From contig OX422192.1 of assembly GCA_949130485.1 (NCBI GenBank), positions 6,673,085-6,737,084 on the forward strand: a DNA stretch of 64,000 nt. Direction: 5' to 3'. Shown one piece after another: positions 1-64,000 of the stretch (positions are counted from its first letter, which is position 1; each line of letters begins with the position of its first letter). Under the pieces are notes generated by a model, which made no database searches, was not told the origin of the DNA, and saw only the letters and a list, made by a program, of their open reading frames with translations. Both the position numbers and the translations under genes were made by a program. This DNA is from Agelas oroides (lineage: Eukaryota; Porifera; Demospongiae; Agelasida; Agelasidae).

Positions 1-179
1 TGCTGTTTGTTTCTTTGGATTTTGCACATTCTACTTTGCTGGTAGTGCATGAGAAAACAAGATGAAGCAAAGTACTCTCCTGACTAGTTTTTACCTGTTT
101 CATGGGTGATTTGACATTTTCTACTTTAGTGCAAGCAAAATCTTTGGAACAATATTGCCAAATGAAGATCCGGCCACAT

Positions 180-378
180 TCAGAAGCTTTCATTGTCAAT
201 ATTATTATGGCTTCTACCTTCACTCTTCAGTCTTGCATCAATTAGTACTGCCAGTGTTTCAACATCAGTGTACCTCAATTGACAGTAGCATGCTGGGTAA
301 AATGTACCTGCATGCAGTCCCCAACAGTTGAACAAGTTGGCTGGCAGGACAAATGATACCACATCAACAGCAGCCACA
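180..378 (-). CDS. Possible terminal exon of an unidentified gene
   Basis: An open frame of about 65 codons runs on the minus strand and ends in TGA at 180-182. Composition looks protein-like, with a hydrophobic valine-rich start and an acidic/basic tail, and no low-complexity bias. A possible acceptor AG lies just upstream on the minus strand near 380-385, and a GTAAGT donor-like site lies at about 422-427. I could not connect the two in phase. No domain is recognised. It could equally be a chance frame. Confidence 0.28.
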
Positions 379-382
379 ACCT

Positions 383-1578
383 CTACTAAGACTTGTAGGT
401 GTGGTCTCTAAACTGGGGTAGCACTTACAGCTTTGAGGTTGAGAAAACAGTTGACTTGGTCAGGGGAGAAAACAGTTGACTTAGCCAGGGGGGTTAGAAG
501 CTGTGACAATATAGCTAATATGGTCCTTGTTACTGAGCTGGTTGGTGGTATAATTTTAGTCGCTAGTATGTGCTACAGTAGTATATACCTATGGTGAATC
601 TGGCAGTGATTTATACTTAGAATTCACTATAATATAGAACCTCAGATTTGGTACTTCATATACCCAGGAGCATATATGGACCACCACACCTTATATACCT
701 TGTATCTGCTTTTTGAAAGCTCACATGTACCTGGTTCACAGCTGCAACTTCTTAATGCTTTCCTCAATGCTTCAAACACACATACCAGTTCTGTCACTAC
801 GTACTAGTATTAGAGATCAATGGGCCAGGGAACCCTTTTATTCATAAGTAGCTACTGGTCTAGAGGGATCAATTTTAATTGGCCTCGATGTCTACTGTGG
901 GAGACCATTTAGATCTAAACCAGAAATAGAAGTAATTACCGTAGTCTCGCAAAAGTGGGAGACCATTTAGATCTAAACCAGAAATAGAAGTAATTACCGT
1001 AGTCTCGCAAAAGAGCACCCACCATCAAAAGAGCGTCCACCCCCTACTTAGGGTCAAAGTTTACTTGAATGAGTGCCCACGTCATCCTGGAGCAAGCTTC
1101 ATGTGGAGTGCACTCGTGGAGTGTTGAGAAGCATAGTCACAAGCGCTATGCATATCTGAGGTAAGAAAACTTTGCATTTCACCTTACCTGAAGTGTGGTT
1201 TTGCATCGTAGCCGGCTACTGGGGCCATTCTCACTAGCTACACCACGCTTACTGTGGCGTTTTGCCATTCAGAGTGTTGTGTGGCGTCAGAACTTGAATT
1301 TCCAAGGTCAGCGGCTCAGTTCTAAGTTATTGTTCATCCAACACTTCAGCCAATGAGTCGCTATAAACATGCATGGGCGCTCTTTCGTGGTTAAATGCGG
1401 AAACACTTAAAAGGGCGCTCACCCCTCTTTGGCAGGCTTGCAAGGTGCCCCACCCATGGGCACTCTTTCGCGAAACTACAGTATATGTTGTACATGCATA
1501 AGGTCTTGCATTCTCATCAGTTTTTTCAACCTATGCATGCAAAAAAGACGACGGTCTTGGTTTCATATGTCCAAGTAT
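383..1578. other. Intergenic stretch with small direct repeats
   Basis: No convincing gene is seen. A 17-base motif is repeated 25 bases apart at 441 and 466, and a 58-bp direct duplication lies at 897-1012. A CpG-containing stretch follows at about 1100-1460 with no supported product. Confidence 0.5.
897..1012. repeat. 58-bp tandem duplication (two units)
   Basis: Units 897-954 and 955-1012 are essentially identical and each ends in the motif GTAGTCTCGCAAAA. The same motif recurs alone near 53985 and, in variant form, at 12115, so the unit probably derives from a dispersed element end. The lack of divergence suggests a recent duplication or an assembly join. Confidence 0.8.
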
Positions 1579-1678
1579 TAGCCTCGTTCCCAGGCCCTCG
1601 CCCAGCTTCCCGTCGCTTGCAATACGGTACCGTACTGCAAGCGATGGGAAGCTGGGCGAGGGCCTGGGAACGACACTA
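1579..1678. mobile_element. 100-bp foldback MITE with 9-bp target duplication
   Basis: The element is an almost complete palindrome: arms beginning TAGCCTCGTTCCCAGG fold onto a complementary right arm around a centre near 1627. It is flanked by identical 9-bp direct repeats, TCCAAGTAT, at 1570-1578 and 1679-1687. Duplications of 8-10 bp are typical of MULE-type transposition, so a non-autonomous MULE derivative is inferred. It belongs to a family found elsewhere in the window (32431, 41934, 42173, 44581, 48674). Confidence 0.85.
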
Positions 1679-1952
1679 TCCAAGTATGTTATATGTAAAT
1701 TAATCTGTTCATACAGAAGTGGGGCAAATAACTAGGTTTTCAGATTCACATGGTTGATTGAGCATGACGAGCATAATTAGATGCGTAAACTGGCAGCCCA
1801 AGATGCACATAAAATTCCACTGCATGCATAAGCAATTAACCAGCTTTCTCCACTCAGGCTGGCTTCCCTCAGTTGTAACATGGCTTAAAGAATTATAGAG
1901 TGGGGTTTTGCAGATCTGCGTGATACTAATACTGTTGACTTCATCATTTCAG

Positions 1953-2821
1953 AGTCGGTACCAACAAGGAGGGTACACCGCAAAAGATTGTGCTGCTGCT
2001 TCTGTATAACAACTTTTGTGATCATCATGGTTATGCTAGTAGCTGTACTGATCACACTCTCCCAAGTGCCACACGTCAGCTCTTCAGTAAATCCCCACTA
2101 TGTATGTGGCAACAGCACAGCAGAGTTGCTGTTTGACAACATGCCTTGGCTGGGTCAAATTGCACTTGCAATGGACAATTGTGAGGGCCAGCTGTACCAG
2201 ATCCAAGACCAGGATTGTCGCACACTGCCAACACTAAACACAAGCTATGTTGATCCTAATGACCGAGTAAACAATATTTACATGCTACCTGGATCAGTAA
2301 TTCACTTTTCTGTGGACCCCAGTGCAAGAGGACAAATATGGATACTTTCTGGTCTAGAGTCCAATATTGCCTATTTCAATCACCCCACATCTTTTGACTG
2401 TCACCACCCGCCACCTGGAGCGTACTGCTTTGAAGCTGAAGACCACCCAGGACAGTACCCTTATTATGTTACACAACCTGATTATTACTTTCTACAGTTC
2501 CGCCCTCAAGACCTTCAGGGTGTTCATTGGGACTTCAACCGAACCATTTTTGATATTAGGAAAATTGCTGACAAATACCCAAGCGTCACAACCCTGACAC
2601 GTGATTATTACACCATCTTCTTCCCCTTTCCATACAAGAAGAGTCGCATCTTGTTGTACATTCCCCCGCTGACATGTGAATGTGATGAAATGATGGCTGC
2701 CAATGCTGTAAGACAAGATGACTATCTCATCTTTGCAGCCATACCTACTGTCATATGTACTTTAATAATTGTTGTAGTTGTGGGTGTGTGCATATACCGC
2801 CACTTCAGAAAGAATTGTTAA
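1953..2821 (+). CDS. 3' terminal exon of a two-transmembrane-segment surface protein
   Basis: An acceptor AG at 1951-1952 opens an exon that reads without interruption to TAA at 2819-2821, about 289 residues. The first residues are strongly basic (RRVHRKR), followed by a hydrophobic helix of about 23 residues. Next comes an ectodomain of about 210 residues with several cysteines and N-glycosylation sequons, then a second hydrophobic helix and a short basic tail. The basic-then-hydrophobic start suggests the N-terminus is cytoplasmic and the middle is extracellular. There is no in-frame ATG near the exon start, so the start codon must be in an upstream exon. Intron phase at entry is 1. No family is recognised. 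Confidence 0.75.
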
Positions 2822-3796
2822 TTCTCTGTGGGACAGTATCATTATGTTTTGTACACTGGTGTCTTAGGAGTGTTATTGTTGCAGTGCTGTGTGGTTGTTG
2901 TTACATGATATGTAGCTGTGCTTGTGCTTGAGATGTGTACATGTACATGCAACTGCCAATACACAATCAAATTGTTTCATGCATGTTGTGTTTGTATGAT
3001 ATTGTGGTGGAGTAATCAAGCAAGGAGTATTATTGAGGTTGACTCTGCATGCATGTGGGTTACACACATGTAGGACATGTAATTTTTGGTCGGTACCAGG
3101 TATGTGCACAACTCATGCATGCTCCTTCATGAAGATCTTGGAAGCTACATCTAGTCTTATATTGCTAGAAGAGAAATCCATCTGGTGGAGACTTAATGCT
3201 ATGCCATTTGGAATGAGTGCTTGTTCACACAAGAAACAAGAATAAGTATATAGAACATGGGAATGGCATGCCAAAAATTATTTGAGATGATGTAAAAGTG
3301 AAGGTAATGTAGCTACTAAATTTTCATTCATGCTTACAGCTTTTTTTTGCTGTAGTTTTTTGTGTGTCTTTTTTTTATGCTAGAGTGCATACAACCTGTA
3401 TAAGTTAACTGTGTAAAAATATTACATCCCAAGTGGAAATTACACCCGAAGTGGAAAATAAAATAAAAAGCTGAGTAAAGGCCACACCACAAGTACTGTA
3501 TACCACAGCTGCAGGACTTGTGTAAACTCTGTATTAAGCATGTAACCGCACAGTGTTTTCCAACTGAACTGAGTGGCTTCACCATCAAGAATTGTATACT
3601 CAGGCTTCTGTACACACCTAGATGTGCAGTATACATGCATATTTTACATTTTTCTTTCCACTTGGGGTGCAGTTAGCCTCAAAAAAAGTCCACCCCAAGT
3701 GGAAAGAAATAAAAATAATGATTGAATGTTGAGAACAGCCATACGAGTGTTTACATATGCCTGTACTGTTTTAGTCTTTCTCTCCCAATCTAACAG
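2822..3796. other. 3' flank and intergenic DNA
   Basis: AT-rich sequence with no supported exon. It holds a short hairpin at 3648-3712 built from the CCACTTGGGGTG motif. Confidence 0.5.
3648..3712. repeat. Short hairpin of the CCCAAGTGGAAAG terminal-repeat family
   Basis: TTTCTTTCCACTTGGGGTG is followed about 20 bases later by its near-exact inverse complement. The same terminal sequence bounds the element at 9069-10117 and recurs at 18686, so this is probably a minimal deletion derivative of that element. Confidence 0.65.
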
Positions 3797-3959
3797 GCCC
3801 TACTCAAGTTTCATTATACAGCTGCGGAAGCAGTTATTGAAGTATCTACGATTGAAGCGCTAAGGCTGAGAACTTATCCACAACGAGTGCACGAGGCGAA
3901 ATATTTGACACCCACGAAGGAACCTACTGTCAACCAGGATTTCATAGTAGCCAAGCTAG
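3797..3959 (+). CDS. Internal coding exon of an unidentified plus-strand gene
   Basis: The pyrimidine-rich stretch ending AACAG at 3796 is a good acceptor and GTATCT at 3960 a plausible donor. Between them one frame is open for 54 codons plus one base, with a soluble-protein composition: an alanine/glutamate-rich helical stretch, then a basic segment containing YPQRVHEAKYL. The other two plus frames are closed by stops. Candidate following acceptors lie at 3991, which would need an implausibly short 32-base intron, and near 4446; both reach stops soon after. No domain is recognised. Confidence 0.55.
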
Positions 3960-4541
3960 GTATCTTAACATGAAGGTAATTGTATTTGCAGAACCTGACA
4001 TCACCCCGAGTTACAGCTCCTGAGCCTTGTATAAAGACTATGGTTTGTACATCTATAAGGTACACATTTCTGTGATGACTACACTTATTTATGACAGTAA
4101 CATAATGTGGTTCATATATGAATGCCAAGTGCATGCATGCATCTAGGCGCATTTTAGGGTACTGTGGTTCAGGTACAGATATGTTGACTAGCTAATAGTA
4201 GATGGTCAATGCAGTGCGTAAGTTAGACTAGCTGCTGCTACTATGGCATGAGGGGATTTCTTGCAAGACACAAAAACATTAATGCTTACAGTCCTAACCC
4301 TAGATTTTCACTGCACAGTCACCATGCTTTGCAGTAACTTTATCGACACAACTGGTTCTAAAATAGCTCATTTTCAAATTACAAGACTTTGTTTCACTAT
4401 GTGAAGCCAAGGTTTCTACCATTATTGGAAAACACGTGTGTTTCAGAACAAAGCTGTGAGTATGGTTTTCTCTGATTTTTGAAGGAAAACATGGTTACTG
4501 CAAATTTCTAGAACACTACCACGTTATGAGTAACTATACTC
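3960..4541. other. Intergenic or intronic DNA
   Basis: No clear gene. An acceptor-like pyrimidine tract ends near 4446 and could start the next exon of the gene at 3797-3959. Phase fits, but only about nine codons follow before a stop. Confidence 0.35.
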
Positions 4542-4656
4542 CTACAGTAGCTTTAGTTGATAATACATCACACCTCTGAAACACCCATCATCAAATATAA
4601 ACCTGCCATCAGAACATTTGGTAGTAAATGTGTATGTGAAGCCAAAGTCCACGAAC
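4542..4656 (-). CDS. Candidate terminal exon of an unidentified minus-strand gene
   Basis: A pyrimidine-rich acceptor (CCCACTCCAG) on the minus strand ends at 4657, and the frame then runs 38 codons to TAG at 4542-4544. The peptide starts FVDFGFTYTF and has two cysteines and alternating hydrophobic residues, which suggests beta strands of a secreted or extracellular domain. Two other frames are also open here (4568-4762), so the choice rests on the acceptor and composition. Upstream exons were not located. Confidence 0.4.
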
Positions 4657-5360
4657 CTGGAGTGGGAGCTTCAGGATGAAGCTGCATACATGGCTTTTTC
4701 TGAACCATTCTTGCAGTAAAAACCGCAATTAGAAGTTCAACGATTAGATAAACTAACAGCATGCACTTCCTAAAGATTATTATACATAATGTACTTAGTA
4801 AAAACTGAAATTAGAAGATCAGCATGTACTTCCTAAAGATCATATGTACGTAACGTAAAGTGTGACATCTGATGAAGTGCATGAGCAAGACACATATTGT
4901 GCCAGACATTTAGGCCAATACCAGGCCTCATCAGCTGCGCATGCACATGCAAGTTCCCATGCTCTGTATGCACAATGACTAATTATTCTAATGTAGTGCC
5001 ATACACAGTTGTACATACAATACAATCTACTTTTACAGTGTTTAAAAGTACACTCCCAGAAGCAAGTTAGAGATTACTTGTATAGGTTATAGTTGACTCC
5101 ACTTCACCAAAACTGCAGCATGAAGAGTGTATGCATAATGTAGCAGGCACGTTTTCATGTTGGGTTGGGTCATTCACTAAGCAATATAATGCATGTGAGC
5201 AAACATACTATTAGCTACACATAATTATTGGCTAACAATCACTGATAGTATAGTGCAAGTGCTAATATATCTGTATTGATTACCTGATATATCTATAATG
5301 ATTACCTGACTAGCTAAATATATCTGTATTGATTACTGGACTGGCCTGTTCCACTCTGAC
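4657..5360. other. Intergenic AT-rich DNA
   Basis: No supported gene. A motif of about 20 bases around TGATTACCTGA is repeated three times near 5275-5340. Confidence 0.45.
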
Positions 5361-7773
5361 TTAGCTACTCAGGGTTCCAAAAATGGGCAATCCTCTTAAA
5401 TGATGTACTATGGCAATGAGATCAAGCTTCCTCAGACTTTCCAGCTCATTATCACCTACATACATGCACTGTGAAAAGGGCATTGTCATTTCAAGCAGCC
5501 ATTTGCACTCTGAGTTTCAGGTGAGTGAACATATGACGTGCATGGACAGTTAATTCACTTTTTCCTTTTGCCTGACATTTACTCATCTGCATCACAAGCA
5601 ACTAGCCTGGCAGGTTGAATAAAAAAAATTACTCTGGCATTCTTGACTGACTACATCTTTGATATTTTGGAGTACATGTAAATGGCAGGCTTGGATGGCA
5701 AAATGATTGCTTTGATGAGTTTTGCATTCTTAGCAGGTCTGATTAACTGTCAATGCATGAATATGCTTTTCACTCAGATAACAAAATTAATGGCTGGTCC
5801 AAATGACAATTCCTTTCTTTCTTACAGTATATTAAGGATTAAACTATACCCCTCACTAATCAACCCACATTTTACTGTTAATCAATATAGCTTTCATCTC
5901 TGTAATTGCTTGCATTGCTGCATCACGACTAGTGGTACGATCGTGGTTGCTTTTGATGTCAAGGAATGTTATCTTTGGCCTTGTGGAAGCTGGATACATC
6001 TTATCATACTGAGGATCACTGGTTACAACAATCCAGGTTGTTGTTCCTTTCAGTTCCTTGCGCAAGTTCTGTCAGAGAATGAAAGAACCAAGATGGTATG
6101 GTGCAAGCTCAAATTTCAACTTAGCACATACTGATTTAAGGACAAACATACACAGTTGCCTATACTCACAAGTGTACCTACATGTTCTTCTGGAAATTAG
6201 GTATATACCAAAACCTTTCACGAAAGGTGGCGCATCCAAGTACTGACAGCAAGTTAGACATATCATACAGAAACAGGTATATATGTAGTTGTATAGAGTG
6301 ACTCATTGACCACATTTGTATATATATAAGCATACATCTGTCAGTCCATCAGTTTGTCAGTCCTATACGCAGCGATAACATGGACTATAACATAATATTA
6401 TGTGTACTTGATAGAGACCAAAGCAGTAATCCTCTGTATTTCCAGCTCTTTTCTATTTAACATTGGTATTGTCCACCATTTTAATGTGGTCAACAACTTG
6501 GATGCAGTGGAGATCGGGCACATGGGTAACTAGCAGTTCAGTTTTCTGACATTGAAATAGCATGGGGTATGTATGTAACAGAGAAAACAATACTAATTGT
6601 ACCCAAATGTATCATATGCACTGTTATGTACAGTAGGTACCACGTCTTGCTATACACCATTGTTGAGTACATGGTGAATCTTTTGTCATCACCTTACACA
6701 TTGCATCAATTGTAAACCATGCTAACTTACTAAACTTACTACAGCAAAATAGTATTTTGTGATGATTGGTGTTAGTATTATGTAGCTTCCAAGACTATGT
6801 ATAAGGCCACTTCTGCCTTTCACATGTAGATGCAAATAACGTTACTGTTATAACTTACTGACCCTACTGATCTCATATCGTATACATATTATTATAATTT
6901 GTTCAAGACTGGCATTCCCCACCATGCATGTTAAAATGCGAAACTGATTCAATAATACATAATTATGGACTTCAAAATTATGCAAGGTTTATGAACAGTG
7001 AGCACCGAGCAAACCTTTGTATAATTTAAACACCTGAGAATGAGATTTGACCAATAAAATACATTACCATTGTGTGATTAAATAACAATAACTTACTTCT
7101 TGCAGTGTGCTTCCCCAGTTAGGAAGAAGTAGGCTCTTTTCGTCAGTAAACGATATGCTTATTCTCAAGATATTTTTTGGAGATACATGTGTCTGTGCAG
7201 AGAATAATAAAATTGCAAGGTATATGCAGCTTGCCATCTTCTGTTGAAATGGTATATACAAGTAAAAAGCCAGTGACAATGAAACTGCAACACAGAGAGT
7301 AGGGACAGCAAACCACCAATGACACAGAACCCCAACCTCACATGTGTAAAGAGACAGTGCAACGAGTTCATCCTGTGGAGATGTACACATCCAAGAATCA
7401 TACAGGAGAACAGGATAACTTTTCACTGAGATTTTGTATGCAGCTTACCTTCTGTCTCAGTATGTCCACGTTCATCCTTCTCTAATGCCTTTTCTTTGTC
7501 AATGACAACATTCCTATATTTATAGTGGACATGCAGTATTCAAATACGTAATCATATGGAAATATGAGGACATTTGCTTACATTTATCACATTACTTCTT
7601 GAGTGTCTTCACAAATTATTGTTAAGTACAGCTAACAGATGAGATGACTTATGTTTCTGCTTTCATATATGCAATAGAACCAAGAGTAACTTGTGCAACC
7701 AATAACCTTCAAAATTCCTACTACTTTGTCTCACCCTGCCAATTGACTAAAAAGCGGAGGCATTCTATATAAT
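5361..7773 (-). CDS. Five-exon 3' portion of an unidentified minus-strand gene
   Basis: Minus-strand exons fit by splice signal and phase at 7735-7773 (39 nt), 7449-7513 (65 nt), 7097-7284 (188 nt), 5876-6068 (193 nt) and 5361-5455 (95 nt, ending in TAA at 5361-5363). Donors are GTGAGA, GTAAGC, GTAAGT and GTAAAA. Acceptors at 7774, 7285 and 6069 have strong pyrimidine tracts. Phases agree at all four junctions. The encoded tail is an acidic/basic linker, a hydrophobic stretch that may be one or two membrane helices, then a soluble C-terminal part of about 120 residues containing TTTWIVVTSDPQYDKMYP and a leucine-rich end. The last donor (GTAAAA) is weak; without it the protein stops at 5856. 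The 5' end lies beyond 7773. No family is recognised. Confidence 0.55.
5571..5830 (+). repeat. Dispersed repeat, copy 1
   Basis: This stretch resembles 43671-43937: both contain a TTTACTCATCTGCA motif, a CATTCTTGACTGA motif, then TGGATGGC..ATTGCT and ATGACAATT blocks in the same order. Copy 1 lies in an intron of the minus-strand gene at 5361-7773. Neither copy has a convincing ORF. Confidence 0.55.
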
Positions 7774-8124
7774 CTGCAATAGAGGTAAAAAAATCAAGTA
7801 GTTTTTGCCTGCCTGTCACATCTTATCAACCTACTGTCGTGTACATCATGGCGTCAGGACTCTGAAAATGTGCAAGTTTGCCATCTCAGCTTTCAGCCGA
7901 TTCAGTAATGTCAATAGAGCCTAGCTTCTCTGTAGCTACAGGGTTAAAGGTGTGATTTGCACCTGCTTTATAGAGCTGGAGGTGTTAAAATCTCTTCACC
8001 TTGTTGGCATGAAGTGTCAAATGTCCATTTTTGTCCTGATATGTACCAATGGGAGGAGTGAAGAAGTGGTCTAGTAGCTCTCTACTGTTTGCACATGCAC
8101 AAATTGTTGCGTGACTTCAATTAA
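7774..8124. other. Upstream or intronic DNA of the minus-strand gene
   Basis: No exon could be joined in phase to the one at 7735-7773. A donor-like GTAGGT on the minus strand near 7834 is in the wrong phase. Confidence 0.35.
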
Positions 8125-8601
8125 CCCTTTAAACCCTGTAGTGCACTTTTGGTTACATCACACAGCACACTGCGCATGCACGCAGGTTCTGCATCAGCAG
8201 AAAGGGTGGCACAAGGGAAGGTGGGTGGGGTCACCCGCAGAGTGACATGCACATGGTGGCTGCCAGGCTTGGCTGTCAAAGTGCCATGGTTGGGACCGGG
8301 TGGGCCAATTCTTGCCCTGGCCGCATGGACAGGCTTAGAAAACACTACTCTCACCTTGTAGGGGGTTCATTTCTGGCAGAGAAGGCTGCTTGGGCTCTGA
8401 GCGGGTGTTTGACAAATGGGAGTGCTGACTATTGCATGCTCGTTAATGAGTGGTCAAGGTCACGAGTCTGCTTATTAAGGCTGGAAGTGGACTTGGGTTG
8501 CGTTTTGGAATCAGAGCTTGGACAGAAATGGAGATACAGTATATTAAAGGCATGCATAGGCTAAAAGTAGTCTCAAGTGAAAAAAATTAGGGTTTAAAGG
8601 G
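8125..8601. mobile_element. MITE with CCCTTTAA termini (TTAA-target family), copy 1
   Basis: The ends are CCCTTTAAACCCT and its inverse at 8589-8601. The left flank is TTAA (8121-8124); the right flank is a TTTTAA variant. The interior, including the motif GGTTCTGC..AGCAGAAAGG, matches the inverse complement of the copy at 18745-19192, so these are two copies of one family in opposite orientation. Size and TTAA target resemble piggyBac-type non-autonomous elements. No transposase is encoded. Confidence 0.7.
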
Positions 8602-8892
8602 TTTTAACTTAACTTAATGAAAATTGGAATCCTAAATTAGTAACATTTGGTTTCACAAAGAGGCCAATTTCCGAAAATTTTGTACATCTAAAATTTGCCC
8701 TATACAGTAGAAACTCGATTATGTGGATCCTCCGGGACCAAGCCCAATCCGAGTGTATATCTGAAAATTTTTTTAGGAACCACTTTCAACTTAGTCTCTG
8801 AACAGCAATGTATCTGCGCGTGTGTTGTGCCACACCCTGTGCGTAATTTGGCCCGAGAGTTTCCAGGTTGCTAGATTCTAAGAATAGACTAA

Positions 8893-9060
8893 TGTCACAA
8901 AAGAGTTTTCTGAATGAAAACAAACATATGTAAGGATGGAACCCTCAAAAAACCAGCAGAACAAGATGGGAACGACACCACAATACTTTGACACCATTCC
9001 TATTCCACCATAATATTCAGAAATCTTTTTCGTGACATGTTCCTGTTGTCTTTTGTTTAC
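8893..9060. repeat. Internally deleted copy of the GGATGGAACCCTC foldback family
   Basis: The left arm matches 48378-48500 (TTTTCTGAATGAAAACAA, then GGATGGAACCCTCAAAAA). Only a short right arm, ending at TGTTCCTG, remains before the next insertion at 9069. The full-length relative is at 48378-49190. Confidence 0.6.
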
Positions 9061-9068
9061 GAGCATAG

Positions 9069-10117
9069 CCGCATCCCAAGTGGAAAGAAAATGGTGACTG
9101 GAATGCAGGTGGTCTCTGCATCCCAAGTGCAAAGTATTGGGTGTTGGTAGCTTGTCTCTGCCATAAAGAAATCATTAAGCTAACCCACTAGCTACACTTA
9201 GTGTGGTAGCCTTGCTAGATTTGGGCATAAGTGGAACAGGGAATCGGAGTTAGGTGCACAATCCAGCTTCTAGCAAGAAGCATAGCCATTGCATGTAGAG
9301 TGAAGTGAAGCTAACTTGCTGTTGCTTGAGCACAGTATGTCTAAGATCTACAACGGGTGCTAATTGGTGTTTATTGAAGCCATGTAGAGGCGAGATAATA
9401 AACAAAGGCAGAAGATGGCCATGCTACTATTGTGTATCTGTATCTGAGTTGTGTAAGAGCTAAGAACACTGCGCAAAGCATGTCGGTCAGTGTTGTAAAG
9501 AAGCACGTTGCCATCAAAATTGCTGTGAGCACATGGGATGTGCTGTAATGCAGCAAGCCAGTAGCTAAGTGTGCACTTCACTTGTGTGTTAAAGTGACTT
9601 TTAGCTCAGTGTGGGTGTGCTGTATCGGTAGTCTGCAACCAGAAAGTTGTAGCTAATAGATATAGCTTGTTAACAATGTACCTATACCTTAGCCTTTACA
9701 CAAGGCTCCAGAGCTGTAAGTCGGGATGAAGTTTGTGTGGTCACTGAAGTGTCAACATTTTGATCATAACTCAGGTTAGCAGTGACTTAAAAATAATCCA
9801 ATTTTCTCATTTTTAGCAAATGCATGTACCTTTATGCTAAGATAGCTAGCTAGTTTGGCTACTGTGAAACCCTGTGTCACTATAGGTCCCATTTCGTAAT
9901 GGCGAATGTTTGGCCCTGTATAGTCTCCGTAGATTACCTATCTGGCTTACTGCTTCAACCACAGATACTTCAATGACAACTGTATCCAGCTGTGGTTTTT
10001 AAACTTCAGTAAGACCTCTCAGGCTTGGAAAAAAAGGCTAAAACATTGGACATACACGTGCACTTTTGTGGCTTTTCATTCTTTCATTACTATATATTTT
10101 CTTTCCACTTGGGATGT
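9069..10117. mobile_element. 1.05-kb element with CATCCCAAGTGGAAAGAAA inverted termini
   Basis: The left end (9072-9092) and right end (10095-10117) are inverse complements over about 20 bases, and TA flanks both ends. A segment around 9177-9310 recurs at 19193-19330, which defines a second copy. The interior contains no long ORF with recognisable motifs. It is nested inside the pogo-like element at 8705-10572, so it inserted later. Confidence 0.65.
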
Positions 10118-10457
10118 AAGGAATGGTAAGAGAGAAGACAGGTGGGAGAGGAGGCCAAGGGTAAAATGCATGGTCAAGTGATCTTGTCAAATTGTCAAGA
10201 TCGAGCACGACTCGTCATCTCTTCGCCTTTGGAGGACCGGTGGAGGCCTGTCTTGCAGTTTGGAAAGCAAGGCACGTGAAGCACGAGTGTCTCGCTTCCG
10301 CTCGATCGATTTTCGCGCGCACAAAACCCTGCGTGTATCTTTAACTGTAAGATCACGTGGCAGTCGAACTGCCATCAGGATACGGATAGAGCCATTCCGA
10401 AGTACTATTCAAAGGTATTGGTCAACATATTATACACATTTATATGCGCATATGCGC

Positions 10458-10494
10458 CGTAACCCTAACAAAACCCTAAATTAACCCTAACCCA
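10458..10494. repeat. Degenerate interstitial telomere-like repeat
   Basis: Five imperfect CCCTAA units occur in about 37 bases. This is far too short and irregular for a telomere. Confidence 0.5.
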
Positions 10495-10572
10495 ACTAGA
10501 GCTTTGAAACGCACTTCGGTACTGTATCCGGTAATCGAGTTTCTCGACATCCGGATAATCGAGTTTCTACTG

Positions 10573-12630
10573 TATCTGGAACGGGACTACGCACGTCAAG
10601 AAACGTGGCGGAGTACGAACAGCTTGCTGCAAGCTGTTGGCGAGCTACTCGCGTGCGAAAGGGTACCCAGGAACGATGTATACATATGATGTGCTGTGGC
10701 AGTAAAGACAGACGAATATCGGATACACAGAAAGTTGTGACGCGTTTGCCACCTGCAGGTATCACACTCGGAGGCAGGCACTCTCGTGCGAAATAACGAA
10801 AACGAAGAGCCGTCTTGCACAAAGAACTAGAACTAGCTGCGTTGTGAAACCGTGTGTGCAAATCTGCTGACCATAATGATTTATTTTTTACTAAATTATA
10901 TTTCGTGTTTTTTATTTTGTGGTTTACGCAAACCACAAAAATATTTTTACAACGAAAATTTCCAGATCTGCGGTATAATTATGTAGTATGATGAATTCAA
11001 CCCTAAGATGGAGGCGAGCTGCATTAAATAGATGCGCCTACTTCCCTGTCCTAGGCCTGGGGTGGGCACTGACCCCTATAAACCATTTTCTGCCGCGCGG
11101 TAGGCAAAATACGCCATTCCAACTTGAAATACGCCTGCAGATTTTTATTTATCTTTGCGATTCTCACCAACTTTCTTTTGTTTGTGACTCGAGCTACAGC
11201 GCAGCGCAGATTTCCATAAACCTGAATGTCAAAAATTATTTTAGAGTGAAACGCACCGTTTTAGGGGTCATGACGTGATTGACATTTGGCTGTGGCAAAT
11301 TCAATGATGCTCGGCCGATTATATGTTGTTGGTAAGTCCCTCCTAGTATATGTTCAGCCACGAGCATGCTATGTGAATGCTACTCCAGTCTCAATAATTG
11401 AGTAACTGTTTTGTATGTTGACACCAAAGTGATGCCAGCATAAGGGATAAAAATTAATATAAAATAAAAACGGCCTATTATGCCAAATATGCAGCTATGT
11501 TAGGCCACCATCTAGTTTGCCAATCCTTATAACGAGCGGCTATCGGCTATGGTACGCGCGCCTGCAGTCAGTGTTTGTCACCCTGCGGTTAAAATTTTGA
11601 TGTATGGCATCGCTGCAGCATCAACATCATACATTCTAATTAGTCCAATCCACACCATAGTTGTACTACCGTTATAGACACCATTTGACGTATACTAAAG
11701 CGACTGATCAAATACTAGGACAAATGCATGGACTTACACTGGTTGCTTGTACTGTACTGTTTTGTCTCGATCGTGGGAGTAACCGGCTCGTTTTCAGGAC
11801 AGAGTAGTTTTTCTTCCTAGTCCGATCAGCTACACTGATTTCGCATTCTCTTAAGTATATATATAACACTGTATAAAAGGAAAGGTTGTTTTGACTCAAT
11901 TTGGTTACCTCAGTTTCCTCTCACTTGTCTGCATTGTTAAACACAGTGGAGTCCCACTGCCTGCTTTAGATTCCAACAGATTAAGAACTTGATTAGGCTT
12001 TCCAGAACATTAGCAAATGTCATGGGAGAATACTTTGCTAATGAAATTGTCCAATCATGTGGAAAATGGTATGAAACTGAGGTGACTGCAATGGGTTAAA
12101 ACTACCTTACAGTGTAGTCTCGCAAATGTACGGTCACGTAACTTCCGCGGTATTAAGCCTCATCTCACTGCATAACGAACATGAATTTCCATAAACCTGA
12201 CTCCTGAGCTGGCTACTATTGGGTTAAGATTTTTCGAAGCGCGCACTTGACCACAGTAGTCTCGTGCCCAGACCCACCTGCGAGGAGTGACATTCGGCTG
12301 GCTTCGTTAAAAATTCATAGCTTGCTGTATGCATAGTTGAGAACTGGTAACTAATTACCCCGCGCGCGCATGCGTTTTGTTTGTCAGTTTGTCAGTCCGG
12401 TGAAAAATTTTTAAATCTGAATATAGACAAGGTTAAACGATTTCCAAAACTGACAGTAGCATTGACATTGTAAAAAAAGTGACCTATGTGTACCTCATAA
12501 GAAGCAAAGCGGTTCTATACCCTCTACTTTTCCAGCAGTTTCCTATTTAACGTCGTGATCATCCGCCATTTTAATACGGTCAATACCGTAGAGTCAGGGT
12601 ATTTGCGGACTTGATGCGTGTGTCCATAAT
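10573..12630. other. Long intergenic stretch without supported genes
   Basis: Open frames up to 146 codons occur on both strands, but they have no splice support and cysteine/arginine-rich, non-protein-like composition. CpG-containing patches occur near 10200-10350 and 10600-10800. A partial TAGTCTCGTGCCCAGAC MITE end lies at 12255. Confidence 0.4.
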
Positions 12631-12636
12631 TTTGAT

Positions 12637-12830
12637 ATGGTGGAGTCCGGGCATGCACAGCGAAATTTCCGTATTGCTACCCCGATCTGTATAGTTTTCG
12701 AAAAAGCGTTTATACCAGCGTGGACCATAGAAGAGACAGAAAGCGTTCTCTTAAATTTAGGGAAATGCTGGAAAAAACACACCCAGGATGCACAAGAGAG
12801 GAGACAAAGAGAAGCCCAGTCAAAGAGAAG
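12637..12830 (+). CDS. Possible first-exon ORF within a dispersed repeat
   Basis: An ATG-initiated frame of about 65 codons ends in a helical, charged segment rich in Gln, Arg and Lys (after EETESVLLNLGKCWKK), with an AAG|GTATAA donor-like site near 12830. The region just upstream (12380-12600) resembles 6340-6530, sharing CAGTTTGTCAGTCC, TTTCCAGC and CTATTTAAC motifs, so this may be part of a repeat rather than a host gene. No domain is recognised. Confidence 0.3.
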
Positions 12831-12839
12831 GTATAAATT

Positions 12840-15257
12840 TTAAGATGTGTGTTATTAACGGAAGAAGTTTGGTTAGTAGTATTTACAGTAGCTGCAGCAA
12901 ATAGTGATAGATACCTCTTTCATCCAGAAACAGAGAAATACAAAATCCTTATCAAAACAATGCGCACACAGCAAAGTAACAGCCACAGACTTGACACACA
13001 ACATACCAACCACCACCTCTACAATTGAACGTCAGCGGATATAACTTGCATTTATAGGATCAGCTTCCCTGAAACGAACACCTCACACCATGCAAACCAT
13101 ACACTAACTAAAGCAGAATATATGTGAAACCATTCATGACATCCCTATATTGCAAACTGTTAAAATAATAAACAAAAACATCTCAGGGTCCCTTTATATC
13201 ATAAAACAGCGCGGGGTATGTCTTCACTGAAGACTTCTAGTTTACACTTAAAAAGGTGTGGGACATGCAGACACTGAAAAACCATGGGGTAGCTAGGCCT
13301 ACCCTTATTAAATGGGATAGCACAATGGGGCCATTCGTTCTACCTAAGTAGCTACTCTTGCTACCTGTAGGCAAAGTCTGAACACAGCCTGGCTTGTAAT
13401 GCATAGTCCTTACTTGAGATACTTAGAGAAAGGCCGGCAGATGGGTGTCGCCACGCATCAGCCGTGAAGCGAATTCTCTGCCGCCTTCTGTGCTCAGTCT
13501 GTCTACATAACTGTTTAATAGCGTTTGCATACATAGACGTACGGTAGGTACTCATGCTTCCAGCTGCCTATTCCGTTGTCGCTGCCAAATAAGTGCGCAA
13601 GATCCGACTGTCCTTCCAGGCTGGCTGTCTTCTATAAGCGTCATCTTTCAAGCTCACCTTGGAGCTAGCTGCCTAAGGCTATCTAGCTGGCTGCCAAGTT
13701 AGGGTCGCGTTAAATTACAGCGTTCAAAAACGGGAGGCTGTCTTTTCACCCAATCCCATGTGGTGCCGCCCTAATTGGTCACGTGACTTCCGGTGCAACT
13801 TGCACGGCCTGCAGTACAGTTAAGTCGGGCGAGTCACTAGCGCCTTGTCAGTCCCGCGGTTGACCTAGGCTAGACTCTTGCAGCATGGAACTAGCTAGAT
13901 GACTTCTTTCAGCGTTAGTACATGACGTTAATATTATGTTCTTTATTACAAAAGTAGCCTGCCTGCATAAAGAATAAGGCTGATATTACTTGTTTTACTG
14001 GTTAAGTTGTACTGTAAGTTGTTCAGCTGAAATTCAACCATGCAAGTTGATGCAAAACAGAACTGATTGTAAAATTTAACCATGAATACTTACAAAAAAA
14101 TAACATCCTCATACCAGGCCTTCTAATCATGCGTTAGTTTCTTGCAGTATGCCTGACAAGCACTGGAGTAAGAAGGACTGAGGCTAACAAAAATTGACTA
14201 GGTACACAAATGACTACATACAACACGACAGCATGTAAGCATCATATATTAGGTCTTCACGTGGAAGGAACAGGCAGATCTTGACTGAAGCTTCTACACT
14301 TCTCAATCTGCAAGGAGAAATAGAAAAGTTCCCTATCAACTCCGTCTCATGCCCAGACTATTTTTCGGCACGCAGAAGGAAAAAAAGTCTGCTCAAAGGC
14401 CTATTCCGTTTTTGGATCCAAGTGCCACGATGGTGGCGCTCCAATCACATTGCTTCATGCGAATGACGTCACGTACTACAATAACTAATTTTAAGAAGGC
14501 TAGGCGGTTGAAGCGCTATCAGAACCACAGAACAGACTAGCGAAGGAAGCCAGGACTTCTGTGAACAGCGGTGTGCGCTTCTGAGCTTGACAACTGGCAG
14601 TGTGAAGTTTCTGAGCTTCAAATGTTGATAAGATTGTCCTGGCTTTCTGACGTTGACAGAAGCTTCAAGTTTTGTGAATCTCTGTTTCTTGGCGTTCGGA
14701 AGCTCCGAGAAGGATGATCCCTGCAACGAGCTGTCTCTTTTGAGTTCTTTCATAGTTTCAAGCTTTGAATGTGTGACTTCACGTAATGCATTTTTAAAGA
14801 CGTTGCATCACCAATTTTTAAACCGCAGGGAACAAAAATGGAATAGGCCGTTGACCAGACTATTTTTTCCCTCCCCATGTGGAAAAATAGCCTGGGAACG
14901 AGACTAAGCAACTCATTGACACTTGTGATAATAGGACACCATATACATACCAAATAAAAGTAGTAAAGTTATGTGCATAGGATTAAGTTATTCCAACTGG
15001 GTGGATGGATAATTACCCAAGGCCACTATTCGATGACTTTTCACTCAGAGCTTCAGATTGTGCGGCTGATATTCGAGGGCAGTGTCTCATCAATAGTCGA
15101 CAGTATGCATGACGTTATGAGGAGGGGGGGAGGGGGGTCACAACATCAGTGATGTTACTTTGGGAAAAAATAGTTTGTAGATGCTCCCTTAGAAGGGCCT
15201 TATGCTAATTTCGTTTATGCTTCTGTCTGGATTTTACTTTCACTGGCTCTTACACTT
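12840..15257. other. Intergenic DNA with repeat fragments
   Basis: No convincing gene. At 13717-13790 a block including GGGAGGCTGTCTTTTCACCC followed by CACGTG is inverted relative to 15640-15705, next to the candidate gene at 15258-15612. Two partial CCCAGACTATTTTT MITE fragments lie at 14343-14400 and 14850-14910, and a poly-G run at 15121-15137. Confidence 0.45.
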
Positions 15258-15612
15258 TTAAAACCACTTGTGTGGTGTGATGAGGACACACTTTAGCACA
15301 AGGCACACCCAGTCACCCTCTACCAGTGCTATGAAATCCTCCCTTTCCTTCTTGCCACACTCACAATCTACCAGGAGGTTTGGAGAGCAGACAAAAGTGG
15401 CCAGATGTGGTAAGAAGTGTCTTGTATTTATACAGAAGAGGCTTCTTACTGCATCTGGCCACTTTCAGGAGTCAATCCTTGTCCCCATCCCAGTATAATA
15501 AGCTACCCTCTCTCATTTATACGTAAAGTAAAACATCGCTAAATCAATAAGCTGCCTTACCTGTCGAGGAGAACACGCTGCTCCTGCCGTTCGCAAGCGC
15601 AGCGTCCAACAT
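15258..15612 (-). CDS. Candidate two-exon small gene on the minus strand
   Basis: Exon 1 (15561-15612) starts at ATG and codes 17 residues (MLDAALANGRSSVFSST) before a GTAAGG donor. Exon 2 (15258-15367) follows an acceptor with a pyrimidine tract and reads 36 codons in phase to TAA. The product would be 53 residues, with a Cys-x-Cys motif (DCECGKKE) and an acidic stretch. A CACGTG box and CpG-rich DNA lie upstream at about 15650. Exon 2 abuts a 24-bp-arm hairpin (15398-15468) whose sequence stays open in the same frame, so this may instead be a transposon-derived frame. Confidence 0.4.
15398..15468. repeat. Hairpin with 24-bp arms
   Basis: AAAGTGGCCAGATGTGGTAA and continuing bases up to 15421 are matched by a near-exact inverse complement ending at 15468, around a loop of about 20 bases. 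It lies inside the only intron of the gene proposed at 15258-15612. Confidence 0.7.
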
Positions 15613-15726
15613 ATTTGCTTCATCAATGACCTTTCGTCCTGGAGGCCTATCACGTGATCCGCATGGGATTGGGTGAAAAGACAGCCTCCCGTTCAAAAAC
15701 ATACGGAACGACGTACGCCATATATA

Positions 15727-16905
15727 TAAGACTTGAAAAAACATTAAAAATGTAAAAGGATGTAGGGATGGCATGCCAAAAAGCATGCAAACAAGGTAGG
15801 GATGATATAATAGTGAAGGTAAATTAACAAAGCCTCATCCCTGCATCTTTTTCACATTAGTTTGCAACTGTAATGTAAAAAGATGTAGGGATAGGGCTTT
15901 GTAAATTTACCTTCACTATTATATCATCCCTACCTTGTTTGCATGCTTTTTGGCATGCCATCCCTACATCCTTTTACATTTTTAATGTTTTTTCAAGTCT
16001 TGTTTCTGTACTTTTTTGATGTTAATCTCAGTTACAGTTAGACCTAAGCCTATGAAGAAATTTTTCTTTCAAAACTTGAAACGGGATTGACAATTTAGTA
16101 GTGGTTCCAAGCATATAATAACTTTGCCAGCTAGAATCTGATGAGGGCCAACCACTCTCCGGAGCTTCGCACGATAAACCGATCTCCTGAATGTGTGGCC
16201 TGACGACTGACCAGCTGCAGCACAGTTTACTAAAGCTGTGAGTAGCTACTTTATTTAGTGTAGCTATAAGTTAGCAGCTGAATGCAGCGCCTTACCTGTG
16301 TGGCGTTCGTAAACCTTGCCCACTACGGGAAGAGACCGTGCCGGCCGTGCGCGTGGTCCACTCGCGATTTCGCTCGTGCACTAGCCTCGTTCCCAAACAA
16401 TGTGATCGTGGTATTTGGCCTGGGAACGAGACTACATGTGCGCATGCGTACAACATTAGAAAATGGCGTCCTTCGCAACGGACAGCAACCACAGAGTGTT
16501 GTGAATGGCTTTTATCGACCAGGATGAATTTGAGACTATGAAGACGCTGAGTGGTTGGGAAGCTGCGCACTGTGATGAGCATCCGTTTCGTGCTAAAATC
16601 AAGGTGAGTGCTTGAACCGTTTTTGAGTTATCGTTGTTTGAACAAAAGTCGTAACAAGAAAGAAAGAAAAGAAGAATACGAAAAATGGCACTTTTGCTAT
16701 CGCACACTTTTGTGTTTAGCTGTCTTCCGCGTGGCTTTTGGCCACTTATATGAGTCTTGCTGATCACAAAGGCACTCAAAGAGGAAGCCTGGATGCTTAA
16801 ATAAACTTTTTGCGTGTTTGTGGTGAAGTTATACGGCTTTTGCTTAAGTATTGCATATATTGCGCGTCGGCGCCATCCCTACATAGAGAGTCTACCGACT
16901 CTCTG
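15727..16905 (+). mobile_element. Composite foldback element, copy A
   Basis: The left part (15728-16001) is a long inverted repeat with arms of about 125 bp containing GGATGTAGGGATGGCATGCC. It is followed by about 900 bp of unique-looking sequence ending in the palindrome AGAGAGTCTACCGACTCTCT (16886-16905). The same order appears at 32143-34092 and 44245-45852, and the right end alone appears inverted at 36431-36662. The unique part includes a TAGCCTCGTTCCC MITE-like palindrome and the exon-like ORF at 16505-16603. No transposase is visible, so it is non-autonomous or a promoter-bearing fragment of a larger element. Confidence 0.75.
16505..16603 (+). CDS. Exon-like 33-codon ORF with splice donor inside the composite element (copy A)
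   Basis: ATG at 16505 opens 33 codons, beginning MAFIDQDEFETMK and including LSGWEAA, which end exactly at AAG|GTGAGT (donor at 16604). The orthologous positions in copies B (33683-33780) and C (45448-45546) keep the ATG and donor, but copy B has lost one base. Of the codon differences between A and C, eight change the residue and two are silent, so there is no sign of purifying selection since the copies separated. It may be the first exon of the element's parent transposase or of a captured host gene. Confidence 0.45.
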
Positions 16906-17660
16906 ATATATATATGAAAAATTGCAATTCAACTCACTAGTGTAGGCTCGCTCACAAATCTGTCGTAAGTATTCCGATCCGTATGTCCTAAGATATTGTA
17001 ATTTAACGCGACCTCCGCGCGCCGCGTACGGACAAAAGTAAAATTTCCACTCAGCAAGTGTTTCAGCGTGGCAAGTGAACACGCAATTACGAGAAACTTT
17101 TAGGGAAAGCTGGAGCTTAAGCATCTACTGCACGAGGGCAAGCAGTTATGTAAACAAACCAGGCTACTTTGCTGTACGTGAAAGTAAGGACAAACTACTG
17201 AGGCCGTGTGTTCACAGAAGACAGAGGTCAACAGTAGCTGTCTCTGCCTTTTAGTGTGTGAATACTAGAATCCAGTGAGAGTAGCTGCTTAGGCAAGATG
17301 AATGGTTCCATTGTGTGGTACCTCTCCATATAATTGGCAAGGTAGTCTTTCATTGATAATTTGTAACATGCAAGAACCTTGTGACTGACTGAGAGTCGGA
17401 GAAATCTTGTCACGCATGCTGGTAGTGCACTGGTGAAACATTAACTTGCCAACCCACTGCATTCCACAATGTTCTACATTCCCCTAGTTGATTTGATCAT
17501 AACTTTTTCTTTTCACTTGGCTGACTATAATTGGGGCAGGCGTGAGCGAGCCCCACATTAGTGAGTTGAACGGCAGAATTTCTCTGATATATATATATGT
17601 AATATAATGTATATATAATTATGTATCGTATGTCTGGTGCATACATACATGTGCCGCGTG
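16906..17660. other. Intergenic DNA with TA-rich microsatellites
   Basis: No supported gene. It contains a short repeat-end motif (GGCTCGCTCAC near 16940; GAGCGAGCCCCAC near 17545, inverted) that also occurs at 32984, 34147 and 40871, and TA-rich microsatellite at 17583-17622. Confidence 0.4.
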
Positions 17661-17664
17661 ACAC

Positions 17665-17996
17665 TATGATGAATGATGGCTGGTCTTTGTGGTCAACTAA
17701 TCGTAGACTGGGCATCTGACCAATCAATGTCATGGCCAGTGTCCGCAGCATGTTCAGCAGAGGTCATGGAGTTGGCTGTTGTCAGAGCCTGTTTGTGTTC
17801 CTTGAGGCAGTGCATCAGAGTCCTTCCCATCCTGGCCTACATAAGTGGCGGGGCAGTCACCACGAGGGACTTTGCACACCACTCCTGCCTTCTCCTCTGG
17901 TGGAACAGGGTCTTTTACCCGAATCAAGAGGTTCCTGAATGTTTTGTGTGGTTTGCAGGTCCTGATGCCAAGCAGAACACAAACGGGCCCTGACAA
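17665..17996 (-). pseudogene. Penelope-like retroelement endonuclease (GIY-YIG) relic, minus half
   Basis: Read on the minus strand the segment encodes RTCKPHKTFRNLL, then KDPVPPEEKAGVV, then CPATYVGQ. These are the linker and GIY-YIG core expected at the C-terminus of Penelope-like reverse transcriptases. After CPATYVGQ the frame shifts by one, and the continuing helix (GRTLMHCLKEH) is in another frame. The segment is truncated at both ends and lacks the reverse-transcriptase domain. Its 5' end meets the plus-strand fragment at 17981 head to head. Confidence 0.65.
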
Positions 17997-18215
17997 CAGC
18001 CAACTCCATGACCTCTGCCCTTGCCGAACATGCTATGGACACTGGCCATAACATGGATTGGTCAGATGCCCAGGTCGTCGATGCCAGCCCCCTCCTCAAA
18101 CACTAGAGAGTTGGTACATCCGCAGCCAACCTGAACAGAGAGAGGGGCATGTTACCAACAGTCTACCATCACAAAGACCAGCCATCATTCATCATAGCTC
18201 TCCTTCCCCCCACCT
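17981..18215 (+). pseudogene. Penelope-like retroelement endonuclease relic, plus half
   Basis: The plus strand reads ALTTANSMTSALAEHAMDTG, a tryptophan-aspartate segment and a KH tail, then a TAG. The frame resumes with NLNRERG and ends near HHKDQPSFIIAL. This is the C-terminal part of the same endonuclease region whose N-terminal part is on the opposite strand at 17665-17996. The two share an inverted stretch around ACAACAGCCAACTCCATGAC. About 200 bp downstream is a hammerhead-like motif (18433). Confidence 0.6.
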
Positions 18216-18432
18216 TCTAAACTGTCTACACATTTTCAAAAAATTGTCAATTTCAATCTTACTGTGCTTATAGCAGTCTTCCAGTCTTGTATACCCTAGC
18301 TGTACTGTGTCCTCTGTCTCCTTATTTTTGTCTGGCTACACCTGTTATCTTTTACATTCCTCACCCGCCTTTTATTCCCCCCACTTTCCCTTGCTGTATT
18401 TATTCTCAAGCAGTTATACTGCCTGTATTGCA

Positions 18433-18463
18433 CTGATGAAGGCCACTGTATAGTGGCCGAAAC
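18433..18463 (+). ncRNA. Hammerhead-ribozyme-like core
   Basis: CTGATGA (18433-18439) is followed by a perfect 7-bp stem, GGCCACT/AGTGGCC with loop GTAT (18441-18458), then GAAAC (18459-18463). This is the conserved core plus stem II of a type I hammerhead. Hammerheads are known in the terminal repeats of Penelope-like elements, and this one lies just downstream of a Penelope endonuclease relic. I could not find a convincing stem I or stem III with a GUC-type cleavage site, so it may be inactive or need a dimer. Confidence 0.5.
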
Positions 18464-18681
18464 GCTTGATCCCAACTTGAGGACTATTTGGTTGGTGCGA
18501 AAGAGAGCAAAGGAAACTGACATTGATATACCCAACCACACAGGACTCTACAAATGCAGTATATACGTAACTACCATGCTGCCTATGAAACACAAATACA
18601 CAATATAACTCATTCACGCTCTCCCCACAATGCACCGCATTTGCCTAGTAATAATAATAAGCTTAATAATTTTTCAAGGCT

Positions 18682-19330
18682 AACCGCACCCCAAGTAGAA
18701 AGAGGTGGGCAAATCAGCTTGTTCTGCCATAAATGAATCATTAACTCTTTAACAACTGTAGGCTATTTACTGGAAGTCTTTTTTAGGCTATGGATACCTT
18801 CCTTGGTCCGTATTTCCACTTATGCTTGGAGCTAGCACTGGAAACTTGAATCAAAGCTTTATTGACACATTCTCTGTGGGTTCATGACCTTGGCCACACC
18901 CACTCATTAGTGAGTGTTCAATAGTCAGGGCCAGGTAAGGTCAGGCTGCGTCCTATACCTCACAGATTTGGCTGTCACCAGTCTTTGCATGGCTGTTAAT
19001 GGCACTCATGACCAGGGCTTTTCTACAGGCAGCTGCAGCGGCTGCTTGTCAGCCAGAGGGGTGCTCCCACCCACTTCCCCCTGTCCCACCCTTTCTGCTA
19101 GTGCAGAACCTATCTTCAAAACGGATTGCGCCAACTGATAACATGCAGCCAAAAACTGACGACGCCAAAAAGCGTCATCGGTTGTTAAAGGGTTAAGCTA
19201 ACCCACTATAGGTACACATAGTGTGGAAGCCTTGATTATAGGGCAAAAGTGGAACAGGGAGTTGGATTTAGGTGCACAATCCAGCTCCTAATAATAAGCA
19301 TAGCTTAAATTGCATGTAGAGTGAAATGAA
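18682..19330. mobile_element. Second copy of the CCCAAGTGG-terminated element, interrupted by a MITE
   Basis: 18682-18744 matches the left end of the element at 9069 (CGCACCCCAAGTAGAAAG, then CTGCCATAAATGAATCATTAA). 19193-19330 continues the same alignment (TTAAGCTAACCCACTA onward, matching 9175-9310). The gap is filled by the MITE at 18745-19192. The right boundary of this copy was not identified. Confidence 0.7.
18745..19192. mobile_element. MITE with CYCTTTAACAACYG termini and TTAA duplication, copy 2
   Basis: The ends CTCTTTAACAACTG and its inverse CGGTTGTTAAAGGG are flanked by TTAA on both sides (18741-18744 and 19193-19196). The homologous uninterrupted site at 9175-9178 has a single TTAA, which proves insertion with TTAA duplication. 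The interior is the inverse of the copy at 8125-8601. Precise TTAA use is the signature of piggyBac-type transposition, so a piggyBac-derived MITE is inferred. Confidence 0.85.
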
Positions 19331-20438
19331 ACAAAGCTCCAAGAAGCTGCGAGCAAAAGGGGGTGTGACAGAAAGTACTACAATCAGCGTAAGTGAAATA
19401 CTCTGTGTAGTTAGAAAATATGATGTAGGCTGCATAGCACAACAGTTATTGTTCCATTGGCACACATGGGTAACTGGCAAACAGTTCAGCTTGCTGACAT
19501 TGAAATAGTGTGGGGTATGTCTTCTTTGAGACTTTGAAGACCTCTAGTGTGGGTGGAGATGTTTGTTATCTAATTGCAATCCTTAGTGAGTAGTGAGCAT
19601 TCAGCTGCTTTTTTGTTTTGTTTTTTAGCTAGGAGACAGCTAAGAATCAAGTGGAGGGTATCAACACTTGTGTGGCAAGGAGTACGCAAAACGAACTACT
19701 TTTCTTGCTCCACAAACTTCAGTGACTACGCATGTGCTACTGCATGGTGGATGAGAGAAGTCTGCATACATAGTGTGAGTTATGCTTAGTATCCTTGTTC
19801 TCTAAACATTCTGTGGGTGTACTGTGTTATGATTGCAAAGTGGCATTTAGGTTGGGCATGTGGTGTGTTATTATACGACAGGCAATTATCATGGTTTTGT
19901 AAAGTGTGGTGGATGTTTCTGCTGCATCTGATCATCCAATGAATACATCCTCTCAGGTAGAAACTAGAAGAAACACATGTAGGCTATATCTATCATACCA
20001 TGCATATGCACATGCCTGTTTACACAAAAATTGCATCAAAAATGTGACAGCTCATGTGCATGTACGTATAAGCTCCAAATTCATTTGGCAGGTCGACCCT
20101 AGGTCAACCTCTGGTGAAGCAATGAGAATGAGGCTAGGTGAGCAGCCCAGAGATTTTGACTTCCATTTTAGGCGTTCATTCCTGTTTCCGTTCCCATTCC
20201 CGTTTCCATTCCTGCATATCCGTATTTTTCCAGTTGCCCTTTGTCAAGAACATTGCATTGTTTTCTGATAATAGAAAAGCATGCATTACACATGTTGAAA
20301 TGAATAACTCCTACTCATTTTCAAAACAAATGGCATATAAGGAAACTTTTATGTGGTACTGTTCTCTAAACATACTGCTAAATATTTTATGTTTGCATAT
20401 ATAGTGCACTCAGTGAAGCTGAAGTGAAGCTCCTTGCC
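19331..20438. other. Intergenic region upstream of the receptor gene
   Basis: No supported gene. A TTTCCATTCC-type hexameric tract lies at 20160-20220, similar to 42385-42475. A possible acceptor ending CACTCAG lies at 20409-20414, just before the receptor's ATG, so a 5' non-coding exon is possible. Confidence 0.4.
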
Positions 20439-21572
20439 ATGGATGCTGGAGAAGTCTTCCTGTCCTGCAACAACTTGACTCTGGAGCAGTACAGAACCAT
20501 TGTGCTCTCAAGAGCTCTCACTGGAGCAGGAGGATGTGCTGTCTCCATTGCTGTGCTTGGGATCATTCTACTCACTACCAAGAGAAAAGCATGGGAGAAT
20601 TTCACAAAGAGAGTCTACTTCGCAAATATTTTCTATACCTTGATCTATTCCATTGCGACTATAGCAGCAGTGAACTACTCACACCCTCCTTCCCAGGAAT
20701 CAGCATGGTGTGAGGCTATGGGCTTTATCCTGCAATACTCTGGTACACTAATTGTTGTCCATTATTTAGCTCTTGCCTTCACAATAGTGCTCCAAGTAAC
20801 TTTACCCGTCTACCAAGCAGTTAAGAAAAGAAACTATAGCTTCAGAAAAGCAAATTTGAAATGTGCAGAAGTCTTTCTGTTCCTGATCCTGTTTCTTTGT
20901 CCCCTTCTGAACACCTGGGAGCCATTTCTTCCACAGCTACCATCTTATGGCAACCATGGGCCAACGTGCTGGTTTCGGTTAGAGCTAACTAACAACTGCA
21001 CTTACAACACACTCAATGAGCTTTTTCTGTGGGCAATTCCTTTTGCAGTTTCATGTTTTGGATACTCTGTGTTAACTTTCATTGTGTTCGTTACTCTGTG
21101 TGGCATGTATCACAAGGTTCGCACGACAACACTTGGAGGTCATATCATCAGGGTCATTCCAACAGTAGTATTCCTGATAATACTAACACTTGTGATAATG
21201 GTGTGGTTTATAAGATCAGCTGTCCACTCTCATAGGTTTGGCTCTTTTTCAGCTTGGCTAAGAAGTGTAACGATTACAGAAGCAGTTAATCTTGTAATGC
21301 TAATGGCTGTAGGAATGTATGTACACTTTCCAATGCATCTGTGTGGGCAGTGCAGGAGATCTCCAAGCTCGTCAACAGGACAAAGTGAACTTCAACCTCT
21401 ACATCCCCCAGAACACAGCAATTCTACTCAAACAAGATTTAGCAATCCGCATTCAACAGTCACTACAGACACTACTCCATTGATTACGCATGCCCCCAAA
21501 GTGGGCCATCACAATGATCGTAGTTGCACCAGTTTCAGCGTTGCACATTCCTCAGTTACAACAGTGATCTAG
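20439..21572 (+). CDS. Seven-transmembrane G protein-coupled receptor
   Basis: This intronless frame of 377 residues starts at ATG 20439; the frame is open upstream, but no other ATG lies close by. The short N-terminus has an N-glycosylation sequon (NNLT). Seven hydrophobic segments follow, at roughly residues 25-45, 60-80, 95-120, 145-162, 195-220, 235-260 and 280-297. Single cysteines near the top of helix 3 (SAWCEAM) and in the second extracellular loop (PTCWF) could form the usual receptor disulfide. The Ser/Thr-rich tail of about 75 residues could be a phosphorylation target. I see no DRY motif at helix 3, so assignment to the classical rhodopsin class is not supported; a lineage-specific or cAMP/adhesion-like class is possible. 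The ligand is unknown. Confidence 0.8.
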   Translation: MDAGEVFLSCNNLTLEQYRTIVLSRALTGAGGCAVSIAVLGIILLTTKRKAWENFTKRVYFANIFYTLIYSIATIAAVNYSHPPSQESAWCEAMGFILQYSGTLIVVHYLALAFTIVLQVTLPVYQAVKKRNYSFRKANLKCAEVFLFLILFLCPLLNTWEPFLPQLPSYGNHGPTCWFRLELTNNCTYNTLNELFLWAIPFAVSCFGYSVLTFIVFVTLCGMYHKVRTTTLGGHIIRVIPTVVFLIILTLVIMVWFIRSAVHSHRFGSFSAWLRSVTITEAVNLVMLMAVGMYVHFPMHLCGQCRRSPSSSTGQSELQPLHPPEHSNSTQTRFSNPHSTVTTDTTPLITHAPKVGHHNDRSCTSFSVAHSSVTTVI

Positions 21573-21940
21573 TCGCACAAGTTTTAGCATGTCCATTAAC
21601 CAGTCACTACAAACCTATAGCAATATATTTATTGTGTGTGGATTTGTGTAGTAGACTCTCTACATTCAACAGAAACAACTCTATTGAAAGTGAACCATCA
21701 CAACAATCCAAGTAACACAATGTGCAGCATTGTCCATTCACCAGTCACCACGGAAACTAATCCATTGATTCTTTATCATAAGTTGACTATCGTAGTCACA
21801 CAATGTATAGCATTGTCCATTCGCCCATTACTACAAATACTGCTTCATTGACTCTTTGTCCTCCAAAAGTGGACCATCGCAACGATCCTAGTCGCACAAA
21901 GTAGAGTATTGCTCATTCACCGGTTACAACAGACCCATAA
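21440..21940 (+). repeat. Degenerate tandem repeats running from the receptor tail into its 3' flank
   Basis: Units of roughly 85-140 bp share CATTCACCAGTCACTAC, then ACTCCATTGATTCTTT, AAAGTGGACCATC and AACGATCCTAGTCGCACAA. The first unit lies inside the receptor's last codons and the rest lie beyond the stop at 21570-21572. The cytoplasmic tail is therefore either the source of the repeats or was created by read-through into them. Confidence 0.65.
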
Positions 21941-22480
21941 TTTTTTTTTTTTTGGCTATTTTAGTTACTATATGCAAATTTGTACATTAGTGCAAACCAT
22001 TTTTATTATCTATTGTAACAGGGAGTCTCTTTAATGCCAGCCTAATTGTGCTATTGGAATTTCCGTATTAACTGGGTAATCCCAGGTAAACAAAATACAA
22101 AATGAGTGGGATATTGGATGGTTGATATTAACTAAATCCAGTTATACTACATTCCTAAAAACAGTACACATATACATAAATTTATGAGAAATTTAATAAA
22201 AATGCTTCTGTCATACATTTTGAGTTCTAATCTATAGTCACACTCCCCACAATCTAGGGTGGGGTGTGGCCGTATGACCAGCTAAGCTAGGCAAGACTAT
22301 GCATGATTTGGTGAACCCACACATTTGTGAGATGCAGCATAATTGTAGACTTTACATTTGTTTTTATCATATACTAGGCTGTGTGTGTATTAGTAGTTGG
22401 CTAGTTGGCTAGGCTTAGATAGTTCAGTCAATTAGAAATAGATCATAGTTACATAGTTATGTAGTCTAGATGATCTATTC
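21941..22480. other. Intergenic DNA
   Basis: A T-run at 21941-21954 and AT-rich sequence with AATAAA-like sites (for example near 22195). No gene is seen. Confidence 0.45.
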
Positions 22481-22806
22481 ATGGGAAAACAGGAAGGTCT
22501 TAGTTCACATAGCTCCGTGATCATGAGGTTGTGTAAAAGTGCAGAAGACCATGCCCAACGTGCAGGTTTATCTTCCTCCCCTCCTCTTCCCTCTTTCTTT
22601 CCTTTCCCTTCCCTCTCCCCTCACCTTCCCCAGAGAAAGCCCCTAGCATTGTATACATCTTCACAGAGAGCAAACACAATCTCCAGCTCATCGCACAGAA
22701 CACCAGTACAGGGGCCATCACACACAATGATACAATCCTACATGCATCAGGTCAGCTGGTGAGACAGATCAAGGGCAGTGGAACCACTCTAAGATGTAGT
22801 TCCTAA
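22481..22806 (+). CDS. Compact two-exon gene for an 85-residue protein
   Basis: Exon 1 is 22481-22565 (ATG to CAG|GTTTAT) and exon 2 is 22634-22806 (after a long C/T tract ending CCCCAG, to TAA). The 68-base intron has one of the strongest pyrimidine tracts in the window. Together they make exactly 86 codons including the stop. Across the junction the peptide reads SAEDHAQRA-EKAPSIVYIF. A stop codon lies in frame 12-20 bases upstream of the ATG, so the start is well bounded. The C-terminal half looks like alternating strand and helix (LQLIAQNTSTGAITHND). No signal peptide or family is recognised. The model depends on the proposed splice; unspliced exon 1 would stop at 22760-22762. Confidence 0.5.
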
Positions 22807-24226
22807 GTCTTCAAAGATTTGGCCTCTCATCTTTCTATAAAACCACCATAAGTTTCCCCGCCTCTCTGAACTTAGCCCTCATTTTCATTAGCTTTTGTGA
22901 GTCAAGTCCCAGTATGAAGTTTGTAATATCCATGAGATAGCTATCCCCATCTCCCAGTCACCTCAGCACAGCTGATGAGGTCTGGTGTTGGCTGAAACAC
23001 ATCTTAACATCTACACCTGCTCCTTTCAGGGAGATGTGGTTCATTGATTGATTGTTCATGTACTCATACAAATAAGGCCAGCCACCTCACTGCTTTTATT
23101 TGCATGAGATAGTGATCCCCACCTCCTAGCTACCTAGTCTCACTCCAGTGTAGATCATGGATGAGGCCTGCCTCGCATTCTGCATAGTGGATGACTCTCC
23201 GTAGCACCCAAGCCTGCCTAAACATGGAGATCCAATTACGGTTTATTCTTACGTACTTTACTGTAAGCAAGCTATGTATATCGAGGTATGTGTATCTTGC
23301 ATGCAGCCTACAATTGAAGTATGCATGCCCTTACAGTCTGTTATAAGGAAATTTGTATCACAGATGTACAATCATCATTGATTTTCAGAATTCTGTATGT
23401 TATATTGAAGAAAAATGGCTGTATGTCATTGTGAGGCACTACACCTTGCAAAGCTATTAATGATAACAAGTCTGTTGTCTTGAATTACTCCCCCAGTCGC
23501 ACTATATGCAACACATATCAATGTGCAATAGAGCCTGGGAACAGTAACAACGATGCCATACTGTGTATACATGTAGTTCAGGTTACAGTAAAGCTTAGGG
23601 CTTCTGAGTTCAACCATAAATCAAAACAGTATCTATTATGGTTCTGCATGGTGGTAGGTAACTATATAATTCTGTTTAGTCCTAAGTAGATTCTGAAAAG
23701 CTATCTTGACGTGTGTGTAGGTTCTAATTCTTGCAATTGTGACCATTTCATTAAATCAAACTTATAAAACTCACATGAACTTCGATCGATCATGAGCATA
23801 ATAACAGAATGTCTGCCGTATGCATTCGTATCAGCATGCATGTGCATAATATTATATGCAACTTTCATGAACAAATGCTCAAAAGCATTACTAATTAGCT
23901 ATATGATCAGATTGTGACGGACATACTGCATACCATGTTTTAACTTTGACTATATAGCTGAAGTTGAAGTAGTCTCATGTCCAACCCCCCATGGCCACCA
24001 TATCTTGCTGGGAGGTGCACAAGGTGAGTAAGCATATTATAATGGACATGCAGTTTTTGTGTAATTGTTACACATGCACATGCATGCACACACACACTCA
24101 CACACACTCACACACACACACACACATCATGCACAATTAATACATAACTCATACTACATTCATGCAGGTCCATACATACACACCCATGTATGGACACATG
24201 GGTTGTATACTGTTTTGTGAGGCAAT
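22807..24226. other. Intergenic DNA with a weak hammerhead-like core and a CA microsatellite
   Basis: CTGATGA (22972) with GAAAC (22994) encloses a possible 4-bp stem containing G-U pairs. A (CA)n tract lies at 24083-24126. A possible plus-strand exon with a GTGAGT donor ends at 24024 and reads EVEVVSCPTPHGHHILLGG; its neighbours could not be found. Confidence 0.4.
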
Positions 24227-24472
24227 CTACCTCTTCATTCCTTCCTTCTGGATCACATTCTCTAGAATGGCCTGCTCAGGGGACAGGTCTATGTCAATGG
24301 CTTCTATGCCATAGAAGGCAGCTACCCTAGCCACTAGCAAACCAGTTCTCTGTCAGACTTCATGCTTTGTGCAATTATGAAGATTGAATGCATGTATGCC
24401 TTCACCTTATAGCTATCCAAGAGGTAGGTACATACCTGCACCTAATTGCAAGGAGCGCTCAAAACCCCGAGT
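24227..24472 (-). CDS. Last two exons of an unidentified minus-strand gene
   Basis: The exon at 24436-24472 (37 nt, 12 codons plus one base, donor GTATGT) joins in phase to the exon at 24227-24333 (107 nt), giving a C-terminus of 47 residues. It contains RSLQLGAVARVAAFYGIEA and DIDLSPEQAILENVIQKEG and ends GMKR. The intron is 102 bases. The tail looks like a cytosolic helical protein. The plus strand of the second exon is also open, but its acceptor phase does not match any neighbouring exon. Upstream exons beyond 24476 were not identified. Confidence 0.5.
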
Positions 24473-26574
24473 CTATGCTTGTAAACTGGCAATGATTCTC
24501 ATTTCCATCCCTCAGCTATCATCGTTTTAATCATAAGTGAATGAATATTTATGCAGTCTGCTAGCTACACAATTCATGCATGTATTGAAGTCTGGGCCGT
24601 CTGCTGACTGCACTCACCTCAATATTAATGTGCAGAAGTAATTATGTACCACCTCAAATAGCTATAGTTTGTATATATACCAACAGCTTGTTAATTAAGA
24701 ACCCACTGCCTTTACAATTAGAGAGCTAACTAAACATAATTCCAAATGCATCACAAATGTGTGGGGGCCTTTATTTATTTAAATGGGAGCCCTTGTTTAT
24801 AAATGCACCCCATCATTTATAAATAAGAGCTTTCAATGGGAGTCCTCATTTATAAATGTGCCCTATCATTTATAAGTGAAGACATTTGTCTTAGTTTTGG
24901 TACAAACAGCTTATTTTTGTCATGCATACCCCATAACATGTTCATGGGATTTCACTCAATAGCTGAATGTGCATTGCACGTACGATATGCACACCACTCT
25001 AAAATGTGATCTACACCCTTAAGCAGTACCCACTGCCTTTTACAGTGGTATCATGAAGTTGTAGTTATGTCTGTACTGCATCACAGCAACTGCTTATATT
25101 TAACCTACAGTGACACATCCTACTCCATGTATGCCATAGTAAGGTATGCATGTTTGTGTTGTCTTGCATGTGGTTAAGGTGTGTCTATTTAGTACTTACA
25201 GTAAGAGTTTGGAGGAATGGAACCCCCCAAAAAGGAACCAAACAAGGTAGGAACATCATCACCATCCCTACATTCTTCCAACCACGCACATACAGCCTGC
25301 TACATGCCACATTAGCCTATTCAGACAGTGAATGATTGTAGTACTTCCACTAAATATAAATTCACAACATAACTCATTCCTCGTGCACACCAATGTGCAC
25401 TGCAGATCGACTGCTCTCTCTACACCTTGCACATACAATTGTTACAACTTAGCAAAGCGCTCTGACTTCTAACAACTGTATGGCTAGTGACAACTATTTT
25501 TTTCAACTTTAAGAAATGTCAATAGTTCAATGTACTCATATCCATGCATTTGCATACAAGGTTGTACAATTATCCTAATTAACTAGCACCACATAGGATG
25601 TTTGGCAAAACAGCAAATATGTAGGGATGGTGTAAAAGTATCGTGTCATTCCCATCTTGTTTTGGTTGTTTTTGAGGGGCTCCATCCCTACTCCCCATGA
25701 TGCACCTGTTATCTTTATTGGACTCCATCCTCTCTTTTCAACCATGAGTGAATGGATGTGCAGTCCTCTAAGTACAATACTGAGACCATGCAACTACACT
25801 CCTCTCAAGTTTAATGCAATGAAGTTAAACTAACTTAGCTGTAGGCCTCCATTGCATCATCAAGATATTTTTGTAATGCACATTCCGCCATATGGGAATC
25901 ATAGTTGCAGGATTTCATGAAAACTGTATACCGTAGCTGAGGATGCCAAGATGCATGGACATCATATTCTGTTACTAGCAACATGTAGCTCATTCCCTGG
26001 CTCTCTCCTCAAAAAGAGCCAGCAATACACACACTTCTCTGCAATCTCATTTTTATTGTACATATTGTGGCAGTAGCCACTATCTATTACAGTAAAAATT
26101 CAGTTATATCACAAAGGGTTGTAAGTCCTCACTGCATCACAGCAACTGCTTGACTTATCATATACATTGACACATTCTTCTCACATGGGATTCAGGTGTG
26201 CCCTATACATAAGGTTTGAAGAAATCCACTGTTTGTGGACAACATCCTGCATGTGGTTCAGGTGTGTCTAATTACAGTGAGAATTTAAGGCTTCTGAATT
26301 GGTGAAATGCGTGCTTAGCTATAAAATAATATTATAACCTGCTCAATCATTCTGCATGGTGAAAGCAGCATTATTGTTACATAAGCCAAAATAGGCGTCA
26401 AACAAACAGGAAGTATGTTAAGTGATGGCATACAACTGCAATGTGCTGACATGATATATAGCTGAAGCATGTTCATTGCAAAGTACAAACGGCGACTCTG
26501 CTGCAGTGTAAGAGGTGAGGTCTGCATGCAAACAACTATAGTAAATTGATGCTAAATAACGTTCTTAATCTGGC
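24473..26574. other. Intergenic or intronic DNA with one degenerate foldback
   Basis: Short direct duplications of the CATTTATAAAT type lie at 24790-24880. The stretch 25206-25690 is flanked by divergent inverted arms of the GGATGGAACCCTC family. No other structure or gene is supported. Confidence 0.4.
25206..25690. repeat. Degenerate foldback of the GGATGGAACCCTC family
   Basis: Left arm GGAATGGAACCCCCCAAAAA and right arm TTTTTGAGGGGCTCCATCCC are inverse complements with mismatches. Between the arms the order TAGGAACATCATC...TCATTCCCATCTTG matches the family member at 48378-49190. Confidence 0.6.
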
Positions 26575-29130
26575 ATGCTTATAAGATGCTTTGTTATTGC
26601 ATTCATGTTAGTGTACCTCCTTTCTGCTCACCATCACAGAATGCAGCAAGCAATCATCCTAATCACTGCTCTTCTACCTGCCCTCTTGCTGCCAATCTGT
26701 GTTGCAGAGCATGTCTATTATGTCACCCCAAACTCGGAAACTCCCTGTCCCTCAACACCATGTCACAATCTCAGCTACTACACCACATTTCCCCAGCAGT
26801 GGATGTACTTCAGATCCAACACAACCTTCCAGTTTCTTCCAGGGATACACATTCTGGATACAGATGGACTTGTCCATATCAACTCTGAACACAACATAGC
26901 ACTAAAAGGTCACCCTGGACATGAAGTGTCACCACCTGAGTCTAAAATTTCTTTCCAGCCATCCAGCAAAATCTGGTGCACCAAACCTGCTGGTTTCATG
27001 TTTGAGTTTGTGGAGAACCTGTTAATAGCAAATTTGTCCTTCACCAATTGTGGTTCATCGTTTCATGATGAATACCAAAACAGGGTAGGTTTTTCTAGTT
27101 CAACACTACAGTTTTTTGAGGTTACAAATCTTGCAATTTCACATGTAGTTGTTCAGAACAGCACTGGCTATGGAATGATAAGCTATAATCCAGGAGGAAG
27201 TGCAGAGATTTCTCAATCAGCATTTTTATTCAACCATGGTGACACTAAGTACACTGGTGGCAATATGATGATGTTAATCGCCAACAGTGAAATTGAAGTT
27301 GAACATGACTGCAGTGAATTGGGGGTTAACTATACATACCTTTCACTCACTATTCAGTCCACATACATCCTCTATGGGGATACACCACAGCCCAATACAT
27401 TATTCTCACAAGGTTTGGATGTTGTCCTTGGCTATTCCTGCACTAATGTTGATATCAAGCTAGACAATGTTACTCTTTCTAACAATGGTAGAAAGCATGC
27501 ATCGACCAAATTTGGTGGCAATCTACGTATTTTCTCTACATCAATTCCAAGTGTTTACCGGCGTGTTACTATTGTCAACTGTTACATTGAAGGTGGAGTA
27601 GCCTCATATGCTGGGGGAGGCATTGCCATCATTATAGGTGATACAACCCTAGTAGAAGAAGACCAGAAATGCCTCAACGCAACTAACAACTCAGCAAATA
27701 AGATCAATATTTCCAATACAGTTGTGACAAGCAACACTGGTGGTGGGGTGTCTGTTTACATCAACGCCTGTACCAAATACACCATTGAAATTAGCCAGGT
27801 CACATTATATGATAACAAGATTACTTACTCACCAACTGGTGTGGGCTTCGGTGGAAATCTCCAAGTTACTTTGATGCCCATTCTTGCAGAGACGCCACTG
27901 TTTCATTTCTTGAGCATAAGTAACAGTACATTGCAATCTGGAATTGGACCATCAGGTGGTGGTGCAGGAATAGTAGTAGGATTTGCAGACCCTTTTCAAG
28001 ATGGTACAGCCTATCATTGGATGTCCATAACAAATACACAGTTCATTGGTAATATTGGTGAGTATGGAGGGGGAATGGCCATTATGATTGTCTACCCACA
28101 CAGCAGCTACAATTTGAAAAGGATACCTCCACATAAAAGTGTAGGTACTGTACATGTACACAACACTACTTTTGTGGACAATACTGCTTGGATAGGATCT
28201 GCCATATTTGTCAACAACTTTCTCAACCCACTTGCTATTGGAGGATCACACTATTTCACATTTGAGCAGACTTCATTCCATCATAACCATAATGATCTAA
28301 GGCTCAATACATCATGGTCAGCGTTCTATAGATTCAGCCTGTCTGTTAGACTGACCAGCAAAATGCATCCGTCAACAGCCTTTTTCTCTGCGGTACACAA
28401 TGTAACTTTTTCTAACTCTGAATTTACTCAAAATAGTGCAACAGCCTTGACTTCTGAGCGAACCAACATATTCTTTCATGGCAACAACTGTTTCAAGGAA
28501 AACAATGGGACATATGGAGGTGGACTGCAGTTACTGTTGTATTCTTTCGTGCATCTTCTGCCTCCAGTGAATGTACTCTTCATTGACAACCATGCCACTA
28601 AACTAGGTGGTGCTATATACTTTGGAGATGATCACACCATCATGGGGAACACTTGCTTTTTAACACTGGCTAGGTTGGAAGATGCTGATGCAACAGTTCA
28701 CTTCATCAATAACACAGCAGTTGATGCTGCTGATGCAATTTATGGCAACCCTATTAAAGTGTGCAAAGAAAGTTCTATAATTTGGATGCCTTTAATTGTT
28801 AAGAACATATACTCTGTGTTGAATGTCAGTGGGCAATCTGGAAATTCCATTGTAGCAACCGACCCACGTAGAGTATGTTTCTGTGAACACAGCGAGCCCA
28901 ACTGTACTAAACTGTTCTATTCAACGGAAGCATTTCCTGGAGAGGATTTAGCCATATCCTTGGTAGCAGTAGGTCAGGAAAATGGAACAGTCCCAGGCAC
29001 AGTACATGCAAATGTCAATGAACCTGCCACTATGGGTGACTTCCAGGAATTGCAGAAAACCAGCCGCCACTGCACCAATGTTACATACACTATTTTTTCA
29101 AACAGCTCACCATTAATGAAGTTTCCTTAA
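26575..29130 (+). CDS. Beta-helix ectodomain of a large membrane protein (frame 1)
   Basis: The frame is open from ATG 26575, but ATG 26641 is the better start. It begins MQQAIILITALLPALLLPIC, a typical signal peptide with likely cleavage before EHVYYVTP. The following 800 or so residues have recurring Asn-Asn-Thr/Ser-x-x-Asn motifs and Gly-Gly-Gly turns (YAGGGIAI, YGGGMAI, YGGGLQL, LGGAIYFG), as expected for a right-handed parallel beta-helix of the polymorphic-outer-membrane-protein repeat type. Many N-glycosylation sequons agree with an extracellular location. The frame ends prematurely at 29130; the homologous continuation is in another frame from about 29100. Confidence 0.75.
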   Translation: MLIRCFVIAFMLVYLLSAHHHRMQQAIILITALLPALLLPICVAEHVYYVTPNSETPCPSTPCHNLSYYTTFPQQWMYFRSNTTFQFLPGIHILDTDGLVHINSEHNIALKGHPGHEVSPPESKISFQPSSKIWCTKPAGFMFEFVENLLIANLSFTNCGSSFHDEYQNRVGFSSSTLQFFEVTNLAISHVVVQNSTGYGMISYNPGGSAEISQSAFLFNHGDTKYTGGNMMMLIANSEIEVEHDCSELGVNYTYLSLTIQSTYILYGDTPQPNTLFSQGLDVVLGYSCTNVDIKLDNVTLSNNGRKHASTKFGGNLRIFSTSIPSVYRRVTIVNCYIEGGVASYAGGGIAIIIGDTTLVEEDQKCLNATNNSANKINISNTVVTSNTGGGVSVYINACTKYTIEISQVTLYDNKITYSPTGVGFGGNLQVTLMPILAETPLFHFLSISNSTLQSGIGPSGGGAGIVVGFADPFQDGTAYHWMSITNTQFIGNIGEYGGGMAIMIVYPHSSYNLKRIPPHKSVGTVHVHNTTFVDNTAWIGSAIFVNNFLNPLAIGGSHYFTFEQTSFHHNHNDLRLNTSWSAFYRFSLSVRLTSKMHPSTAFFSAVHNVTFSNSEFTQNSATALTSERTNIFFHGNNCFKENNGTYGGGLQLLLYSFVHLLPPVNVLFIDNHATKLGGAIYFGDDHTIMGNTCFLTLARLEDADATVHFINNTAVDAADAIYGNPIKVCKESSIIWMPLIVKNIYSVLNVSGQSGNSIVATDPRRVCFCEHSEPNCTKLFYSTEAFPGEDLAISLVAVGQENGTVPGTVHANVNEPATMGDFQELQKTSRHCTNVTYTIFSNSSPLMKFP

Positions 29131-29484
29131 ATGCGATCACATCCACGATCACCATTCCTCAAATCATACTTGTTCATCTTCTTCCCTGTCCATTAGGGTT
29201 TACACTTACCACTGCAGGTACCCAACAAAAGTGTGACTGTATACACTTGCTGCAAAGACACGGCTTCATCTGTGATATTCGTAGCCAGACAGTTGAGCGC
29301 CCACAGGGATATTGGGTGGGATATACCAATGCAGTTACTAATGGTAGCAATAAGACGGTGGTAACTTTACACCAACACTGCCCATTTGATTACTGCATTT
29401 CAGCAACCATGAACATGAGCCTGAGAAATCCCAATAAGCAGTGTTCATTCAACCGTTCTGGAATTCTTTGTGGAAAATGCAAAG

Positions 29485-30837
29485 CAGGTCTTTGGGACCT
29501 CACAATGTCTGAAATGCTCCAACACAAGTTTGTTACTGATATTTGCATTTATAGCAGCTGGCCTACTTTTTGTGGTATTGCTAAGCAAATGCAACATCAC
29601 CATTTCCAAAGGAACCCTTAATGGACTGATCCTCTATGCAAATATAATACAAATGAACAAAGCCAGTTTCTTTACACTTGGCTACACTAGCTCTCTAGCA
29701 ATGTTTATTGCCTGGCTAAACTTGGACCTTGGCATTCAAACGTGCTTTTACAATGGGATGGATATGTATGCCAAAGCTTGGCTTCAGTTTGTGTTCCCCA
29801 TCTATATCTGGGTGATAGCACTTTCTATGATTGTTTCAAGTCACTATTCCACCAGTGCAGCGAAAGTAGTAGGTAGAAATGCACCCCAAGTACTGGCAAC
29901 CCTCTTTCTCCTTTCGTACACAAAGGTCATCAGAACAGTGATTGCAGCACTTTCATTCACATCACTTGAACCAAAAGGGCATCCACCAGTTTGGTTGTAT
30001 GATGGAAACATTCAGTACCTTAGTGGGAAGCATATACCTCTTTTCCTTACTGCAGTGATTGCTCTGCTCACTTTGTCTATCCCCTACACCTTGTTCATTC
30101 TTTTTGCCCAGTGCCTCCAAAGGTCAACGTGTAAGTTTGCCAGGGTCATAATACGGAGATCAAAACCCATCATTGATGCCCACACTGGTCCATACAAGGA
30201 CAAATTTCGCTTCTGGGCTGGCTTACTCCTTTTGGTTCGAATTTTTCTCCTAGTTGCATTTGCTGGGAACATTTCAGGTGATCCATCACTCAACCTCCTT
30301 CTTGTATTAACAACGGTGCTCTGCCTTCTTGCTTTGCAGTGGGCTTTCCATGGGCTATATAAACAGTGGCCACTGGACATTCTTGAAGCATTCTTCCTTG
30401 TGAACACCAGTATGCTCTCTGCTGCTACACTATACCTCAGACAATCTGGTGGAAATCAAGCTGCTGCAACAGATATATCTGTCAGTGCAACCATAACAGT
30501 TTTCATTGGGATTATAGTGTACCACATTGCTACACATACCACTACTGTGAAGCTGCTGGCAAAGATGTCAACCTGTTACCAAATGACCAAGAACCATCAC
30601 AAGAACAGTGCAACGCTTACACGTCAGCTAGTGAACATAGTAGATGAGGAAACTGGTGACAGATCTGATTCACAAGAGGACAATTTGGCACAACCCTTTG
30701 CCAGAGTGCAGCCTCTGAGGCTGACATTTGATGAAAATAATGAGCCTGTTTTAGTTGCCAATGAGGAGAACCAAGCAAGTGTGCAGATACCCACTCTTGA
30801 TGAAGACAAGACATTGTCCATCACTCACAACGAGTAG
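29485..30837 (+). CDS. Multi-pass membrane domain of the same protein
   Basis: From VFGTSQCLKCSN the frame runs about 450 residues to TAG at 30835-30837. About eight hydrophobic helices are visible. The diagnostic stretches AWLNLDLGIQTCFYNGMD, HYSTSAAKVVGRNAPQVLAT, GPYKDKFRFWAGLLLL and GDPSLNLL match a family of beta-helix/multi-pass proteins I associate with demosponge genomes. The acidic cytoplasmic tail of about 90 residues lacks motifs I recognise. The ATG at 29470 is out of frame with the cysteine-rich linker before it and is unlikely to be a real start. No enzyme motif is seen; a sensing or adhesion role is only a guess. Confidence 0.75.
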   Translation, partial: QVFGTSQCLKCSNTSLLLIFAFIAAGLLFVVLLSKCNITISKGTLNGLILYANIIQMNKASFFTLGYTSSLAMFIAWLNLDLGIQTCFYNGMDMYAKAWLQFVFPIYIWVIALSMIVSSHYSTSAAKVVGRNAPQVLATLFLLSYTKVIRTVIAALSFTSLEPKGHPPVWLYDGNIQYLSGKHIPLFLTAVIALLTLSIPYTLFILFAQCLQRSTCKFARVIIRRSKPIIDAHTGPYKDKFRFWAGLLLLVRIFLLVAFAGNISGDPSLNLLLVLTTVLCLLALQWAFHGLYKQWPLDILEAFFLVNTSMLSAATLYLRQSGGNQAAATDISVSATITVFIGIIVYHIATHTTTVKLLAKMSTCYQMTKNHHKNSATLTRQLVNIVDEETGDRSDSQEDNLAQPFARVQPLRLTFDENNEPVLVANEENQASVQIPTLDEDKTLSITHNE

Positions 30838-32142
30838 TACAATAACATTATTATTAGCTTATCTTGTACTCCTAAATGCCTGATTACGCTTCACAACACA
30901 TTTACGCTGCACATCATCTGCACACCAGTTCATAAACAAAGATTCTTGATCATGTGTACATGTTTAATTCATTCAAGAGCAATAGTTAATTCATTCCTTT
31001 TGAATCAAGTAACCCCTTAATTGATTTCACACATCGTTCAAGCACACAATCATAATCTCCCATCTATTATCCGGGTATGATACTGTATAGCATGATTAAT
31101 TGGGTATCACTCGTTTGTGGATCTGAGTGTTGATGCCGCTCCTGCTGGCTGAGGCCACAAAATGTTACTGTGAATTTGTGGTAACTGCTGCTATATACTT
31201 GGAGCAGAACTGGTCAGATTGAGGAGCCAGCAATGGGAGGGGCTGCAACTGCATGTGTCAAGTGGGAGTAAACAGTATCTAACTCTGAGGAACTCTCTAG
31301 AAATATAGGTGGAGAACGCCTGGGGAAGAGGCAATGTAGGATAGGTGGAGAACGCCTGGGGAAGAGGCAATGTAGGATAGGTGGAGAACGCCTGGGGAAG
31401 AGGCAACGTAGGATATCAAATGTATGCCAGTGTTCGTGGAGCAATATAACTTGGGTATTTGCTAATCTTGGGTTCATTGTACACACTCTGTGTCATTACT
31501 GTGGAATGATAGCGACTGCTGCAGACAACAAGGTCTCGGAAGCGGCTTGAAGAGCTGCAAGTTAAGCATGAGGGTTGAACATCTTGGTACAAACAAATAC
31601 AATCCGTTGCTTTCCTGTGTCTCAAACTTGTTCACATCTTGGCACCTCTCCTCAAGTCACGGTCTATAGTGCATGGATATTTGCTGAGCACATACAGCTG
31701 TGGAATCAGAATTCTTTCAGCTTTGGGGCATGGAGTCAGGGTGGTGTAGACTATATTGTCAGCCCTTTTCACAGCACAGTTACTGGAGTTGTGGTAAGGG
31801 GTTTAAGAAGCTCTTCTGTTATTTGGTCCAGTTACGCAGACCTCTCTGGTTCGGGTCCTCACAAGCTAATCGCTCTGTCTTTAATACACTGAGCACTCCC
31901 GTTGGCGGCAGTGTCACGCAGCACGTTAATAATCAGTCTCCGTCTTGCTAGTCGAGCCTCCCTTTCCTCACCGTTTTCAAGTCCCTGTTACGTTGGTTCT
32001 CACTGTTCAGCCTTCTGCCCTGCTAGTCTTCTCTCTTGAACAATAGTGGTCAACATGCATCAACATGCAATGTGGAAATATTGCATCGCGCACAAATGGG
32101 GCAGGATGCGTATATACGGAATACGTACGTACCATATATATA
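30838..32142. other. 3' flank with a 36-bp minisatellite
   Basis: Apart from 31305-31412, no repeat or gene is supported. Open frames near 31575-31950 have no splice or domain support. Confidence 0.45.
31305..31412. repeat. 36-bp minisatellite, three units
   Basis: Units at 31305-31340, 31341-31376 and 31377-31412 differ at one position. Since 36 is divisible by three, the minus strand shows a 12-residue repeat (starting FPRRSPPIL), but no gene context supports translation. Confidence 0.9.
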
Positions 32143-32430
32143 CAAGACTTAAAAAACATTAAAAATGTAAAAGGATGTAGGGATGGCATGCCAAAAAGCA
32201 TGCAAACAAGGTAGGGATGATACTAGCAGAATGCGTTGAATTGTGGGGCGAGCCTGAGCAAGCAGTGCATGGCATGGAGAGAAGAGCAGCAGCAAGCAGT
32301 GGCATGAAGAGGAAAGACCAACAATTCAGTTGGTTGTTGCTTTTGCACTTACGACTTATGTAACCCGAATAGGCGGAGGATGTGCACGTGGCGTGTATTC
32401 GCACTCATCTGATCTCCGGTGCCTCAGCAG

Positions 32431-32580
32431 TTACCCTCGTTCCTAGGCCCGAAGACTGGGCGAGGCTACTCAGCAGTAGTCTTAGATCGTTCTCAGGCCC
32501 CGCCCATCTCTCCGTCGCTTTTCTATGCCGGAATGCTAGGCGGGGCCTGTGAACGAAGCTACAGTAGTCTCGTGAGACTA
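32431..32580. mobile_element. 150-bp foldback MITE (9-bp duplication family), compound
   Basis: It is flanked by identical CCTCAGCAG at 32422-32430 and 32581-32589. Inside are two tandemly arranged CTCGTTC..AGGCC palindromes, and the right end reads CGTGAGACTA. The left end is slightly altered (TTACCCTCGTTCC). It looks like one family member carrying another. Confidence 0.75.
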
Positions 32581-32711
32581 CCTCAGCAGCTGCACGAGCA
32601 GTACGCCTTGCTTTCTCTTTTGTCCTGGGCTTACTCAGCCTGTGTTCGTTTTGCTCTGCTGTTTCAACAGCGGGGCGCGCTGTCACGTTCGATTTTACGT
32701 TTCTCTTTCAG

Positions 32712-32853
32712 GCTCCTCCGTTGTTTGCGGTGTCCTTCGCTGGTCACTTCGAGAACACGATTGTGCCATATCGACGACCCCCGAAGCTTCACTTCGCGAA
32801 CTTCCATATCAACTACCCCTTAGATTTACTTCAGGAACATGGCTGTGAGAAAT
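32712..32853 (+). CDS. Candidate coding exon in the CpG-rich insert of copy B
   Basis: A strong acceptor (TTTCTCTTTCAG) and a strong donor (AAT|GTAAGT) bound 47 in-frame codons plus one base, containing HFENTIVPYRRPP and LHFANFHINYPLDLL. It could be an exon of a host gene disrupted or captured by the composite element, or a 5' exon starting at ATG 32839. No domain is recognised. Confidence 0.4.
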
Positions 32854-33682
32854 GTAAGTGTATTTTCAAATTTTTCGCAACGCGACTATCGTTATTCAAC
32901 GAATACGAATGTATTTACGGTACGACGTACGAATACATACATACATACATACATACAGACACCGCTTGCGTTCAACACGTTAATGTGGGGCTCGCTCAGG
33001 CTCGTCCCAATAATAGTGAAGGTAAATTTGCAAAGCCTCATCCCTGCATCGTTTTCACATTAGTTTGCAACTGTAATGTAGGGATAGGGCTTTGTAAATT
33101 TACCTTCACTATTATATCATCCCTACCTTGGGTGCATGCTTTTTGGCATGCCATCCCTACATCCTTTTACATTTTTAATGTTTTTTAAGTCTTGTTTCTG
33201 TACTTTTTTTAATGTTAATCTCAGTTACAGTTAGACCTAAGCCTAAGAAGAATAAAACTTGAAACGGGATTGACAATTTAGTAGTGGTTCTAAGCGTATA
33301 ATAAAAGTGTCAGCTAGAATCTGATGAAGGCCAACCACTCTCCGGAGCTCCGTAGATAAACTGATCTCCTGAATTTTCGATCACATGACGACTGACCAGC
33401 GGCAGCACAGTTTACTAAAGCTTTGAGTAGCTACTTTATTTAGTGTAGCTACAAGTTGGCACCTGAATGCAGCACCTTACCTGTGTGGTGTTCATAAACC
33501 TTGCCCACTACGACGGGAAGAGACCGTGCCAGCCGTGCGCGTGGGGGATCGCTCGTGCACTAGCCTCGTTCCCAGACAAATGATCGCGGTATTTGCCCTG
33601 GGAACGAGACTACATGTGCGCATGCGTACAACATTAGAAAATGGCGTCCTTCGCAACGGACAGCAGCCACAGAGTGTTGTGA

Positions 33683-33780
33683 ATGGCTTTTATCGACCAG
33701 GGTGAATTTGAGGCTATGAAGACGCTGAGTGGTTGGGAACTGCGCGCTGTGATAAGCATCCGTTTCGTGCTAAAATCAAG
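33683..33780 (+). pseudogene. Exon-like ORF of composite element, copy B (frameshifted)
   Basis: This corresponds to 16505-16603 in copy A. ATG and the AAG|GTGAGT donor are kept, but one base is missing after GGTTGGGAA, so the 33-codon frame is broken. Confidence 0.5.
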
Positions 33781-34302
33781 GTGAGTGCTTGAACCGTTTT
33801 TGAGTTATCGTTGTTTGAACAAAAGTCGTAACAAGAAAGAAAGAAAGAAAGAAAGAAAGAAGACGAAAATGGCACTTTTGCTATCGCACACATTTGCGTT
33901 TAGCTGTCTTCCGCGTGGCTTTTGGCCACTTATATGAGTCTTGCTGATCACAAAGGCACTCAAAGAGGAAGCCTGGATGCTTAAATAAGCTCTTTGCGTG
34001 TTTGTGGTGAAGTTATACGGCTTTTGCTTAAGTATTGCATATATTGCGCGTCGGCGCCATCCCTACATAGAGAGTCTACCGACTCTCTGATATATATATA
34101 TAAATAAATAAATATATAGACAATTTTCCGTTTTCACCACAAGTGTGGGGCTCGCTGCGCTCACCCCAATAAAAGGGTTTCTGTGTCCATGTGGCCGGCC
34201 TGTTTTCGATACAAAGCCCACAAGCCCACATTGAAGGCCTTGTGTGGCATTGTTTGCTTGTTCGACGACTAAAGGAGTTGAAATTCAAGGTATTTGTACC
34301 AA

Positions 34303-34560
34303 AATGCCTTTATTTCGAGCGTGTCCTAACTGTGGTAGCCAGATCCATGTTTATAGGAAGCTAGCTTGCCTGTGCATGGTGTTCCGTGGAAGCAAGCCAC
34401 TTACCACTAGGAATGCGTCTATAGAAAAATTGGTGTTAGTGCAGCAAGAGCCCTAGAAATCGAAGAGCAAGCTGCCAAGCATAGGAAGACCAATAGAGAA
34501 CGCTAGAAGAGACAAGAGCCCTAGAAACCAAAGAGCAGTAGGAAGTCCAAATTATAGAGA
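34303..34560 (+). pseudogene. Transposon protein relic: zinc-ribbon start and coiled basic repeats
   Basis: ATG 34303 opens MPLFRACPNCGSQIHVYRKL followed by ACLC, i.e. paired CxxC and CxC motifs as in a zinc ribbon. Beyond the TAG near 34453-34455, another frame reads RALEIEEQAAKHRKT and NRER with further stops. Such Ala-Leu-Glu/Arg-Glu-Arg repeats are common near the N-termini of transposon-encoded proteins (Helitron-like and others). Several stops and a frame change show decay. The element class is uncertain. Confidence 0.4.
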
Positions 34561-35041
34561 ATGTGTAGTAGAGATCTGTACATGCGTGGTCAATACTGCT
34601 ACAATATGTACAAGCATGGTCAATACTGCTACAATATGTATGTACAGGCATGGTACATATCCAGGATTACCAGGGAGTGTCCCACAGATTCCCTACTCAC
34701 TACACATGCTCACTACATTAGGGAGGGGTTTGTTGGGGCAAGGTAAAGGGATAGTAGGACAACTTGGGACACTGTTATCCTGTACGACTTTGTGTAGTCT
34801 CAAACAGCTATCCAATGTAACCATCACACCCCATGACGGCGCCGAGGGTTAAGCACTTCAGTGCTCTTCATATTAAACTGTGTTAGGGCTAAAATAATGC
34901 ATGTACTCACGGTGTTATGTTCCACCTACTGGGTTAACTATAACACTGCATAAGAAACACTCCTGGTGATGGTGTAACTCCTCTCTTTATTGTGTGTATC
35001 ATATGAACTATCTTTTGGTGCAATTCCTCCACACTATATAT
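34561..35041. other. Intergenic DNA
   Basis: It contains two direct copies of GGTCAATACTGCTACAATAT (34588 and 34618). No gene is seen. Confidence 0.5.
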
Positions 35042-35922
35042 ACTGCAAAAATAAACATTAGTTGTTTTAACAACTGAATGGACACCCTGATTGCAGACAA
35101 GCTGAGGAAACAGTGGTTATATGAGATGTTTAATTGCTATTAGAGGCTAACTACATATAAGCAACCTGAGCCCAAATCGTATCTTATGCAACTGACAACA
35201 TTAGAACATCTGTTAGGGAGACACTACCCATAAGCTCCTGACTTCAAAAATATGATGCTATTTTGTGGTGACTCTCTCACAGATATTCACTTTTCTGCAA
35301 GATTATGGTTGTTATTGCATGCTCTTTGATACATGCAGGTGTACCCCTTTCAACATTCAGATATTCAGACTTCAGATGATATGCAAAGATATTTGCAATA
35401 TCATGGTTGAGAGATGACATGGAAGCTTTCTCCCTAGTGTTGTTATTACAATATATGCTCTGTAAAAACTAACATCACTACCTGGTAGTGATGCTTAGGC
35501 CAATTTTCGGTCACCTGGTAGCTAGTGAAGTTTGTGCCAATTGTCAGTCACAAAGTCATTTCCTGGCACAGTAAGCGATGTTTGTGGCAATTGTCAGTCA
35601 CGAACATCACTACCTGGTAGCTAGTGAAGTTTGTGCCAACTGTCCACAAACATCACTACCTGGTAGTGATGTTTGTGGCAATTGTCAGTCACGAACATCA
35701 CTACCTGGTACCTAGTGAAGTTTGTGCCAACTGTCCACAAACATCACTACCTGGTAGTGATGTTTGTGGCAATTGTCCTCACAGACAATTACCACAAATA
35801 TCATGTGCACTACCTAGTGACTTTCACCATTTAATTTCCCCAGGAGAACCACTGTCTCTTCAGCTTGTCTGCAACCAGGGTAACCACTCAGTAGATTAAA
35901 ACAACCAGCTTGTTTTTGCAGC
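35042..35922. mobile_element. Terminal-inverted-repeat element with internal minisatellite, copy 1
   Basis: The left end (ACTGCAAAAATAAACATTAG, then GTTGTTTTAAC and TTGCAGACAAGCTGAGGAAA) is matched inverted at the right end (35850-35922) over about 60 bases with mismatches. Interior 35470-35790 is a variable tandem of CATCACTACCTGGTAGTGA and TTTGTGGCAATTGTCAGTCA modules. A second copy is at 46345-47195 and an end fragment at 51023-51128. No protein is coded. Confidence 0.75.
35470..35790. repeat. Minisatellite of self-complementary CATCACTACCTGGTAGTGATG modules
   Basis: Seven or so modules alternate a near-palindromic CACTACCTGGTAGTG core with GTTTGTGGCAATTGTC. Unit lengths vary (about 45-65 bp), as if modules were gained and lost individually. 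The equivalent array in the second element copy (46668-47060) has a different module order. Confidence 0.8.
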
Positions 35923-35923
35923 T

Positions 35924-36385
35924 CACTGTAAAAAAATTGTAGGTTGGTTTAACCCAAGAAATGTCATCTCAGTTGCAGTCTGGATTCATCCAGGTCTAGT
36001 CATGCAGTGGCCCACCTCCTTTTGTGACGACGGATTTTACCATAGTTTAGGGTTACACCCGTTGTCCAGTCAAAGTTTCTAGCAAAAACATAAATTACGG
36101 TGCAAATGAAAATCATTTTGTAATTACATATTTGTGCCAAAGAGGGAGTGGAACTCAGGCTATATTCAGGTATTATTGGATGAACTCTGAAATATTCATG
36201 AACAATGGGCTAACCTTTTGGCAGTATTCATGATTGTACTTTTACATAAGTATTCATTCTTTATTGGAACTTACGGGTTGTTACTCTACGCTGTGTGTAA
36301 AAGTGGGAGGTAGTATGGGCCAAGGTTCTGCAAGTATAAGGTGACCCATCTAGGGTTAAATCAACCTCCCAGCTTTTTTGCAGTG
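35924..36385. mobile_element. MITE with CACTGYAAAAAA termini, adjacent to the previous element
   Basis: The left end CACTGTAAAAAAATTG plus GGTTGGTTTAACCC is matched by the inverse of the right end (GGGTTAAATCAACC...TTTTTTGCAGTG) at 36353-36385. The outermost bases resemble those of the 35042-35922 element, so both belong to one superfamily. Confidence 0.7.
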
Positions 36386-36430
36386 TATGAAGTAACCTAA
36401 CTTTATTTTACAGTGACTAGGGTTAGTATA

Positions 36431-36662
36431 TCAGAGAGTCGGTATAGACTCTCTATGTAGGGATGGCGCCGACGTGCAATATATGCAATTATTAAGCAAA
36501 AGCCATATAACTTCACCACAAACACGCTAAATGCTTACTTAAGCGCCCAGGCTTCCTCTTTGTGTACCTTTGTGATCAGCAAGACTCATATAAGTGGCCA
36601 AAAGCCACGCAAAAGTGTGCGGTAGCAAAAGTGCCATTTTTATCATTCTTGTTACGACCAAG
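36431..36662 (-). repeat. Right-end fragment of the composite foldback element (copy D, inverted)
   Basis: It begins with AGAGAGTCGGTATAGACTCT and continues with the inverse of the last 230 bases of copies A-C (GGATGGCGCCGACG, GCAAAAGCCATATAAC, AGTGGCCAAAAGCCACGC). It stops at TTGTTACGACCAAGGTAACC. Confidence 0.75.
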
Positions 36663-36795
36663 GTAACCGCATCCCAAGATGCTCATAGGAGGTTAGTGCT
36701 GCAGGTTTACCTTGGCTCGAACACTTGAGAGTTCAGTGCTATACATAGGTGAAATCTTTGTTAGTAGGCTTTAGGAAAACGAAGTGCACTGCTAC

Positions 36796-37503
36796 TTAGC
36801 TACAGAGGTAGAAAGCCTTAGAGTTCAGAGTTTTGTGGTTTCTTAATAAAGCTGGGGTATCGGGTGGGGGAGCGCCAACACTGCTACACACATCGTAGCT
36901 CCCATTTGTTGAGGCAAGGCTCGCATAGTTGTGTAAATTGTGTCTTCTCCTAATCCGTGGGGATCGTTGAGGGAGAGGGGGGGGTGATGGCCACTTGTTC
37001 TGGATTATGCTGGGGGTGGGGCTGAATAGTTCGATGGATCCAGATAGGGATTCTTCATGCTGGGGGCTAGTGCTATGGGAAGAGGTTAGACTGTTAGTGG
37101 GGCTAAGTGGAGGGGGAGGTGGCTGGTCCTGGGTGGAATCAGGGGTAGGGGCATGGACTGGGCTTGCGGTGGGTGTGGGGCTAAACAGTAAGGGGGAAGG
37201 GCTATGGTTAACAGATTCTATACTACTTATACGGGGCATGCACGGGGTTACCGAGAGTGCCAGCCTAAATTGGCTGTTCGGTGTCTCTTGTATGCTGCTG
37301 ATGCTGTCATCCTGCGTCTGGGGGGGCTCTGACAGTATCTCCGGGGACGTAATCGGTTCCTCGGTATAGATCTCCCTGGACCGAAGTGCGTATCTCAGGC
37401 GAGTAGTATAGTGCAGTAGTTTCAAAAATGACCTCATACTGCGGCGCTGCGGTATAGGCTTATTGATGAGGACAGTAGGAGGGGGTTGGCAAAACTTTAT
37501 CAC
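36796..37503 (-). CDS. Proline/serine-rich ORF, possible exon
   Basis: The minus strand is open for about 235 codons to a stop at 36796-36798. There is no ATG near the start. An AG acceptor-like site at about 37504-37505 suggests it is a 3' exon; ATG at residue 22 is an alternative. The N-terminal part is basic (RSMRSFLKLLHYTTRLRYAL). The middle is rich in Pro, Ser and Thr with PPPPPLSP, and the end has an RIRRRHNLHNYASL segment. Composition suits a cytoplasmic tail or a disordered region, but low-complexity sequence can stay open by chance. It ends directly against the segmental duplication at 37509. Confidence 0.4.
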   Translation of the reverse strand: MIKFCQPPPTVLINKPIPQRRSMRSFLKLLHYTTRLRYALRSREIYTEEPITSPEILSEPPQTQDDSISSIQETPNSQFRLALSVTPCMPRISSIESVNHSPSPLLFSPTPTASPVHAPTPDSTQDQPPPPPLSPTNSLTSSHSTSPQHEESLSGSIELFSPTPSIIQNKWPSPPPLPQRSPRIRRRHNLHNYASLASTNGSYDVCSSVGAPPPDTPALLRNHKTLNSKAFYLCS

Positions 37504-37666
37504 TGTTTAGAAGCATGCGGGCGGAGACGAGAAACTAATAATCTAGTTTGCCTGGCGTAATATCTCTGAATTCCGTAGTAATATGAGTTTTCACAGTAAT
37601 TCCCTGCATGACGGATGTTCTCAGAATTCACTTCAACAGGCACCTAGAAATAAGTAGCCTCTAGCG

Positions 37667-37814
37667 TATAAAAAAGGCAGTGCAAACATCAACAGGAGCA
37701 TTTCTCAGCAGTTTCCGCAGCCGCACGCCACCCAGCTGCAGTCAACTGAAACCCAGCCAGTTACAACCACAAACAGCCACAGTACATCCATCGCTAGTCA
37801 GAGTCCTTATCGAG
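37667..37814 (+). promoter_or_regulatory. TATA promoter and 5' non-coding exon of the 142-residue protein gene (copy 1)
   Basis: TATAAAAAAGGCAG at 37667 is conserved as TATAAAAAGGCAG at 51387 in copy 2. About 25-30 bases downstream comes CATCAACAG, the probable start region. The following 110 or so bases end at CGAG|ATACGT here but CGAG|GTACGT in copy 2. The canonical donor therefore exists only in copy 2; copy 1 could use GTATAG four bases further on. Splicing would join to the exon starting at 39117. Confidence 0.55.
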
Positions 37815-39150
37815 ATACGTATAGCTAGCCAACTATATTATAAAATTGAGTCAACGCATTGTGAGCAAGGTAGATATTAATAGTTGGGGCCGCGGGACTT
37901 AGACATAAGCACAAAAACCGGAGGGGGGAGGGGAGCAGTTTCTTTTTTACGCGGCGGTACGCCTAAATTTTAAGCGATTATTTTTTCGCTAGCTAGTAGA
38001 GAAAACCAGTCACACATGCTAAACCAATTTTCGTTCCTGAATTACTCGTTTCAGCTGTGAATCTGTACTACTATCATGCAGGCTGCAGCACGTCGGAGGG
38101 TTCGCTGCAAATCACACCGTTACCCTCGGCGTGTAGCGTACAGGTTCAACTACCAGGGACCGAGCCAGCGACAAAGTGACGTTAGCACCTGCATGAACAC
38201 AGTTACGACCGTGCCAGTGCTCAGTGTCTAAGATATTCTCGTCGGACTAGTTCCTCCAAGAAATGGCCTCAGAATCACACCTAATTTCAACAAATCTCTG
38301 GGGGAGCATGCATGTCCCCAGACCTCCCTAGTGCAGTAAACATCAGTTGCCCCTTTCCCAAACTCTCAAATGCCTTGTGACACCACTAGCCGGAGTGAGT
38401 CACATACTAGTATACGTGCATGTATTCTCACTTTTTTTCCCTCTGGAAATAGTCAGATAGTCCTTACTCTCACACATACATGTCAGTCTGGCCTACTAAG
38501 CCTATACCTATTGTGCTGGTGGGTTTTGTTTTGTTTTTGTGTTTTTGCAATATTTGTATCTTTAAACTGGTTAGTGTCTCTCCAATGCACTACAACACAA
38601 TGACTGGTAAACGAATTTTGACTTCTAGGAACTTGTAAACATATTACATAATATAGCTCACTGCATGTTACCTGCATGTAAGTCCAGTTACAACGTGCTC
38701 TAGATTTGACTCGTGAAAACAATCATCGTTTTTTGGTGGAGTAGTCAAGGCAACAAAACGGCATCATCACACCTAGGTGTATCCAATCAATCAGTGGTTG
38801 TAGAAAAACAAAGGCCCAATAGCCACCAAGTTGGTGGTCATAGCTTTTCACTGGCTCTTGATGGCTCTAAATAGTCAGTGGCAGCAGCCACTCAGCGTTA
38901 AGTTTGCATTGTTGCCTCATCACACTCTTGTAACCGCAGACAGTGATAAATCCTGCTGTTATGCATGCTTGTATGCTGTGACAAAATAATTATTAAATCA
39001 GCAGTGTGTTGCTCACTCAGGTCCACCCTACAATGGTGCACCATCTAACTAGTACTATACCCATTCCAGTAGAATTTCCATTGAACTCAGCATTACTGTC
39101 CCTTCTTTTCTCACAGTGAACTCTCCAATCACCTACCAAGTCAATAAACC

Positions 39151-39579
39151 ATGGCATCCAACTTTGCTATAGTAACTACAACACAGGTAGCTTCAGTGAC
39201 CGCAGACAGCACTGTTATAGTCTACAAGATCTACCTGACCCTGCATGTTCCTCCAGCTGAAACATGCCCCAAGGTGAAGATGATCCAATATGAATGTGAG
39301 TCTCATGACCAGGGCACGACTACTAACCCAGGTTACTCCTACTCTTGGGGTGACCTGGTGGTCAAATCGAGCAGTGGCGAGGAGGTATACAGGCAGAAGC
39401 GAGCCTATGAGAATGCTGTGGCTGATAGCAACTACCAGATGCATGTCACACTGTACAATGAGAATGATGAGATTGTGCAAAAATGTACACCTGGAAGCAC
39501 TCTGGAGCTTGTTCTATGTGCTCAGTGCCCAGCTTGGAAAAACACTGCCAAATATGGTCGAATTGCCATTTACTACTAA
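39151..39579 (+). CDS. 142-residue cytosolic-type protein of unknown function (duplicated gene, intact copy)
   Basis: ATG 39151 lies 35 bases after a strong acceptor (CCCTTCTTTTCTCACAG, exon start 39117). The frame ends in TAA at 39577-39579. There is no signal peptide or membrane helix. Composition and alternation suggest a beta-sandwich: TLHVPPAETCPKVKMIQYEC, then SYSWGDLVVKS, NYQMHVTLYNENDEIV, and a C-terminal TAKYGRIAIYY. Four of its five cysteines are also present in the duplicate. The 5' exon is non-coding and carries the TATA promoter at 37667. The duplicate at 52745-53165 is frameshifted, so this is the functional candidate. No family is assigned; a lectin-like or F-box-associated-like fold is only a guess. 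Confidence 0.75.
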   Translation: MASNFAIVTTTQVASVTADSTVIVYKIYLTLHVPPAETCPKVKMIQYECESHDQGTTTNPGYSYSWGDLVVKSSSGEEVYRQKRAYENAVADSNYQMHVTLYNENDEIVQKCTPGSTLELVLCAQCPAWKNTAKYGRIAIYY

Positions 39580-39972
39580 AAAGTGACTAGCAAACTGTTA
39601 TGATGCAGCTATCAGGACTTTAATTGTAGAGTTCATCCATGATGGACTGAGGGTTTTGTTGCATTATTAGTTGTCATTCTTGTAGTCTTGTACTTTCTAT
39701 AGCCTATAGTAGCTATATGGCTACTCTTTTGCAGCAAAATGTGTCCTCAGAAGTATTGCATACATCAAAGTATATTATGCATGCCAGCTGATTGACACTC
39801 TATCTCAGCCTCCATGCAATAACCACACACATATGCACACACAAACACATGATGACTTGCTGGAGTGTGTAGTGTATTATAAACAACAACGAGCAGTTTA
39901 CCAAAAATGCATGTTGTAGTATTTATTGTAAAGTCAAATTCTTGTGTCCAGGATCTCTACTTGATCATCAAA

Positions 39973-40064
39973 TTAAACCCATACTACACCTTTCCCTCCA
40001 GCTACAACTGCCTTTTTAGCATCCGTGATAGTTTTACCATCACATCCCCCTACCAATCCAACTG
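39973..40064 (-). CDS. Candidate terminal exon on the minus strand in the duplicated 3' flank
   Basis: On the minus strand an AG acceptor at 40065-40066 opens a 29-residue frame (VGLVGGCDGKTITDAKKAVV and on) ending in TAA at 39973-39975. Composition is protein-like, but the corresponding place in copy 2 (about 53560-53640) lacks a base and is closed. Without an upstream exon it remains weak. It would overlap the 3' flank of the plus-strand gene. Confidence 0.3.
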
Positions 40065-40239
40065 CTGCAGTTCAGAAGGCTCATCTGCACTTCTCCCCAA
40101 AGTACTATAGCTAATTTTGAGCCTGTACAAAACAAATTAGATGCCTCAAGTAAGGACTATGCATGACAAGCCAGGCTGCATGTGTTCAGAGTTTGCCTAC
40201 AGTTTCTCACTGATCAGGGTTGTAGCGACGGAAGGTGGG

Positions 40240-40290
40240 CGCAAAATGCCATTATGAGATTATTAATACCATAATGGCATTTTGCACCTA
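40240..40290. repeat. Short perfect hairpin
   Basis: GCAAAATGCCATTATG and CATAATGGCATTTTGC are exact inverse complements separated by 13 bases. Confidence 0.8.
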
Positions 40291-40429
40291 CTCATGACTC
40301 TGGAGGAAGCAGCTGCACATCTATCCATGAAGCACACCTTATGTATTCAAAACTGAGCTCATTATGGCTGCACTGGAACCATAACAATCCAATAAAATCC
40401 ACACTTCCTGGCTAAACCCCTGTTTGCAG

Positions 40430-40563
40430 ACAGAAAATGCCATTTATGCTCGGCCACTGTTGAACCCAACACCAAATATCTTTGCACTTGCCGATCATTC
40501 ACTGCCATGCTCTTCATTGACTGTTTCATTGAAGCCAGTGAAGAATTTTGATGACTCTGTTTT
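40430..40563 (+). CDS. Candidate exon before a poly-T tract
   Basis: An acceptor (CCCCTGTTTGCAG) at 40429 opens a protein-like frame (TENAIYARPLLNPTPNIF, then SLKPVKNFDDSV) that runs into a T-rich tract at 40564-40632. The exon must end before or at that tract, but no good donor is visible. A second protein-like mini-frame (MANAMQGQKFDVVGYEKL) occurs at 40721-40789. This may be one decayed gene. Confidence 0.3.
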
Positions 40564-40632
40564 TAAAAGTTTTTTTTGTTTTTTTTGTGTTTTTTTTGTT
40601 TTTTTGTTTTTGTTTTTGTTTTTTGTTATAAA
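40564..40632. repeat. Poly-T tract
   Basis: Long T runs interrupted by single G bases. Possibly the reversed A-tail of a retroposed sequence. Confidence 0.8.
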
Positions 40633-41207
40633 GATTGTATGTTACCAGAGTGTACTGACTTATTTTGCTTTGTTCTGGTCCTATCTTTTCCTGGGGCGGT
40701 TAAAACTTTGAACTTTGATAATGGCAAACGCCATGCAGGGGCAAAAATTTGATGTGGTGGGGTATGAGAAACTAACATTCAGCAAATAGTGACCCAACAG
40801 TTCAATGCTGTGCCCCACAATTTCTACCTTCACCATGACTATCAATGAAAATTGCCATTTCAACTCCAGTGTGGGGCTCGCTCATGCTCATGTCAATTAG
40901 TATGCATGATGTCATGTGGTCATGTGTTCATTAAAAGAAAATTGAAAGGCACGCACTCCAGCAATCCAAAGAGCTATAGGTCAGCTAGGTTTTGACTCCA
41001 TCACCACCCACATAGCTTTTTAGGTCCGAGAATTGATTTTCTACTCTACAGTCAACCACAAAATCAGGAACAACTCCAGACAGACACATCCATCTCTTTT
41101 CTGATCTACACCATTTGATGAAGACAAAGAAGGAACTGTTGGGAGTCTAAGTTGAGACATCTTTGGGTAGGTGTTAATGATAAGTAATATACAGTCCCCA
41201 TACAACA

Positions 41208-41560
41208 ATATACATGCGCACAACAATGGAAAGTTCACTAGATCATGAAAAAGTGATTGCATGGAGACACTTGCAAGAGATGTATGCAAGGGACAGTGGT
41301 TCAGCAAAAGAGCACCCTGGGCTTGCAATGGTTCCAAAGTTGAAGTATGAACATCTAAATCTAAACTCATTCTCTAAATTGTGTTTGGATCTTGTTGCTC
41401 ACGTTAGCGTGTATATCGGTGAAGTAATTAATGTATGACTGTAATGAGTGTTGCACCTTGTATTTAAATGTTTTAGGTACGTACTCAGCAATTCTGCTGC
41501 TATGGCCATGAAATTTGCACTCTCTCCAATGCTCCATCCCCAGTCTGACCACATCATCAA
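41208..41560 (+). pseudogene. P-element/THAP9-like transposase fragment
   Basis: The plus strand reads SLDHEKVIAWRHLQEMYARD, then PGLAMVPKLKYEHLNLNSFSK and LDLVAHV. The continuation LSNSAAMAMKFA is about 75 bases further on in another frame. The LVPKL..H..L..FSKMRVDLAAQVLS pattern is one I associate with P-element/THAP9-type transposases in sponges and other animals. The fragment lacks the N-terminal zinc finger and the rest of the catalytic domain, and is frame-broken. No termini were recognised. Confidence 0.45.
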
Positions 41561-41933
41561 CACACACACAAAACAAATAAAAACTTTACATATGGATTTG
41601 TCCTGGGACCACTCCAATTCCAGTCTGCAGGTCAAAACATACATTTGACCTCAAAAACAGTCATTTTGGCTATGCTGGCTTTCAAGAGGGCAATGGAAAA
41701 GCAGGAAATAGAAATGAAATGGAAACTGGAAACGGAAGCTGGAAATGGAAATTGGAAACAGAAATGAAAACAAAAAATGCACCAATCGTGGATGCACTGT
41801 CTTCATGGACTCCCTGGTCCATGGCCGGCCAGTGTATATGACAGGCTTTGTAAGTCATGTGCTATGCCTTCACTCTTGTACTGTGCTTCGTAATTACGTA
41901 TTCACTGTGATTGTGGCAAGCAATGTTGCAGTC

Positions 41934-41973
41934 TAGTCTGGTTCATGTGTGAGAGGGTCTGGGCATGAGACTA
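41934..41973. mobile_element. 40-bp foldback MITE with 9-bp target duplication
   Basis: Termini TAGTCTGG... and ...GCATGAGACTA; flanks GTTGCAGTC (41925-41933) and GTTGCAATC (41974-41982) agree at 8 of 9 bases. Confidence 0.75.
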
Positions 41974-42172
41974 GTTGCAATCTGACCATGAGAGTAACTT
42001 GGTTTCAGAACAAGGCCAGCATTCTTAATTTTGCAGCCTCATTCCCAGGCCCACCCGCACTTCCAGTTTAATTTGATCGATTGCTTGCAGTATGTGAAGC
42101 AAATAATGTCTTCATACACAGGCCCTATTTTACACAAGCGCATGGTACGATAGCCTCAGTCCCAACCATTGC

Positions 42173-42206
42173 TAGTCTCGTACCCAGAGGTCTGGGCATC
42201 AGACTA
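42173..42206. mobile_element. 34-bp foldback MITE with 9-bp target duplication
   Basis: TAGTCTCGTACCCAGA and TCTGGGCATCAGACTA form almost the whole element, with a loop of two or so bases. It is flanked by identical AACCATTGC at 42164-42172 and 42207-42215. Confidence 0.85.
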
Positions 42207-42492
42207 AACCATTGCTGCCCCCAGTATTTGCTAATACACAAATAGCTACTTGGAGTGTTGGGGAAAAGGCTAGGCTAGCAAAGCAAGTCATGAAAAACTG
42301 GAGGTGAGGAGAGCTCTGGGCTGCCAGGAAGAAAAGCCAACACCACACGTACCTCTCTAGGACTACAACAGCTAAAAGGTTGTGTTTCCATTTCTGTTTC
42401 CAGTTCCGTTTCCAGTTTCCAGTTTCCAGTTTCCATTTCCAGCTTCCATTTCATTTCCATTTCCTGCTTTTCCATATGCCCCTTTCAAGAAA

Positions 42493-44244
42493 AATTTGAC
42501 ACACCTCCACTCAAACCAACTGAGCCCAGTTTCGGAAAGCTCAACTCACCCCCTACAAAACTATGTATGCTTTTTCCATTCACTTCCAGGCCAGGGAGTT
42601 ATGCCCACAAACCTACTCCCTGTCATTGCCCCTAGAATGGATCCAAGTTACACACACAAAATAAAATAAAAAGAGGAGTTTAGTAGAGTGCTGTAGTGTC
42701 AGTAGCTGTGAGTAGTGCGTAATGCCTGCTTGTGAAAGCAAGCTTGTGTCTAGAAGCAGCAGAAAGGCCACAGTGGCCAAGACTATACTCATTGGGTAGG
42801 CCCAGGTCTTGCGATCGTATGCCAAGCCTAGTATTAGGTGACCGTGGCCCGGTGCTTCGACTGCTGGGCTGGGCTTTAACTCAGTAGAATGTGCAATATA
42901 TCGTTGGTACTACGCTGCGGCATCCCAAGGAGCTGAAGAGTGGTTGTGTGGGGAACAGAGCCGTGAGTTGTTTAGCGACATAAGGGGGAGAGGTGGGACT
43001 AGTAATGATTGCTTCCACTCGTGAATGAGCCCCTCCCGTAGACAAGCTGTGAATTTTTTGAAAATTATGTGCATTCATTTTGGTGCAGTCCATTCCAAGA
43101 GTAGTGACAAACATGAGTCTAGCCTGACTTTGAGAGTAGCTCTGAACAAAAGTTGACATAGATTGATTGAGATATATTGGTGGTTAGGACACAGTGAGCA
43201 TGTAGATGCGTCCATCAGTGGCAATTTTGGGTTCATGAATATATTAATGAGCTACTAAAACCCTTTTTAAAATTAGGCAAAGCAAGATTGCCCTAAAGCA
43301 AACCCTAACCCTGAAACTAGGAGTGTTACCCTGGTCCTGACTGTAACCCAGGTTTATGTTTTCGTTAACCTCCGCCAAGTGACGGGCATGCCACCTTAAC
43401 GCTCAGTGCTATACACCATTTTGTTAGAACATTATTCATAGCAAGTACGCCCCCAGAAGCTCAACTGAGCATGTGTTTAGATATAGCTTAGGCCATCCAC
43501 AATTAAATGTTTGTTCAGGGTAAGGCCACACAAAGTTAATTTCCTGTTTCTGGTCTGTGAGCGTCAATTTTCTCTGAGGTACTTGACTTGCGTAATCAGA
43601 TGTAATCAGTATTCAGCATGCAACCACAGTGTTTACACGCACTGTAAAAATGGAGGTGTCATGTCCATCCAAGCCTGAAATTTACTCATCTGCAGTTAAA
43701 GCTAGCATTTGTGATGCAGATGAGTACAACTATTTTTGCATTCTTGACTGATCGACTATGTGTTTGTTATTTTGTGATACAGATGAGTAAGTAAATGGAA
43801 AGCTTGGATGGCGAGAGGATTGCTGTAATGAATTTTGCATTCTTAACAGATCTAATTACTGCCATGCATGGAATATGTTCACTCACATGTCACTTAGACA
43901 ACAAAGACTCGCCCAAATGACAATTTCTTTCTTAAGGTGGCGGGTAAGCTATCCACGCAAGCGCAATAATTGTTTCCGGTTTACGCCCACCATTGTACAG
44001 CTGGTTTTTCTTCTTGAATGAAGCAAATCACTGTAGCAGCTGCTTCAGTAGCTTAATATCGAAGAGTTACCTAGCCGTACAGCCGTACTACAAGCGACAA
44101 AAGCATGAAGGAAACTCTGAGAAGTTTCTACGTCGTCGATCGCCGTACATCAATGGCCACGCCCACCGAGAAGGCCAGGGATACATTTTTTTCGTGACGC
44201 TTCATGAATCAGGTAAACGACTTTAGCAACTCTCTTTACTGCAA
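42493..44244. other. Intergenic DNA with one dispersed-repeat copy
   Basis: 43671-43937 is the second copy of the repeat at 5571-5830. Around 44105-44217 a protein-like frame (MKETLRSFYVVDRRTSMATP) is followed by a CAG|GTAAAC donor-like site in another frame; support is insufficient for a gene. Confidence 0.4.
43671..43937 (+). repeat. Dispersed repeat, copy 2
   Basis: Aligns with 5571-5830 in the same orientation (see that entry). It carries an extra internal block with an inverted ATCTGCA/TGCAGAT pair. Confidence 0.5.
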
Positions 44245-44580
44245 GACTTAAAAGACATTAAAAATGTAAAAAGATGTAGGGATGGCATGCCAAAAAGTAG
44301 GCAAACAAGATAGGGATAATGCATGAAAGCAAAGGTCAACATATTGGCAAAGCGCCATCCCTACATCTTTTTCACACTACAGTTAGACAGTGCATGGGGG
44401 TCTTCCTAAAACGTACCACAAGTTCACAACCTTCACTGGCAGTTCATGGCCGTAGCCTTGTTCTCAGGCCACTTCCTCCTCCCACGTGGTCTGGGAAGGA
44501 GGCTAGTATGACCTTGGTAGCATTATGTTATACGGAACCTCTTCAACAACTTAAGCAGTTAGTTGGAGTAGACTGCAGAC

Positions 44581-44621
44581 TAGCCTCATCCCCAGGCCTG
44601 TTCGACCTGGGAACGAGGCTA
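44581..44621. mobile_element. 41-bp foldback MITE with 9-bp target duplication
   Basis: TAGCCTCATCCCCAGG and CCTGGGAACGAGGCTA are near-perfect inverse ends. Flanks are identical ACTGCAGAC (44572-44580 and 44622-44630). Confidence 0.85.
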
Positions 44622-45447
44622 ACTGCAGACTTGTGATAGTGTCTTTAAAGTATATGGCATGGTTCTAGCCTCGTCCCCAGGCCCTTTTCTTCTCCCACAG
44701 GCCGGCTCATAACGAGGCTAATATGATCTAGCAGCATTGCATCAGCTGTAGTGTGAAAAAGATGTAGGGATGGGGCTTTGCCAATATGTTGACCTTTGCT
44801 TTCATGCATTATCCCTATCTTGTTTGCCTACTTTTTGGCATGCCATCCCTACATCTTTTTACATTTTTAATGTTTTTTAAGTCTTGTTTCTGTACTTTTT
44901 TGATGTTATTCTCAGTTACAGTTAGACCAAGTGTAACCGCAACACCAGAACTTTTGAAACGGCGTTGACAGTTTAGTAGTGGTTCCAGGCATGTAATAAT
45001 TATGTGTAATACTGGTATAGCAGCTAGAACCTGATGAAGGGCCAACCACTCTCCCTACCAAACTTTGTGAAACAAATTTCATGATTCAGTTGTCATGACG
45101 ACTGACCAGCTGCAGCACAGAAAACTATCATACTGACACTGATGAACTGACCATCCTAGCTTTACAGTTCACTAAAGTTGTGAGTAGGCTATTTTAGTGT
45201 ATAGCTACAAGTAGGTAGCGCCTTACCTACGTGGTGTTCATAAGCCTTGCCCAATGCCGCGGGGGGAACCCGGGAAAGACCGTGCCAGCCACGCGTACTG
45301 CCCGCTGGCCATTTCGCTTGTGTACTAGTCTCGCTTCCAGACCAATGACCGTGGTCTTTGGTCTGGGAACGAGACTTCGTGTGCGCATGCGTACAAAATT
45401 AGAAAATGGCGTCCTAAGCAACGGACAGCAGCCTCAGAGTGTTGTGA

Positions 45448-45546
45448 ATGGCTTTTGTTGACCAGGGTGAATTTGAAGCTATGAAGTTGCTGAGTGGTTG
45501 GGAAGCTGCACGCTGTGATAAGCATCTGTTTCGTGCTAAAGTCAAG
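45448..45546 (+). CDS. Exon-like 33-codon ORF in composite element, copy C
   Basis: The frame is intact, starting MAFVDQGEFEAMKLLSGWEA and ending at AAG|GTGAGT (donor at 45547). It is homologous to 16505-16603. See that entry for the comparison; most differences alter residues. Confidence 0.45.
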
Positions 45547-45852
45547 GTGAGTGCTTGAACCGTTTTCGAGTTATCGTCGTTTGACAAGTGGTCTGAACAA
45601 AGAAGAAAGAAAGAAAGAATACGAAAAATGGCACTTTTGCTACCGCACACTTTTGCGTTTAGCTGTCTTCCGCGTGGGTTTTGGGCAACTATATGAGTCT
45701 TGCTGATCACAAAGGCACTCAAAGAGGAAGCCTGGGCGCTTAAATAAGCTTTTAGCGCGTTTGTGGTGAAGTTATACGGCTTTTGCTTAAGTATTGCATA
45801 TATTGCGCGTCGGCGCCATCCCTACATAGAGAGTCTACCGACTCTCTGATAA

Positions 45853-46344
45853 ACAGCTTCTCCAGTGGTTAGTCGAGGGGGTAACGTAAAGTATTCGTGA
45901 CTAACAAATGCCGGGGGGAGTTCGTACCGCGAAACGCCACAAAAAGTGACTTTCCAATAACAGTTTCAACTCGCCATCCGTTAAGCTTTACAGCTTATGA
46001 CCAAAACTCTACGTAGCCCCCTCTAGCGACTGTTGAACTTTCTACTCGCCAAGAATGGAGTATGTGGCTCGCGTACCGTGCGAGTGAAACGTGATGAAAA
46101 TTTGTAAAACTCAACCACTGCTCTCCGTGCTATTTCCTGTAGCATGGTATCAAGATTTGTTACACAGATAGTACTTGCCATACAGTACTTGAGTATCAAG
46201 TTTGGCTGTAAGTGATTGCACAACTAGTAAGATGAGACATTTTATATATGGCAGATAATTTATTGTGAAATTATTTACCCGCTACCTTAAAGTACATGCA
46301 TGCATGCATGCAATATATATATATATATATATATATGCATGGGT
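45853..46344. other. Intergenic DNA with ATGC/TA microsatellite
   Basis: TGCA and TA repeats at 46292-46337 border the next element and have probably eroded its left end. Confidence 0.5.
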
Positions 46345-47195
46345 ACCCCGATTGCAGACAAGCTGAGGAAGCAGTGGTTATATGAGAAGTTTATTTGGTA
46401 TTAGAGGCTAACTACATAAGCAACCTAAGCCCAAATCATACCTTATACACCGACAACCTTAGAACATCTGTGAGGGAGACACTACTCATAAGCTCCTGAC
46501 TTCCAAAAAATGATGCTATTTTGTGGTGACTCTCTCACAGATGTTCACTTTTCTGCAAGATTATGCATGCAGGTGTACCCCTTTCAATATTCAGATATTC
46601 AGACTTCAGATGATATGCAAGGATATTATGGTTGTGAGATGACATGGAAGCTTTCTCTGTAAAAACTAACATCACTACATGGTGTGATGTTTGTGGCAAT
46701 TGTCAGTCACAAACATCACTACCTGGTAGCTAGTGATGTTTGTGGAAATTGTCAGTCATGAGCGTCAATACCTGGTAGTGATGTTTGTGACAATTGTCAG
46801 TCACACACATCACTACCTGGTGGCTATTGAAGTTTGTGGTAATTGTCAGTCATGAATATCACTACCTTGTAGCTAGTGAAATCCTCAGTCATGAATATCA
46901 CTACCTGGTAGCTAGTGGCAACTGTCCACAAACATTGCTACCTGGTAGTGAAGTTTGTGGCAATTGTCAGTCACAAATGTCCCTACCTGGTAGCTAGTGA
47001 AGTTTGTGGCAATCCTCAGTCACAAACATCACTACCTGTTTGTGGTAATTGTCCTCACAGACAATTGCCACATAATATGCACTACCTAGTGACTTTCACC
47101 ATTTAATTTTCACAGGAGAACCACTGTCTCTTCAGCTTGTCTGGAACCAGGGTAATCACTCAGTAGATTAAAACAACCAGTTTGTTTTTGCAGTG
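46345..47195. mobile_element. Terminal-inverted-repeat element with internal minisatellite, copy 2
   Basis: Matches 35042-35922 from TTGCAGACAAGCTGAGGAA to the right end GTTTTTGCAGTG. The outermost 40 bases of the left end are missing, replaced by TA microsatellite. The internal CACTACCTGGTAG array (46668-47060) has a different module order from copy 1. Confidence 0.75.
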
Positions 47196-48200
47196 GCATT
47201 TCTGGAAACGGTTTGGTTACACAGTTATGGTAGAAATGCCATTAACTCCGTAGCCAAATACGACATCTGAAAGAAGAAACTATAATTTAACTAAAGAAGC
47301 AGCTCTTGGCATTCCTGGGATTTCTGATAATGATACGTATCACTTTGGTTGAACTGAGATAAGCTACAAATATGGTCAAAGTAACCTAATTTTAGTGACT
47401 ATAGTGCGTGGGCGGATCGAAGGCGCCGCATGCTGTCATATATGGCATATACACCCCGCTGTTGCGCGCGCAGTAAGTATATTGCTGAGTCAGGGGTGTA
47501 TATTTGGCAATTCACAACTGCAACACGGAGAAACGGAGGTTTTTGCAATGGAATGGCCAATTCCCCCCAGTCCTCACTATAGGAAAGCCACTGCCAGCAC
47601 TATAGAGCCCCCGTACTGTACTCAGTGCTAGCACAACAGCCAAAGCGTCACACAAATTTTCCAGGTTATTCGTGCAGCGATACAGTGCTTACTTGGTGTG
47701 TTGAACCACGCACGGCTGGACAGACGCTACTGCTTCCTGGCAGGTAGCCACTACCCTGACGGATGCCGACGATTATTTTACTCGCCAGGCGGTTGATCCG
47801 GGGATAGCGCTAGGACCAGTTTGTATTCGACGAGTCGTTGCCACCACTGCCAGCTGAACTGCGAGGCTGGGCGTTCTACTGCCAGCTCGAATCATTGTTT
47901 CATGATCGCCAGCTTCCAAGAGCGGCTAGGTAGCAAGCTAGCTGCCCATTCGGCATCATGGCCGAGCGCCAGCAGCATCACGGTTTCAAGTCGACACGCC
48001 CTTCGTCATGGCTCAGACTCTGCCTTAACTGCTGAGATGTTTCGGGTGTCCTTTGGTGGCCTAAGCGTACCCAAACCCATCCTTTTCCAGTCAAAAAGCA
48101 GCAGCAACGCACAACGACACTAGCCTCATCGGATTCAAAATCATAAAATGCAATACCGGAAACGGAATCGCTTATGTAATCCACCCGCGCAGTATTATAT
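47196..48200. other. CpG-rich stretch without a supported gene
   Basis: 47400-47510 contains an imperfect inverted pair (GCATATACACCCC/GGGGTGTATATTTGG). Frames at 47821-48123 (plus) and 47978-48184 (minus) are open over the same DNA; neither shows a domain or good splice pair. It may be a first-exon or promoter region. Confidence 0.35.
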
Positions 48201-48356
48201 TAAGGAGGTGTATATCGCGAATCATACTATCCTCGACCTCGGTCATCGGAAGTTTGCAGTTAGATATACCCCGAGCCGTAGGCGACGGAGTATATCTACT
48301 GCAAACTTCCTCTAACCTCGGTCTCAGGTAGTATATTCCCCATATACACCTCCTTA
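48201..48356. mobile_element. 156-bp foldback MITE (TAAGGAGGTGTATAT termini)
   Basis: Ends TAAGGAGGTGTATAT and ATATACACCTCCTTA are exact inverse complements, and the interior continues as an imperfect palindrome (AGTTTGCAGTTAGATATAC against GTATATCTACTGCAAACTTCC). The interior of the pair near 47440-47510 is related (GTGTATAT). No clear target duplication. Confidence 0.75.
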
Positions 48357-48377
48357 CTAGGGTTTATATAATTAAAG

Positions 48378-49190
48378 TCACAAAAAAGTTTTCTGAATGA
48401 AAACAAGTGCATGTAGGGATGGAACCCTCAAAAACCAACCAAACTAGATGGGAATGACACCACAACAATTTCACACCATCCCTACATCTTGTGCCATTTT
48501 GCCAACTATGCTTTGTGTTTGTTAGTTGTGTTCATAGGAGGGTTGTGGAAGGCAGTGGGATGGGTAGTGCTGGGTGTGGAGTGCATGTTGATGTGCATGG
48601 GGGGTGAGTTATGTTGTGGGTGGCTGTGATGTAATTGCTATGCTGGGGATAGCAGGTATGGTCTGTCTTGAATTAGTCTTGCAAGCCAGACCCTTTCTGC
48701 GCAGCACCGATCGCTTTCAGTATGCGGCACACAGAGGGAAGAAGTTTGATGTTTGGATTTACAATTTCACTTCAAAGCATTTATGACGATTCTTAGTGCC
48801 TTCCTCTGCGTGCCGATACTGAAAGCGATCTGCACTGTGGAACGGAAAGGGTCTGGCTTGTGAGACTAGTCTTGAATGCAGAAACAGTCGAGTGCATGAG
48901 CTGGGTCTGTTGGAGTAAGTGATGTTGTGAAATTTTATTGCTGCTGAACATGGCAGATATGGATTGTCTTTATGTAAAAGGCTGTGGAGTGAGCAGCGCT
49001 AACTACAGCTAGTATTCATTTAGTGGGTGTGAATAGGCTAGAGAGTTTACTGGTGTGCATAGTTGGCAAAATGGCACAAGATGTAGGGATGGTGTGAAAT
49101 TGTTGTGGTGTCATTCCCATCTAGTTTGGTTGGATTTTGAGGGTTCCATCCCTACATGCACTTGTTTTCATTCAGAAAACTTTTTTGTGA
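48378..49190. mobile_element. Full-length GGATGGAACCCTC foldback element
   Basis: Arms at 48378-48512 and 49055-49190 are inverse complements over about 130 bases with few mismatches. The 540-bp centre has no recognisable ORF and contains the MITE at 48674-48868. Partial relatives are at 8893-9060 and 25206-25690. The motif ATGTAGGGATGG in the arms is shared with the composite elements. Confidence 0.8.
48674..48868. mobile_element. 195-bp MITE with 9-bp target duplication, nested
   Basis: Termini TAGTCTTGCAAGCCAGACCC and the inverse GGGTCTGGCTTGTGAGACTA, flanked by identical GTCTTGAAT (48665-48673 and 48869-48877). The arms extend inward through ATCGCTTTCAGTAT. The loop (about 48750-48800) resembles the inverse of 49330-49380. 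Confidence 0.85.
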
Positions 49191-49519
49191 CTTGTTCCTG
49201 CTCTTTTTTTTTTTTGTATTGCTTTTTAAGAATGGTAAGAGAGAAGTGACATGGGAGGGTAGGCCGAGGGGAAGGTGCATGGTGCGTACAGTATGATAGT
49301 ATAGAAAGAGCTAAGAATAATTGTCATAAATTCAAACGCTTTGAAGTGGAATCGTCAATCCAAACATCAAACTTCGGGGGGTTTAGAAGTACAGTCCAAG
49401 CAAAGCCTCATATAAACCAAGTGAAAAGCAGATGGGTTTAATAAGGCTTTGCATGCAAGCTTATAAATCCTGTGCTCATTTCATGTGGACTACTAATGGG
49501 TTCACCGAAAAACTCTCCA

Positions 49520-49920
49520 TAGACTGTCACCAGAGTATTGAGTCGTAAGACCCCATTACAGAACTGTTTGATGGTGAGTAGCTATAGTCTAAATTGGTTT
49601 GAAACGAACGCATAGGGGTCTGTGGAGCTGAACAACCACCAGTTCTGTGGCCACCTCTAGTGCAGAAGTTGGAATGAAGCCATGCACTGTTGACTCGGTG
49701 CTACTAGAGTTTGAGTATACCAAGCTACCAATAGGCTGCCACTTGCTTCGTTGGAGGAATATGAAGACTCAGGCACAACACAAAAGGAGGATGTTAAGAA
49801 GACACCAGCCAAAGTGCTACCATCAACTCGCAGTAAACATTGTATGTGTACTATATGCATGTAAATGACTATAACAAGCAAATTTGAAATGTGAAAGTTG
49901 ACAATAAAACTTGAAATTGA
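49520..49920 (+). CDS. Possible 3' end of a plus-strand gene with polyadenylation signal
   Basis: A 51-base phase-0 exon (about 49522-49572; TVTRVLSRKTPLQNCLM) ends at a GTGAGT donor. After an acceptor near 49615 the frame continues GSVELNNHQFCGHL to a stop. An alternative downstream frame (LEEYEDSGTTQKEDVKKTPA) ends about 40 bases before AATAAA at 49903-49908. The two options conflict, so the exact exon is unresolved. Confidence 0.3.
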
Positions 49921-50030
49921 ATATCAGTGGCTAGTGTTCTAAGTCATATGAAGTACTTGATGGTTAAAACACTAGCTGGCATAGTACCGTCTATACCACT
50001 TGAGCTTGGCTTTTGCAGCCTTCAAATTAG

Positions 50031-50435
50031 TCATACAAACTGCTGCCCTTTTTTTGTCGGGGTTCCTCCAATAACTACTATGGGAGGATACGCAGGAAGC
50101 TGCCCTTCCTTTCTCAGGGTCCTCCCAATAGCGGGTATGGGAGGATACGCGGGAAGCTGCCCTTCCTTTCTCAGGGTCCTCCCAATAACGGGTATGGGAG
50201 GATGCCCTGGAAGATGCCCTTTTGGTCTCAGGGTCCTCCCAATAACGGGTATGGGAGGACGCCCTTTTCGTCTCAGGGTCCTTCCAATAACAGGCATGGG
50301 AGGACGCCCGGGAAGATGCCCTGTGTTTCTCCGGGTCCTTCCAGCAATTATTACGGGACGCTTGCCTTTTTTTTTCCCTTTGTTTCGCAGGTAGTTCTGC
50401 TTGTCCTGCGCTCGTTTCTTGCGGACATTACGCAT
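50031..50435 (-). CDS. Repeat-built basic protein ORF
   Basis: The minus-strand frame opens at ATG 50433-50435 with a very basic start (MRNVRKKRAQDKQNYLRNKG). It then runs through six or seven imperfect repeats of a roughly 20-residue unit, PPIPVIGRTLRKEGQLPAY. Repeats are built from 57-60-bp DNA units. The complementary strand is open too (49927-50394), so translation is not proven by openness alone. The non-repetitive basic N-terminus and ATG favour the minus strand. A donor-like GTATGA overlaps the last codons, so the ORF may be a first exon. Confidence 0.4.
   Translation of the reverse strand: MRNVRKKRAQDKQNYLRNKGKKKGKRPVIIAGRTRRNTGHLPGRPPMPVIGRTLRRKGRPPIPVIGRTLRPKGHLPGHPPIPVIGRTLRKEGQLPAYPPIPAIGRTLRKEGQLPAYPPIVVIGGTPTKKGQQFV
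50060..50360. repeat. 57-60-bp minisatellite
   Basis: Five or more units around CTCAGGGTCCTCCCAATAAC and GGTATGGGAGGA. Some units lack an internal block of about 18 bases (50236-50275), and lengths stay multiples of three, preserving the minus-strand frame. Confidence 0.85.
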
Positions 50436-51226
50436 ATTGCGTTCGATGTAAAGTGCAGCACAACCACGTCAACTGATCCACGAAATCAGATTTGCAAACT
50501 GCAACGCTCAATTCTCACCTTCTCTACGAAGTACTGAACCACGTGCTCAGTTGAACCCTGGTGACGTAATTATGAGTAATATTTAATTCGAGCAAAATGG
50601 CGTGCAGCAGCTAGCGTAAGTGTGAGATTACCTGAGAATCGCCGACAAGTTTGAGTTCTTTCTTTTAAACCGATAAGTGGCAGGTGCAATATCTAGTGAT
50701 TTATCCTGTTGTTTTGCGTTTGAATCGTTGTAAAAGCTCCAGCCGTTATCGTGCTATCGCGGTGAGAGGCAGAAGAAAGTCAGAAGATAGACGATTTGTC
50801 TGTTTTGGCGACTTGCCGGTCTGGTGCTTAGCGATACTTTCCAGCAAACTTAACAGTCTTTTTGCTCATGAAAACACTCGATAATGCCTGATATGGCTCA
50901 TACAGGCCTTTGACTAATCTAACGAAGACATTTCGAGCGTGTTATTTGTGCACTTTTAATGTGGCGGCCATTTTTTTTCGGGGTCATCCCTACATATGGC
51001 GTACTACAGTACGCCATGATATCACTGCAAAAAAGAGATTGGTTGTTTTAACCACTGAGTGGCTACCTTGGTTGCAGACAACTCACCGTAAGCTACCGCT
51101 TGAAAAAAGACCATCCTGGCTTGTTTAAACAACTGTCCACGAAATATGTAATCCAAAATGACGAGCAGCACAAGTGACAAACTAAACTGCACAAGGCGTT
51201 ACGAATAATGAAGCAGTAGGCGGGTG
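50436..51226. other. Intergenic DNA with an end fragment of a TIR element
   Basis: 51023-51128 matches the left termini of the 35042 element (CACTGCAAAAAAGAGATTGG, then GTTGTTTTAACCACTGAGTGG and GGTTGCAGACAA) followed by a short inverted echo. No gene is supported. Confidence 0.45.
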
Positions 51227-51386
51227 TGACAGAAGCATGCGAGCGGAGACGAGAAACTAATAATCTAGTTGGCCTGGCGTAATATTTCTGAATTCCGTAG
51301 TAATATGAGTTTTCACAGTAACTCCCTGCATGACGGATCTTCTTAGAATTCATTTACAGGAAGCTAGAAATAAGTAGCCTCCAGCG

Positions 51387-51533
51387 TATAAAAAGGCAGA
51401 GCAAGCATCAACAGAAGCATTGCTCAGCAGTTTCCGCAGACACACGCCACCCAGCCACAGTCAGCTGAAACCCAGGCAGTTACAACCACAAACAGCCACA
51501 GTACATCCATCGCCAGTCAGAGTCCTTATCGAG
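51387..51533 (+). promoter_or_regulatory. TATA promoter and 5' non-coding exon (copy 2)
   Basis: TATAAAAAGG at 51387 with the same spacing to CATCAACAG as in copy 1. The exon ends at GAG|GTACGT (51533/51534), a better donor than in copy 1. Confidence 0.55.
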
Positions 51534-52744
51534 GTACGTAGCTAGCCAACTATATATTATAAAATTGAGTCAACGCATTGTGAGCAAGGTATAGTTGGGG
51601 CCGCGGGACTTAGACATAAGCACGGGGAGCGGTTTCTTTTACGCGCGGCGGTATTATACGCCTAAATTCTAAGCGATTATTCTTCGCTATAGCTAGTAGA
51701 GAAAACAAGTCACGCATGTTAACCAATTTTCGTTCCTGAATTACTCGTTTCAGCTGTGAATCTGTACTACCATCAGGCTCCAGCATGTCGGAGGGTTTGC
51801 TGCAAATCACACCGTTACCCTCGCCGTGTAGCGTACAGGTTCGACTACCAGGGACCGAGCCAGCGACAGAGTGACGTTATCACATGAACACAGTTACGAC
51901 CGTGTGCTCAGTGTTGATAAGATATTCTCGTCGGACTAGTTCCTCCAAGAAATGGCCTCAGAATCGCACCTAATTTCAACAAATTTCTCGGGGAGTATGC
52001 CCCCAGACCTTCCTAGTTCAGTAAACATCAGTTGCCCATACTAGTGTACATTTCTTTCCCATCTGGAAATAGTCAGGTAGTCCTTACTCTCACACAGACA
52101 TGTCAGTTTGGCCTACAAGACTAGCTATATACTATGCTGGTGTGTTTTTTTTTGCGATATTGTATCTTTAAATTGGTTAGTGTCTCTCCAATGCACTACA
52201 ACGTAATGACTGGAAAAAGAATTTCGACTTCTAGGAACTTGTAAATTCATATTAAGTAATATAGCTCACTGCATGTTTCCTGCATGCAAGTCCAGTTATA
52301 ACGTGCTCTTGACTTGACTCGTGAAAACAATCACTAGTTTCTTGGGTTGAGTGGTCTGGGCAACAAAACGGCATCAGCACACCTAGGTTTCCACTCAATC
52401 AGTGCATGGTTGTAGCAAAACAATGGCCCAATAGACACCAAGTTGGTGGTCCTAGCTTTTCGGTGGTTCTGGATGGCTCTAAATAGTCAGTGGCAGTAGC
52501 CACTCTGTGGTAAGTTTGCATAGTTGCATAGCACCGCAGACAGTGACAAATCCTGCTGTTATACATGCTTGTATGCTGTGACAAATTATTAAATCAGCGG
52601 TGTGTTGCTCACTCAGGCCCACCCTACAATGGTGCACCGTCTGACTAGTACTATACCCATTGCAGTAGAATTTCCATTAGCATTACTGTTCTTTCTTTTC
52701 GCACAGTGAACTCTCCAATCACCTACCTACCAAGTCAATATGTA

Positions 52745-53165
52745 ATGGCATCCAACTTTGCTATAGTAACTACAACACAGGTAGCTTCAGTGAGCGCAGA
52801 TAGTGACACCATAGCCTACAAGACCTACCTGACCCTGCATGTTCCTCCAGCTGAAACATGCCCCAAGGTGAAGATGATCCAATATGAATGTGAGTCTCAT
52901 GACCAGGGCTTTGCTACTCACCCAGGTTACTCCTATTCTTGGGGTGATCTGGTGGTCAAATCGAGTGGAGGTATACAGGCAGAATCGAGCCTATGCGAAT
53001 GCTGTGGCTGATAGCAACTACCAGATGCATGTCACACTGTACAATGAGAATGATGAGATTGTGCAAAAATGTGCACCAGGAAGCACTCTGGAGCTGGTTC
53101 TATGTGCTCAGTTCCCAGCTTGGAGCAATACTGCCAAATATGGTCGAATTGCCATTTACTACTAA
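52745..53165 (+). pseudogene. Frameshifted duplicate of the 142-residue protein gene
   Basis: ATG 52745 starts MASNFAIVTTTQVASVSADS, closely matching copy 1. Relative to copy 1, eight bases are missing around 52965 (within codons for SSSGEE), which shifts the frame and ends it near 53011. The original frame resumes (VYRQNRAYANAVADSNYQ) to TAA at 53163-53165. Both halves remain close to copy 1, so inactivation is recent. Alternatively the truncated product of about 89 residues is made. Confidence 0.75.
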
Positions 53166-53981
53166 AAAAGTGACTGTAGCAATCTGTTATGATGCAGCTA
53201 TCAGGACTTTATTTGTAGAGTTCATGCATGATGGACTGAGGGTTTTGTTTTATTATTAGCTGTCATTCTATGCAATGTTGCAGTCTTGTACTTTCTATAG
53301 CCTATAGTAGCTATGGCTACTCTTTTGCAGCACAGAATTAAAATTTGTCCTCAGAAGTATTGCATACATTATGGTAAATCATGAGTGTCAGCTGATTGAC
53401 ACTCTATCTCAGCCTACATGCACATATATGCACACACACACGCACATGATGAGTGTGTAGTGTTTTATAAACAACAAGCAGTTTACCAAAAATGCATGTT
53501 GTAGTATTTAACGTGTCCAGGATCTCTACTTGATCCTCAAATTAAACCCATACTACACATTTCCTTCTGGCTACAACTGTCTTTTTAGCATATTCATGAT
53601 AGTTTTACCGTCACATCCCCCTACCAACCAACTGCTGCAGTTCAGAAGGCACATCTGCACTTTGAGGGGCCCCCAAAGCAAGAATGTCTGTTGAGTATGG
53701 TTCATCATTCAGTGTTTGACATCCCAATCTAGCTCCTCGATTCAACATTTTCCCGCTACACGCCACTTCCACGTCGTAGCCACACGACCAGCTTCGTCAT
53801 TTGCATGTTTGATATTACTTAATACAACAATCTTATGTCACGTGATGGATTCTCGTGTTTGGACATGTACATGTCACAACGCTGTCCGGTGAGCTGAGGT
53901 CTGTAACGTTAGGACATTGTAGTAATTGACATGTCACCACGTGTTCAGAGTTTGCCTACAGTTTCTCACTGATCGGGGTTA

Positions 53982-54033
53982 CCGTAGTCTCGCAAAAGAA
54001 ATCTTGTTTCTCAAGATTTTGAATGGGTTGGTA
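53982..54033. other. Junction between duplication and LTR
   Basis: Contains GTAGTCTCGCAAAAG, the same motif as the 58-bp duplication at 897-1012. Confidence 0.4.
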
Positions 54034-54225
54034 TGTGTGGTGTATTGCCTACTAGAGGCCACCAGTGCTTTGCACGCAGTTATTTAGACAACAACTTCAG
54101 AGACCGCAGACTGAACTATACGGAACAACAACTCACAAAAATATTATAACTTCCAACTATATACAGTAGAAGACATACAGAAACAGGATATAGATTTAAT
54201 AACAGTCAAAGGTCAATATCTCACA
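54034..54225 (-). mobile_element. Probable 3' LTR of the Ty3/gypsy element
   Basis: Read on the minus strand the segment begins TGTGAGATATTGACC and ends in CACACA, i.e. TG...CA ends over 192 bp. It directly follows a purine-rich GTGAGGGGGAGA tract (54226-54238) downstream of the integrase stop. No second LTR is available because the 5' end is missing, so the boundaries are inferred. Confidence 0.5.
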
Positions 54226-54241
54226 TCTCCCCCTCACTAGA

Positions 54242-55935
54242 TTAACACAGTCTTTCTGGGGGTCGACGTATTCTCTCTGAACGGCGAGGTTGGGACTGAC
54301 TCGAGACTCCAGGATCATTCACTGGGGGTACCACCTCAGCGGAGGACTGTCCTTGGCTAGCTTGATTATCTCTTGCCATCAACTGTTCAGGACCAACCAA
54401 TGCCTCTGGCATGTTGGGGGCAATCGAGTCCTCTGGGTACCGGATCCTGACATGATCAATGTGGCGCTTCCAGATACGTCCATCTAACAAACGAATTCGA
54501 AATGAAACTGGACCAGTCTTGTCCAAAATAGTTCCTTCCATCCATACTCGAGATCCTGAGAAATTTCGAACATACACTCGGTCTCCTACTTGAAATGCTC
54601 TTGCTCGAGAGTGGCTATCATGAGCTCTCTGTTGTCTGGCCTGACTCTCTTGCACTCTGCCAGACACATCTGGATGGAGCAAGTCCAGTCGTGATCTTGG
54701 CTGTCTGCCCAATAACAGTTCAGCTGGGGAACACCCAGTAGTCACATGCGGTGTGAGTCGATACTTCAGCAAGAATCGTGACAACTTAGTCTCAACCGTT
54801 CCCTCTCTCAATCTCTTAATACCTTGCTTGAAGGTCTGGACTGCCCGCTCCGCTAGTCCGTTGGACGCAGGGTGGTAGGGAGCAGTTCGGGTATGTACAA
54901 TACCATTTCCATGAAGGAAGTTCTCAAATTCCTCACTTGTAAACACTGCTCCATTATCCGTAACAATTCTTTCGGGTAGTCCATGGGTTTCGAAAATTGT
55001 TCGTAACTTCTCAATAGTCACCATTGACGTAGCAGCTGAGACTGGAATAACCTCTAACCATTTAGAGTGTGCGTCTACAAGCACTGAAAACATTCTGTTC
55101 AGAAATGGACCGGCATAATCGAGATGCAACCGTGACCATGGCTTCTGAGGCCACTCCCAAGGGTGTAACAGTGCTGATGCTGGTGGGGGTCGGCTTGCTT
55201 GACACTCAGCACAGGCTCACACCTTCGCCTCCAGGTCTGCATCCATACTTGGTCACCACACGTAACTTCTGGCCAAGCCCTTCATTCTTGCTATTCCTGG
55301 ATGTGTCTCATGCAGTTCCTGGACCACCTGCTGTCTTCCAGGTGGTGGCACGACCACTCTTGCTCCCCACAGCACACACCCATCTAGCACACTTAACTCC
55401 TCCTTCCTCCTCCAGTACGGCTGCAACTCTCCCTTCAGTTCGTGAGGGGGCCAACCGTGGAGCACGAATCTTCTCACTTGGGCCAGGACTGTGTCCTTGT
55501 CAGTCCACACTCTGATCTGCCTGGCGGTCACAGGCGACACTGTGTCCAAGTGCTCCTGGAGCAACAGGAGGTTACCCGGGACTGGAACAACTGTCGGGGT
55601 CTGGGGTAGTGACAAACGGCTGAGGGCGTCTGCATGACCTTGGTCCTTTCCAGGGCGGTAGGTGATTGTATATTCGTATGCACTCAAGGTGAGGGCCCAG
55701 CGTTGGATTCGTGATGCAGCCATCGCTGGCACTCCTTTCAACTCGTTCAACAGGTAGCTCAAGGGCTGATGGTCCGAATAAATGAAGAAGTGTCTCCCGT
55801 ACAGGTAAGTGTGGAACTTTTTCAACTCTTTCTCTGAGTCATAGTGAACCAAGAGAGTGTCCGACTGTAGAGCTAACTTGGCCTGCTCAAACGCCTTCTG
55901 CTGCTCCTTACTCCACTTCCACCTCCTGTTCTTCT
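54242..55935 (-). pseudogene. 5'-truncated Ty3/gypsy retrotransposon: RNase H and integrase
   Basis: Minus-strand reading in a single frame shows the end of the reverse transcriptase and an RNase H-like region (YSDHQPLSYLL, RIQRWALTLSAYEYTI, GHADALSRL), then the integrase zinc-binding region, the catalytic core (aspartates in HLDYAGPF and VTDNGAVF, glutamate in NGLAERAVQTFK), a GPY/F-type segment (KTGPVSFRIRLLD) and a basic tail. Two in-frame TGA codons (55253-55255 and 55217-55219) interrupt it between the zinc-binding and core parts. Gag, protease and most of the reverse transcriptase are missing because the element stops where satellite DNA begins at 55936. It cannot be autonomous. Confidence 0.85.
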
Positions 55936-58900
55936 GAGTCAAGTGTAGCGATGGTAGAATGGAGTAGAGCCATGGTAGTGTGCTTTAAACCCAAGTAGAA
56001 CCAAGTAGAGCCATGGTAGAGTGTAGTAAATTAAAGTAGAGTTAAGTGGAGCCATGGTAGAGTGAAGTAGAGTGAAGTAGAGTCGAGTAGAGCCATGGTA
56101 GAGTATAGTAGAGACAAGTAAAGTCAAGAAGAGAGATGGTAGAATGTAGTAGAGCCATGTAGAGCCATGGTAGAAAGGAATAGAGACATGGTAGAGAGTA
56201 GTAGAGTCATGTAGAGTCAAGTAGAGCCATGGTAGAGTGTAGTAGAGTAAAGTAAAGCTGAGTGGAACCATGGTAGAGTGAAGTAGAGCCAAGTAGAGAC
56301 ATGGTAGAATGTAGTAGAGTCACGTAGAGCCATGGTAGAATGGAATAGTAACATGGTAGAGAGTAGTAGAGTCATGTAGAGTCACGTGTAGCCATGGTAG
56401 AATGGAGTAGAGCCATGGTAGAGTGTAGTAGACCCAAGTAGAACAAAGTAGAGCCATGGTAGAGTGTAGTAGAGTAAAGTAGAGCTAAGTGGAGCCATGG
56501 TAGAGTGAAGTAGAGTCGAGTAGAGCCATGGTAGAGTATAGTAGAGTCAAGTAGAATCAAGAAGAGACATGGTACAATGTGGTAGAGTCACGTAGATCCA
56601 TACTAGAATGGAAGAGAGACATGGTAGAGAGTAGTAGAGTCATGTAGAGCCAAGTAGAGCCATGGTAGAGTGCAGTAGAGTAAAGTAAAACTGAGTGGAA
56701 TCATGGTAGAGTGAAGTAGAGCCAAGTAGAGACATGGTAGAATGAAGTAGAGTCATATAGAGCCATGGTAGAATGCAATAGAAACATGGTAGAGTGTAGT
56801 AGAGTCATCTAGAGTCACGTGTAGCCATGGTAGAATGGAGTAAAGCCATGGTAAAGTGTTGTAGACCCAAGTAGAGCCATGGTAGAGTGTAGTAGAGTAA
56901 AATAGAGTTAAGTTGAGCCATGGTAGAGTGAAGTAGAGTGAAGTAGAGTCGAATAGAGCCATGGTAGAGTATAATAGAATCAAGTAGAGTCAAGAAGAGA
57001 CATAGTAGAATGTAGTAGAGTCACGTAGATCCGTGGTAGAATGGAAGAGACACACGGTAGAGAGTAGTAGAGTCATGTTGAGCCAAGTAGAGCCATGGTA
57101 GAATGTAGTAGTGTAAAGTAAAGCTAAGTGGAGCCATGGTAGAGTGAGGTAGAGTGAAGTAGAGCCAAGTAGAGACAAGGTAGAATGTAGTAGAGTCACG
57201 TAGAACCATGGTAGAATAGAATAGAGACGTGGTAGAGAGTAGTAGAGTCATGTAGAGCCAAGTAGAGACATGGTAGAATCTAGTAGAGTCACGTAGATCC
57301 ATGGTAGAATAGAATAGAGACATGGTAGAGAGTAGTACAGTCATGTAGAGCAAAGTAGAGCCATGGTAGAGTGTAGTAGACCCAAGTACAACAAAGTGGA
57401 GCCATGGTAGAGTGAAGTAGAGTGAAGTAGAGTCGAGTAGAGCCATGGTAGAGTATAGTAGAGTCAAGTAGAGTAAAGAAGAGACATGGTAGAATAAAGT
57501 AGAGTCACGTACAGCCATGGTAGAATGGAATAGAGACATGGTAGAAAGTAGTAGAGTCATGTAGAGTCAAGTGTAGCCATGGTTGAATGGAGTACAGCCA
57601 TGGTAGAGTGTAGCAGACCCAAGTAGAACAAACTAGAGCCATGGTAGAGTGTAGTAGAGTAAAGTAGAGCTAAGTGGAGCCATGGTAGAGTGAAGTAGAG
57701 TCGAGTAGAGCCATGGTAGAGTATAGTAGAGTCAAGTAGAGTCAAGAAGAGACATGGTAGAATGTAGTAGAGTCACGTAGATCCGTGGTAGAATGGAAGA
57801 GTGACATGCTATAGAGAGTAGTACAGTCATGTAGAGCCAAGAAGAGCCATGGTAGAATGTAGCAGAGTAAAGTAGAGTTAAGTAGAGCCATGGTAGGGTA
57901 TAGTAGAGTCAAGTAGAGTCAAGAAGAGACATGGTAGAATGTAGTAGAGTCACGTAGATCCATGGTAGAATGGAAGAGAGACATGGTAGACAGTACTAGA
58001 GTCATGTAGAGCCAAGTAGGGCCACGGTAGAGTGTAGTAGACCCAAGTACAACAAAGTGGAGCCACATAGTAGAGGGAAGTAGAGTGAAGTAGAGTCGAG
58101 TAGAGCCATGGTAGAGTATAGTAGAGTCAAGTAGAGTCAAGAAGAGACATGGTAGAATGTAGTAGAGTCACGTAGATCCGTGGTAGAATGGATGAGACAC
58201 ATGGTAGAGAGTAGTAGAGACATATAGAGCCATGGTAGAGTGCAGTACAGTGAAGTAGAGCCAAGTAGAGACATTGTAGAATGTAGTAGAGTCACGTAGA
58301 GCCATGGTACAATGGAATAGAGACATGGTAGAGAGTAGTAAAGTCATGTAGAGTCAAGTGTAGCGATGGTAGAATGGAGTAGAGCCATGGTAGTGTGCTT
58401 TAAACCCAAGTAGAACCAAGTAGAGCCATGGTAGAGTGTAGTAAATTAAAGTAGAGTTAAGTGGAGCCATGGTAGAGTGAAGTAGAGTGAAGTAGAGTCG
58501 AGTAGAGCCATGGTAGAGTATAGTAGAGACAAGTAAAGTCAAGAAGAGAGATGGTAGAATGTAGTAGAGCCATGTAGAGCCATGGTAGAAAGGAATAGAG
58601 ACATGGTAGAGAGTAGTAGAGTCATGTAGAGTCAAGTAGAGCCATGGTAGAGTGTAGTAGAGTAAAGTAAAGCTGAGTGGAACCATGGTAGAGTGAAGTA
58701 GAGCCAAGTAGAGACATGGTAGAATGTAGTAGAGTCACGTAGAGCCATGGTAGAATGGAATAGTAACATGGTAGAGAGTAGTAGAGTCATGTAGAGTCAC
58801 GTGTAGCCATGGTAGAATGGAGTAGAGCCATGGTAGAGTGTAGTAGACCCAAGTAGAACAAAGTAGAGCCATGGTAGAGTGTAGTAGAGTAAAGTAGAGC

Positions 58901-61900
58901 TAAGTGGAGCCATGGTAGAGTGAAGTAGAGTCGAGTAGAGCCATGGTAGAGTATAGTAGAGTCAAGTAGAATCAAGAAGAGACATGGTACAATGTGGTAG
59001 AATCACGTAGATCCATACTAGAATGGAAGAGAGACATGGTAGAGAGTAGTAGAGTCATGTAGAGCCAAGTAGAGCCATGGTAGAGTGCAGTAGAGTAAAG
59101 TAAAACTGAGTGGAATCATGGTAGAGTGAAGTAGAGCCAAGTAGAGACATGGTAGAATGAAGTAGAGTCATATAGAGCCATGGTAGAATGCAATAGAAAC
59201 ATGGTAGAGTGTAATAGAGTCATCTAGAGTCACGTGTAGCCATGGTAGAATGGAGTAAAGCCATGGTAAAGTGTTGTAGACCCAAGTAGAGCCATGGTAG
59301 AGTGTAGTAGAGTAAAATAGAGTTAAGTTGAGCCATGGTAGAGTGAAGTAGAGTGAAGTAGAGTCGAATAGAGCCATGGTAGAGTATAATAGAATCAAGT
59401 AGAGTCAAGAAGAGACATGGTAGAATGTAGTAGAGTCACGTAGATCCGTGGTAGAATGGAAGAGACACACGGTAGAGAGTAGTAGAGTCATGTTGAGCCA
59501 AGTAGAGCCATGGTAGAATGTAGTAGTGTAAAGTAAAGCTAAGTGGAGCCATGGTAGAGTGAGGTAGAGTGAAGTAGAGCCAAGTAGAGACAAGGTAGAA
59601 TGTAGTAGAGTCACGTAGAGCCATGGTAGAATAGAATAGAGACGTGGTAGAGAGTAGTAGAGTCATGTAGAGCCAAGTAGAGACATGGTAGAATCTAGTA
59701 GAGTCACGTAGATCCATGGTAGAATAGAATAGAGACATGGTAGAGAGTAGTACAGTCATGTAGAGCCAAGTAGAGCCATGGTAGAGTGTAGTAGACCCAA
59801 GTACAACAAAGTGGAGCCATGGTAGAGTGAAGTAGAGTGAAGTAGAGTCGAGTAGAGCCATGGTAGAGTATAGTAGAGTCAAGTAGAGTAAAGAAGAGAC
59901 ATGGTAGAATAAAGTAGAGTCACGTACAGCCATGGTAGAATGGAATAGAGACATGGTAGAAAGTAGTAGAGTCATGTAGAGTCAAGTGTAGCCATGGTAG
60001 AATGGAGTACAGCCATGGTAGAGTGTAGCAGACCCAAGTAGAACAAACTAGAGCCATGGTAGAGTGTAGTAGAGTAAAGTAGAGCTAAGTGGAGCCATGG
60101 TAGAGTGAAGTAGAGTCGAGTAGAGCCATGGTAGAGTATAGTAGAGTCAAGTAGAGTCAAGAAGAGACATGGTAGAATGTAGTAGAGTCACGTAGATCCG
60201 TGGTAGAATGGAAGAGTGACATGCTATAGAGAGTAGTACAGTCATGTAGAGCCAAGAAGAGCCATGGTAGAATGTAGCAGAGTAAAGTAGAGTTAAGTAG
60301 AGCCATGGTAGGGTATAGTAGAGTCAAGTAGAGTCAAGAAGAGACATGGTAGAATGTAGTAGAGTCACGTAGATCCATGGTAGAATGGAAGAGAGACATG
60401 GTAGACAGTACTAGAGTCATGTAGAGCCAAGTAGGGCCACGGTAGAGTGTAGTAGACCCAAGTACAACAAAGTGGAGCCACATAGTAGAGGGAAGTAGAG
60501 TGAAGTAGAGTCGAGTAGAGCCATGGTAGAGTATAGTAGAGTCAAGTAGAGTCAAGAAGAGACATGGTAGAATGTAGTAGAGTCACGTAGATCCGTTGTA
60601 GAATGGATGAGACACATGGTAGAGAGTAGTAGAGACATATAGAGCCATGGTAGAGTGCAGTAGAGTGAAGTAGAGCCAAGTAGAGACATTGTAGAATGTA
60701 GTAGAGTCACGTAGAGCCATGGTACAATGGAATAGAGACATGGTAGAGAGTAGTAAAGTCATGTAGAGTCAAGTGTAGCGATGGTAGAATGGAGTAGAGC
60801 CATGGTAGTGTGCTTTAAACCCAAGTAGAACCAAGTAGAGCCATGGTAGTGTGTAGTAAATTAAAGTAGAGTTAAGTGGAGCCATGGTAGAGTGAAGTAG
60901 AGTGAAGTAGAGTCGAGTAGAGCCATGGTAGAGTATAGTAGAGACAAGTAAAGTCAAGAAGAGAGATGGTAGAATGTAGTAGAGCCATGTAGAGCCATGG
61001 TAGAAAGGAATAGAGACATGGTAGAGAGTAGTAGAGTCATGTAGAGTCAAGTAGAGCCATGGTAGAGTGTAGTAGAGTAAAGTAAAGCTGAGTGGAACCA
61101 TGGTAGAGTGAAGTAGAGCCAAGTAGAGACATGGTAGAATGTAGTAGAGTCACGTAGAGCCATGGTAGAATGGAATAGTAACATGGTAGAGAGTAGTAGA
61201 GTCATGTAGAGTCACGTGTAGCCATGGTAGAATGGAGTATAGCCATGGTAGAGTGTAGTAGACCCAAGTAGAACAAAGTAGAGCCATGGTAGAGTGTAGT
61301 AGACTAAAGTAGAGCTAAGTGGAGCCATGGTAGAGTGAAGTAGAGTCGAGTAGAGCCATGGTAGAGTATAGTAGAGTCAAGTAGAATCAAGAAGAGAAAT
61401 GGTACAATGTGGTAGAGTCACGTAGATCCATACTAGAATGGAAGAGAGACATGGTAGAGAGTAGTAGAGTCATGTAGAGCCAAGTAGAGCCATGGTAGAG
61501 TGTAGTAGAGTAAAGTAAAACTGAGTGGAATCATGGTAGAGTGAAGTAGAGCCAAGTAGAGACATGGTAGAATGAAGTAGAGCCATATAGAGCGATGGTA
61601 GAATGCAATAGAAACATGGTAGACTGTAGTAGAGTCATCTAGAGTCACGTGTAGCCATGGTAGAATGGAGTAAAGCCATGGTAAAGTGTTGTAGACCCAA
61701 GTAGAGCCATGGTAGAGTGTAGTAGAGTAAAATAGAGTTAAGTTGAGCCATGGTAGAGTGAAGTAGAGTGTAGTAGAGTCGAATAGAGCCATGGTAGAGT
61801 ATAATAGAATCAAGTAGAGTCAAGAAGAGACATGGTAGAATGTAGTAGAGTCACGTAGATCCGTGGTAGAATGGAAGAGACACACGGTAGAGAGTAGTAG

Positions 61901-64000
61901 AGTCATGTTGAGCCAAGTAGAGCCATGGTAGAGTGTAGTAGTGTAAAGTAAAGCTAAGTGGAGCCATGGTAGAGTGAGGTAGAGTGAAGTAGAGCCAAGT
62001 AGAGACAAGGTAGAATGTAGTAGACCCAAGTAAAACAAAGTGGAGCCATGGTAGAGTGAAGTAGAGTGAAGTAGAGTCGAGTAGAGCCATGGTAGAGTAT
62101 AGTAGAGTCAAGTAGAGTAAAGAAGAGACAATGTAGAATAAAGTAGAGTCACGTACAGCCATGGTAGAATGGAATAGAGACATGGTAGAAAGTAGTAGAG
62201 TCATGTAGAGTCACGTGTAGCCATGGTAGAATGCAGTAGAGCCATGGTAGAGTATAGTAGAGTAAAGTAGAGCTAAGTGGAGCAATGGTAGAGTGAAGTA
62301 GAGTCGAGTAGAGCCATGGTAGAGAATAGTAGAGTCAAGTAGAGTCAAGAAGAGACATGGTAGAATGTAGTAGACTCACGTAGATCTGTGGTAAAATGGA
62401 AGAGTGACATGGTAGAGAGTAGTAGAGTCATGTAGAGCCAAGAAGAGCCATGGTAGAGTGTAGTAGAGTAAAGTAGAGTTAAGTAGAGCCATGGTAGAGT
62501 ATAGTAGAGTCAAGTAGAGTCAAGAAGAGACATGGTAGAATGTAGTAGAGTCACGTAGATCCATGGTAGAATGGAAGAGTGACATGGTAGACAGTAGTAG
62601 AGTCATGTAGAGCCAAGTAGAGCCACGGTAGAGTGTAGTAGACCCAAGTACAACAAAGTGGAGCCATATAGTAGAGGGAAGTAGAGTGAAGTAGAGTCGA
62701 GTAGAGCCATGGTAGAGTATAGTACAGTCAAGTAGAGTCAAGAAGAGACATGGTAGAATGTTGTAGAGTCACGTAGATCCGTGGTAGAATGGATGAGACA
62801 CATGGAAGAGAGTAGTAGAGACATATAGAGCCATGGTAGAGTGCAGTAGAGTGAAGTAGAGCCAACTAGAGACATTGTAGAACGTAGTAGAGTCACGTAG
62901 AGCCATGGTACAATGGAATAGAGACATGGTAGAGAGTAGTAGAGTCATGTAGAGTCAAGTGTAGCGATGGTTGAATGGAGTAGAGCCATGGTAGTGTGTT
63001 TTAAACCCAAGTAGAACCAAGTAGAGCCATGGTAGAGTATAGTAAATTAAAGTAGAGTTAAGTGGAGCCATATAGTACATGGATATAGAGTGAAGTAGAG
63101 TCGAGTAGAGCCATGGTAGAGTATAGTAGAGTCAAGTAGAGTCAAGAAGAGACATGGTAGAATGTAGTAGAGTCACGTAGATCCATGGTAGAATGGAAGA
63201 GTGACATGGTAGACAGTAGTAGAGTCATGTAGAGCCAAGTAGAGCCACGGTAGAGTGTATTAGACCCAAGTACAACAAAGTGGAGCCATATAGTAGAGGG
63301 ATGTAGAGTGAAGTAGAGTCGAGTAGAGCCATGGTAGAGTATAGTAGAGTCAAGTAGAGTCAAGAAGAGTCATTGTAGAATGTTGTAGAGTCACGTAGAT
63401 CCGTGGTAGAATGGAAGAGTGACATGGTAGAGAGTAGTACAGTCATGTAGAGCCAAGAAGAACCATGGTAGAGTGTAGCAGAGTAAAGTAGAGTTAAGTA
63501 GAGCCATGGTAGAGTATAGTAGAGTCAAGTAGAATCAAGAAGAGACATGGTAGAATGTAGTAGAGTCACGTAGATCCATGGTAGAATGGAAGAGTGACAT
63601 GGTAGACAGTAGTAGAGTCATGTAGAGCCAAGTAGAGCCACGGTAGAGTGTATTAGACCCAAGTACAACAAAGTGGAGCCATATAGTAGAGGGATGTAGA
63701 GTGAAGTAGAGTCGAGTAGAGCCATGGTAGAGTATAGTAGAGTCAAGTAGAGTCAAGAAGAGACATGGTAGAATGTAGTAGAGTCACGTAGATCCGTGGT
63801 AGAATGGATGAGACACATGGTAGAGAGTAGTAGAGACATGTAGAGCCATGGTAGAGTGCAGTAGAGTGAAGTAGAGCCAAGTAGAGACATTGTAGAACGT
63901 AGTAGAGTCACGTAGAGCCATGGTACAATGGAATAGAGACATGGTAGAGAGTAGTAGAGTCATGTAGAGTCAAATGTAGCGATGGTAGAATGGAGTAGAG
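55936..64000. repeat. Satellite array with 2,415-bp higher-order repeat
   Basis: The array runs from 55936 to the window end. Landmarks recur exactly 2,415 bp apart: for example, the block ending at 56292 reappears at 58707 and 61122. Copies 1 (55939-58353) and 2 (58354-60768) differ at only a few sites. Copy 3 follows until about 62020, where about 186 bp are missing. After 62500 shorter units, including a 393-bp period (63142 and 63535), dominate. The basic module is a decamer, GTAGAGNNNN, punctuated by CATGG. The plus strand is C-poor and full of TAG; the open minus frames are by-products. Confidence 0.95.

What the first reader, a model, noticed from the sequence alone, without database searches (positions are those of the whole stretch)
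1570..48877. A family of ultra-short (34-195 bp) foldback elements with 9-bp target duplications
Six loci share TAGYCTCG...CCCAG termini and have flanking 9-bp direct repeats: TCCAAGTAT (1579-1678), CCTCAGCAG (32431-32580), GTTGCARTC (41934-41973), AACCATTGC (42173-42206), ACTGCAGAC (44581-44621) and GTCTTGAAT (48674-48868). Five are perfect. Three elements are only 34-41 bp, little more than two ends joined. Such minimal units with intact duplications imply that the transposase needs only about 16 bases of each end, or that internal deletions occur after insertion. The 9-bp duplication points to MULE-type transposition.
Basis: partly seen in the sequence, partly recalled or inferred. Interest (0 to 1): 0.75.

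Follow-up and report, generated by a model that had tools for sequence, protein, structure and literature searches.

The report
Collapsed foldback transposons of 16-60 bases
Tiny hairpin-like DNA inserts in an unnamed, probably animal, genome are real transposon insertions with 9-base target duplications, and many look like longer transposons that lost nearly everything except their two tips, so they are not good evidence for a transposase that needs only 16 bases.

Summary
All six loci are real; five have perfect 9-bp duplications, one has 8/9. Locus 2 is a composite. The family is genome-wide (unnamed 259-Mb genome): exact TAGTCTCG...CGAGACTA palindromes number 109 at 16-29 bp, 1071 at 30-60, 420 at 61-91 and 98 at 116-146 bp (controls 0, 4, 1, 3). 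In the first 50 listed of the 1071, 14 have an exact 9-bp duplication; shuffled flanks average 0.28. One 323-bp copy has an empty counterpart in 99.5% identical DNA.

The ultra-short units are best read as collapsed elements. One subfamily has 26 copies of 299-328 bp, and 19 of its 27 distinct 36-66-bp units are exact joins of the long elements' two ends, sharing 0-10 nt. Identical 37-59-bp units sit at unrelated places with different perfect duplications. That would suit mobile mini-units, but recurrent joining 17-31 nt from the ends predicts it too.

The transposase is unknown: MULE (119) and P-type (48) domain matches exist; the one MULE family whose ends I resolved has other ends.

The parts
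1579..1678 (.). 100-bp near-perfect foldback element, TAGCCTCGTTCCCAGGCCC left end; duplication TCCAAGTAT at 1570-1578 and 1679-1687 (9/9)
32431..32580 (.). Composite: 37-bp unit 32432-32468 and 104-bp unit 32477-32580, separated and bracketed by three copies of CTCAGCAG (32423, 32469, 32582)
41934..41973 (.). 40-bp unit, duplication GTTGCAGTC/GTTGCAATC (8/9)
42173..42206 (.). 34-bp unit: two ends joined; duplication AACCATTGC (9/9)
44581..44621 (.). 41-bp unit, TAGCC type ends; duplication ACTGCAGAC (9/9)
48674..48868 (.). 195-bp foldback, TAGTCTTGCAAGCCAGACCC left end; duplication GTCTTGAAT (9/9); by eye its left end resembles the 70-bp units L136-L138
16382..16434 (.). 53-bp palindrome in shared flanks tcgctYgtgcac/catgtgcgcatg: copy of an old insertion amplified inside another repeat, no 9-bp duplication (6/9)
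33561..33612 (.). 52-bp palindrome, same flanks as 16382 (6/9)
44666..44720 (.). 55-bp TAGCCTCG...CGAGGCTA palindrome without duplication (4/9)

Best explanation
These are non-coding cut-and-paste DNA transposons (foldback/MITE type) with TAGYCTCG ends, inserted by an unidentified transposase that duplicates 9 bp of target. Longer forms (about 60-830 bp; one subfamily has a ~313-bp form among 26 long copies) are the inserted elements. The ultra-short units (16 to about 60 bp, including the window's 34-, 40- and 41-bp units) are collapsed elements: the two terminal regions were joined, usually with 0-3 shared bases, sometimes through a 10-base repeat near each end, so that roughly 8-36 bases of each end and both target duplications remain. 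Shown: 9-bp duplications, one empty site, the long elements, and end-to-end joins in one subfamily. Inferred: that collapse mostly happens at or after insertion (as an excision scar or a hairpin/direct-repeat deletion), and that other subfamilies, including the window's, behave alike.
For: 9-bp duplication: 14/50 exact and 20/50 at >=8/9 in the sampled 30-60-bp places, against means of 0.28 and 0.48 in 1000 flank shuffles. Empty site: 323-bp element between two GGGTCAAAG in L195, one GGGTCAAAG and no element in the paralogous L085. Size peak: 109, 1071, 420 and 98 places at 16-29, 30-60, 61-91 and 116-146 bp, whereas uniform breakpoints in a 313-bp element would give rising shares (2.1%, 4.3%, 8.2% for the last three). 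Joins: 19 of 27 distinct CGTAG units are exact joins of two observed long-element ends; 21 of 41 typed CGGAG rows are exact joins of ends that I had to infer. The 54/55-bp units are what deletion between the GAGAGTCTGG copies of the two ends would give. Six 60-69-bp units fit different centre deletions of an 81-bp unit, with 0-2 other differences.
Against: Identical units of 37, 45, 47, 48, 51 and 59 bp occur at unrelated places with different exact duplications, and 41 bp with 9/9 and 8/9, as mobile mini-units would. Loci that share flanks mostly keep the unit's length: 37 of 39 loci in 7 groups not chosen for identity; 24 more loci in 10 groups were picked because identical or look-alike and cannot count, and copies outside the searched length class would be missed. 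Short units have very clean duplications (13 of 18 groups exact in one subfamily, 14 of 19 in another), though exact ends favour young copies. 8 of 27 CGTAG units and 20 of 41 CGGAG rows are not simple joins of the ends used. The duplications of the 26 long copies were not read. I did not search for long and short forms at one site; none came up. 16 of 41 independent 30-60-bp groups show no duplication.
Confidence: 0.68

Rival explanations
1. The 37-59-bp units are themselves mobile: the transposase needs only ~18-25 bases of each end, and some units have amplified as such.
For: Identical 59-bp unit at three unrelated places with CTTTGCTAT, CCAGGAACC and GGCGGCATG; 51-bp unit with AGTGTTGCC, TATGTTCCA and GGTGGGCCA; 37-bp unit with CTGGCTTTG, GGACTTTAT and CTCCAGAGG; 47- and 48-bp units twice each, all exact. 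A second 51-bp unit has 9/9, 8/9 and an 8-bp repeat, a 55-bp unit 9/9, an 8-bp repeat and none; a 69-bp unit 9/9, 9/9 and none. If joins could fall anywhere 15-60 nt from the ends, so many identical pairs would be unlikely (P=0.001; 0.004 for a triple like the 51-bp one). Same-flank loci mostly keep their length.
Against: If joins are confined to 17-31 nt from the ends, as observed (a range chosen after seeing the data), chance recurrence explains the repeats (P=0.27; triple 0.07). The same 37- and 45-bp products exist in two linker types. In the 50-place sample, units differing by <=2 edits always shared flanks at least in part.
Confidence: 0.3
2. The short units are excision scars of a P-element-like transposase whose staggered cut lies inside the element, leaving part of each end between the two target duplications.
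For: Bounded length of kept ends and low microhomology at joins; perfect duplications around remnants; 48 matches to a P-type transposase domain, with open frames up to 572 aa. That Drosophila P leaves up to ~17 nt of each end is recalled, not looked up.
Against: P elements usually duplicate 7-8 bp (recalled), here 9. No P-type gene was linked to TAGYCTCG ends; their surroundings were not read.
Confidence: 0.25
3. Ordinary MULE MITEs: a Mutator-like transposase moves them.
For: 9-bp duplications; 119 MULE-domain matches in the genome; animal MULE/foldback families with 9-bp duplications are published (Tm1 PMC3169594; Muta1 PMC5225508, 8-9 bp; passages seen).
Against: No MULE gene found inside TAGYCTCG ends with a shared duplication, apart from one MULE nested in such an element in L129. 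That MULE family ends in GGGATTCGC, with an exact 10-bp duplication in L131, 9/10 in L129 and none in L130. Only 37 of 119 matches were read: 30 at +/-1.5 kb (6 of them again more widely) and 7 more widely.
Confidence: 0.5
4. Chance palindromes, or a hairpin repeat spread without transposition.
For: Many copies are passively amplified inside other repeats (24-bp and 52-bp groups), and 16 of 41 independent groups show no duplication.
Against: The sharp 9-bp excess, the empty site, and controls of 0-4 palindromes against 109-1071.
Confidence: 0.02

Closest known systems
Tm1 Mutator/Foldback family of root-knot nematodes (PMC3169594; passages read)
   Same: 8-10-bp, mostly 9-bp, duplications; foldback ends with repeated motifs; most copies MITE-like and non-coding
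   Different: Tm1 ends are CGGTTAA/CCTACCC; its transposase-coding element is known; MITE-like copies are described as typically less than 0.5 kb, and no 16-60-bp class appeared in the passages read
Muta1 MULE of Aedes aegypti (PMC5225508; passages read)
   Same: 8-9-bp duplications; palindromic terminal motif; many non-autonomous derivatives with truncated ends
   Different: 145-bp ends; excision with duplications present was about 90% precise, and up to 13 bp of end was left occasionally in the test without duplications
Drosophila P element and foldback P relatives such as Galileo (Galileo seen in listings; P footprints recalled)
   Same: Excision scars keep both duplications plus part of each end; foldback ends
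   Different: Usual duplication 7-8 bp (recalled), here 9; no coding element linked to these ends
Tn10 'nearly precise excision' (recalled; the one paper listed is not a primary report by its title and was not opened)
   Same: Deletion between short repeats near the two ends of an inverted-repeat element leaves about 50 bp inside the target duplication
   Different: Bacterial; here many joins have only 0-3 shared bases
Repetitive hairpin-forming elements of sponge mitochondria (PMC2800124; passages read)
   Same: Very short palindromic repeats, possibly in a related organism
   Different: Mitochondrial; the passages read leave their transposition mechanism open; their sequences were not compared with these

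Membership tests
Non-autonomous cut-and-paste DNA transposon (MITE/foldback) | Terminal inverted repeats | tested here: met
Non-autonomous cut-and-paste DNA transposon (MITE/foldback) | Target duplication of fixed length | tested here: met
   9 bp; a few 8- and 10-bp cases, and many copies without one
Non-autonomous cut-and-paste DNA transposon (MITE/foldback) | Empty site without element and with one target copy | tested here: met
   one case, L195 against L085, for a 323-bp copy; none for an ultra-short unit
Non-autonomous cut-and-paste DNA transposon (MITE/foldback) | Mobilised in trans by a coding relative with the same ends | tested here: inconclusive
   no such relative found in the loci read
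MULE (Mutator-like) | 8-11-bp duplication | tested here: met
   9 bp; range from PMC6446971 passages
MULE (Mutator-like) | Encodes or shares ends with a MULE transposase | tested here: inconclusive
   the one MULE family with resolved ends has GGGATTCGC ends; 82 of 119 matches not read
P-element superfamily | P-type transposase with the same ends | not tested
   48 P-type domain matches exist; surroundings not read
P-element superfamily | 7-8-bp duplication (recalled) | tested here: not met
   9 bp dominates

The most novel reading that the evidence does not exclude
DNA units of 37-59 bp, little more than two ~18-25-base ends, move and multiply as independent cut-and-paste elements, which would put them among the smallest mobile elements in a eukaryote genome.
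Probability: 0.3. Interest if true: 0.7.

Novelty: new variant of a known kind. Interest (0 to 1): 0.5.

Why it matters
A 16-60-bp class of transposon remnants with intact target duplications could easily escape MITE annotation (inference), yet it outnumbers the longer classes that I counted with exact ends. If the units are scars, they record element loss at known sites, and the kept-end lengths may show where the ends are cut or protected. If they are mobile, they set a lower limit on what a eukaryotic transposase needs. The two cases can be told apart by comparing individuals or related species at the listed places.

Tried and rejected
Rejected: 'same 24-bp unit many times means a 24-bp transposon': all 19 fetched members of that group share flanks, so it is one insertion amplified in a larger repeat (18 are 24 bp, one 21 bp). 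Likewise the 27-bp (5 loci), 36-bp (4 loci) and TGCCC-type 37-bp (3 loci) groups. Rejected: L083:1800-4305 as an autonomous element: ends flank a MULE fragment but the duplications do not match, and near-identical copies run past its right part. Rejected: L129:2258-7587 as the helper: the MULE inside has its own ends and is nested. Led nowhere: Rfam (no hit); TAGTCTCG in papers (14 listed, none about such elements by title or abstract start); 'shortest MITE' wording (20 of 47 listed, none on transposons by title). Dropped: a search with PF12762 (not completed); the TAGCCTCG palindrome count was never run.

Weak points of my own counts. Flanks were fetched for the first 50 of 1071 places, all on one contig; 40 of 109; 20 of 420, chosen as look-alikes among those listed; 19 new places for each of two subfamilies, chosen mostly because units repeated; 18 new places of 58 in the TGCCC subfamily. 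The join test concerns only the centre: the pattern fixes 34 bases. 'Same flanks' means >=20/25 identity on one side.
Full report
OBSERVATION. The six loci and their duplications were read directly. Five of six are perfect 9-mers and one is 8/9. Among 91 pairs of TAGYCTCG-like ends within 250 bp in window 1-55500, four have 9/9, two have 8/9 and none 7/9; 0.0004 exact matches are expected. Locus 2 is a composite with three CTCAGCAG copies. Palindromes at 16382, 33561 and 44666 lack the duplication.

GENOME. The lengths shown for C1-C23 run from 32.7 to 6.8 Mb. That pattern, 23 large contigs with one largest, recalls the freshwater sponge Ephydatia muelleri (23 chromosomes, chromosome 1 much larger; PMC7385117, passages). 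That it is an animal, and a sponge, is a guess; no call names the organism. Exact TAGTCTCG...CGAGACTA palindromes: 109 at 16-29 bp (control 0), 1071 at 30-60 (control 4), 420 at 61-91 (control 1) and 98 at 116-146 (control 3; several rows are visibly two neighbouring elements).

TARGET DUPLICATION. Of 50 sampled places (first 50 listed of 1071, all on C1), 14 have an exact 9-bp repeat and 20 at least 8/9; exact repeats of 6, 7, 8, 11 and 12 bp: none; of 10 bp: one. Pairing flanks at random gave a mean of 0.28 and a maximum of 3 exact 9-mers in 1000 shuffles. After grouping loci that share flanks, 41 independent groups remain: 13 exact 9-mers, 5 at 8/9, 4 at 7/9, one exact 10-mer, 2 with inverted flanks, 16 with none. 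In the 16-29-bp class, 40 of 109 places were fetched, 17 groups: 6 exact, 2 at 8/9, 2 at 7/9, 7 none. It includes a 16-bp unit, TAGTCTCGCGAGACTA, between two GGAGGAGAA (L106). In the 61-91-bp class, 20 of 420 fetched, 16 groups: 8 exact 9-mers, 3 at 8/9, 1 at 7/9, one exact 10-mer, 3 none. A direct empty site exists: L195 holds a 323-bp element between two GGGTCAAAG, while the paralogous L085 has one GGGTCAAAG and no element; the two copies are 99.5% identical over 2167 bp.

TWO KINDS OF MULTIPLICATION. Some identical units merely ride in larger repeats: the 24-bp, 27-bp, 36-bp, TGCCC-type 37-bp and 52-bp groups share flanks. In the 7 same-flank groups that came from the length-class samples (39 loci), 37 loci keep the group's length; L110 (21 bp) and L043 (44 bp) do not. 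Ten further groups (24 loci) were picked because identical or look-alike and prove nothing here. Other identical units sit at unrelated places with different perfect duplications: 37 bp (three places), 47 (two), 48 (two), 51 (three) in the CGTAG subfamily; 59 bp (three) and 45 bp (two) in the CGGAG subfamily. Less clean: one-base relatives of the 59-bp unit have 9/9, 9/9, an 8-bp repeat, or inverted flanks; a second 51-bp unit 9/9, 8/9 and an 8-bp repeat; a 55-bp unit 9/9, an 8-bp repeat and none; 41 bp 9/9 and 8/9, another 59-bp unit 9/9 and 8/9; 69 bp 9/9, 9/9 and none, 81 bp 9/9 and 8/9.

LONG ELEMENTS AND COLLAPSE. In the CGTAG subfamily 26 places have both exact ends (17 and 16 bases) at 299-328 bp, 14 of them at 313; the search window was 298-328 bp, and their flanks were not read. 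Of these, 23 have ends that read, or nearly read, TAGTCTCGCGTAG, CCAGACTCTC, a short loop, GAGAGTCTGG, then interior (with irregular ends in a few); three have a longer CACACGAAAA loop. The inner GAGAGTCTGG of one end is thus a direct repeat of the outer GAGAGTCTGG of the other. Deletion between them would give exactly the observed 54- and 55-bp units. Of 27 distinct short units at 41 places, 19 are exact joins of two such ends, with overlaps of 0-3 nt apart from one of 5 and two of 10; 8 are not. In the CGGAG subfamily 21 of 41 typed rows are exact joins of inferred ends; there the shorter kept end is 17-25 nt and the longer 21-50. The search pattern itself sets the lower limit (15-19 nt) and the total (66 bp); the fall from 1071 to 98 places with length does not depend on that pattern. 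Six 60-69-bp units fit different centre deletions of an 81-bp unit.

MOBILE OR COLLAPSED IN PLACE. A recurrent-join model in which breakpoints may fall 15-60 nt from the ends under-predicts the identical pairs (3.0 expected, 11 observed, P=0.001; a triple with one shared base P=0.004). Confined to 17-31 nt, a range taken from the data, it predicts 9.2 pairs (P=0.27; triple P=0.07). An earlier version with a fitted weight per shared base gave 12.9 pairs against 14 observed, but too few low-homology clusters (0.39 expected, 5 observed). So the repeats alone do not decide. The clean duplications, and more weakly the length stability of same-flank loci, speak for short insertion or for collapse at or soon after insertion; the joins and the size peak speak for collapse of longer elements. 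I rate collapse as the origin of the short forms likely, and mobility of some short forms possible (about 0.3).

TRANSPOSASE. 119 MULE-domain matches and 48 P-type matches. The surroundings of 37 MULE matches were read: 30 at +/-1.5 kb, six of these again more widely, and seven others more widely. No TAGYCTCG pair with duplications of at least 8/9 encloses a MULE gene (one search left out 13 redundant loci and looked up to 2500 bp), except L129:2258-7587 (8/9). There the MULE (474- and 291-aa frames; the first has MULE and ZSWIM RNaseH-like domains) has its own 41-bp ends GGGATTCGC and is nested. Copies of that MULE are flanked by an exact 10-bp repeat, CTCTGGCAAT (L131), by a 9/10 repeat (L129) and by none (L130). 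The helper of the TAGYCTCG family is unknown.

LITERATURE. Passages of PMC3169594, PMC5225508, PMC6446971, PMC2800124, PMC7385117 and PMC12595863 were read; other papers were seen only in listings. Searches of this partial library showed no description of these elements among the papers listed. The Tn10, P-footprint and Drosophila details are recalled.

Noticed in passing
L180 (C19:3628240-3628298), L054, L071: Elements without a target duplication whose two flanks are inverted copies of each other (about 60 bp around L180, about 20 bp around L071), as if the hairpin had started a local inverted duplication.
   Followed up: partly
C1:17781887 against L176-L178; linkers in the 50-place sample: The same 59-bp interior occurs with CGTAG on both arms and with CGGAG on both arms. 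In the 50 places, both linkers could be parsed in 27 elements: 13 the same, 14 different. Arm-to-arm copying in the hairpin is possible.
   Followed up: partly
L129-L131: MULE family 99% or more identical over about 4 kb between three places (94-97% in the last ~850 bp against L131), 41-bp ends GGGATTCGC, 10-bp duplication CTCTGGCAAT in L131: may be recently active.
   Followed up: partly
window 55936-63973: About 8 kb of degenerate AGTAGAGTC-like tandem repeats up to nearly the window's end.
   Followed up: no
window 54242-55984 (-): Pieces of an LTR-retrotransposon-type pol gene (integrase and RNase H domains) next to the tandem array.
   Followed up: no
window 35479-35778 and 46668-47038: Two arrays of a GTGATGTTTGTGGCAATTGTC inverted/direct repeat, which also mimic duplications in a strict scan.
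   Followed up: no
L024 against L025 (around 1936-2321): A stretch of about 385 bp with a strong palindrome, without TAGYCTCG ends, present in one of two 99.8% identical copies: perhaps another foldback element.
   Followed up: no
window 26569-30837: Two long open frames (853 and 470 aa), by eye a secreted repeat-rich part followed by membrane segments; no Pfam match.
   Followed up: no
L021:154-174: A single 21-base end (TAGTCTGGCTACGCGAGACTA) between two exact copies of GCCTGAGAC: the terminal motif is itself an imperfect palindrome.
   Followed up: no
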